Source: Gracilibacillus oryzae (GTDB lineage Bacteria; Bacillota; Bacilli; Bacillales; Amphibacillaceae). From it: DNA of 35,825 bases. The first letter of the stretch is position 1, and each line of letters starts with the position of its first letter. Position numbers and translations under genes: made by a program. Of this stretch, positions 1 through 35,825 are shown one piece after another. The stretch lies in contig NZ_ML762426.1 in NCBI RefSeq assembly GCF_009498735.1, forward strand, positions 163,030-198,854, written 5' to 3'. The notes below the pieces were generated by a model. It was not told the DNA's origin, did no database searches, and saw nothing but the letters and a program-made list of their open reading frames with translations.

Positions 1-1
1 A

Positions 2-169
2 ATGCCTGATGCTATCCAGAATGTATGGAAACGGATTTTCTCCGAATGGTTCCCATCAACAGGGTATGAGCATGCAGATGCCCCAGAACTGGAAGTATAT
101 TACCCAGGAGATCCTGCCAGTGCAGATTACCGGAGTGAAGTATGGATTCCTGTGATTGATAAGAAATAG
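2..169 (+). CDS. C-terminal end of a GyrI-like / AraC-type regulator (cut by window edge)
   Basis: An open frame runs from the left edge to a TAG at 167-169 and encodes the last 55 residues of a protein whose start lies outside the window. The pattern WFPSTGYEHADAPELEVY, then YPGDP and a terminal EVWIPV, is typical of the effector-binding (GyrI-like, AraC_E_bind) domain. This domain binds small hydrophobic ligands and often sits at the C-terminus of AraC- or MerR-type regulators. Whether this copy carries a DNA-binding domain cannot be seen. The ATG at 2-4 is an internal Met, not a supported start. Confidence 0.72.
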   Translation: MPDAIQNVWKRIFSEWFPSTGYEHADAPELEVYYPGDPASADYRSEVWIPVIDKK

Positions 170-279
170 AAGATAGAGAGCAAAGCAAACATCTGAACCT
201 TGATATAGGCGTCTTGGTTCAGGTTTTTGCGATTACTTTTACAAATATTACACAGGGGCTTTTTATTCAAGTTAGGTTA

Positions 280-487
280 AATGCCAAGAGAGAAGATAGG
301 AAGTTAGCTGAAGGTATTGGAAGGGCGTCTGAATGCCAAGAGAGAAGGTAGAAAGAGAGCTGAAGGCATTCGCAGGGCGTTTGAATGCCAAGAGAGAAGG
401 TAGAGAGTGAGCTGAAGGCATTAGAAAGGCATCTGAATGCCATGATGGATAGCAAAGAAAGAGCGGAAGGTATTGATAACAGTGTAA
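280..487. repeat. Tandem array 1, 52-bp period, 4 copies (last one decayed)
   Basis: The motif AATGCC recurs at 280, 332, 384 and 436, a constant 52-bp step. Each unit reads AATGCC, a purine-rich stretch with AGAGAGAAGG, then GGCATT (GGTATT in copies 1 and 4) and a short connector to the next AATGCC. GGCATT and the following AATGCC are inverted repeats 13 nt apart; between copies 2 and 3 the arms extend to GGCATTC/GAATGCC. The fourth copy keeps its register through GGTATT at 469-474 and then decays. The array fills most of the 408-bp gap between the regulator tail and the DUF1835 gene. Short open frames across it are repeat-derived. Because 52 is not divisible by 3, the array is unlikely to be coding. 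Confidence 0.9.
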
Positions 488-577
488 AATCGTTTATAAA
501 CTGGTTTGGCAGAAGAAATTCGAAAGGTAAAAAAACTTCATCAATACTAGCTCTTCATAAGTCATTATTATAGGAGG

Positions 578-1690
578 ATGATCCCAATCATAACGAAAAT
601 TAATACTCCATATATTTACTTTTTGTCAGAAGCTGACCTGGTTTTCGTCTATCCGTTTCATTTTACAGATTATATAACCTCTGCAGATTTAAGTGAAATA
701 GGAACTACTTATAAAATTAATGATAAGAATGAATTTCAGACCTTTGATCATCATGATTATGAGGAAAGTAAAGAAATGGGTTTCAGTTACTTTGTAAAAG
801 AAGAAACGCTAAATTACATGGTAGAAGAAATTAATAAGCAGATTCAAAAATATAAAAATCAGAAAGGAATAGACAACCAGTCTGATCCTGTTCATATAGT
901 CACATCAGAATCTGTTGCTGGTTCGCTAAAAGTAGCCTTGAAAAGACCAAAACATGTGATTGGTTTTCCTGATAGTTTTGCAATAGGACCTCTGTGGAAA
1001 TTAGAAACAAAGGAAGGTCAAACTTACCGGAGTAATTGGTTGCTTGATCATATTAACATGGAGGATGACGAATACCAGATTAAGTGGAACAATGCTCTGC
1101 GTGAGATAATAGATATTTCGGTTAATGTTCCGATTTATCTCTGGTATGGCAATAATGCGGACGAACAATCAGGATTGCGATTTTATCTTTATTTATTGAG
1201 AGACAAGACAAATCTAATCTATCTAATCAATACAACAGAACTCTATGAAAAATTCTATGCAAGCAAAGAAATTCAAGGTATCTGTAACAGTGGCCAACTA
1301 GAGCCAAACCAGTTAGCATTCATTTTTAATGAAACAGCACATGTTCCGCTGTCATTCGAACAGCGAAGTGATTTTCAGGAGCAATGGGAAAAGCTGGCGC
1401 AATCGCAAGATGTGTTGCGTATTTGGATAAATAATACTGTTCAGCCTTTGGAGGAAGAGCATTATGATTCTTTCATTCTGTCAACAATTGATAGGTTGCA
1501 TCAAAAGCAAAAGAAGCAAGATTTTATCCTTACTGCTGATGTGATTGGCGAATTATTGATCGAAATGGAGGAATATATTGATTACGCTTTTTTGGAATAT
1601 CGAATTCGTCACTTAATCTATAGTGGAATATTGGAGTTAAAAGGGGTGCCTAAAACGATGAGGCACTATAGTGTGAAACTCAGATCCTGA
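578..1690 (+). CDS. DUF1835 / DUF3658 domain protein
   Basis: A 370-residue soluble protein. From about residue 103 the sequence HIVTSESVAGSLK, then GFPDSFAIGPLW and SNWLLDHI, fits the DUF1835 family. The C-terminal part, which is predicted to contain a winged-helix-like segment (IDYAFLEYRIRHLIYSGILEL), fits the associated DUF3658. No function is established for these domains. The first ~100 residues form an extension beyond the usual DUF1835 start and I do not recognise them. The start is doubtful: AGGAGG at 572-577 directly touches the ATG at 578, which is too close for normal initiation, and no better ATG/GTG/TTG lies 5-9 nt downstream. It is the first gene of an apparent operon with the Nudix and methyltransferase genes. 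Confidence 0.75.
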   Translation: MIPIITKINTPYIYFLSEADLVFVYPFHFTDYITSADLSEIGTTYKINDKNEFQTFDHHDYEESKEMGFSYFVKEETLNYMVEEINKQIQKYKNQKGIDNQSDPVHIVTSESVAGSLKVALKRPKHVIGFPDSFAIGPLWKLETKEGQTYRSNWLLDHINMEDDEYQIKWNNALREIIDISVNVPIYLWYGNNADEQSGLRFYLYLLRDKTNLIYLINTTELYEKFYASKEIQGICNSGQLEPNQLAFIFNETAHVPLSFEQRSDFQEQWEKLAQSQDVLRIWINNTVQPLEEEHYDSFILSTIDRLHQKQKKQDFILTADVIGELLIEMEEYIDYAFLEYRIRHLIYSGILELKGVPKTMRHYSVKLRS

Positions 1691-1714
1691 CGATCTAGAA
1701 TGGGAGCGAGCAGT

Positions 1715-2335
1715 TTGGAAACAGAACAATTAAAAATTTTTGACGATAATCGAAAGGAAATAGGAATTGCTTCACGAAGCGATGTACATAAGTTTGGCTA
1801 CTGGCATGAAGTGTTTCATTGCTGGTTTGTCAGTACCGAGAATGAAGTAAATTATATTTACCTGCAATTGCGCAGTGCAAATAAGAAAGATTACCCTAAT
1901 CTCTATGATATAACAGCAGCGGGTCATCTTCTGGCAGATGAAACAGTCAAAGATGGGGTTCGGGAAATTGAAGAAGAACTGGGGATAAGTGTAGCTTATG
2001 ATGAATTATTTCCATTAGGGACGATCGATTATTGTGTCATAAGAAAAGATTTTATCGATAAAGAGATTGCGAATGTTTTTTTACATAAGTTTAATATGAA
2101 AATGGATGATTTTACTTTGCAAAAAGAAGAAGTGGCAGGTATGGTGAGAGCTGAATTTACTGATTTTGAGGCACTGTGGAATGGTGGGAAAGACACAATT
2201 GAAATTAGTGGATTTGTGCTGGATCAGGCAGGGGAAAAGGTGATTAAGGAAGATCGTATAGGGAGAGAGCATTTTGTACCACATCAGTCTTCGTTCTATC
2301 AAGCTGTTATTGGCAAGATAAAAGAAATTGTATAA
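1715..2335 (+). CDS. Nudix hydrolase
   Basis: About 206 residues. A Nudix fold is indicated by AAGHLLADETVKDGVREIEE followed by LGIS. This fits the Nudix box G-x5-E-x7-RE-x2-EE-x-G, with the catalytic Glu residues in REIEEELG. Such enzymes hydrolyse nucleoside diphosphates linked to another moiety; the substrate is not readable here. The N-terminal part (KIFDDNRKEIG, FGYWHEVFHCWFV) resembles YfcD/isopentenyl-diphosphate-isomerase-like Nudix proteins. I prefer the TTG at 1715 because GGGAG at 1702-1706 lies 8 nt upstream. The ATG at 1700 would add five residues but has no ribosome site. The gene follows the DUF1835 gene closely and precedes a methyltransferase. Confidence 0.8.
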   Translation: METEQLKIFDDNRKEIGIASRSDVHKFGYWHEVFHCWFVSTENEVNYIYLQLRSANKKDYPNLYDITAAGHLLADETVKDGVREIEEELGISVAYDELFPLGTIDYCVIRKDFIDKEIANVFLHKFNMKMDDFTLQKEEVAGMVRAEFTDFEALWNGGKDTIEISGFVLDQAGEKVIKEDRIGREHFVPHQSSFYQAVIGKIKEIV

Positions 2336-2346
2336 GGTGGTATTGT

Positions 2347-2907
2347 ATGCAAACTATTGATAATTTAAAAGTTGTCATTGGTGCCGGTGACCATAATAAC
2401 AATCCAACATGGCTTCAAACACAGGAAAGTGAGCTGAATCTGTTAAGGAAATCGGATTGGGAAAAAAACTTTTCTTCAAATACACTTCAAGCTATTGTAG
2501 CAGAACATGTCTGGGAACATTTAACCTATGAAGAAGGTGTGAGTGCTGCCGAGATATGTTACGAATTTTTGAGACCTGGAGGCTATGTTCGTTGTGCTGT
2601 CCCTGATGGCTATTTTCCAGATAAAGAATATCAAAATGTTATCAAAGTAGGGGGTCCTGGACCTGAAAATCACCCAGCTGCCAGTCATAAAATCGTACAT
2701 AATTACAAAACCCTTCGTTCGCTGTTTGAAAAAGCAGGGTTTATTGTTGATCTATTGGAATATTGTGATGAGAAGGGCAATTTTCACGAAAGTCAATGGG
2801 ATGAAAAAACAGGATTTATTTACCGTTCTAAACGTTTTGATCATCGGAATAAGAGTGGTAAATTAAAATTTGTTTCAGTTATAGTTGATGCTGTAAAACC
2901 AAGTTAA
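2347..2907 (+). CDS. Class I SAM-dependent methyltransferase
   Basis: A 186-residue protein of the type-11 methyltransferase group. AEHVWEHLTYEEG, then FLRPGGYVRCAVPDGYFPD, corresponds to strands 4 and 5 of the Rossmann fold. The N-terminal half (LKVVIGAGDHNNNPTWLQT) is a divergent motif I in place of the usual GxGxG. YKTLRSLFEKAGFIVDLLEY is the usual late methyltransferase helix and strand. The substrate is unknown. AAGGTGG lies 7 nt before the ATG. It is the last gene of the 578-2907 operon, 11 nt after the Nudix stop; a strong terminator follows at 2998. Confidence 0.8.
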   Translation: MQTIDNLKVVIGAGDHNNNPTWLQTQESELNLLRKSDWEKNFSSNTLQAIVAEHVWEHLTYEEGVSAAEICYEFLRPGGYVRCAVPDGYFPDKEYQNVIKVGGPGPENHPAASHKIVHNYKTLRSLFEKAGFIVDLLEYCDEKGNFHESQWDEKTGFIYRSKRFDHRNKSGKLKFVSVIVDAVKPS

Positions 2908-2997
2908 TGTGGTTCATCAAATAAGTGTGTACGGATGAATCACATATAAAGATGAAAGAAAATTCTAATTATATAAAAAGAGTCTTTCCATACGAAT

Positions 2998-3040
2998 AGC
3001 ATGTTTTGATAGCAGGTGCTGATCAGAACATGCTTTTTTT
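2998..3040 (+). terminator. Rho-independent terminator after methyltransferase
   Basis: The outer arms AGCATGTT and AACATGCT enclose an inner imperfect stem (TGATAGCA against TGCTGATCA), followed by a run of seven T. It separates the first operon from the sigma-factor operon. Confidence 0.88.
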
Positions 3041-3067
3041 ATATACAACAAAAGAATTCTCTAAAGT

Positions 3068-3095
3068 TGAAACTTTTCGTCACACCTCTTCGCTC
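3068..3095 (+). promoter_or_regulatory. Putative ECF-sigma autoregulatory promoter
   Basis: TGAAAC at 3068-3073 matches the -35 element of Bacillus ECF promoters. After a 17-nt spacer comes CGCTC at 3091, close to the usual CGTC/CGTA -10 element. It lies 50 bp before a sigma-factor gene of the same class, as expected for autoregulation. The -10 match is imperfect. Confidence 0.5.
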
Positions 3096-3121
3096 TAATT
3101 AAATGAAAGGAGGGTTACATT

Positions 3122-3664
3122 GTGAAACATGATATAAAGACAGTAAAAAAAGCCATTAACGGCGATAAGAGCGCTTTTGAAAAATTACTGATTCAAGAAG
3201 AAAAAATGCTCTACTACAAAGCGTTATCTTATGTTCGAACAAAAGAAGATGCATTGGATGTGATCCAGGAAACCGCATGTAAGGCTTTTTTAGCAATAAG
3301 CCAATTGAAGAATCCGGAATATTTTTCTACATGGCTTTTCAAAATTCTTATTCGGGAGTGCTACAGTCTGCTAAAAAGCCGGGATAGAATAATCCCATAT
3401 GAAGAAAATGAGCTGTTAAAGAAATTAGATCGTGAACAGGATGAGGAGATCGAATCGTTTCACCTGAGTGAGGCATTATCCAGACTACGGTCTTCTTATC
3501 AGACATGCCTGATTTTGTTTTACTATCATGACTTGTCAATTAAGGATATTGCTGAGGTGATGGAAAAGCCTTCTGGCACAATCAAAACCTATTTACGCAG
3601 AGCGAAGAAAACTTTAAAGAGCGAATTAGAAAGGAGTTACAAATTAAATGAAAAGACTTCATGA
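3122..3664 (+). CDS. ECF-type RNA polymerase sigma factor
   Basis: A 180-residue sigma-70 family protein. Region 2 lies at about residues 10-75 (EKMLYYKALSYVRTKEDALD, then VIQETACKAF and STWLFKILIREC). Region 4 lies at about 115-170 (LSEALSRLRSSYQTCLILFYY, then SIKDIAEVMEKPSGTIKTYL, the helix-turn-helix, and RRAKKTLK). The start is the GTG at 3122: AAAGGAGGG lies 7 nt upstream. The 3' end overlaps the next gene by 17 nt, so the two are probably translationally coupled. The pairing with a membrane DUF4179 protein is the common sigma/anti-sigma arrangement in Bacillaceae. Confidence 0.92.
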   Translation: MKHDIKTVKKAINGDKSAFEKLLIQEEKMLYYKALSYVRTKEDALDVIQETACKAFLAISQLKNPEYFSTWLFKILIRECYSLLKSRDRIIPYEENELLKKLDREQDEEIESFHLSEALSRLRSSYQTCLILFYYHDLSIKDIAEVMEKPSGTIKTYLRRAKKTLKSELERSYKLNEKTS

Positions 3665-4727
3665 TCAGATAGAAGAGTTTCCGAAAGAGGATGTTCGATC
3701 AGCGATTCATAGAGGGATTTCTCAGGCAGAAAAGCAAAGGAATGATGACATTATGCAACCAAAAATAAACAAAAAAAGAAGAAAGGTATTATACACATTA
3801 GGCAGTGTTGCAGCAGTATTTATGATATTGGTGGGTTCCTCCTATTATTCACCGGCATTAGCAAGCAGTTTGTCTCAAATACCGATTATTGGATCCGTTT
3901 TTGGGAACTCTGATTTAATAGGATTACAGCAGGCTCAAGAGAATGGCTTAACTAATAAGGTTGGGGAGACACAGACAGTTGATGGCATATCTGTAACGCT
4001 TGATGAGGTTTTATATACACCAAGCAAAATTACTGTCGGGCTCATTATTGAAACAGAAAAAGAACTTGAGGAACATTACTTTGGAGCTGGGATGGATATA
4101 ACAATAAACGGAAAACTTCCGAAGGGTTCATCAGGCAGCTATGGAGAAGAAATCCAGTCTGACACCGTAATTACTGCTATTCAGGAAATATCGGTATCAG
4201 AGGAAATGCCTGATGCCTTTGATCTTGGTTTAATTTTGCATGGGGAGAATGGAGAAAAATGGTACTTCACAACTCCTATCGAAAAAATTACCGATGTTCA
4301 GCAAATTCCGCTTGATCACAGCCAAACGGTTGATGGCGTTGAACTGACAGTAAAAGAGTTATCGTTAAGTGAAGCAGGTGGAAGTATATCATTTGAGAGT
4401 TTAGAAGATGGAACAGACTTTGCATTAAGCAAGGGAAAATATATTGAATTCAAGCTGGTTGATCAAAATGGCAATGAAATAACAAGTTATTCAGGAGGAG
4501 GATCAGGGGAAATCCGTGGGGACAAACTCTTCTATCAAAGCAGTAAAGATTTCGATCCAATTGACAATTCTGTAACTGAACTAACAATCACACCATATTT
4601 AGCTCTTCCAAGTGGTGGCGGCAGTGTGGAAATTGATGAAAATGGGGAATCAAGAGAGCTGGAATTGAATTTCGATGTTTTACAGCCTGTTGAATTTGAA
4701 TCAATTAAAGTGGAGATACCGCAATAA
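3648..4727 (+). CDS. DUF4179-domain membrane protein, probable anti-sigma factor
   Basis: A 359-residue protein with a short cytoplasmic N-terminus (about residues 1-45). One membrane segment follows at about 47-65 (VLYTLGSVAAVFMILVGSSY), then a long extracytoplasmic part. The juxtamembrane pattern SPALASSLSQIPIIGSVF followed by VGETQTVDGISVTLDEVLYT is the DUF4179 signature. The C-terminal part (QTVDGVELTVKEL onward) fits DUF5643. Proteins of this type are encoded next to ECF sigma genes and are thought to hold the sigma at the membrane until a surface signal arrives; that role is inferred from context. The ATG lies inside the sigma gene, and a strong terminator follows. Confidence 0.85.
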   Translation: MKRLHDQIEEFPKEDVRSAIHRGISQAEKQRNDDIMQPKINKKRRKVLYTLGSVAAVFMILVGSSYYSPALASSLSQIPIIGSVFGNSDLIGLQQAQENGLTNKVGETQTVDGISVTLDEVLYTPSKITVGLIIETEKELEEHYFGAGMDITINGKLPKGSSGSYGEEIQSDTVITAIQEISVSEEMPDAFDLGLILHGENGEKWYFTTPIEKITDVQQIPLDHSQTVDGVELTVKELSLSEAGGSISFESLEDGTDFALSKGKYIEFKLVDQNGNEITSYSGGGSGEIRGDKLFYQSSKDFDPIDNSVTELTITPYLALPSGGGSVEIDENGESRELELNFDVLQPVEFESIKVEIPQ

Positions 4728-4737
4728 ATAAGCTAAA

Positions 4738-4785
4738 AACTAAGGCTTTTGTCGGAAAAATTGGCAAAGAGCCTTAGTTTTTTAA
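4738..4785 (+). terminator. Rho-independent terminator after DUF4179 gene
   Basis: The arms AACTAAGGCT and AGCCTTAGTT form a perfect 10-bp stem, followed by six T. It ends the sigma/anti-sigma operon. Confidence 0.88.
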
Positions 4786-4795
4786 TTGAACTATG

Positions 4796-4920
4796 GTTTA
4801 AACATCAAAGAGTTCAAGGCTGAGCTCCAAATTGAAAAATAAAGGCAGTTTAAAGAGATCATAGAGCTCCAAACTGTTCTCTCAAAGATGAATAAATCCA
4901 GTTAACCATCAAACCAACTG
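4796..4920. repeat. Probable decayed 52-bp repeat array between convergent genes
   Basis: GTTTAAACATCAAAG at 4796-4810 and GTTAACCATCAAAC at 4901-4914 resemble the right half of the array at 25754 (GTTTAACTATCAAAAC). Their CATC cores lie 104 bp apart, exactly two 52-bp steps. A weaker middle copy reads CAGTTTAAAGAGATCATAG near 4846-4864. A shared GAGCTCCAAA occurs at 4822 and 4864. No intact hairpin arms remain. The stretch separates the convergent DUF4179 and pflA genes. Confidence 0.45.
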
Positions 4921-4925
4921 CCCTC

Positions 4926-5657
4926 TCATAGGCTGTTCAATATTCTCTCCGCATTTTCTATTCTGTCAGCTGTTGGCGGTTCGATGCCTTCTAGGGGATA
5001 AGGAATGCCGAGCTCCTCCCATTTATATATCCCGAGTTTATGATATGGCAAAACTTCAATTTTTTCCACATTGGATAGTTTTTTAATAAAAACAGCTAAT
5101 TGTTGTAGTGCCTGATCTTCATCACTAATGGTAGGCACCAGCACATGCCTTATCCAGACAGGCACTTGTCTTGTGTCCAAGTATCTTGCGAATTGTAAAA
5201 TATGCTGGTTGGTCATTCCTGTTAATGCTTGATGAGCTTCTTTGTCTATATGCTTCAAGTCAAGCAGGACAAGATCTGTTACCTGCATCAGCTTATCTAA
5301 TTTCTCTATATAGTAGGGAGAGGAAGAGAAACAGCCTCCACAACTGTCTAATGTTGTATGAATCCCGTTCTTTTTGAGTGTTGTAAACAATTCGATGAGA
5401 AAATCGATTTGCAATAGCGGTTCACCACCGCTCACCGTTACTCCTCCGCCAGAGGCCTGGAAGAAAGGCAAGTATGAAGAAATGTCGGTGAATAATTCTT
5501 CTGCCGTTACCTCTTTACCTTTACTCCTGTTCCAAGTATCGGGGTTATGGCAATACTTACATCTCAATAAACACCCCTGCATAAATATCACGTATCGTAA
5601 ACCTGGTCCATCGACGGTACCACATGTTTCGACAGAATGTATTCGGCCATTCATCAT
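4926..5657 (-). CDS. pflA: Pyruvate formate-lyase activating enzyme
   Basis: About 243 residues, a radical-SAM enzyme. The cluster motif C-x3-C-x2-C is seen in GCLLRCKYCHNPDTW near residue 30, preceded by GTVDGPGLRYVIFMQG. GGGVTVSGGEPLLQ is the GGE SAM-binding motif, and TTLDSCGG and LLDLKHID are also family features. It uses a [4Fe-4S] cluster and SAM to place the glycyl radical on PflB. AGAGGTG precedes the tandem ATGs at 5657 and 5654; a GTG at 5663 overlaps the ribosome site and is not preferred. It follows pflB by about 50 bp on the same strand, forming a pflB-pflA operon. Confidence 0.93.
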   Translation of the reverse strand: MMNGRIHSVETCGTVDGPGLRYVIFMQGCLLRCKYCHNPDTWNRSKGKEVTAEELFTDISSYLPFFQASGGGVTVSGGEPLLQIDFLIELFTTLKKNGIHTTLDSCGGCFSSSPYYIEKLDKLMQVTDLVLLDLKHIDKEAHQALTGMTNQHILQFARYLDTRQVPVWIRHVLVPTISDEDQALQQLAVFIKKLSNVEKIEVLPYHKLGIYKWEELGIPYPLEGIEPPTADRIENAERILNSL

Positions 5658-5704
5658 ACTCACCTCTTCTGTATTTTTATAATCGGTTGTCCACAGTCGC
5701 TTAG

Positions 5705-7966
5705 CTACATGGATTCATGGAATGTACGATTAATCACATCAATTTGCTGTTCACGAGTTAATTTAATAAAGTTGACAGCATAACCGGAAACGCGAATAGT
5801 CAGCTGTGGATATTTTTCCGGATGATCCATGGCATCCATTAACGTTTTACGTTCAAACACATTGATGTTCAAATGATGCCCTTTTTTCACAGCATAGCCA
5901 TCTAACAAGCCTACTAAGTTATTCACACGAATTTCTTCTTCTTTTCCTAAAGCTTTCGGTACAATGGAGAAAGTGTTGGATATTCCGTCTAAAGCATAGT
6001 CATATGGCAGTTTTGCAACAGAACTTAGTGATGCAAGGGAACCTTTCGTGTCACGGCCATGTAATGGGTTCGCCCCTGGTGCAAATGGTTCGCCAGCTTT
6101 TCTGCCGTCAGGTGTGTTGCCCGTTTTCTTTCCGTAAACCACATTAGATGTAATCGTTAAAATTGACTGGGTAGGCGTTGCGTTTCGATATGTTTGATGT
6201 TTGGCGATTTTGTTCATAAATGTTTTAACAAGGTCTTTTGCCATATCATCGACTCTGTCATCATTATTGCCGTATTTCGGATAATCACCTTCGATTTCAT
6301 AATCTACTGCCACCCCATTTTCATCCCTAAGTACTTTGACTTTACTGTATTTTATTGCACTTAAGGAATCTGCCACAACAGATAATCCTGCGATACCACA
6401 GGCCATTGTGCGATATACATCCCTGTCATGTAATGCCATTTCCAGTCGTTCATAGCTGTATTTATCATGCATAAAGTGAATAACATTCAAAGCATTCACA
6501 TAAAGACCAGCAAGCCAATCCATCATTTTATCGTATTTTTCCATTACTTCATCAAAATCTAAATATTCAGCTGTAATCGGTGCGAAAGAGGGACCTACCT
6601 GTATTTTCAGTTTCTCATCTACACCACCATTAATTGCATATAATAATGCTTTCGCTAGATTGGCCCTTGCTCCGAAAAATTGCATCTGTTTGCCGATCTT
6701 CATTGCCGATACACAACAGGCGATACCATAATCATCGCCGTATTGTTCACGCATCAAGTCATCATTCTCATATTGGATCGAACTGCTTAAAATCGACATT
6801 TTGGCACAATATTGTTTAAATGCTCTAGGCAATTGTGTTGACCATAATACGGTTAAATTCGGTTCAGGTGCCGGGCCTAAGTTTTGTAATGTGTGTAAAA
6901 AGCGGAAAGAGTTTTTTGTTACCAATGGACGGCCCTCCAGCGATATTCCGCCAATTGATTCGGTTACCCATGTTGGATCACCACTGAATAATTCATTATA
7001 ATCTGGTGTTCTGGCGAATTTAACCAGTCTTAGTTTCATGACAAAATGGTCAACTAATTCTTGTGCCTCCATTTCTGTTAAAACGCCTTCATCCAGGTCT
7101 CGCTGAATATAAATGTCAAGGAAAGTGGAAACTCTTCCTAAACTCAGTGCAGCACCATTTTGCTCTTTAATTGCTGCGAGGTATGCGAGATACATCCACT
7201 GTACCGCTTCCTGAGCGTTTGTAGCAGGTCTGGATAGATCAAACCCATAAATATCTCCTAATTGTTTTAATTCATCTAATCCTCGTATTTGTTCTGCCAG
7301 TTCCTCACGGTCGCGGATTACCTCTTCCGACATGATGCCATTTCCGCCAATAATGAAAGCTTGTTCCTTTTTATCTTCAATTAAGCGGTCGACACCGTAG
7401 AGAGTAACACGTCTGTAATCACCGATGATTCGGCCTCTGCCGTATGCGTCTGGCAGCCCTGTGACAATGCCCGCTTTTCTTGCTAACAGCATTTCTTTTG
7501 TATAAGCATCAAATACCCCTTGATTATGGGTTTTGCGATAATCTGTGAAAACATTCACAAGATTGTGGTCAATTTTATAGCCATAAGACTCTGCTGCTGC
7601 CACCGCCATTCTTATGCCGCCAAATGGCTGCAAAGAACGTTTGAAAGGTTTATCTGTTTGGACACCGACAATCTTCTCTTTCGATTTATCCAGATACCCG
7701 GCTCCATGGGAAGTAATCGTAGAGACAATAGCTGTATCCAGATCATAGACCCCGCCTTTTTCCTGTTCTTCTTTTGTTAACTGCATGACCTGCTTCCATA
7801 ATTCCAATGTACTTTCTGTTGCATCAGCTAAAAAACGTTCATCCCCTTCATACAAAGTATAGTTTTTAAGAATAAAGTCCCTGACATTTACTTCTTCTTG
7901 CCAGTTGCCGTTTACAAATCCTTTCCAAGCTAAATCCGTATGTTTCCTTTCTTCAACAACTTTCAT
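5705..7966 (-). CDS. pflB: Formate C-acetyltransferase (pyruvate formate-lyase)
   Basis: A 753-residue glycyl-radical enzyme converting pyruvate and CoA to acetyl-CoA and formate during anaerobic growth. The adjacent catalytic cysteines are in [10 protein letters not shown] (about residues 417-418). The radical glycine is in RVSGYAVNF (about residue 728), placed as in well-studied PFL proteins. The length is typical. I chose the ATG at 7966 because AAGGAGGT lies 7 nt upstream; the ATG at 7996 has no ribosome site and adds ten unconserved residues. The neighbour pflA supplies the activase. An imperfect Fnr/Rex-like palindrome lies about 85 bp upstream. Confidence 0.96.
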
Positions 7967-8050
7967 GAAATGTACCTCCTTAATAAGTTTGTTCAAGAGT
8001 GATCATTCTTATCTTCTCTTTTAGTATATCGCAATAGAACGAGGAAGTCA

Positions 8051-8066
8051 TGTGAAATATTGAACA
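8051..8066 (-). promoter_or_regulatory. Imperfect Fnr/Rex-like palindrome upstream of pflB
   Basis: TGTGAAATATTGAACA has the form TGT-GA-AATATT-GA-ACA, so 12 of 16 bases are symmetric. The left half matches the TGTGA of Fnr-type sites; the right half (GAACA) matches TCACA only partly. Redox or oxygen control of pfl is common, which makes the position plausible, but the sequence alone is weak. Confidence 0.3.
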
Positions 8067-8179
8067 TAATCATAATGCTATTTGTTTGATTCATATTTTT
8101 GACACATTTGGATGAAAGCAGAGACACAAGCTTTTAAATGAAGGGGCCGAATAAGCAAAACACCATTGTTTTTTTCATC

Positions 8180-8207
8180 TTGCAATTTCTGTATAGTTGT
8201 ATATAAT
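8180..8207 (+). promoter_or_regulatory. Sigma-A-type promoter for the argS T-box leader
   Basis: TTGCAA at 8180-8185, a 16-nt spacer and a perfect TATAAT at 8202-8207. Transcription would begin near 8214, just before the T-box leader. Confidence 0.65.
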
Positions 8208-8213
8208 TAGAAA

Positions 8214-8466
8214 CAATACTTTTTAAAATCAGTGACAAAGAGAGTAGTTATTTGTATGGACAAAAGCGAGTCAAGGATGGTGAGAGCTTGACCAAATGAC
8301 AAATAATGAACCGCACTTTGTAGATGCTTTCCTGAATAGGAGTAGGGAAAGCCGGGGGAATCCTCGTTAAAAATGAGAGTGGTTTTGTGTAAAACAAGTA
8401 GAGTGGTACCGCGGGCGAAATGTAACCCCGTCTCTTTTCAGTTGGAAAAGAGGCGGGGTTTTTTAT
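8214..8466 (+). promoter_or_regulatory. T-box leader of argS (specifier CGC, Arg)
   Basis: The T-box proper is AGAGTGGTACCGCGG at 8400-8414. A terminator follows, with arms of the type AACCCCGTCTCTTTT and AAAAGAGGCGGGGTT and a T-run ending near 8466. Stem I is bounded by CAAAG (8236-8240) and CTTTG (8316-8320). Its specifier loop has AGTA on the 5' side and GAAC-CGC-A on the 3' side, with CGC at 8312-8314 an arginine codon. The distal GATGGTGAGAGC is a normal Stem I feature. Uncharged tRNA-Arg would stabilise the antiterminator and allow argS expression. Confidence 0.93.
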
Positions 8467-8485
8467 CATGAGGAGGAAAATAAAT

Positions 8486-10174
8486 ATGAATTATAAAAAT
8501 ATGTTTGTTGAGGCACTCTTTATACAATTACAAGGAACTTTGGAAAAAACGGTATTAGAAAACATGATAGAGAAACCTAAATACGAGAATATGGGTGATT
8601 GGGCCTTTCCATGCTTTGAATTGGCTAAAGTGTATCGTGAGTCACCGCAAACTATTGCTGACAAATTAAAACAGAACCTGGAATTACCTGCATTATTCGA
8701 AAAAGCCGAGACAGTTGGTGGATATCTAAATGTATTTCTTCATAAATCAGACGTATCTACTTACATTATTAATAAAATTCTTTCAGAAAAGAGTAATTAC
8801 GGTTCCAGCAACACCGGTCATAATAAAGTCATTACCATTGATTTCTCCTCACCGAATATCGCCAAGCCTTTTTCAATGGGGCATTTGCGCTCCACTGTTA
8901 TTGGCAATGCATTAGCAAACATTGCCGAAAAATCCGGCTATACAACGGTGAAAATTAATCATTTAGGGGATTGGGGAACACAATTTGGCAAGCTGATTGT
9001 TGCCTACAAGAAGTGGGGCGATGAAAAGAAGGTAAAAGAAAAACCGATAAAAGAATTATTAAAATTATATATTCAATTCCATGAGGAAGCAGAACAATAT
9101 GAAGATTTAAATAACGAAGGGAGAGAATGGTTTAAGAAGCTGGAAGAGGGTAATGAGGAAGCATTATCATTATGGCAATGGTTTAGAGAAGAATCACTAA
9201 AAGAGTTTGCGAAAGTTTATGACCTCTTGGGTGTCAAATTTGACTCATATAATGGGGAAGCTTTCTATAATGACAAAATGGATCATGTTATTCAGCTTCT
9301 TGAAGAAAAAAATTTATTACAAGTCTCAGAAGGAGCAAGAATAGTCGAGGTAAGCAATGATATGCCCCCTTGTCTAATCAAGAAGAAAGATGGAACAACG
9401 CTATATGCAACTCGTGATTTAGCTGCAGCTATTTATCGTCAGGACACGTATCAGTTTGCGAAAGCATTATATGTGGTTGGCCATGAGCAATCTCTGCATT
9501 TTAAACAGCTCTTTTCTGTCCTGGAGAAGATGGGCTGCACATGGCACAAAGGTCTTGCCCATGTACCTTTTGGAATGATATTAAAAGATGGTAAAAAAAT
9601 GTCCACTCGTAAAGGAAAGGTTGTACTTTTAGAAGAAGTTTTACAAGACGCAATCAAGCTCGCGGAGAAAAATATTAGCGAAAAGAATCCAACCCTTGCT
9701 GGAAAAGATGAGGTTGCTCGCCAAATCGGAACTGGGGCTGTTATATTTCACGATCTGAAAAATTACCGCTTAAACGATATTGAGTTTTCTCTTGAAGATA
9801 TGCTGAGATTCGAAGGGGAGACTGGGCCATATGTGCAATATACACATGCCAGAGCTTCTTCTATTTTAAGAAAAGGAAATTTTCAGCAGACGGATGAAGT
9901 GATGCAACTAGACGATGATCAGGCATGGACGATCATCACAACATTAGTCGAATTCCCGAATGTATTGAAACGTGCATTGAATGATTATGATCCTTCACAA
10001 ATCGCAAAGTATACACTTGACCTTGCCAAATCGTTTAATAAATATTATGGTTCAGTTCGTATCCTGGAGGAACATGAGCAGAAACAGGCTAGACTTGCTC
10101 TTGTATATTCTGTTCAAACAGTCCTGCAGGAAGCTCTGCGGTTATTAGGAATACAGGCACCTGACGAGATGTAA
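8486..10174 (+). CDS. argS: Arginyl-tRNA synthetase
   Basis: A 562-residue class I synthetase charging tRNA-Arg. DFSSPNIAKPFSMGHLRST contains the HIGH-type motif (SMGH), followed by NHLGDWGTQFGKL. GKKMSTRKGKVV is the KMSKS-type loop. The C-terminal helical anticodon-binding domain begins around ALNDYDPSQIAKYTLDLAKS and keeps FNKYYGS. The ATG at 8486 has AGGAGG upstream; the ATG at 8468 contains that site and is rejected. The N-terminus (MNYKNMFVEALF, NMGDWAFPCF) is the Bacillus short type. A second, housekeeping argS elsewhere is possible, because a T-box before argS often marks an accessory copy; that is inference. Confidence 0.95.
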   Translation: MNYKNMFVEALFIQLQGTLEKTVLENMIEKPKYENMGDWAFPCFELAKVYRESPQTIADKLKQNLELPALFEKAETVGGYLNVFLHKSDVSTYIINKILSEKSNYGSSNTGHNKVITIDFSSPNIAKPFSMGHLRSTVIGNALANIAEKSGYTTVKINHLGDWGTQFGKLIVAYKKWGDEKKVKEKPIKELLKLYIQFHEEAEQYEDLNNEGREWFKKLEEGNEEALSLWQWFREESLKEFAKVYDLLGVKFDSYNGEAFYNDKMDHVIQLLEEKNLLQVSEGARIVEVSNDMPPCLIKKKDGTTLYATRDLAAAIYRQDTYQFAKALYVVGHEQSLHFKQLFSVLEKMGCTWHKGLAHVPFGMILKDGKKMSTRKGKVVLLEEVLQDAIKLAEKNISEKNPTLAGKDEVARQIGTGAVIFHDLKNYRLNDIEFSLEDMLRFEGETGPYVQYTHARASSILRKGNFQQTDEVMQLDDDQAWTIITTLVEFPNVLKRALNDYDPSQIAKYTLDLAKSFNKYYGSVRILEEHEQKQARLALVYSVQTVLQEALRLLGIQAPDEM

Positions 10175-10248
10175 CAGTGGACATGGCTCTAATATCTCAC
10201 ATAAAATCGTGTCTGTGATCCATACTATATCTTGGGAGGGCATGTGAT

Positions 10249-11136
10249 ATGAAAACTTATGGTATGGTGATCGTTTTATTATTATTCAACAGTATTTCTC
10301 TTTCTGGCGCAACAGCAGACCTTGTGATAACACTTAAAGAAGAGCAGATTACAAGTGTGAACAGAGAGGAACTGAGGGTACTTTTTTTTGATGAACCAGT
10401 GATTGATGAAGATAAATATCAACAGTTTGTCCAAGAGCTTGAGCAGAAGATTTACCAGGAGCCTGTTGATGCGACAATTGATGATAACAATGTCATTGTG
10501 CCAGGAAAAGCGGGTTATCAGTTAGATCGTAAAGAATTCAGGGAGAAGTTTTACAGCTACTTTTTCTCGGATAATGCTGACAAGATAGAAATTCCTGTGA
10601 TGGAGGTATTTCCAAATGTAGATAGTGAACTGCTGGCAAATATTCGCACACAGCAAATCGGCCATTATACAACCTATTTTAACAAAAATAATGAGGAAAG
10701 ATCTCATAATATTTTCCTTTCATCTGAAGCAATTAATAACCATGTTGTATTTCCCGGGAAGACCTTTTCCTTTAACAAAGTGGTTGGCAAAAGGACAGCA
10801 GAGAAAGGATATTTGCCCGCACCTGAGATTGTAAAAGGCGAATTAACGGAAGGGATAGGCGGAGGCATTTGTCAAGTGTCTTCCACTTTGTATAATGCGG
10901 TCGATCGTGCTGGTGTGCAAATGGTTGAACGTTATTCTCACAGTAAGCGGGTGCCATATGTCCCGCCAGGCCGTGATGCAACTGTCAGCTGGTATGGCCC
11001 TGACTTTACATTCAAAAATAATCTGAACCAGCCCATTCTGATTCGTTCAGAAGTAAAGGGAGGAAAAGTAGACATTGCTATCTATTCTTCTGATCAGATT
11101 GAATACACCCCCCGAGAAGTTCCAGCAGCTTCTTAG
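10249..11136 (+). CDS. Secreted VanW-domain protein with peptidoglycan-binding-4 domain
   Basis: 295 residues. A signal peptide covers about residues 1-23 (MVIVLLLFNSISLSGATA). Residues ~30-130 fit the PG_binding_4 domain (IDDNNVIVPGKAGYQLDRKE). From about 155 the VanW domain follows, with FPGKTFSFNKVVGKRT, then EGIGGGICQVSSTLYNA, NHLNQPI-type NNLNQPILI and RDATVSWYGPDFTF. VanW-family proteins such as YoaR act at the cell envelope, but their activity is unknown; the name comes from vancomycin clusters and does not imply resistance here. GGGAGGG precedes the ATG. The gene lies 74 bp after argS and has its own terminator. Confidence 0.88.
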   Translation: MKTYGMVIVLLLFNSISLSGATADLVITLKEEQITSVNREELRVLFFDEPVIDEDKYQQFVQELEQKIYQEPVDATIDDNNVIVPGKAGYQLDRKEFREKFYSYFFSDNADKIEIPVMEVFPNVDSELLANIRTQQIGHYTTYFNKNNEERSHNIFLSSEAINNHVVFPGKTFSFNKVVGKRTAEKGYLPAPEIVKGELTEGIGGGICQVSSTLYNAVDRAGVQMVERYSHSKRVPYVPPGRDATVSWYGPDFTFKNNLNQPILIRSEVKGGKVDIAIYSSDQIEYTPREVPAAS

Positions 11137-11141
11137 CAAGA

Positions 11142-11175
11142 AAAAGTCGACCTGTTAATAGATCGACTTTTTTTT
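11142..11175 (+). terminator. Rho-independent terminator after VanW gene
   Basis: AAAAGTCGA and TCGACTTTT form a 9-bp stem around CCTGTTAATAGA, with eight T at the 3' side. Confidence 0.9.
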
Positions 11176-11254
11176 AATATTATTTAAAAACGAGAATATG
11201 ATAATATAAAATATTTGAAATAAAAATGATAAACAGGGGGGCTTTAAGATGAAC

Positions 11255-11282
11255 TTGATAGGATATGCAAAAACTATACTAT
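11255..11282 (+). promoter_or_regulatory. Possible promoter of the opp operon
   Basis: TTGATA at 11255-11260 and TACTAT at 11277-11282 are spaced 16 nt. The match is moderate. It sits just upstream of a good cre site and about 200 bp before oppD. The rest of the 342-bp gap (11137-11478) holds only the terminator, this element, the cre site and a doubtful 23-codon frame (11249-11320). Confidence 0.35.
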
Positions 11283-11303
11283 TTCATGCTAGATATACAC
11301 AAT

Positions 11304-11317
11304 TGAAAGCGGTTACC
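11304..11317 (+). promoter_or_regulatory. cre site (CcpA operator) upstream of the opp operon
   Basis: TGAAAGCGGTTACC matches the consensus TGWAANCGNTNWCA at 13 of 14 positions; only the last base differs. Placed downstream of the likely promoter, it would let CcpA block transcription of the peptide importer when preferred sugars are present. Confidence 0.65.
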
Positions 11318-11478
11318 TAACAATTAACGAAAGAAGTTTTTACAATAATTGAAAACTCTGCGTAAGATTCCTTAACATGAGTATTGCTGGATACTGGTTT
11401 CGAACATACAATTATTTCAAATCATACTAGAAAAAAGAAATAAAGGTTTGCCTGAAAAAAGAATGGAGGGGTCAGAGA

Positions 11479-12488
11479 ATGTCCGATGCTTTGTTGAATA
11501 TTCAAAATTTACAGACTTCTTTTAAAATAAAAGATCACTATTATGCAGCAGTGGATGATGTGACTTTGGAAGTAAATAAAAACGAAATTGTCGCAATTGT
11601 TGGGGAATCAGGCTGCGGTAAAAGTGCGCTCGCAGCATCCGTAACCGGTTTACACAACAAAGACAGAACGAAAATTGAGGGCCATATTTATTATAAAGAC
11701 AAGGATATTGTCAATACATCTGCCAGTCAGTTAAATCAATTGCGCGGCTCAGAGATTGGCATGATTTTTCAAGATCCATTAACAGCTCTTAATCCATTAA
11801 TGATTGTCGGCGAACAGATTGAAGAAACATTAATATTGCACCAGAAAATGTCTAAGCAGGAAAGAAAACAAAAAGTACTGGAATTGTTAGAAGATGTAGG
11901 GATCCCCCGTCCTGAACAGACATTTCATCAGTATCCGCACCAATTATCTGGCGGAATGAGGCAGCGGATCGTAATTGCGATTGCGATCGCCAATAAACCC
12001 GGTTTGTTAATTGCTGATGAGCCAACAACCGCTCTTGATGTAACAATACAATCACAAATCCTTGACTTAATCTTGAAATTAAAAAAAGAAATGCATGCAG
12101 GCGTCATTTTAATCACCCATGATCTAGGAGTGGTCGCAGAGATGGCTGATCGCGTTGCTGTAATGTATGCAGGACAAATTGTGGAAGTGGCACCAGTTGT
12201 AGAACTATTTGACAACCCACAGCATCCATATACTCGCTCATTGTTCCATCCGCATTGTCCAAACAGGAACGTTTATATGTTATTCAGGGAGTTGTCCCGC
12301 CATTACCAAGCCTGCCGCGTACTGGCTGCCGTTTTCAATCACGAATTCCCTGGATCACAGAAGATGCTCACGAGAAAGAACCTTCCCTGCATGAAATCAG
12401 TCCAAATCATTATGTCAGATGTACTTGTTACAAACATTTTCACTTCTTGGATATGGAGGAAGGGGGAGTTGATCATGGCGTTTCTTAA
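11479..12488 (+). pseudogene. oppD: Oligopeptide ABC transporter ATPase OppD, frame disrupted near 12245
   Basis: Residues 1-254 encode a normal peptide-importer ATPase. They hold Walker A GESGCGKS (about 42-49), Q-loop MIFQDPLTALNP, signature LSGGMRQR, Walker B LLIADEPTTALD and H-loop LITHDLGVV. After HPYTRSL (codon 12241) the frame no longer encodes the family tail. The true tail continues in the frame starting at 12246: PSALSKQERLYVIQGVVPPL, then GCRFQSRIPW, SPNHYVRCTCY and a TAA at 12486-12488. The family pattern RSLL-RSI-P suggests 10 bases are missing between 12245 and 12246. The shifted frame has no stop before the oppF ATG and joins it in frame, giving one 642-codon frame (11479-13407). 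It may be a decayed gene, a functional fusion or a sequencing/assembly error. Confidence 0.85.
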
Positions 12489-13407
12489 GGTAGAGGATTT
12501 ACATGTCCATTTTCCGGTACGCAGTGGTGTATTTAAAAGAATTGTTGGCCATGTGAAGGCTGTAAATGGTGTTTCACTTGAATTAAAACAAGGAGAAACA
12601 TATGGATTAGTTGGTGAATCAGGTTCTGGTAAGACAACAACAGGGCGGGCAGTAATCGGGTTAAATGAGATAACCTCAGGCAAGGTTTTATACAACAACC
12701 ATGATTTGGCAGGACTGATACGATCAAAGGAGATTCAAAAAGAAATTCAGATGATTTTTCAGGACCCTTACTCTTCCCTGAATCCGAAAAAGCGGGTGTT
12801 GGATATTGTGGCAGAGCCGTTAAGGAATTTTGAAAGCCTGACAAAACAAGAAGAATTCAGTCGTGTCGGGCAATTACTTGATCAAGTTGGATTAAGCAAG
12901 GAAAGTATCTTTAAATACCCACATGAATTTTCCGGTGGGCAAAGGCAAAGAATCGGGATAGCAAGAGCGATTGCTTTACATCCTAAACTGATTATTGCTG
13001 ATGAACCTGTTTCTGCACTGGATGTATCTGTACAGGCACAAGTTTTAAATTTTATGAAAGATTTGCAAAAAGATTTGAATCTGACATATCTGCTTATCAG
13101 TCATGATTTAGGGATTATTCGGCATATGTGTGATCGAATTGGAATTATGTATAAAGGGCGTCTGGTGGAGGAGGCGAGTGCGGAAGAAATTTATCAGAAT
13201 CCGCAACATATTTATACGAAACGATTAATTTCATCGATTCCAGATATCGATCCGAAGAACAGGGAGAAACGGGCTGCATTACGAGACGAAGTAAAGCGGG
13301 AGTTTGATAAGAAAATTAACAATTATTTTGATTCTGACGGAATTGCGTATGATTTGAAACCAATTTCCGACAGTCATTTCGCTGCATTGCCAGGGGAGGG
13401 ACTTTAA
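12475..13407 (+). CDS. oppF: Oligopeptide ABC transporter ATPase OppF
   Basis: 310 residues from the ATG at 12475, which has GGAGGAAGGGGG upstream. It contains Walker A GESGSGKTTTG, Q-loop MIFQDPYSSLNPKKR, signature FSGGQRQR, Walker B LIIADEPVSALDVS and H-loop LISHDLGII. The tail ends IYQNPQHIYTKRLISSIPDI, as in the OppF/DppF group. It pairs with OppD to power import through OppB and OppC. In the original arrangement it overlapped the oppD end by 14 nt in another frame. With the deletion in oppD, the same codons also form the C-terminal half of a fused OppD-OppF frame, but the retained ribosome site should still allow separate translation. Confidence 0.93.
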   Translation: MAFLKVEDLHVHFPVRSGVFKRIVGHVKAVNGVSLELKQGETYGLVGESGSGKTTTGRAVIGLNEITSGKVLYNNHDLAGLIRSKEIQKEIQMIFQDPYSSLNPKKRVLDIVAEPLRNFESLTKQEEFSRVGQLLDQVGLSKESIFKYPHEFSGGQRQRIGIARAIALHPKLIIADEPVSALDVSVQAQVLNFMKDLQKDLNLTYLLISHDLGIIRHMCDRIGIMYKGRLVEEASAEEIYQNPQHIYTKRLISSIPDIDPKNREKRAALRDEVKREFDKKINNYFDSDGIAYDLKPISDSHFAALPGEGL

Positions 13408-13409
13408 AA

Positions 13410-14372
13410 ATGTGGACTTTTACCATCCGGCGTATTTTGATCATGCTGCCGCAAATTCTTTTGTTAAGTATTGTGATCTATCTGCTGGCGAAAATGATGC
13501 CAGGTGATGCATTGACAGGATTAATTGATCCAAATATCGGTCCTGAAGCAATTGAAGCACAGCGGGAAAAGCTTGGCTTAAATAATCCATGGTATGTGCA
13601 GTATTGGGACTGGATAACAAATGTGTTTCAAGGGAATTTAGGACAGTCCTTTCAGCATAAACTTCCTGTAACAGAATTAGTAAGTCAGCGTCTGATCAAT
13701 ACATTCTGGCTGTCTGTCATGACACTGATATTAACATATGCCATTGCGATTCCATTAGGATTAATCAGCGGCCGTCATAATGATACATGGACGGACAGAA
13801 TGATTACTGGTTATACGTACATTGGATTTGCTGCCCCTATCTTTATTTTTGCCCTGCTTATGTTGTTTGTTTTCGGTTTTCATTTTGGCTGGTTTCCAAC
13901 AAGTGGCAGTGTCGAACCAGGAGCAGTCCCTGGAACGTTCGATTATTTTATAAGCAAAATCAATCATATGCTGCTTCCGGCACTTTCGATGGCTCTGATT
14001 ACAACTGTGTCGACAGTCCAGTATTTGCGTAGTGAAATTATTGATACAAAACAGAAAGATTTTGTCTTACTTGCACGTTCCAAAGGAGTAAGTGAGTCAC
14101 GTATTTATCGAAATCATATTTTCCGTAATTCGTTATTACCAGTTGCCGCCTTTTTCGGTTATGAAATTACCGGTTTAATTGGAGGCTCAATCTTTATTGA
14201 GAATATATTCAGTTACCCTGGAATAGGACAATTATTTTTAAATTCAGTAATGCAGCGTGACACAAGTGTTGTTACAGCACTTGTTCTCCTGTTCGGTATT
14301 GCGTCCATCCTGGGAACATTGCTATCTGATATTATTCTGAGCATTGTCGATCCAAGGATTCGGATGAAATAG
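13410..14372 (+). CDS. oppB: Peptide ABC transporter permease OppB
   Basis: A 320-residue inner-membrane permease of the DppB/OppB type with about six membrane segments (first MLPQILLLSIVIYLLAKMMP). The N-terminal periplasmic-loop pattern GLNNPWYVQYWDWITNVFQG, then NLGQSF, is typical. The EAA loop is YLRSEIIDTKQKDFVLLARS, then KGVSESRIY. GGSIFIENIFSYPGIGQL near the end is also diagnostic. The ATG follows the oppF stop by 2 nt, with GGGAGGG inside the oppF end, so the two are coupled. Confidence 0.95.
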   Translation: MWTFTIRRILIMLPQILLLSIVIYLLAKMMPGDALTGLIDPNIGPEAIEAQREKLGLNNPWYVQYWDWITNVFQGNLGQSFQHKLPVTELVSQRLINTFWLSVMTLILTYAIAIPLGLISGRHNDTWTDRMITGYTYIGFAAPIFIFALLMLFVFGFHFGWFPTSGSVEPGAVPGTFDYFISKINHMLLPALSMALITTVSTVQYLRSEIIDTKQKDFVLLARSKGVSESRIYRNHIFRNSLLPVAAFFGYEITGLIGGSIFIENIFSYPGIGQLFLNSVMQRDTSVVTALVLLFGIASILGTLLSDIILSIVDPRIRMK

Positions 14373-14385
14373 TATGGAGGTGTAA

Positions 14386-15285
14386 ATGATGTTGCAATCA
14401 GAAGCTGTGAAACAAAAACCGATGCGTAGTCCATCAAGCTGGAGTATTTTGTGGCGGGAAATAGTACGAGACAAACTGGCGCTAATTTCACTTATTTTCC
14501 TAGTGATTACCATGGCATTTGTTTATGGTATATCCTTAATTCTTAATCAATCAGAAATTGTAAAAGTTGATTTATTTGCGATTCATGAGCCGCCTTCTGA
14601 GAATTTTTTGCTTGGAACGGATTATGGCGGCAGGGACGTTTTTGGACAATTGATTATTGGAACAAGAAACTCCATTTCTATCGGCATCCTGGTAACACTT
14701 ATCAGCGGAATAGTCGGCATTATAATGGGTGTGGTATCAGGTTATTTTGGTGGTACCGTTGATAATATTTTGATGCGTATCCTGGATTTTTTTATGATTC
14801 TTCCGACACTAATGATTGTTATCGTCTTTGTTAGTGTTGTACCAAATTATGGGGTAATGTCCTTTTCCTTTATCATGTCGGCATTCTTATGGATGGGGAT
14901 CGCTCGTTTAATCCGGTCAAAGGCCTTGCAGGAGAAAGAGCTGGATTATGTTCAGGCATCAAAGACACTTGGCTCTTCTCATCTAAAGATTATTTTTACC
15001 CAAGTCCTGCCGAATATCAGCTCATTGATTATTGTTACGATGACATTAAATTTAGCGGCAAATATCGGACTGGAATCAGGCCTTTCCTTTTTAGGTTTCG
15101 GGTTCCCTGAGAGTACTCCAAGTTTAGGGACTCTCGTCAGTTATGCAAGAAACCCGCAAACATTGGAATACCGCTGGTGGATATGGTTACCTGCATCATT
15201 ATTAATTCTAATTCTGATGTTGAGTATAAATAACGTCGGTCAAGCATTAAAGCGCGCGACAGACGCAAAACAAAGAAGAGGATAA
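14386..15285 (+). CDS. oppC: Peptide ABC transporter permease OppC
   Basis: A 299-residue permease of the DppC/OppC type. An N-terminal cytoplasmic segment leads into the first helix (LALISLIFLVITMAFVYGIS). LLGTDYGGRDVFGQLIIGTR is the family hallmark. The EAA loop is RLIRSKALQEKELDYVQASK, then TLGSSHLKIIFTQVLPN; SGLSFLGFGFP follows. GGAGGTG lies 5 nt before the first of two tandem ATGs, and either may be used. It is preceded by oppB (13 nt) and followed by oppA (about 17 nt). Confidence 0.95.
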   Translation: MMLQSEAVKQKPMRSPSSWSILWREIVRDKLALISLIFLVITMAFVYGISLILNQSEIVKVDLFAIHEPPSENFLLGTDYGGRDVFGQLIIGTRNSISIGILVTLISGIVGIIMGVVSGYFGGTVDNILMRILDFFMILPTLMIVIVFVSVVPNYGVMSFSFIMSAFLWMGIARLIRSKALQEKELDYVQASKTLGSSHLKIIFTQVLPNISSLIIVTMTLNLAANIGLESGLSFLGFGFPESTPSLGTLVSYARNPQTLEYRWWIWLPASLLILILMLSINNVGQALKRATDAKQRRG

Positions 15286-15302
15286 AAAAGGGAGGAATGA
15301 GA

Positions 15303-17180
15303 ATGTCAAACAAGAAATTTCGCTGGTTGTTCTTCGCATTGGTTACAGCTTTTGTTATGATTCTGGCCGCATGTAATGAAAGTACAAGTCAAACAGAGGA
15401 AGAACCAGAAACAGAAACAGAATCAGGTGAAACGGAAACAAATGAAACAGAAGAAACTGCAGAAGAAACAGAGGAAGAGCCAGAAGACACAGAACAAGCA
15501 GATGGTCTCTATTCAATTGATAATTTTTCTAATGTGAAGGGCGAGGATGCAACACCAATTGAAGGTGGAGAGCTGACATTTGGCCTGGTTTCCGATACAG
15601 CCTTCGATGGAATTCTGAATTTCAACTTCTATGACGGTGATCCAGATGCCCAAGTCCTGGAATGGTTTGATGAAGGTATGCTGACGTGGGATGAAAACTA
15701 TGTCTATACTAATGATGGCGCTGCAACTTATACGATGTCAGAAGATAATAAGACAGCAACCATTACGATTCGTGACAATGTTAACTGGCATGATGGAGAA
15801 CCGGTAAAGGCAGAAGACCTGCTCTTTGCTCATGAAGTAATTGCAGATCCTGAGTATGATGGTGTTCGTTTTGATGGAACACTAAGAAATGTGGAAGGAA
15901 TCGAAGAATATCATAATGGTGAAGCAGACACAATTTCAGGTATTGAGATCGTAGATGAAAAAACGTTAAAAATTACTTATAAGGAAGCAACACCTTCGCT
16001 TATTACTGGGGGAATCTGGACCTATCCATTAGCAAAACATATCTTCGGTGAGATGAATGTTGCTGACATCCCTTCTTCTCCGGAAGTACGTCAGAATCCA
16101 ATCGGTTTTGGTCCGTTTAAAGTGGAAAGCATTGTACCAGGTGAATCTGTTGTTTATACAAAAAATGAAGATTATTGGAGAGGTGAGCCAAAGTTAGATA
16201 AAGTGACATTAAAAGTAGTCAATCCCAATGTGGTTGTAGAATCATTGAAAAATGGGGAAGTCGACTTAGTGAGCAGTTTCCCTGTTGATCAATTCCCTGA
16301 TAATGCCGAAATGGCTAATGTTACATGGCTTGGTGTGACAGATCGTGCCTATACGTATATTGGATTTAAGCTAGGAAAATGGGATGAAGAGAATAGTGTC
16401 AATGTGTATGACCCTGAATCAAAAATGGCGAATGTAAACTTGCGTAAAGCAATGGCACATGCGCTTGATAACAATACAGTTGGTGAGCGGTTCTACCATG
16501 GTTTAAGATGGGCAGGTACAACATTGATCCCGCCATCACATCCAGAATATCATGATAGTGAGAATCCAGGTTTAGCATATGATCCAGAATTAGCGAAACA
16601 GCTTTTGGATGAAGCAGGTTATGTTGATACAAATGGTGATAATTTCAGGGAAGATCCTGAAGGAAATGAGCTTGTGATTAACTTTGCTTCCATGAGTGGC
16701 GGCGAAATTGCAGAGCCACTCGTTCAATATTATATTCAGGCATGGGGGCAAATTGGATTAAATGTACAAATGCTGGATGGTCGCCTGCATGAATTTAATT
16801 CTTTCTACGATCGTGTGGAAGCAGATGATGAGGCGATTGATATTTATCAGGCAGCATGGAGTGTTGGCATTGATGTAGATCCAGGCGGATTATGGGGCGA
16901 GCAAACTTTCTATAATATGACAAGATGGACCAACGAGGAGAATACACGCTTAATTGAGGAAGGATTATCTGAGGCTGCCTTTGACCTCGAGACACGTATC
17001 AAAACATATAAAGATTGGCAGCAATTAATGGTAGAAGAAGTACCAGCCTTCCCGACCGTATATCGTGCAATACTTGTTCCAGTAAACAACCGTGTCCAAA
17101 ACTATGCAATTGGTGATGGCACAGGTATTTACCGACATCAATTAGCTGTATCAGCAGAAGCGGCGGAAACAGCAGAATAG
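15303..17180 (+). CDS. oppA: Oligopeptide-binding lipoprotein OppA
   Basis: About 625 residues, an SBP_bac_5 family lipoprotein that binds peptides outside the membrane. The signal ends in the lipobox LAAC (Cys at about 24). A strongly acidic Glu/Thr linker follows at about residues 30-65 (SGETETNETEETAEETEEEP). The binding domain has TITIRDNVNWHDGEPVKAED, RQNPIGFGPFKVESI and LRKAMAHALDNN, all family motifs. I chose the ATG at 15303 because GGGAGG is 7 nt upstream; the ATG at 15297 is too close. It is the last gene of the operon. The acidic linker would fit a salt-tolerant host. Confidence 0.94.
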   Translation: MSNKKFRWLFFALVTAFVMILAACNESTSQTEEEPETETESGETETNETEETAEETEEEPEDTEQADGLYSIDNFSNVKGEDATPIEGGELTFGLVSDTAFDGILNFNFYDGDPDAQVLEWFDEGMLTWDENYVYTNDGAATYTMSEDNKTATITIRDNVNWHDGEPVKAEDLLFAHEVIADPEYDGVRFDGTLRNVEGIEEYHNGEADTISGIEIVDEKTLKITYKEATPSLITGGIWTYPLAKHIFGEMNVADIPSSPEVRQNPIGFGPFKVESIVPGESVVYTKNEDYWRGEPKLDKVTLKVVNPNVVVESLKNGEVDLVSSFPVDQFPDNAEMANVTWLGVTDRAYTYIGFKLGKWDEENSVNVYDPESKMANVNLRKAMAHALDNNTVGERFYHGLRWAGTTLIPPSHPEYHDSENPGLAYDPELAKQLLDEAGYVDTNGDNFREDPEGNELVINFASMSGGEIAEPLVQYYIQAWGQIGLNVQMLDGRLHEFNSFYDRVEADDEAIDIYQAAWSVGIDVDPGGLWGEQTFYNMTRWTNEENTRLIEEGLSEAAFDLETRIKTYKDWQQLMVEEVPAFPTVYRAILVPVNNRVQNYAIGDGTGIYRHQLAVSAEAAETAE

Positions 17181-17193
17181 TGAAAACAAGGTT

Positions 17194-17230
17194 AGGCTCC
17201 TTGTCCCAGTTAATAGGGGATTAGGAGCCT
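17194..17230. terminator. Hairpin between convergent oppA and tlp
   Basis: AGGCTCC and GGAGCCT are perfect arms 23 nt apart, with partial pairing inside (GTCCC, GGGGAT). There is no long T-run on either side, so it is a weak or bidirectional terminator candidate. Confidence 0.5.
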
Positions 17231-17240
17231 GATTCCTTTG

Positions 17241-17474
17241 TTATTGTTGCTGCTGGTCGTGTGCTTCGTCTTTAATTTCTGCTCTCATAGCCGCAATTGA
17301 TTCTTCTCTGCGGTGATTCTTCGCAATAATAGCTTCTTTTTCTTTTCCTGAAGCAAATTGCATTGTTTCATGTGTTGCTTCAATATTCTCTATTGTGTCT
17401 TGCACTTTTTGCTGTAATTTTTCCACATTATCAGATCTGTCATCTGGATTTGGCTGGTTATGTTGTTTTACCAC
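17241..17474 (-). CDS. tlp: Small acid-soluble spore protein Tlp
   Basis: A 77-residue protein. The pattern NPDDRSDNVEKLQQKVQDTI, then ENIEATHETMQFAS and RREESIAAMRAEIKDEA, matches the Tlp family of minor small acid-soluble spore proteins made in the forespore. The GTG at 17474 is the better start: AGGAGG lies 7 nt upstream, whereas the ATG at 17480 is only 1-2 nt from that site. A sigma-G-like promoter lies upstream on the same strand. It is good evidence that the organism forms endospores. Confidence 0.92.
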   Translation of the reverse strand: MVKQHNQPNPDDRSDNVEKLQQKVQDTIENIEATHETMQFASGKEKEAIIAKNHRREESIAAMRAEIKDEAHDQQQQ

Positions 17475-17505
17475 TTTCATTCCTCCTTCAACTTTTGATC
17501 AATTT

Positions 17506-17534
17506 TATTATGGGTAAAGAGAGTAGAAATATGT
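17506..17534 (-). promoter_or_regulatory. Sigma-G-like promoter of tlp
   Basis: On the minus strand, CATAATA (17506-17512) fits the sigma-G -10 consensus CATNHTA. ACATA (17530-17534), 17 nt upstream, fits the -35 consensus GHATR at four of five positions. It lies about 30 bp before the tlp start. Confidence 0.6.
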
Positions 17535-17557
17535 AGAGACTATTGTATTTAAAGATA

Positions 17558-17566
17558 TGGTATAAT
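17558..17566 (+). promoter_or_regulatory. Extended -10 promoter before the kinase-like gene
   Basis: TGGTATAAT is a perfect -10 with the TGn extension; no good -35 is seen at the usual distance. It lies about 140 bp before the kinase-like gene and before a doubtful 15-codon frame (17601-17648, with GGGAGG upstream). Confidence 0.45.
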
Positions 17567-17704
17567 TTTTCTTAATTGGAATAAAGGGAGGCGTTGTATT
17601 ATGAAAAAAATGTCCAGTGCAATCGGGGTAAAACTTATTAAAGGGTGAACGTATCATTCCCCTGTAAACTACGTGATCCCTGTATTACAAGGAGGATCAT
17701 TTTT

Positions 17705-18607
17705 GTGAAACAGATGACAATTGATAAGGCGGATTTTCAATTGCAAGAGGAACATTGCTTTGACTGGTTAAAGCCGCTTGGTGAAGTTTTTTGTGTCTTT
17801 GATCAACAAGATTCAGGCAATATCAGTTTTGGAGTAGAGAAAGACGGACAAAAATATTTTGTGAAATATGCTGGAGCAAAGCCGATCGATTTTACTGGAA
17901 ACCCGGAAGAAGCAATGGAACGGTTAAGGAAGGCAGTACCAGTTTATGAATCATTAGCACACCCGCATGTAATCATGTTATTAGATCACTTTTCCACAAA
18001 AGAAGGTTATGTACTGGTATTTGAATGGTTTGAAGGGGAATGCCTGCATTCTCATTGGTCCTTTGGCGGGAAAGCTAAATATACTAATCCTCTGTCACCA
18101 TTTTATCGGTTTAAGAAGTTATCAATAGAAAAAAGGTTAAAAGCATTAGATGCCATTTTTGCATTTCATGCGTATGTTGAAGCTCAAGAATATGTTGCCA
18201 TTGACTTCTATGATGGCAGTATTTTATATGATTTTGAGAACGACGAAATTAAAATATGCGATATTGACTTTTATCAGAAATCACCATCTGTTAATGACAG
18301 AGGGGAGCATTTTTGGGGTGCATATCGATCAAAGTCACCAGAGGAGTTTCAGCTTGGTGCTCCAATCGATTCCATAACAAATGTCTTTAATCTCGGCGCG
18401 ATCGCATTTGGGTTGCTTGGTGGAGAGATGGATCATTCCTACGCAAAATGGGAAACGAGTAGTGGGCTTTATGATGTGGCAATAAAAGCGGTAGAAGAAG
18501 ATAGACAGAAAAGGTATGCAACGGTGAAGGAATTCTATCATGCCTGGAGCTTGGAATTAGAGGGAAAGCGGATGAAAATAACAAAAAAGACGGAGAGATT
18601 AACATGA
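17705..18607 (+). CDS. Serine/threonine protein kinase-like protein
   Basis: A 300-residue protein with a divergent kinase fold. The likely ATP-binding Lys is in KYFVKYAGAK. A helix-C-like segment with RLRKAVPVYESLAHPHVIML follows, then hinge LVFEWFEGE. YVAIDFYDGSILYD replaces the usual HRDLKxxN catalytic loop, and ICDIDFY replaces DFG. RSKSPEEF corresponds to the APE region. The missing HRD histidine/arginine and altered DFG suggest atypical or lost catalysis. The GTG at 17705 has AGGAGG upstream; earlier in-frame ATGs do not. Its stop overlaps the next gene as ATGA, so the GNAT gene is translationally coupled. Small-molecule phosphotransfer is another possible role. Confidence 0.75.
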   Translation: MKQMTIDKADFQLQEEHCFDWLKPLGEVFCVFDQQDSGNISFGVEKDGQKYFVKYAGAKPIDFTGNPEEAMERLRKAVPVYESLAHPHVIMLLDHFSTKEGYVLVFEWFEGECLHSHWSFGGKAKYTNPLSPFYRFKKLSIEKRLKALDAIFAFHAYVEAQEYVAIDFYDGSILYDFENDEIKICDIDFYQKSPSVNDRGEHFWGAYRSKSPEEFQLGAPIDSITNVFNLGAIAFGLLGGEMDHSYAKWETSSGLYDVAIKAVEEDRQKRYATVKEFYHAWSLELEGKRMKITKKTERLT

Positions 18608-19056
18608 AATTAGAATTCAAGAAAGTTGATCAAGACAATTATAAACAATGTGCTGCTTTGAATGTAAAGGCTGAACAAAACAATTTTGTTGCACCAAACT
18701 GGTACTCCCTTCTGGAATCACAATTTGAAGATGGTCAAAGACATCCATTGGCTATTTACAAGGAAGGAAAAATGATCGGATTTCTTATGTATGTTTATTA
18801 TCAGGCCGATGAGGACTACCCTGTGGATTCATGGTGGATCGAACGATTTATGATTGATAAAAAGTATCAGAATAAAGGGCTTGGATCTGCTTCCCTTAAA
18901 GAATTTCTCCTTTTTTTCAAAGTTACATATGGAGATGTGGAGATCAGAATTTCAGCTGAACCGGAAAATGATGTTGCGATCAAGCTTTATGAAAAGATCG
19001 GCTTTGGAAAAACGGGTGAGATGGTAGGCGATGAAACTGTGTTGCTTCTGAAATAA
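18604..19056 (+). CDS. GNAT-family N-acetyltransferase
   Basis: 150 residues. The acetyl-CoA-binding motif is RFMIDKKYQNKGLGSASLKE (R/QxxGxG/A as QNKGLG). AEPENDVAIKLYEKIGFGKT is the C-terminal GNAT motif. The substrate is unknown; the shape is like that of spermidine/aminoglycoside-type acetyltransferases, but no specificity can be read. The start ATG overlaps the kinase-like gene stop by 4 nt, so the two proteins probably act together. A terminator follows directly. Confidence 0.85.
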   Translation: MKLEFKKVDQDNYKQCAALNVKAEQNNFVAPNWYSLLESQFEDGQRHPLAIYKEGKMIGFLMYVYYQADEDYPVDSWWIERFMIDKKYQNKGLGSASLKEFLLFFKVTYGDVEIRISAEPENDVAIKLYEKIGFGKTGEMVGDETVLLLK

Positions 19057-19062
19057 TAAGTG

Positions 19063-19097
19063 AAAGGAACAGATGGTGTGATATCTGTTCCTTTTTG
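19063..19097 (+). terminator. Rho-independent terminator after GNAT gene
   Basis: AAAGGAACAGAT and ATCTGTTCCTTT form a long stem around GGTGTGAT, ending in a five-T run. Confidence 0.9.
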
Positions 19098-19100
19098 ACA

Positions 19101-19613
19101 TTAACAATCTTCAGAATGGCTGTGATGCAATGGTGGTGGAATTAACCAGCCTTTTTCTTTGTTCAGGCGAAGGACTTTTGCCCCTAGTGTCGCTTTTTGT
19201 GTATGAAATTGTCCGAACATCATGGCAATATCTTCACGAATCGATTGCCCCATAATCTGGCTGCATGTTACTAAACCTGCTGCAATGGATGCTGATAAAG
19301 CAGCCGCAATCTCCTGGTCCATAAAACGCGCCCCAGCAGGAATGTCTTCTAAACGTGCATGAGGACGTTCAGGTGGTGTTGGAGGCAGTCCAATCCCGTT
19401 TTCTTTTAATAACGTTTCGATTTGCTTCATTTCTTGATTACTCGCATCTATTGCTTCCTGTAGTAATTTACGAAGGTCTTCATCCCCGGCATGATTCAAT
19501 TTCGTCTGATAACCTGCTACCATCCCTTTTGCTCCAGAGAGAAATGACCAAGCTGAAAAAACTTCACCATAATGCATCGGCTCATTCGCAGGATTTCCAC
19601 TTAAAACTCCCAT
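19101..19613 (-). CDS. DUF3231 family protein
   Basis: 170 residues, matching the DUF3231 family, all-helical ferritin-like/coat-F-like proteins common in spore formers. Seen are the typical start MGVLSGNPANEPMHYGEVFS, then KLNHAGDEDLRKLLQEAI, LPPTPPERPHA and AALSASIAAGL. The biochemical role is unknown. The ATG at 19613 has AAGGAG 7 nt upstream and begins exactly where relatives do. A longer form from the ATG at 19646 (MKFKEKLRSVV) also has AAGGAG upstream and cannot be excluded. The gene is convergent with the GNAT gene and shares the terminator region. Confidence 0.82.
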   Translation of the reverse strand: MGVLSGNPANEPMHYGEVFSAWSFLSGAKGMVAGYQTKLNHAGDEDLRKLLQEAIDASNQEMKQIETLLKENGIGLPPTPPERPHARLEDIPAGARFMDQEIAAALSASIAAGLVTCSQIMGQSIREDIAMMFGQFHTQKATLGAKVLRLNKEKGWLIPPPLHHSHSEDC

Positions 19614-19759
19614 AACTACACTCCTTAGTTTTTCTTTGAATTTCATTATAATACTCCTTGCCGAAGCGATATACTTAGATAGTTTTCTTAATGTAAGAAA
19701 ATTTATGCAAAGTAAATCCCTGCTTTTAGAACATACTATGAGAAAAAGAGGTGGCGTAT

Positions 19760-20458
19760 ATGAATACTCCAGAGCTTCTGTTAAGGGTTGTAATTGCATT
19801 TGTTGTTCTGTTTACACTTGCCAGAATTATGGGAAGAAAAGAGATCAGCCAGATGACATTTTTCAATTTTGTTTCTGCAATTGCGATTGGTTCCCTTGCA
19901 GCTACTTTTGTCCTGAATCAAAATATTAGTATTCTTAATGGGGTTCTTGCATTAATTGGATGGGCCATTTTCACTCTTGCCATGGGGGTTATCGATATTA
20001 AATCAAAAAATGGTCGTAAAATTACAACAGGTGAACCGGTCATTCTGATAAAAGAAGGGGAAATCATGGAAAATTCATTAAGAAAAACACGATTAGATAT
20101 GGACTCGTTAAATGCCTTGCTTCGTGAAAAAGATGTTTTTTCATTAAAGGATGTAGATTATGCAGTTTTTGAAACTAGCGGGAAGCTATCTGTACTAAAA
20201 AAGATGGATCAGCAGCATGCAACAAAAGGTGATCTGCAGATTCAGACAACCCCTTCTGTTTACCCGACTGCTACCCAGGTGGTTAGTGATGGGAATGTTA
20301 TTCTTAATAACCTGAAGCGGTTGAACCTTGATGATAACTGGTTAAATCAGCAGCTTGAGAATAATGGAATTAATAATATTAATGAAGTATTTTATGCAGA
20401 AGTGCAGCAGGATGGGTCTCTTTTTATCGATCAGAAAGACGATAAGATGGTTCATTAG
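19760..20458 (+). CDS. YetF/DUF421 family membrane protein
   Basis: About 232 residues. Three N-terminal membrane segments come first (LLLRVVIAFVVLFTLARIMG; FVSAIAIGSLAATFVL; ILNGVLALIGWAIFTLAMG). A cytoplasmic domain follows with GEPVILIKEGEIMENSLRKT, RLDMDSLNALLREKDVFSL and DYAVFETSGKLSVLKK. These are hallmarks of the DUF421/YetF family, known in Bacillus as YetF, YrbG and YkjA. YetF-type proteins are associated with spore membrane functions in some species. The ATG at 19760 is preferred over the GTG at 19751 because GAGGTGG lies just upstream of it. Confidence 0.9.
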   Translation: MNTPELLLRVVIAFVVLFTLARIMGRKEISQMTFFNFVSAIAIGSLAATFVLNQNISILNGVLALIGWAIFTLAMGVIDIKSKNGRKITTGEPVILIKEGEIMENSLRKTRLDMDSLNALLREKDVFSLKDVDYAVFETSGKLSVLKKMDQQHATKGDLQIQTTPSVYPTATQVVSDGNVILNNLKRLNLDDNWLNQQLENNGINNINEVFYAEVQQDGSLFIDQKDDKMVH

Positions 20459-20496
20459 AAAGGAAGCTGAACGGAGTAAGTGGAAATGGAACAGAG

Positions 20497-20532
20497 GCAG
20501 ACCAAATCAGATGCGATTTGGTCTGCTTTCTC
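20497..20532 (+). terminator. Rho-independent terminator after the YetF-like gene
   Basis: GCAGACCAAATC and GATTTGGTCTGC form a perfect 12-bp stem with a 5-nt loop, followed by TTTCTC. It may also serve the convergent YjcZ-type gene. Confidence 0.85.
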
Positions 20533-20568
20533 ACTTTATTCTTTAGTTAATTCAAACGTTGGGTAATT

Positions 20569-20691
20569 CTAGTAATACCCGCCGCCGTAACCGCCGCCAT
20601 ACCCGCCTCCGAATGCACCAGCACCTACGATGATAAGCAGGATAAACAATACAACAACAAATGCGAAGCCGCCACCAGCTCCATAACTCAT
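20569..20691 (-). CDS. YjcZ-family sporulation peptide
   Basis: A 40-residue peptide. The start MSYGAGGGFA is followed by one membrane segment (FVVVLFILLIIVGAGAF) and a Gly/Tyr tail (GGGYGGGYGGGYY). This is the YjcZ/SscA-type family of tiny hydrophobic peptides found in many Bacillaceae and associated with spore assembly. AAAGGAGG lies 7 nt before the ATG, a very strong ribosome site that supports a real gene despite the size. The Gly-Gly-Gly-Tyr tail is longer than in the shortest family members. Confidence 0.88.
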   Translation of the reverse strand: MSYGAGGGFAFVVVLFILLIIVGAGAFGGGYGGGYGGGYY

Positions 20692-20830
20692 ATAAATTCC
20701 TCCTTTTGTTGGGGTAATAACATCTTATGAATCAGGGATAAATGTGGAAGGGCTAGTGCGGGTTATAAACGATTGGACCTGCCCATATTCTCTCATCAAA
20801 ATCTCATTCTCCTCTCACTTTTCTATCAAT

Positions 20831-20852
20831 AATGTAGTGTATCATCTACATT
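20831..20852. promoter_or_regulatory. Inverted repeat just upstream of a small lipoprotein gene
   Basis: AATGTAG and CTACATT are perfect 7-bp arms separated by TGTATCAT. The element ends about 24 nt before the ATG at 20877, in the position of an operator overlapping a promoter or the transcript start. The regulator is unknown. Confidence 0.4.
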
Positions 20853-20876
20853 AGAACAACAGGAAAGGAGATAAAT

Positions 20877-21212
20877 ATGAAACAACGGATAATTTTACTT
20901 TGCCTGCTTATTGCAGGGCTTACTGCATGTGATGAGGGACAAATTGATGGCCAGAAATATACAGAAGAATCTAAACAAGCGTTAACTGCTGATCAGTTCC
21001 AGGAATATCATATATTGAATCAAACAATTGATTTGCAAAATTTAACTCAAATAATAGTTGAAGATAATGCTTCAAAAAGAGTGATTCTTTTTGAAACAGA
21101 ATTGGGAGAAGAAATCTATAAGAGTATCTATATAAAAGAAACCAGCAGATTAAAAATCATTCATCTAGGGGAAAAGGGGTTAATTTTTAACGAAACGATA
21201 ATGAAAGGATAA
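20877..21212 (+). CDS. Small lipoprotein of unknown function
   Basis: 111 residues. A signal peptide (RIILLCLLIAGLTAC) ends in the lipobox LTAC, with the lipidated Cys at about residue 18. The mature part is short and polar (QYHILNQTIDLQNLTQIIV-like region, then RVILFETELGEEIYKSIYI) and I recognise no domain. AAAGGAG precedes the ATG. An inverted repeat lies just upstream and an A/T-rich hairpin just downstream, so it looks like a single-gene unit. It could be a membrane-anchored surface protein of the Bacillaceae-specific kind. Confidence 0.7.
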   Translation: MKQRIILLCLLIAGLTACDEGQIDGQKYTEESKQALTADQFQEYHILNQTIDLQNLTQIIVEDNASKRVILFETELGEEIYKSIYIKETSRLKIIHLGEKGLIFNETIMKG

Positions 21213-21214
21213 AT

Positions 21215-21242
21215 TTCCAAAAAAGAAATCACTTTTTTGGAA
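21215..21242 (+). terminator. A/T-rich hairpin after small lipoprotein gene
   Basis: TTCCAAAAAAG and CTTTTTTGGAA are perfect 11-bp arms around AAATCA. The T-run is inside the 3' arm, so termination strength is uncertain. Confidence 0.55.
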
Positions 21243-21327
21243 TAATATGTTACTATAAGGCTGGTCATATATTTTTGGAAGAAGAATAATTAGTTGTTTT
21301 TTTGACTTATGGAAGGAGTGGAACAGA

Positions 21328-22041
21328 ATGAAAGGACTCTATAGTTTTGATCAGACAGAATATCCATTTCAGATGTTTTCTCTTTCTCATTTTTTTATGA
21401 TATTGGTTACTTTGGTGCTGCTTTTGTTTTTGTATAATTATCGGGAAGGTATAAAACGAAGATTTAAGCGGGAATTAAAATATATGTTGGTGGTTTCTCT
21501 CATTTTAGGTGAAGTTACGTTCCATTTGTGGTACATACTTGATGACAGATGGAATGCTGTAACCAATTTACCACTTCAGTTATGCTCAATTTCATTATAT
21601 CTGTGTACCATCATGTTGCTGACAAGAAATTACAGAATATTCGAAATTTCATTCTTTGTAAGCATGACAGGTGCATTCATCGCCATTGTTACTCCAGAGC
21701 TTTTTTTCGGTTTTCCTCATTTAAGGTTTTTTCAGTTTTTTCTTGCACATATAGCAATTGTTTTATCCTGTTTTTACATGGTATGGATGGAAGAATATAA
21801 ACCAACTTTCGGTTCTGTGATTCGATCATTTACCGTCCTGAACATCATCGCTTTCTTTGTTTTTATTGTGAATCAGACGGTAGGCTCCAATTATATGTTT
21901 TTAGGAAGGAAGCCTAGCAATGGCAGTATTATAGACTTCCTGGGTCCGTATCCATGGTATATTCTATCGCTTGAAGTGGTAGCTTTTGGGGTGTTTGTCA
22001 TCTTGTATTTTGTTTTGTTTAAATTGCCGAAAAGACATTGA
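21328..22041 (+). CDS. YwaF / TIGR02206 family membrane protein
   Basis: 237 residues with about seven membrane segments. Seen are FSLSHFFMILVTLVLLLFLY at the start, then LPLQLCSISLYLCTIMLL, TPELFFGFPHLRFFQFFLAH and GRKPSNGSIIDFLGPYPWYI. The last two blocks are the signature of the TIGR02206 family, B. subtilis YwaF. The function is unknown. GGAAGGAG precedes the ATG. A Zn-phospholipase-like gene begins 19 nt downstream. Confidence 0.9.
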   Translation: MKGLYSFDQTEYPFQMFSLSHFFMILVTLVLLLFLYNYREGIKRRFKRELKYMLVVSLILGEVTFHLWYILDDRWNAVTNLPLQLCSISLYLCTIMLLTRNYRIFEISFFVSMTGAFIAIVTPELFFGFPHLRFFQFFLAHIAIVLSCFYMVWMEEYKPTFGSVIRSFTVLNIIAFFVFIVNQTVGSNYMFLGRKPSNGSIIDFLGPYPWYILSLEVVAFGVFVILYFVLFKLPKRH

Positions 22042-22060
22042 AGGGAAGGGTAGGAGAAAG

Positions 22061-22681
22061 ATGGGTTCAAGAATGATGCATATGATTATTGGGAATAAAG
22101 TGGCAGAGTCTTTGTCCATACAAGACAAGACTGCTTTTCTGCTTGGAAGTATTGCACCAGATGCGGTATTTACTCATGATGAAAAGAACTTATCACATTT
22201 CTTTATTGGTAAAGTAGAAGACTATACAAGAAGCATTGACTACAAAGGGTTTCTGCAGAAATACCAATCGGAGGAGGGGAACGATTATATCCTCGGATAT
22301 TGTGCACATCTGATTGCTGATGATATATGGCTGAGAGGGTTTAATCTGTCCTGGCTAAGAAACAGAATGGCTGCAGATGAGGGCTTGTACAAGTTATATC
22401 ATAACGATTTCCGCTTACTGAATGGGAAATTGCTAGATTATTATAATATAAAAGATGAATGGAAAGAAAGTCTCCAGCCATTTTCCCCTGTATTAGACCT
22501 GGAAGAAGTGAAGTCAGAGGATGTGGAACGATTTGTGCCTTATGTTTTAGGTGATATGGATTATCCTGAGGATGTTGTGAAAGAAAAGCTGAATGTTTTT
22601 ACATTTGATCAAATCGTTGGTTACATAGAAACATCTATAGAAGTGGCGATAGTGAAATTAGAGCCGATTGTTAACATTTGA
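22061..22681 (+). CDS. Zinc-dependent phospholipase C-like hydrolase
   Basis: 206 residues. SRMMHMIIGNKVAES, then LLGSIAPDAVFTHDEKNLSH, YILGYCAHLIADDIW and KLYHNDFRLLN fit the Zn_dep_PLPC (PF00882) family. The His residues in MHM, THD, LSH, AHL and YHND and the Asp residues around them are the likely metal ligands. The substrate is not known; Bacillus members are often annotated simply as hydrolase. AGGAGA lies just before the ATG at 22061; the longer frame from 21986 overlaps YwaF and has no ribosome site there. The next gene follows closely. Confidence 0.8.
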   Translation: MGSRMMHMIIGNKVAESLSIQDKTAFLLGSIAPDAVFTHDEKNLSHFFIGKVEDYTRSIDYKGFLQKYQSEEGNDYILGYCAHLIADDIWLRGFNLSWLRNRMAADEGLYKLYHNDFRLLNGKLLDYYNIKDEWKESLQPFSPVLDLEEVKSEDVERFVPYVLGDMDYPEDVVKEKLNVFTFDQIVGYIETSIEVAIVKLEPIVNI

Positions 22682-22701
22682 GAAAAACTGGAGGAGAAAA
22701 A

Positions 22702-23007
22702 ATGAGTAAATACAGTATCTTTGGAAAGTTTCTCGTACAGGAACAAAATCGAGGAACCTTGGTTGAAATTTTATTGGAAGCAGCTGATTCTATGAAAGAA
22801 CTCGAAGATTGCGAGATTTACCTTGTGAGTGTATCAGAAGCGGAACCAAATGCTGTCTATGTTTATGAAATATGGACAAATGAAACTGCTCATCAGGCTT
22901 CTTTACAACTTGAAGTAACTCAAACCTTAATAAAACGGGCAAAACCGATCATTAAAGGAATGGAAAGAATCAATACGCTTGAGACAATTGGCGGGAAAGG
23001 GGTTTAA
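22702..23007 (+). CDS. Antibiotic-biosynthesis-monooxygenase (ABM) fold protein
   Basis: 101 residues. SIFGKFLVQEQNRGTLVEIL, then CEIYLVSVSEAEPNAVYVYE and IWTNETAHQASLQ, fits the dimeric alpha-beta-barrel ABM family (YgiN/putative quinol monooxygenase). Enzymes of this fold oxidise quinones or small aromatics without cofactors, but many members have no known substrate. GGAGGAG lies 5-6 nt before the ATG at 22702, while the ATG at 22678 overlaps the previous stop and lacks a site. It is the third gene after ywaF in a tight group. Confidence 0.85.
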   Translation: MSKYSIFGKFLVQEQNRGTLVEILLEAADSMKELEDCEIYLVSVSEAEPNAVYVYEIWTNETAHQASLQLEVTQTLIKRAKPIIKGMERINTLETIGGKGV

Positions 23008-23014
23008 TGAAGGA

Positions 23015-23644
23015 TTGTGTTTAAGTAAAAGAATTTATATGATCTTATTTTTCTTGCTTGTTTTTTTACTGGTGGGTAGTGGGTGTTCTGCTGAGGAAAA
23101 CACGGGAGACCAGCCCACCATAACGAAAAATCCTGATTCCGAGTATGAACAAACGTTTTCGGACTTGAACTTAGGGGTTTTATTCCATTTTGACTTTTAT
23201 TTACCTCAAGCGGATAACAGGTGGGTAGACATATGGGTAGAAAAATACAGTGATGGAAAAATGAAAGCAGAGCCTCTAATTCAACTTTCTTATGGTCATA
23301 GTCCTGATAGTGTACAGGAAGGTCGTTTAGGATTTGGAATGATTAATCATGATACACAAACTCCGCTTTTATTTCTTTTTGCACCTGGTATGAGTACAGA
23401 GCCTGAAGTAATAGATAAGCAATCTGATACAGAAACTATAACTTGGAATTATACCATTGGTGAGGAAAAAACCGAATTGGAATTAGGGGAAGAAATAACA
23501 TTAGCAGCTTATCGTGAAAAAGAAGGAAGCTCAATTAGAACAGAAGATTTCCAAGATGAAGAATCTATTAATAGGATCATTGAAGAAGGAGACATGGTTA
23601 TGTTGCTAAAGTTGAAGGTGACGGAAGAATCTCCTGAACAATAA
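23015..23644 (+). CDS. Lipoprotein of unknown function
   Basis: About 209 residues. KRIYMILFFLLVFLLVGSGC is a lipoprotein signal peptide with the Cys at about residue 24. The mature part (LNLGVLFHFDFYLPQADNRW, then VDIWVEKYSDGKM and LGFGMINHDTQT) matches no domain I know. The TTG at 23015 gives a proper n-region (CLSKRIYM), but its ribosome site is only fair (AAAGGGG, about 12 nt upstream). A start at the later ATG (23039) would lack basic residues. The gene starts 7 nt after the ABM gene and is followed by a second lipoprotein. Confidence 0.68.
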   Translation: MCLSKRIYMILFFLLVFLLVGSGCSAEENTGDQPTITKNPDSEYEQTFSDLNLGVLFHFDFYLPQADNRWVDIWVEKYSDGKMKAEPLIQLSYGHSPDSVQEGRLGFGMINHDTQTPLLFLFAPGMSTEPEVIDKQSDTETITWNYTIGEEKTELELGEEITLAAYREKEGSSIRTEDFQDEESINRIIEEGDMVMLLKLKVTEESPEQ

Positions 23645-23676
23645 GAGAATGCTAATGGAGGACAGGAGAAGTTGAC

Positions 23677-24111
23677 ATGAATTCTAAATGGAAAAGTATT
23701 CTTGTTTTTCTAGCTTTTTTAACTGTTTTAGGCTGTTCTGACAGAGAACCACCTGGTTTAACTATTTCTGTTGGAAAGGAGACTGTGAGAGCAACACTTG
23801 GAAGCTATAATTGGAGTTATGACCAGCCTTTAAATGGTACCAGGGCAGAAATAGATGCTCATTCTGCTGTTCCGCCAGAATTAGTGAGCGGAGATAATAC
23901 AATGGAAGTAACAGCTAATGCAGAGGTTGAACTTGATTTTGAAAAAGAACCAATTAGTTATACCGTGAGAATATGGGATGATGATCATAATATTATTAGC
24001 AAATCTGATAATGTTGTACTTTCTGGTGAAGGCAAGGTTGTTTATGAGGTGTCAGCAGAGTGGGAACAAGGTACGGCGAGTTATACTTTTGCATTAAACA
24101 TTCAAAAATGA
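23677..24111 (+). CDS. Lipoprotein of unknown function
   Basis: 144 residues. KWKSILVFLAFLTVLGCSD is a lipoprotein signal with Cys at about residue 20. The mature part begins PGLTISVGKETVRATLGSYN and ends in a strand-rich domain (YTVRIWDDDHNI, SYTFALNIQK), probably an Ig-like beta-sandwich. This resembles unnamed Bacillus lipoproteins with VGKxxVxAxxGxYxW-type starts. GGAGGACAGGAG lies upstream. It follows the previous lipoprotein by 32 nt and precedes the DUF692-like gene by 10 nt, suggesting one transcript. Confidence 0.72.
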   Translation: MNSKWKSILVFLAFLTVLGCSDREPPGLTISVGKETVRATLGSYNWSYDQPLNGTRAEIDAHSAVPPELVSGDNTMEVTANAEVELDFEKEPISYTVRIWDDDHNIISKSDNVVLSGEGKVVYEVSAEWEQGTASYTFALNIQK

Positions 24112-24121
24112 ATGAGGTGAA

Positions 24122-24931
24122 ATGATGAAGTTAGCGGTGAACTATTCTAAAGAAGCTCATCAATTAGTAGAAGATGCTGTCATTGAAGTTGATATGTTTA
24201 AATGTCCTGACTTTAGTAAGGAGCTGATTGAAAATGCAGAGAAAACCAAGCCTTGTTATGTTCATTTCGCCCTAAATGTCGGCGATAAACAGATGAACAA
24301 TGTGGATTGGGATGCAATCGAAACATTAAAACAACAGACTCAGACACCATTAATTAATGTGCATGCGGTTGCTTTTGCAAAGGATTACCCTGATATGGAT
24401 GTTTTTACAAATAATTCTGCTGACAGGAATAAAATTATCGGAGCAGCAATCGCAGATTTGGAACCAGTTATCGAGAGGTTTGGTGCGGAAAATGTGGTAA
24501 TGGAAAATGTAGTTTGCAGGGGCAAAAATGAAAATATGATAAAGGCAATCATCGAACCAGAGATCTTAACGGAAATTGTCAAAGAGACAGGATGCGGATT
24601 CTTACTGGACACGGCACATGCGCAAATGACATCCAAATGTCTTGGATTTGATGTGAAAAGATATCTCTCCCAATTTCCATTAGATTATTTAAAAGAATTG
24701 CATATTACCGGAATTCAATCTGATGAAAAGGGCCGATTGCGTGACAGTATGCCAATGACAGAGGATGATTGGGATCTGGCCAAATGGGTGATTGACGGAA
24801 TCAAAGCAGGATACTGGCAGGAGCCATGGGTGGCAGCATTCGAATATGGCGGTGTTGGGCCGAAGTTTGAATGGAGATCAGAGGAGACAGTTTTGATAAG
24901 ACAGGTGCCTTTTTTAAGAGGGTTATTATAG
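24122..24931 (+). CDS. TIM-barrel protein, DUF692 (MNIO)-like
   Basis: 269 residues. VVMENVVCRG, TGCGFLLDTAHAQM and FDVKRYLSQFPLDYLKELHI, then TGIQSDEKG, match the order of motifs in DUF692. DUF692 is now known as the multinuclear non-haem iron oxidase family, whose studied members modify peptide cysteines. Candidate metal ligands are the His of NVHAV, Glu of MENV, Asp/His of LDTAH, His of ELHI, Asp of RDSM and Glu of FEYGG. The usual D-x-H after the late His is replaced by DSM, so it is a divergent member or a sugar-isomerase-like relative. No cysteine-rich precursor peptide is seen nearby. GAGGTG precedes tandem ATGs. Confidence 0.62.
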   Translation: MMKLAVNYSKEAHQLVEDAVIEVDMFKCPDFSKELIENAEKTKPCYVHFALNVGDKQMNNVDWDAIETLKQQTQTPLINVHAVAFAKDYPDMDVFTNNSADRNKIIGAAIADLEPVIERFGAENVVMENVVCRGKNENMIKAIIEPEILTEIVKETGCGFLLDTAHAQMTSKCLGFDVKRYLSQFPLDYLKELHITGIQSDEKGRLRDSMPMTEDDWDLAKWVIDGIKAGYWQEPWVAAFEYGGVGPKFEWRSEETVLIRQVPFLRGLL

Positions 24932-25087
24932 GTGCGGACATACTCATGGTGGGCAGATTCGTCTATTTGGCAAAACGGCAGGTGCTTATAGAAAATTTCA
25001 CACAGGGTTGAAGTGCATGGAATCGAATCAGTATTTTTTTATAACTAGAGGACTGGGTACAGTGAAAATTCCGTTGCGACTTAATTG

Positions 25088-25116
25088 TTATCCTGAAATA
25101 GGCATATTTCGGATAA
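25088..25116. other. Strong hairpin without a T-run
   Basis: TTATCC-T-GAAAT and ATTTCGGATAA form an 11-bp stem with one bulged T and the loop AGGCAT. It lies in the 277-bp gap between the DUF692-like and GNAT genes. Lacking a T-tract, it may be an RNA-stability or regulatory structure. I see nothing else in this gap. Confidence 0.45.
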
Positions 25117-25208
25117 GGTAGCTTGTGTTGTAAAGAACACTACATTATGCCAATGGGGAGTTTTGGAGAAGTTACATTGAAATAACAGGCATATTGGAGT
25201 TGAAACTA

Positions 25209-25718
25209 ATGAAAATCATCGAAACAGATAGACTATATTTAAGAGAGCTAGTTTTAGAGGACGCACTTCGATTAGCAAGTGTCCTCTCAGATCCAGAATC
25301 CATGCAATACTATCCAGCACCTTTTACTTTTTGGAAAGTTGAAAGCTGGATTAAATGGAATATAGAAAATTATGAAAAGTATAACCATGGCTTATGGGCA
25401 GTAATTTTAAAAGAGCAAGATATTTTAATTGGTGATTGCGGGATTACGATGCAGGAGATTGACGGTGAAATTGTCCCTGAAATCGGTTTTCACATAATAA
25501 AAGACTACTGGAATAAAGGGTATGCAACGGAAGCAGCAATGGCGTGTCAAAATTATGCTTTTGATGTTTTGCAATATCCTGTAGTGTATTCCTACACGAC
25601 AGTAAAGAATGTTCCCTCCCAAAAAGTAGCAGAGAAAATAGGAATGAGGAAAGTAAAGGAATTTGAAAAAAATGGAGAAAAACAGGTTGTCCAAGCAGCA
25701 CGTCTTTTACCTGGTTAA
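25209..25718 (+). CDS. GNAT acetyltransferase of the RimJ/RimL type
   Basis: 169 residues. The start KIIETDRLYLRELVLEDALR is typical of Acetyltransf_3 (RimJ/RimL-like) proteins. PEIGFHIIKDYWNKGYATEA is the CoA-binding motif (QxxGxA form as WNKGYA), and VPSQKVAEKIGMRKV is the closing motif. The substrate may be a protein N-terminus or a small amine. The ATG at 25209 has GGAG 9 nt upstream; the TTG at 25194 is not preferred. A tandem repeat array follows directly. Confidence 0.88.
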   Translation: MKIIETDRLYLRELVLEDALRLASVLSDPESMQYYPAPFTFWKVESWIKWNIENYEKYNHGLWAVILKEQDILIGDCGITMQEIDGEIVPEIGFHIIKDYWNKGYATEAAMACQNYAFDVLQYPVVYSYTTVKNVPSQKVAEKIGMRKVKEFEKNGEKQVVQAARLLPG

Positions 25719-25753
25719 TTTTTTTGTGGGAAAGACCAGCGTTGAGGATAGGA

Positions 25754-26117
25754 TAAGATAAGAAAGGTCCTTTTAATCATCAAAACGGGAGAGGCACGTG
25801 GGAGATTTGATAGGAAAAGTCTGTTTAACTATCAAAACAGGAGAACCATGAGAGAGATTTGATAGGAAAAGCCTGTTTAACTATCAAAACTAGAGAACCA
25901 TGAGAGAGATTTGATAGGAAAAGCCTGTTTAACTATCAAAACAGGAGAACCATGAGAGAGATTTGATAGGAAAAGTCTGTTTAACTATCAAAACAGGAGA
26001 ACCATGAGAGAGATTTGATAGGAAAAGATCGTTTAATTATCAAAACTAGGGACACATGAGAGAGATTTAACAGAAAAGCTCATTTGATCGTCAAAATCAT
26101 AGTGCATGAAGGAGTTG
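25754..26117. repeat. Tandem array 2, 52-bp period, 7 copies
   Basis: Copies start at 25754, 25806, 25858, 25910, 25962, 26014 and 26066, a constant 52-bp step. The five middle copies are nearly identical; the first and last are diverged. Each unit holds the arms TTTGATAG and CTATCAAA separated by 15 nt (GAAAAGTCTGTTTAA), then a purine-rich linker containing GGAGAACC and ATGAGAGAGA. The last copy loses arm pairing and its linker carries AAGGAG, the ribosome site of the next gene. The array fills the 402-bp gap between the GNAT and P-loop kinase genes; I see no separate promoter after it. Confidence 0.95.
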
Positions 26118-26120
26118 GAA

Positions 26121-26654
26121 ATGGATAGACGCAATGTTTACATTATATCTGGACCAGCAGGTGTCGGAAAATCAACGACATCTAAGGAGCTTTTGAAAAA
26201 ATTGAAAGATAGTGCCTATATTTCTGGTGATGCTGTTTCTCATATGCATATTGGCGGGAGGCAGAAGCCATGGGAAAGCAAAAAGGAAATCTCTTTAATA
26301 TGGGATAATATTTTATGTCTGACAAGGAATTTCCTCAGTTACGGGAACGATGTTGTGATAGATTATGTTACCTTTCCATCTGAAGCGAACTGGCTCTTCA
26401 AGAATATAATAGATTTAGATGTCTCTGTTCATTATGTTGTTTTGTGGACAGACAAGGAGACACTTTTAAAAAGAGATCTCATGAGAAAGAAAGAGTATCA
26501 AATGGGGGATCGGTGTCTTATATTGGTTGATGAATTTCTGGATTCTGGTTTGGATGAGAAGTTTAGATTACCTAACTGTGATAAAGAGCCTGAAGCAGTT
26601 ATTGGGGAGATCTTAAATAATGGAAAATTTCGATTGACAGAAAGTGATGAATGA
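26121..26654 (+). CDS. P-loop nucleotide kinase-like protein (AAA-type)
   Basis: 177 residues. NVYIISGPAGVGKSTTSKEL is a Walker A motif near the N-terminus. AYISGDAVSHMHIGGR follows, where AYISGD is a small-molecule-kinase-like substrate loop. YGNDVVIDYVTFP is a Walker-B-like strand, and LWTDKETLLKRDLMRKK is an arginine-rich lid. The overall plan is that of shikimate/gluconate/chloramphenicol-kinase-like enzymes, but the substrate cannot be told. AAGGAG lies 6 nt before the ATG at 26121 and within the final copy of the tandem array. The next gene starts 3 nt after the stop. Confidence 0.8.
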   Translation: MDRRNVYIISGPAGVGKSTTSKELLKKLKDSAYISGDAVSHMHIGGRQKPWESKKEISLIWDNILCLTRNFLSYGNDVVIDYVTFPSEANWLFKNIIDLDVSVHYVVLWTDKETLLKRDLMRKKEYQMGDRCLILVDEFLDSGLDEKFRLPNCDKEPEAVIGEILNNGKFRLTESDE

Positions 26655-26657
26655 AGA

Positions 26658-27044
26658 ATGGAAATGTTTAAAGATACATGGAATCCAACAAAAGCAGAGA
26701 TTAAATACTGGGCATTTAGTGATGAGCATATTCCTGATCAAGATTGGGAACTTGCGATAATCAGTTTTGAAAATTTACCCTTCATCATTTCATTGGCTGG
26801 AAATAAACATTGTAAGCAGACTCTTTTTTTTCTCAGTTGTTTATACGTATTCACCGGTGATATTGTTCGTCGAGGTATACGGGAAGAAGTAGATAGATTA
26901 GCAGGGTTACTGGAAGAAATAGGGAAAAATGCGCGCACTAAAGAACTTAAGTTATGGGTAGACCGTTCTAGATCCTTAATCCATAGCCCAGAAAACTATC
27001 ATTATGATTATTGGGGTTTGGGTTCTAAGTACATTTATCAGTAA
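26658..27044 (+). CDS. Hypothetical protein
   Basis: 128 residues, unrecognised. It is soluble-looking and probably helical, rich in Trp and Glu, with the distinctive end RSLIHSPENYHYDYWGLGSK. No signal peptide or membrane segment is evident, apart from a hydrophobic stretch around TLFFLSCLYVFTGDIVRRG. The ATG lies 3 nt after the kinase-like gene stop, with only a weak ribosome site (ATGAAGA), so translation probably depends on coupling. Its place next to the kinase suggests a related role, but I cannot assign one. Confidence 0.6.
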   Translation: MEMFKDTWNPTKAEIKYWAFSDEHIPDQDWELAIISFENLPFIISLAGNKHCKQTLFFLSCLYVFTGDIVRRGIREEVDRLAGLLEEIGKNARTKELKLWVDRSRSLIHSPENYHYDYWGLGSKYIYQ

Positions 27045-27091
27045 CCACCATTCATAATGCTCAACCAATAAAACTACAGGAAGTGTAAGCA

Positions 27092-27901
27092 ATGACCTCT
27101 TTCGTAAATAAAAAACTAGCCAATATGATCGAAAAATCAGAAATAGATGCCCTGACATCAAGACTTTCGGCAATTCAAAAGTTATCCGGAAATCCGATGA
27201 AGGTAGAAATCGAAACATTTGGTAATGCCACCGCTTTTTCCGTAAAAAACATCCCTGGTCCATCCTATAATACGGTGAAAGGATTAGAAGCTTGTGATGA
27301 ACCTTTTTTAAAGCAAATTATTGAATTTTACAAACAAAAAGATATCCCGGTCAGATTTGAATTAACCCCTGCTAATACATCTCCAGAATTATTTACATCA
27401 TTACATCAATCAGGTTATTACCAAGTCGATTTTCACACATCGTTATATAAGGAAATAGATAATGAGATGGAAAAAGGAGATAATTCAACTATTTCCATTC
27501 AGGAATTAAGAGAACAGGAGTTTGATATTTTTGCGGATGTTTATACACAAGGATTTCACATGCCAGCCTTTTTGAAAAATAGTATTGCACAAAATAATCA
27601 AATACTCTACAACAGTGAAAGCTGGACATTTTATCTTGCTAGTATCAACAATGAACCAGCAGGAATTGGAGTTTTATTTAAACAAAATAATGTAGCTAAC
27701 CTTGCAGCAGCTGCAACGTTGCCAGCCTATAGAAATAAAGGAATTCAAAGTGCTTTAATTGGCATGCGGATTCATCAAGCATTTATGGAGAATTGCAAAT
27801 TAATCACAGGACAGGCGAAGTTTGGTTCTGTCAGTCAAAACAATATGGAAAGAGCTGGTATGCGAATTGCTTATACCAAGGCGATATGGGAGAAACGTTG
27901 A
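27092..27901 (+). CDS. GNAT-family acetyltransferase, two-part
   Basis: 269 residues. The C-terminal half is the GNAT catalytic domain: LAAAATLPAYRNKGIQSALI is the CoA motif (RNKGIQ), preceded by WTFYLASINNEPAGIGVLF. The N-terminal half (FVNKKLANMIEKSEID, then FYKQKDIPVRFELTPANTSP and SGYYQVDFHTSLYKE) resembles the degenerate first GNAT lobe of Bacillus two-lobed acetyltransferases. The substrate is unknown. CAGGAAG lies upstream of the ATG. It precedes the small membrane protein by 13 nt. Confidence 0.82.
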   Translation: MTSFVNKKLANMIEKSEIDALTSRLSAIQKLSGNPMKVEIETFGNATAFSVKNIPGPSYNTVKGLEACDEPFLKQIIEFYKQKDIPVRFELTPANTSPELFTSLHQSGYYQVDFHTSLYKEIDNEMEKGDNSTISIQELREQEFDIFADVYTQGFHMPAFLKNSIAQNNQILYNSESWTFYLASINNEPAGIGVLFKQNNVANLAAAATLPAYRNKGIQSALIGMRIHQAFMENCKLITGQAKFGSVSQNNMERAGMRIAYTKAIWEKR

Positions 27902-27914
27902 GAAGGAGGGTTCG

Positions 27915-28160
27915 ATGTATATTCTATTATCCATTATTTTGTGCTCTGTTCTAGGATATGTCCTGTTAATGCTGGGACCAATATTTGGCGGCATTATTGC
28001 ATTCGGCATTGTGGCAGGATGTTTATTTCGGGGGATATATTTGCTGAATCAGATTAATACAAAATTATCTGCATCTGAGGAAGAGGTAAAAGAGCATGTG
28101 AATCCTTTGGATAGTGCGAGCAGTTATAAAAAGTACAGAGAAGAAAGAGATGCTGAGTAA
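27915..28160 (+). CDS. Small membrane protein
   Basis: 81 residues. Two hydrophobic segments (YILLSIILCSVLGYVLLMLG and IFGGIIAFGIVAGCLFRGIY) are followed by a polar tail with EEEVKEHVNPLDSASSYKKY. I recognise no family. AAGGAGGG lies 4 nt before the ATG at 27915; the longer frame from 27822 lies inside the GNAT gene and is rejected. It probably shares a transcript with the GNAT gene upstream and PhzF downstream. Confidence 0.65.
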   Translation: MYILLSIILCSVLGYVLLMLGPIFGGIIAFGIVAGCLFRGIYLLNQINTKLSASEEEVKEHVNPLDSASSYKKYREERDAE

Positions 28161-28191
28161 TTTATAGACAGAGTAAAGGGAGGGTGTGGAT

Positions 28192-29079
28192 TTGAAGAGA
28201 GTAAAGGTTTTTCATTATGATGCATTTAGCAGGGAACCAAATAAGGGGAATCCTGCTGGGGTTGTTTTGAATGGTGATCAATTAACGGAAGCGGAAATGC
28301 AGGAAGTTGCGTTACAAGTAGGCTTTAATGAGACTGCCTTTGTTGTTCCATCCGAATTGGCAGATATTAGAATACGCTTTTTCACACCAGGCCATGAAAT
28401 GAACCTGTGTGGACATGCAACGATGGCAACTGTTTACGCACTGAAGAGCAGAGGCTTGCTGGATGGTAAAGAACAGATCACCCTTGAAACAAGGGCGGGG
28501 ATTTTACCAGTAACAATCAAAAATACTGAAGATGATATTAAGATTACGATGAAACAAGCTTCTCCTCAATTTAAAGAATTCAATGGTTCAAAAGGTGAGT
28601 TGGCGAAAACAATCGGCTTGGAGGAAAAAGACATTGATCATACTTTGCCGATCCTCTATGGAAGTACAGGAACCTGGACCTTATTAGTACCAATCAAAGA
28701 GCTGAGTTCTTTTGACAGGATGAATCCGAACAATAAAGAATTCCCTCACATTTTAACAGAAATGCCGAAAGCATCCGTTCATCCTTTCTGTTTGGAGACC
28801 TATGATCACAATGCTGACATGCATGCAAGGCATTTTTCTTCACCATATTCAGGTACGATTGAGGATGCGGTTACTGGGACTGCATCTGGTGTAATGGGAG
28901 CATATTTTGCCAAATTTCTCAATAATGACGGTCAGGAATCTGTTCATTTGATTGTGGAGCAAGGGCAGGAGATAGGAAAAGCTGGAAAAGTTTTTGTTAA
29001 TGTTTCACAGAAAATGGATGTGGAAATTACAGGCGAGGCTGTTCATGTTCGGGATTTTGAGATATTGCTGGATTCGTAA
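28192..29079 (+). CDS. PhzF-family isomerase
   Basis: About 295 residues. [20 protein letters not shown] is the PhzF N-terminal motif, with the catalytic Glu in [32 protein letters not shown] and [18 protein letters not shown] are also diagnostic. PhzF enzymes have a diaminopimelate-epimerase fold and catalyse proton-shift isomerisations; outside phenazine clusters their substrates are mostly unknown, and there are no phenazine genes here. The TTG at 28192 has AAAGGGAGG 8 nt upstream; the GTG at 28186 is only 2 nt from that site, so TTG is preferred. Confidence 0.92.
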
Positions 29080-29102
29080 AAATAAAAAGGAGGCGGCATG
29101 TT

Positions 29103-29294
29103 ATGGAGATTGGAAGTGCCAATGTTGTTATTCCAATATTCTTCTTTGCACTTATTATTTTGAGTGCCGTGTTTTTTACGCTGTTGATTCGATGGCTGCT
29201 TATCAGTTCTTCTGCAAGCAGAAATCAATCAGCACAAATGGAAGCGAAATTGGACAGAATTATTGAATTGCTTGAGGAAGATAAGAATAGATGA
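29103..29294 (+). CDS. DUF4083-type small membrane protein
   Basis: 63 residues. One membrane helix (VVIPIFFFALIILSAVFFTL) is followed by a short basic turn and a C-terminal coiled-coil segment (QMEAKLDRIIELLEEDK). The ending LDRIIELLE is characteristic of the DUF4083 family of Bacillaceae. The role is unknown. AAGGAGGCGG precedes the ATG. A long repeat array starts almost directly after the stop. Confidence 0.75.
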   Translation: MEIGSANVVIPIFFFALIILSAVFFTLLIRWLLISSSASRNQSAQMEAKLDRIIELLEEDKNR

Positions 29295-29307
29295 CAATTT
29301 TGATAGA

Positions 29308-29815
29308 TGTAAGTTGATTGAAATTCATCATGAATTCAAAACAGGAGCATTCCTGTCAAGTTATGCAGTCAAGAAGCAGTCATAACGTCAAAACAGAATA
29401 GCAAGTGGAGAGTTATGCAGTCAAGAAGCAGTCATACCATCAAAACCGAAGAGCAAGTGGAGAGTTATGCAGTCAAGAAACAGTCATAACATCAAAACCG
29501 AAGAACAAGTGGAGAGTTATGCAGTCAAGAAGCATTCATACCATCAAAACCGAAGAGCAAGTGGAGAGTTATGCAGTCAAGAAGCAGTCATAGCATCAAA
29601 ACCGAAGAGCAGGTGAAGAGTTATGCAGTCAAGAAGCAGTCATAGCATCAAAACCGAAGAGCAGGTGAAGAGTTATGCAGTCAAGAAGCATTCATACCAT
29701 CAAAACCGAAGAGCAAGTGGAAAGTTATGCAGTTAAGAAGCAGTCATACCATCAAAACCGAAGAGCAAGTGGAAAGTTATGCAGTCAAGAAGCAGTCATA
29801 CCATCAATTATTTGT
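29308..29815. repeat. Tandem array 3, 52-bp period, 9 good copies plus 1 degenerate
   Basis: GTTATGCAGTCAAGAA recurs at 29360, 29412, 29464, 29516, 29568, 29620, 29672, 29724 (one change) and 29776, always 52 bp apart. A diverged copy at 29308 precedes them. Each unit has GTTATG, 15 nt, CATAAC (CATACC or CATAGC in most copies), then ATCAAAACCGAAGAGC and a purine-rich linker (AAGTGGAGA). The ATCAAAAC block is shared with the array at 25754. An open frame of 62 codons across the array (29405-29593) is repeat-derived. The array and the metG T-box together fill the 865-bp gap from 29295 to 30159. Confidence 0.95.
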
Positions 29816-29831
29816 GAGTGAGAAATTAGAT

Positions 29832-29861
29832 GTTGACTTAAATTTAGCAAAATGCAATAAT
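29832..29861 (+). promoter_or_regulatory. Possible promoter of the metG leader
   Basis: TTGACT at 29832-29837 is a good -35. AATAAT at 29856-29861 is a fair -10 at 18 nt. It lies between the end of the repeat array and the T-box leader. Confidence 0.4.
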
Positions 29862-29869
29862 TAGTTAAT

Positions 29870-30137
29870 TCTATAACGTTAAACAAAAGCAATGATGGGA
29901 AGAGTGAAAGGAAGCATTGAATAGTTGATTGAATATGGTCTCAGAGCTTCACGGCTGAACTTTTGAAAGTAAGGCTGTGACGAGATTTGGCACTCGTTAT
30001 AAATGTCAGGGTATAAGAACATGAAAATGGTTCCGTACTTTTAGAGGCTGATTATGTGAGTAATTAGTGAAATAAGGTGGTAACACGGGTATAACCTCGT
30101 CCTTAGACAATTTTGTCTTTGGGCGGGGTTTTTTGTA
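29870..30137 (+). promoter_or_regulatory. T-box leader of metG (probable specifier AUG, Met)
   Basis: The T-box sequence AAGGTGGTAACACGG lies at 30074-30088; it is a variant of the more usual GGTACCGCG. A terminator follows, with arms CCTCGTCC and GGGCGGGG, inner pairing TAGAC/GTCTT and six T. GAAC-ATG-A at 30018-30025 matches the specifier context seen in the argS leader (GAAC-CGC-A) and gives the methionine codon AUG. Stem I base pairing is less clear than in the argS leader. Confidence 0.82.
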
Positions 30138-30159
30138 TTTAAATAAAGGAGGATTCTCA

Positions 30160-31800
30160 ATGAATGTATTAATTGGAGGAGCATGGCCATATGCCAATGG
30201 ATCGCTGCATTTAGGACACATAGCAAGTTTATTGCCAGGCGATATTTTGGCTCGATATTATCGTTTGAAAGGGGAGAATGTGCTGTATGTCTCAGGGAGT
30301 GATTGCAACGGGACACCCATTACAATCAGAGCAAGGCAAGAAGGGTGTACGGCTAAAGCAATTGCTGATCGATACCATCAGGAGTTTCGAGAGTGTTTTG
30401 AAAAGCTTGGTTTCACTTATGATTACTACACACGGACAGACTCAGAACATCATCATAAGATTGTTCAAAAGATCTTCTTAGAATTACTGGATAATAAAAA
30501 AGTCTATAAAAAAGAAATGGAGCAAGCTTTTTGTGGTACATGTGATCAATTTTTACCTGACCGATTCGTTGAGGGAAAATGTCCGAACTGTGGCAAAGAT
30601 GCAAGAGGTGATCAATGCGATCATTGTTCCAAAATATTAGATCCGCTGGAACTGCTGAAAAAGATATGTAAGCTATGTGGCGAATCCCCGACAACAAGAG
30701 CTACTGAACACTTTTATTTTCAATTAAGTGCATTTCAGGCTCAATTAGAATCATACGTCAGATCTGTCAGCGAAAAAGGATTATGGCGTGATAATGCGAT
30801 TAAGTTAACAGAACGATACTTAAAGGAGGGATTGCATGATCGTGCAGTTTCAAGAGATTTACCAATTGGGGTTCCTGTCCCTGTAAAGGGGTATGAGGAT
30901 AAGAAGATTTATGTCTGGATGGAAGCAGTTTCCGGTTATTATTCTGCCAGCAAAAAGTGGGCGGAAGAGAATAATGAAGATGATTCGGCTTTCTGGAGAG
31001 AGGATACAATGTCTTATTATATTCACGGGAAAGACAATATTCCATTTCATTCGATCATTTGGCCTTCCATTTTATTAGGGATAAATAATCATAGCCTACC
31101 TTCTCAGATTGTTTCAAATGAGTATTTAACTGTAGAGGGGCGAAAACTCTCCACAAGTAAAAATTGGGCCGTCTGGATTCCGGATTTAGTCGATCATTAT
31201 CACCCAGATTCCATTCGTTACTTTTTAACCATTAATGCTCCAGAGAATCGGGATACTGATTTTTCCTGGAGAGAATTTGTATACAGTCATAACAGCGAAT
31301 TATTAGGGGCATATGGTAATTTCGTTAACAGAACGTTGAAGTTTATTGAAAAATCATTTGCTGGTGTGATACCAAATGGCAAAATCGATGAGCAGATTGA
31401 GGTAAAAGTTAAGACACTGTATTCTGAGGCAGGGGTACTGATAGAAGAAGCACATTTTAAGCAAGCATTGGAAAAGTTATTCGAATTTGTGAGAAGTGCC
31501 AATAAATATTTTGATGTGAAACAACCATGGGTTCAAGTTAAGGAATCTCCTGAAGAATGTAAAGCTACTTTAGCGACATGTGTCTATATTATTGCAAATC
31601 TTGCTCAATTGTTAAGTCCATTCCTGCCTTTTTCAAGTGATTGTGTAAGAGAGTTTTTAGCCATACAAGAGTTAGAATGGGAGCCAATTGAGGTGAATTC
31701 AATAACAATAAATGATGTTCAGCCATTGTTTGAGAGACTGGATGTTTCTGTTATTGACTTGGAGGTTAGAAAGTTAAGAGAACAATCCAGCATCCAATAA
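30160..31800 (+). CDS. metG: Methionyl-tRNA synthetase, four-zinc-knuckle (second) type
   Basis: 546 residues, class I synthetase. The HIGH motif is [11 protein letters not shown] and the KMSKS-type loop is [13 protein letters not shown]. The insertion near residues 125-180 has four CxxC pairs: CGTC, CPNC, CDHC and CKLC. This is the type with two zinc sites, unlike the single-knuckle B. subtilis MetS. It also lacks the C-terminal tRNA-binding (EMAP-like) domain. Such a form, often called MetRS2, occurs as an accessory enzyme in some Gram-positives and can tolerate inhibitors of the standard enzyme. The ATG at 30160 has AAAGGAGG upstream; the ATG at 30133 precedes the ribosome site and is rejected. 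Confidence 0.94.
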
Positions 31801-31854
31801 CTTTACAATTTTAAACAGCTAGGAAATCATACCTGTCAATGAATTGAATTTATA

Positions 31855-31885
31855 TTGACTATAGAGTTAACTCCAATGTTATAGT
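31855..31885 (+). promoter_or_regulatory. MerR-type promoter and operator
   Basis: TTGACT at 31855-31860 and TATAGT at 31880-31885 are spaced 19 nt, the over-long spacer typical of MerR-controlled promoters. The perfect palindrome GAGTTAACTC (31864-31873) sits in the spacer. It lies 19 nt before the merR-type gene, implying autoregulation. Confidence 0.72.
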
Positions 31886-31903
31886 TGCTTTGAGGTGAGG
31901 AAA

Positions 31904-32332
31904 ATGCAAATAAAAGATTTTGCAAAGGAATATCACATCCAGACAGATACGATCCGATATTATGAGAAAGAAGGCTTATTGAAACCTTCAAGAAAAGAGA
32001 ATGGATATCGTCACTATGATGAGAACTGTGAAAAACAGATTCAGTTTATTATTGCATTAAAACAAATAGGATTCACATTAAAAGAAATTAAGCAGCTGCT
32101 CATAATGGAAAGTAAACCAATCTCCATGGAATGTAATGTTTTAACAGTAGACTTTCTTGATCAGAAATTAGAGGAACTTGAGCAGAAAATTCAGTTTTAC
32201 CAGCAAGCAGTCAAAACACTGCAGCAAGTTAAAGACATGATAAATGATGGAAAATTTGAAGAAAATAAAGGACAGGTAGAGCATATGATGCTGCAGCTAT
32301 TTGAAAAAAGCCTGGAGAGGAATAAAACATGA
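31904..32332 (+). CDS. MerR-family transcription regulator
   Basis: 142 residues. The winged helix-turn-helix MQIKDFAKEYHIQTDTIRYY is followed by EKEGLLKPSRKENGYRHYD and FIIALKQIGFTLKEIKQLL. A long coiled-coil dimer helix is then seen (FLDQKLEELEQKIQFYQQAV). No pair of metal-binding cysteines is seen in the tail, which argues for a small-molecule or stress sensor of the NmlR/AdhR-like kind over a metal sensor. I take the ATG at 31904; GAGGTG lies 6 nt upstream. The stop overlaps the DUF4260 start (ATGA), so that gene is the likely target together with merR itself. Confidence 0.9.
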   Translation: MQIKDFAKEYHIQTDTIRYYEKEGLLKPSRKENGYRHYDENCEKQIQFIIALKQIGFTLKEIKQLLIMESKPISMECNVLTVDFLDQKLEELEQKIQFYQQAVKTLQQVKDMINDGKFEENKGQVEHMMLQLFEKSLERNKT

Positions 32333-32679
32333 AGGCTCAGTACTTGATACGATTGGAAAATGGATTAGCATTCGCAGCTTGTTTCTTTTTATACGTGAAC
32401 CTGAATTTTTCGATATGGGTTTTCTTCCTTTTTTTACTGGTTCCTGATCTTAGCATGCTAGGTTATTTATTCAATCATAAAGCAGGCGCAATTATCTATA
32501 ATTTGGGGCACAGCTTTATTATCCCTATTTTTATTGGGTTCAGTTATTGGTATTTTTCAAAAGATTATTTATTAATGATCTCCTTAATCTGGCTTGCTCA
32601 TATATTTATGGATCGACTCTTTGGGTTTGGTTTGAAATATAACCACTCTTTCAAAATCACGCATATACAAAAAATATAA
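32329..32679 (+). CDS. DUF4260 family membrane protein
   Basis: 116 residues with about four membrane segments: LAFAACFFLYVNLNFSIWVF; FLLVPDLSMLGYLF; IIYNLGHSFIIPIFIGFSYW; LLMISLIWLAHIFMDRL. The motifs VPDLSMLGY, YNLGHS and FGFGLKYNHSFKITH are typical of DUF4260. The function is unknown. It overlaps the merR gene by 4 nt, so it is likely induced by the same ligand. In the C-terminus the usual THLG reads THIQ. Confidence 0.88.
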   Translation: MKAQYLIRLENGLAFAACFFLYVNLNFSIWVFFLFLLVPDLSMLGYLFNHKAGAIIYNLGHSFIIPIFIGFSYWYFSKDYLLMISLIWLAHIFMDRLFGFGLKYNHSFKITHIQKI

Positions 32680-32715
32680 CCAAGGAAAGAGAAAAAACGA
32701 CTCTTTCCTTGGTAC
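32679..32715. terminator. Bidirectional terminator between DUF4260 and methyltransferase genes
   Basis: ACCAAGGAAAGAG and CTCTTTCCTTGGT form a perfect 13-bp stem around AAAAAACGA. T-rich tracts lie on both sides (a run of six T in CTTATTTTTTAC on the plus side, and A-rich AAAAAATATA on the other). Confidence 0.85.
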
Positions 32716-33522
32716 TTATTTTTTACATCCACTAACAGCTAATAAATACATCTCCATTGACTCAGCAGAGGTATTGATCCAGTCTCGATATTCTTCAACG
32801 GCACCAGCTCGTTCTGTTTCTGTGATATAACCGTCAGCAACTAATTGATGTCCTCTCGAATCAGCAACTTCCGCCCAAATAGAAACTCTCTGCTTGAAAT
32901 CATGATCACTTTTCGTTACTGTTTCATGCTGGACTGACGTTTCTATATTTGTCAGTCCGTTTGCTGAAAACATGTCAGCTAAATGATCAGCAATACGATT
33001 ATCCATCCCGGCATCAGACCTCCATTTGAGAAATGCCTTGTAGAAATACTGCATGCTTTCGGGCGGATCAGGACTCCATTTAATTTTTTCATGATTATAA
33101 TCAAGAACTACGATACAGCCATCTGTTTTTGTTGCCTGGATCAATTTATTAAGCGCTTTTTCAGGAGAGGTAAGCCATTGTAAGACTCTTGAAGCAGTGA
33201 CGACGTCGAATTGATTGTGATAATCAAGCTGATAAATATCTTTTGCGGCAAATGATAGATTGCTAAGTTCAGCATGTTTTTTGGCTGCTGAATCAATAAA
33301 TTGTTTATTCTCATCAATACCGACAACTTCTCCTGGTGCAACTGTTTGAGTAATATCTGCTGTAATCGCACCAGTTCCACAGCCGATATCAAGAACACTT
33401 ATCCCTGTTTGCAAAAAGTCTGTTAATCGTTGATGAGAGCGCTGCAGTGATCGACGTCCAATAATGGATGTTGTCCCTTCAGGCATCTGGGCACGATTAC
33501 GAGCGATTTTTTCATTTTGCAT
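32716..33522 (-). CDS. Class I SAM-dependent methyltransferase under T-box control
   Basis: 268 residues. SVLDIGCGTGAITADI is motif I. VVGIDENKQFIDSA, FDVVTASRVLQWLTSPEKAL and GCIVVLDYNHEKIKW complete the Rossmann fold. The C-terminal part (YFYKAFLKWRSDAGMDNRIA, then DWINTSAESMEMYLLAVSG) is close to the arrangement in small-molecule methyltransferases of the UbiE/trans-aconitate group. The substrate is unknown. AAGGTGG lies 9 nt before the ATG. A strong promoter and a T-box leader precede it, which is unusual for a methyltransferase and suggests that its substrate or product is linked to an amino acid. Confidence 0.87.
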   Translation of the reverse strand: MQNEKIARNRAQMPEGTTSIIGRRSLQRSHQRLTDFLQTGISVLDIGCGTGAITADITQTVAPGEVVGIDENKQFIDSAAKKHAELSNLSFAAKDIYQLDYHNQFDVVTASRVLQWLTSPEKALNKLIQATKTDGCIVVLDYNHEKIKWSPDPPESMQYFYKAFLKWRSDAGMDNRIADHLADMFSANGLTNIETSVQHETVTKSDHDFKQRVSIWAEVADSRGHQLVADGYITETERAGAVEEYRDWINTSAESMEMYLLAVSGCKK

Positions 33523-33552
33523 ATTAATGCACCACCTTATTAATTTTATAAA

Positions 33553-33800
33553 TAGAAAAAGCCCCGTCTCTAAAAATATCTAGAGACGAGACTCTGCTCG
33601 CGGTACCACTCTAATTAGTTATCATGGATAACTCACTTTTTGTTATAACGGAAGAAATCCGAAAGCCCTTACTTTCTTTTCAGGGAGTTGCTCCTGGACG
33701 AGTTCAAAAGAGATAACTGCCGATTTTCACCACCCATCAGCTCTCTAAAAGATTATCTGCCTTTTACTATTTCCAATCTTTGCATTATTAGTATTTAATT
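33553..33800 (-). promoter_or_regulatory. T-box leader of the methyltransferase (apparent specifier UCG)
   Basis: Read on the minus strand. The T-box AGAGTGGTACCGCGAGC covers 33596-33612. A terminator follows with arms CTCGTCTCT and AGAGACGGG, then five T. Stem I has AGTA on the 5' side of the specifier loop, a stem AGATAA/TTATCT above it, and GAAC-TCG-T on the 3' side. By analogy with the argS (GAAC-CGC) and metG (GAAC-ATG) leaders in this window, the specifier is UCG, serine. If the register were one base earlier it would be CUC, leucine. Confidence 0.88.
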
Positions 33801-33807
33801 ATAAAAT

Positions 33808-33836
33808 AGCATATAGGAATGGAAATCAGTTGTCAA
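33808..33836 (-). promoter_or_regulatory. Sigma-A promoter of the T-box methyltransferase unit
   Basis: On the minus strand TTGACA (33831-33836), a 17-nt spacer and TATGCT (33808-33813). The -35 is perfect. Transcription would start near 33800. Confidence 0.8.
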
Positions 33837-34010
33837 CGGTAATTTTTCGAATTATCTGATTATTTTATGAGGTATGGCAGAGCGATTTTGGAAAAAGTGT
33901 AAATGGGATTGGGATATTATGCTATTATGAAATGGTAATACTTGTTTGTAGAAGGACAGATTGACTGAGAATTACATAATGACTATGACACGCTGAAAAA
34001 ATGTACATAG

Positions 34011-34154
34011 CACATCCCTGGTGGCTCAGGAGTATGGTATGAAGGGTATCCGTTAGAACAATATGCAACTTGCGAAAATGATGATGACTTACTTCTTTTT
34101 TTGATAAAAAGACATGTTGGGAGAGAGAATAATGGAATTACATATCACAAATGA
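34011..34154 (+). pseudogene. Possible remnant of a gene tail
   Basis: An open frame without start codon reads IPGGSGVWYEGYPLEQYATC, then ENDDDLLLFLIKRHVGRE, which looks protein-like in composition. A TAG at 34008-34010 lies just before it, and the same frame upstream reads HNDYDTLKKCT back to another stop. It runs into the start of the GNAT gene in a different frame. It may be the decayed end of a lost gene or chance. The rest of 33837-34131 shows nothing I can support. Confidence 0.25.
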
Positions 34155-34557
34155 ACTGGATAAAAAAGCCAAGGATTATGTTAATGATGGGCTCTATCAA
34201 TTTAATAGGAAGCATTTTCCTGACGATTTAGGAGGCAGGTACGAAGATATTGGCTTGTTTATCAAGGATGAGAATGGTCTTGTTCATGGTGGATTAATAG
34301 CAGCAGTTTGCTGGAACTGGCTTGAGATCTATCAATTATATTTGGATGAAAAGATCAGGAAACAAGGCTATGGAACGAAATTATTAGAAAAGATTGAAAG
34401 AATTGCCATAGAGAAAGATTGCGATTTTATCAAGCTGGATACTTTGAGTTTCCAAGCATTAGACTTTTATAAAAAACATGGATATGAAGTGTTTGGCAGC
34501 ATTGATAACGTTGGAAGAGAGCATCAGCATTATTATTTGAAGAAGGATTTGAAATAA
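34132..34557 (+). CDS. GNAT-family acetyltransferase
   Basis: 141 residues. LEIYQLYLDEKIRKQGYGTK holds the CoA-binding motif (RKQGYG); DFIKLDTLSFQALDFYKKHG is the closing GNAT motif. The start ELHITNELDKKAKDYVNDGL, then QFNRKHFPDDLG, is like small Bacillus GNAT proteins. The substrate is unknown. GGGAGAGAG lies 4-8 nt before the ATG at 34132; the ATG at 34114 lacks such a site. It is the first of three tightly spaced genes. Confidence 0.87.
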   Translation: MELHITNELDKKAKDYVNDGLYQFNRKHFPDDLGGRYEDIGLFIKDENGLVHGGLIAAVCWNWLEIYQLYLDEKIRKQGYGTKLLEKIERIAIEKDCDFIKLDTLSFQALDFYKKHGYEVFGSIDNVGREHQHYYLKKDLK

Positions 34558-34558
34558 A

Positions 34559-35158
34559 ATGGAGATTCTGCTGATAAGACATGGAGAATCAGAAGCTGAT
34601 ATTTTAAAAGTTCATGAGGGGAGGGCGGATTTTTCTTTAACAGATTTAGGAAATAAGCAAGCACAGGTAATGGCTGACAGAATATATGAAGAATTCCCGC
34701 TGGATGTGATATGGTCAAGCACGTTAAAAAGAGCAAGGGAAACAACCTCTTATCTAAGTAAACTCATGGATTGTGAAGTCCATTATGAAGATAATTTGAT
34801 GGAACATAATAATGGATTATTTGCTGGAGTTGCTTTTGATAAAGCTGATCATCTAGCTATGCCACAACATTTACATGACCGATTTCCAGAGGGTGAATCA
34901 TACATAGAATTCAGAATGAGAATTGAGATAATATTTTCCAAAATTATTACTGCATCCACCAATATGAAAAGAATTGCAATTGTTGCACATGGTGGAGTGA
35001 TTAGTAACATACTTCAAGCTTTTCTGAAAAATCCAGTAGCTAAAGACTATTGGTTCAAAACAGGGGATACGGGAATCCATCTGGTTGAAATAAAAGAGAA
35101 TGAAAGAGTGATTCATTTTCTGAATGATACGAACCATCTAAAATCGATTGGGGAATAA
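34559..35158 (+). CDS. Histidine phosphatase family protein
   Basis: 199 residues. LLIRHGESEAD is the RHG motif with the phosphorylated His at about residue 8. LTDLGNKQAQVMADRI and SSTLKRARETTSYL supply the second Arg. RIAIVAHGGVISNIL contains the second catalytic His. These are features of the phosphoglycerate-mutase-like broad-specificity phosphatases. The true substrate is unknown. The ATG lies 1 nt after the GNAT stop, with GAAGGA about 13 nt upstream. The Nudix gene starts 5 nt after its stop. Confidence 0.9.
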   Translation: MEILLIRHGESEADILKVHEGRADFSLTDLGNKQAQVMADRIYEEFPLDVIWSSTLKRARETTSYLSKLMDCEVHYEDNLMEHNNGLFAGVAFDKADHLAMPQHLHDRFPEGESYIEFRMRIEIIFSKIITASTNMKRIAIVAHGGVISNILQAFLKNPVAKDYWFKTGDTGIHLVEIKENERVIHFLNDTNHLKSIGE

Positions 35159-35163
35159 ACAAA

Positions 35164-35586
35164 ATGAAAAGAGTAGATGTCGCGTATGTAATGTTATTTG
35201 ATGAGCGAGATGAAAAGATATTGATGGTGAAAAATAAAGGCAAAAATGGTTCATATTTTACTTTGCCTGGTGGTGCGGTAGAAGATGGTGAGACATTAGG
35301 AGAAGCAGCTGTAAGGGAAGTGAAGGAAGAAACTGGCCTCGAGATAGAAGTTGGTAATCTGCTTACAGTAAGTGAGGCTTTCTTTGTGGGGAGGGGGCAT
35401 CATGCGATATTATTTACATTTATCGGCTCTATAACTGGTGGTGCTGTCGAGATTATTTATCCAGATGAAATTGAGCAGGTTACATGGATGAAAGTTGAAG
35501 AGGCGGAAAGATATTTAGATATTTCAATAGAGAATATAAAAGAAATGACAACTGTGCCATATATAATGAGAGGTATTGTAAATTAA
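35164..35586 (+). CDS. Nudix hydrolase
   Basis: 140 residues. The Nudix box GGAVEDGETLGEAAVREVKE, then ETGLEI, is complete (G-x5-E-x7-RE-x2-EE-x-G). The start VAYVMLFDERDEKILMVKNK and the tail EIIYPDEIEQVTWMKVEEAE fit small MutT/ADP-ribose-pyrophosphatase-like enzymes. The substrate cannot be told. It is the last gene of the GNAT-phosphatase-Nudix group, which has the look of a small house-cleaning operon. Confidence 0.92.
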   Translation: MKRVDVAYVMLFDERDEKILMVKNKGKNGSYFTLPGGAVEDGETLGEAAVREVKEETGLEIEVGNLLTVSEAFFVGRGHHAILFTFIGSITGGAVEIIYPDEIEQVTWMKVEEAERYLDISIENIKEMTTVPYIMRGIVN

Positions 35587-35628
35587 AACGTCTCAGCAAT
35601 GGACGATCCATAAAAGGGGCGTCTTTTT
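35584..35628 (+). terminator. Probable terminator after the Nudix gene
   Basis: ACGTCTC and GGGGCGT pair with G-U wobbles, an inner hairpin ATGGA/TCCAT lies between them, and five T follow. Confidence 0.6.
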
Positions 35629-35655
35629 CACTTATGGGGGAATGGATAGAAAAGA

Positions 35656-35825
35656 TGAGATAGTTAGAATTAGTTTACCTATCATAACTCCTCAATGGCA
35701 GTGCAGATATGATAGTTAGAAGCGTTTATCCTATCAAAAGTTATACAAGGCAGTGCAGATATGATAGTTAGAAGCGTTTATCCTATCAAAAGTTATACAA
35801 GGCAGTGCAGATATGATAGTTAGAA
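35656..35825. repeat. Tandem array 4, 52-bp period, runs off the window
   Basis: Copies start at 35656 (diverged), 35708, 35760 and 35812 (cut by the edge), again 52 bp apart; the two full central copies appear identical. Each unit has TGATAG, 15 nt (TTAGAAGCGTTTATC), CTATCA, then AAAGTTATACAAGG and GCAGTGCAGA. The arms are the same core as in the array at 25754, while the loop and linker differ. Confidence 0.93.

Follow-up and report, generated by a model that had tools for sequence, protein, structure and literature searches.

We found that the window, a stretch of 35,825 nucleotides from the chromosome of Gracilibacillus oryzae, contains four intergenic tandem arrays built of 52-bp units (Table 1). 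The period is exactly 52 in all four, as the earlier note on this DNA had stated: TRF calls a period of 52 for each. When the window was compared with itself at lags of 40-69 (windows of 52 bp, identity of at least 62%), the four arrays came up at lag 52 and otherwise one weak match at lag 45 (63%). Array D runs past the end of the window (contig position 198854), with a further unit at C3:198995-199021. Array B is flanked by co-directional genes, and the units at both of its edges are degenerate; in array C, the opening line of the unit listing is degenerate and B-like. Two T-boxes were the only matches that exceeded the gathering score in an Rfam 15 scan of the window, and neither lies at an array.

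Table 1. Arrays of 52-bp units in the window, with an example dyad (positions within the window)
Feature	Position	Strand	Units	Half-sites	Purine-rich strand	TRF call
Array A	280..487	+	~4 of 52 bp	A-type, GGCATTC / GAATGCC	+	280-442 and 280-474
Array B	25752..26117	+	~7 of 52 bp	B-type, TTTGATAGG / CCTATCAAA (TGATAG-N15-CTATCA)		25757-26068, period 52
Array C	29300..29807	+	~9 of 52 bp	C-type, asymmetric (GTTATGCAGT... / ...CATACCATCAAAAC)		29359-29807, period 52
Array D	35656..35825	+	at least 3 of 52 bp	B-type sequence		35659-35825, period 52
Example dyad, inside one 52-bp unit of array B	25912..25938	.		TGATAG + 15 bp + CTATCA		

Other claims of that note needed correction. It had described four different array sequences, but arrays B and D share TGATAG/CTATCA and are one sequence type, so the window holds three arm types. 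The arms that it gave for array C, GTTATG/CATAAC, are perfect in two of the nine units, whereas the remaining units have CATACC or CATAGC. Its assignment of the purine-rich strand to the plus strand holds across the window, although genome-wide this strand follows the leading strand rather than the gene. Within the genome from which the window comes (G000), the A, B and C types have 53, 26 and 18 matches, respectively. Coding repeats were rejected: arrays B, C and D have several stops in all six frames, and 52 is not a multiple of 3. One minus frame of array A is open for about 80 codons, and in some arrays outside the window ORFs reach about 200 codons, most of them read from the pyrimidine-rich strand; we take these ORFs for chance.

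Each unit consists of two conserved half-sites of about 15 bp in dyad symmetry, a 5-bp centre and a 17-bp linker, with half-site centres about 20 bp apart within a unit and 32 bp apart across to the following unit. Between arrays, arm identity was 0.83 for the B type (16 arrays) and 0.74 for the A type (17 arrays); outside the arms, the same arrays gave 0.37 for the centre and 0.32-0.31 for the linker. Variation within arrays was 0.12 in the arms compared with 0.26-0.27 in the centre and linker (38 arrays). Among 346 unit intervals, 289 measured 52 bp, 50 measured 51, 4 measured 53 and 3 measured 103-104, and in 317 adjacent in-register unit pairs from 63 arrays there were linker substitutions at 1297 of 5389 sites against 23 spacing changes; unit detection for these counts required an ungapped match of 25/35, so an indel within the dyad would appear as a missing unit, and three intervals of at least 60 bp were seen. 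The spacers are free in sequence and nearly fixed in length, and the half-sites are conserved. Successive copies would lie on one face of the helix, as five turns per 52 bp and spacings of 51-53 suggest. Predicted intrinsic curvature, computed with wedge parameters, gave no special signal at 10.4 bp (mean z 0.68) and was larger at 9.4-9.8. Site-specific recombination would leave arrays that begin and end at the dyad centre, but the evidence for such boundaries was unconvincing: in 57 arrays (11 of the 68 were excluded beforehand) the first arm was a right arm in 33 and the last a left arm in 30. An in-register switch from B to E type at L080 was likewise discarded, as the 61.5 bp between the dyads does not bear it out.

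Palindrome excess over column-permuted units reached p<0.05 in 53 of 68 arrays (array D of the window, p=0.066). The dyad is weaker in congeners, with 48 of 56 own arrays and 5 of 12 congener arrays passing. The earlier note had proposed selection on a hairpin or palindrome, and the conserved half-sites, free spacers and near-fixed lengths support this for palindrome-like arms in a unit of fixed length. The covariation that it saw in the arms stood in part. Covariation is present between types, with matching arm pairs in 62.9% of cells compared with 50.7% (s.d. 1.5, maximum 55.4) when partners were dealt among arrays, and 19-29% when pairs were slid by 1-3 bp. This comparison covers 45 of 68 arrays, since congener arrays and those with poor or odd-parity centres were excluded, and it is biased towards covariation because the centre of every array was picked for best pairing. 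Few independent compensating events lie behind it, because 28 and 16 of the 45 arrays fall into two main clusters. On the gene-sense strand of 25 sense-oriented arrays, G·T and A·C mismatches were equally frequent (52 each); therefore, the constraint looks like one that acts on DNA, not RNA. These 25 arrays comprise 22 of 23 with co-directional neighbours (L098:1976 was left out) and three oriented by a single visible neighbour (window 280, window 35659 and L099). Folding of the sense and antisense RNA of the same arrays, with up to eight units per array, showed no significant difference (p=0.22). The lack of G·U tolerance on the sense strand and of a significant folding difference between strands, together with the conserved half-sites and the free spacers of near-fixed length, support the note's suggestion of an element that binds protein or organises DNA, and speak against an RNA.

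Dozens of such arrays occur in G000; they belong to several sequence types and range from 2 to 20 units. Many different periods elsewhere in the genome would have spoken against a shared layout, according to the earlier note. A period of 52 proved dominant when G000 was sampled at round-number positions: in 39 stretches (780 kb), 8 of 13 arrays with a period of at least 40 had a period of 52, one of 51, one of 50 and three had others (20/40, 21/42/63 and 159); the second batch of stretches was picked once some array positions were known, but not by those. Position-chosen stretches of the congener G015 gave a period of 52 in 7 of 8 arrays, and two further congeners have a period of 51. Congeners retain the unit length, and their sequences are largely different. 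The system may be dispensable, since 180 kb of G002 yielded zero arrays with a period near 52.

We mapped arrays in two complete genomes, G015 and G011. The purine-rich strand was the leading strand at 51 of 52 loci and 36 of 38 loci, respectively, and array orientation flips at dnaA, the origin. A flip at the terminus was rejected, as the positions of dnaA and dif place it at the origin; apart from one local exception, the GC skew of sampled stretches changes sign at the places expected from dnaA and dif. The dif-proximal 20% of each arm held none of the 52 loci and none of the 38 (types T3 and T1 only), and no locus lay beyond 0.78 (G015) or 0.74 (G011) of the ori-dif arm. For these polarity tables, BLAST hits closer than 800 bp were merged, the D and T1 types, whose queries are pyrimidine-rich, were counted on the opposite strand, and B-type strand calls are unreliable because the B type is nearly palindromic (exceptions on C7, C14 and C17). 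In G000, the orientation of A-, C- and D-type arrays agreed with the sign of the GC skew, arrays masked, on 17 of 19 contigs, including 11 of 11 with at least 9 kb of non-array sequence, and on 17 of 18 without masking. The masked test also took in C35; the two contigs that disagree in it are C28 and C38, each on under 3.5 kb. The G000 dif contig C2 (505 kb) had zero matches to types A-D; about 354 kb from dif, it carries an A-like remnant of 2.3 copies with a period of 50. Other large G000 contigs likewise lack A-D matches, including C6 (223 kb), which carries dnaA; thus, array-free DNA in G000 is not only around dif.

Arrays followed replication direction even where both flanking genes oppose it (L069, L094, L109, L257 and L258, by simple ORF calls); binomial values in this flanking-gene analysis assume 75% gene co-orientation and independent loci, both of which are rough. 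With co-directional flanks, the purine-rich strand is usually the coding strand. For 46 G000 arrays, simple ORF calls gave a gene on each side; counted by hand, these neighbours were convergent at 22, co-directional at 23 and divergent at one. The strongest facts are invisible from the window alone, and so to the earlier single-window reading: polarity with replication, exclusion from the terminus, and a unit length that congeners share although their sequences are largely different.

In the two complete genomes, array orientation tracks replication and reverses at the origin, and the surroundings of dif are array-free; from this we infer that the arrays act as polar landmarks. We give only slightly less than an even chance to the proposal that they present phased half-sites for protein binding and serve as polar chromosome landmarks excluded from the terminus. 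A dimeric or oligomeric DNA-binding protein, or several of them, would occupy the half-sites cooperatively from one side of the helix. The 2-20 units of an array could then nucleate a large nucleoprotein complex, and such complexes may mark the non-terminus part of the chromosome in a polar fashion. Their role might be in segregation or nucleoid occlusion, akin to that of the ter-depleted Noc and SlmA sites. Several points count against this model. One sequence-specific protein can hardly explain several arm types in one genome, and biased insertion or orientation-dependent stability could also yield polarity and terminus avoidance. The weaker dyad in congeners, the unexceptional curvature at 10.4 bp, the dnaA contig and other large G000 contigs without A-D matches, the A-like remnant on the dif contig and the result for G002 point the same way, and to our knowledge Noc and SlmA sites are not polar.

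Passages of two sources describe Noc sites (NBS, B. subtilis) and SlmA sites (SBS, E. coli) as underrepresented in the terminus (PMC4726725, PMC4331003); as described there, these are likewise tens of palindromic sites chromosome-wide, and their depletion around the terminus recurs here in G015 and G011 (types T3 and T1 only). The Noc site is given in such a passage as a 14-bp palindrome (PMC4726725), whereas the dyad here is 15-5-15. Unlike NBS and SBS, the arrays are tandem, with a near-fixed 52-bp unit, several sequence types and replication polarity. KOPS/SRS-type skewed motifs are likewise oriented with replication and flip at ori, but these are 8-bp single motifs enriched near dif, whereas the 52-bp arrays are absent there.

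The main rival to the landmark reading is a selfish, replication-oriented satellite without host function, which we consider rather unlikely. Such a satellite would spread or amplify through the single-stranded lagging-strand template, which Y1/HUH transposases use, or through hairpin-driven slippage; only one orientation would be made or stable, and the terminus would be avoided through lower copy number or counter-selection. The polarity with replication, arms that could fold in single strands, species-specific types and degenerate array edges all fit, as does a Y1 transposase gene of G000, RAYT-like in our reading, which lies 0.3 kb from an E-type array of 2.8 copies. However, mobility alone leaves the constant length of a sequence-free linker unexplained, and the absence beside dif looks steeper than a copy-number gradient, whereas the terminus is usually the richer region in mobile DNA. 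A search for Y1_Tnp found none in the array-bearing G011 and G004, and the sole G015 match is 166 aa and scores, in our reading, like an IS200-type gene. A RAYT-driven REP family was rejected on the G011 and G004 result, the one RAYT-like gene in G000 notwithstanding.

The arrays resemble REP and BIME-2 elements in being extragenic palindromic units, arrayed, mostly 3' of genes and of species-specific types. A passage of PMC3733652 gives REPs as palindromes of 20-40 nt, one end of which carries a conserved tetranucleotide, GTAG or CGTC; by contrast, the dyads here are about 35 bp and have no constant GTAG/CGTC at the foot (consensus list, by eye). BIMEs alternate REP orientation, whereas these units run head to tail, in register and at a constant 52-bp spacing, and the arrays are polar and ter-excluded. 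Intergenic VNTRs or minisatellites of the MIRU type are also tandem, variable in copy number and homogenised within arrays, but here one unit length occurs in most arrays, with conserved half-sites, free spacers and chromosome-scale polarity. CRISPRs have identical repeats and unique spacers, whereas this linker repeats with the unit within an array. A search for the tandem pattern in other bacteria matched 22 stretches (mostly Lachnospiraceae, span 65-77 bp); those inspected were paired promoter operators and unrelated.

It is improbable that the arrays are topological elements like E. coli BIME-2, at which bound gyrase would remove the positive supercoils that transcription and replication generate. 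BIMEs are described, in a passage of PMC2817692, as arrayed palindromic units that bind gyrase, and palindromic arrays at 3' ends and between convergent genes, such as the 22 of 46 in G000, would suit this role; however, it does not predict the polarity, the fixed 52-bp period or the absence around dif, and three REP/BIME-defining features are lacking. Transcribed RNA hairpin arrays, acting as 3' UTR stabilisers, terminators or protein sponges, would explain the hairpin-forming units at 3' ends and the purine-rich coding strand beside co-directional genes, but are very improbable given the equal sense-strand mismatches, a sense stability not significantly above antisense, the lack of an Rfam match at the window arrays and the adherence to replication where gene direction conflicts.

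We know of no bacterial genomes with dozens of dispersed tandem arrays that share a unit length across differing sequences and species, and none appeared among the matches listed in the open-licence full-text literature. The arrays look like a new kind of chromosome landmark. Their polarity and the array-free terminus domain make a chromosome-organising role testable with standard tools, and they offer a route to how a cell could flag its terminus region as available for division, as well as a bacterial system for studying concerted evolution and fast co-evolution of DNA sites and their binders. A wider reading, which we hold tentatively and rate as somewhat unlikely, is that this is bacterial satellite DNA with a job: a genus-level, five-turn nucleoprotein array that would signal the direction and extent of the chromosome arm, in which half-sites turn over fast between species while length, dyad, leading-strand orientation and terminus exclusion would persist. 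If true, protein and DNA would co-evolve rapidly in this landmark system, in a style of evolution like that of centromeric satellites.

The 52-bp arrays belong to a repeat system that is nearly fixed in length, conserved in its half-sites, DNA-level, polar with respect to replication and changing in sequence between species. A tandem repeat finder gave a period of 52 bp for each of the four intergenic arrays in the window, as an earlier note had read from the sequence, and a scan at lags 40–69 detected nothing else comparable, with a single weak match at lag 45. The note had taken the four to differ in sequence; there are three types, A, B and C, arrays 2 and 4 both being type B. BLAST searches of the source genome (G000; 4.63 Mb, 53 contigs) returned 53, 26 and 18 matches for A, B and C, of which one array may give several, and 26 for a further type, D; types E and F were met while reading the loci. 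From these loci we gathered 56 arrays with periods of 51–53 bp, duplicates removed, putting aside three of 59 that had other periods. One E-type array (2.8 copies, 51 bp) lies about 0.3 kb from a single Y1 transposase gene, putatively RAYT-like by reading, and enters a putative Rpn-like open reading frame.

Because arrays retrieved with a 52-bp array query are biased, we sampled genomes by position. The earlier note had held that many different periods genome-wide would make the shared layout a coincidence; instead, across 39 stretches of 20 kb in the source genome (780 kb, not counting the targeted stretch L235), 8 of the 13 arrays with a period of at least 40 bp had a period of 52. One other was 51 and one, adjoining a run of N, was 50; the remaining three had periods of 20/40, 21/42/63 and 159. 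Among congeners, 18 stretches of G015 (360 kb) held seven arrays of period 52 and one of 42, and 14 stretches of G011 (280 kb) had two of period 52, plus one whose period of 54 is a 27-bp repeat doubled. Four stretches of G004 contained one array (period 51, 19.6 copies), three of G005 two arrays, both of period 51, and four of G014 arrays of periods 125 and 40. No array near 52 was found in nine stretches of G002 (180 kb), and no period of 50–54 in 19 stretches (377.5 kb), one from each of 19 other genera of the family. Loci of G015 and G011 fetched by array similarity had period 52 in 30 of 30 cases, as expected from their mode of selection. A second tandem family, with a period of 20–21 bp (appearing as 40, 42 or 63), has, by eye, roughly GCNACTTTC in common between species; its period is likewise near whole helical turns. 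A 159-bp element is directly duplicated at each of two sites in the source genome.

Features and their locations
Feature	Location	Strand	Detail
Array 1	window		type A; half-sites GGCATTC...GAATGCC
Arrays 2 and 4	window		common type B; TTTGATAGG, 13 bp, CCTATCAAA
Array 3	window		type C; GTTATGCAGT...CATCAAAAC
T-box leader	window 8223-8438	+	Rfam RF00230
T-box leader	window 33579-33789	-	Rfam RF00230
20–21 bp family	L128:19450-19571		G000
20–21 bp family	L246:3807-4115		G000
20–21 bp family	L161:13132-13251		G015
20–21 bp family	L184:12843-13035		G014
159-bp element	L009:584-908		G000
159-bp element	L247:5599-5891		G000
Y1 transposase gene	C24:14556		G000; L205/L235
dnaA	2,940,708		G015
dif, best match	530,032		G015; 2 mismatches
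dnaA	1,157,715		G011
dif, best match	3,452,225		G011
Polarity exception	1405807		G015
Polarity exception	1297598		G011
Polarity exception	2173471		G011

Each unit consists of two half-sites (arms) of about 15 bp in dyad, a 5-bp centre and a 17-bp linker. Compared with column-permuted units (60 permutations each; p<0.05), the best dyad per unit was superior in 53 of the 68 arrays, made up of 48 of 56 from the source genome and 5 of 12 from congeners. The period is therefore kept more widely than the palindrome noted earlier. Between arrays, arm conservation was 0.83 (16 B arrays) and 0.74 (17 A arrays), and the rest was near random (centre 0.37; linker 0.32 and 0.31). Variation within arrays was less than half as great in arms (0.12) as in centre (0.26) and linker (0.27; 38 arrays). 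Adjacent units (317 in-register pairs, 63 arrays) differed at 1297/5389 linker sites (24%), 336/1585 centre sites (21%) and 841/9510 arm sites (9%), and on 23 occasions the spacing deviated from that characteristic of the array. Unit intervals were 52 bp in 289 cases, 51 in 50, 53 in 4 and 103–104 in three. A cooperative DNA-binding array would be expected to show just this: conserved half-sites separated by a spacer that is free in sequence but nearly constant in length.

Where sequence types meet, they keep a common register, except at L080 (B then E). At L068, C-type units give way to B-type ones and, from 1550 to 1966, each dyad centre follows the last at 52 bp. C and B dyads at L013 are 105 bp apart across two units, and A and F dyads in the two arrays at L098 are about 153 and 156.5 bp apart across three; the spacing therefore holds within about 1 bp per unit across type boundaries. 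By eye, a boundary unit at L098 looks like an A/F hybrid. In a dyad-centred alignment of 45 arrays from the source genome, offset 12 was G·C-paired in 43 and offset 3 A·T-paired in 40, and at offsets 6–11 A·T and G·C were exchanged on both sides. The arm covariation proposed earlier is seen in these paired exchanges, but since most of the arrays fall into two main clusters, of 28 and 16, it reflects compensation in a small number of independent events. A two-unit B pattern had 79 matches in the source genome, none in 104 other relatives and, in 16 congeners, one match at three mismatches that we take for chance. Type T3 is common to G015 (44 matches) and G011 (30) and had no match in the source genome, and type D gave two weak matches outside it, in G008. 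Arm sequences therefore turn over between species, though not at every split.

A transcript hairpin under selection would be expected to tolerate G·U pairs, and not A·C, on the sense strand. In 25 gene-oriented arrays, G·T and A·C mismatches each filled 52 cells of the majority-paired columns, beside 1575 Watson–Crick cells and 198 of other kinds, and the sense strand folded more stably in 15 of 25 arrays, with no significant sense/antisense difference (Wilcoxon p=0.22). The equal G·T and A·C counts and similar folding favour a dyad acting at the DNA level. This agrees with the protein-binding or DNA-organising element suggested earlier. Intrinsic curvature was nothing special at 10.4 bp. Separately, TGATAG-N15-CTATCA operators occur in pairs at loci L027–L049 (mostly Lachnospiraceae), many of them surrounding a TTGACA −35 box; in nine of the ten loci read, these lie upstream of a conserved gene of about 125 aa that is possibly autoregulated.

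In the complete genomes G015 and G011, dnaA and the best dif match lie half a chromosome apart, and the GC skew of the fetched stretches flips sign in the intervals holding them, with a single local exception near 2.1 Mb in G011. Merged T3 and T1 matches, the types searched, gave 52 and 38 loci, and the purine-rich strand was the leading strand in 51/52 and 36/38, respectively. Arrays of these types are absent around dif in both genomes: counts per tenth of the ori–dif arm were 2 6 5 10 8 13 5 3 0 0 (G015) and 7 1 4 4 11 6 4 1 0 0 (G011), and an empty outer fifth under uniform spread has probabilities of 9e-6 and 2e-4. For arrays near 52 of any type, five G015 stretches (100 kb) within about 0.51 Mb of dif held none and the other 13 (260 kb) held seven, a difference that is weak taken alone. 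Thirteen places on G015 contig C1 carry an identical 28-bp dif-like sequence with 3 mismatches to dif; these look like a repeat and may belong to a dispersed mobile element.

In the draft source genome, once the arrays were masked, A/C/D orientation matched the sign of contig GC skew in 17 of the 19 contigs, among them every one of the 11 in which other sequence amounted to 9 kb or more. Contig C2 (505 kb), which carries dif, gave no match to types A–D; close to where it begins, some 354 kb away from dif, lies an A-like remnant of 2.3 copies. Other large contigs without A–D matches were C6, which has dnaA, C9, C10, C11 and C12. Gene neighbours of the 56 arrays were convergent in 22 cases, co-directional in 23 and divergent in 1, with one neighbour uncalled in 10. 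By simple open reading frame calls, arrays at L069, L094 and L109 (source genome) and L257 and L258 (congeners) follow replication against both neighbouring genes, so the polarity does not seem to be borrowed from transcription.

One possible explanation is that the arrays are a selfish satellite, which may be amplified via lagging-strand DNA. We propose instead that a dimeric or oligomeric protein would bind cooperatively to the half-sites, with a phasing of five turns. As regards terminus depletion, the closest functional counterparts are Noc and SlmA sites, described as depleted at the terminus (PMC4726725, PMC4331003). Structurally, REP/BIME elements (PMC3733652, PMC2817692) are nearest, although the arrays depart from them in tag, transposase and alternating orientation. 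Triplex motifs have a reported origin-half bias in E. coli K-12, which the same authors did not see in other strains (PMC4666352). Among the matches listed, nothing in the open-licence full-text literature dealt with intergenic 52-bp arrays of Bacillales or with tandem arrays that are polar and terminus-excluded. Placing the arrays in a new category rests on these literature results and on their failure to fit REP/BIME, CRISPR, Noc sites or, for the arrays in the window, Rfam families; a specialist who filed them among minisatellites would have an extreme variant. Under the proposed protein binding, the arrays would mark the whole chromosome outside the terminus domain, serving segregation or the control of division.
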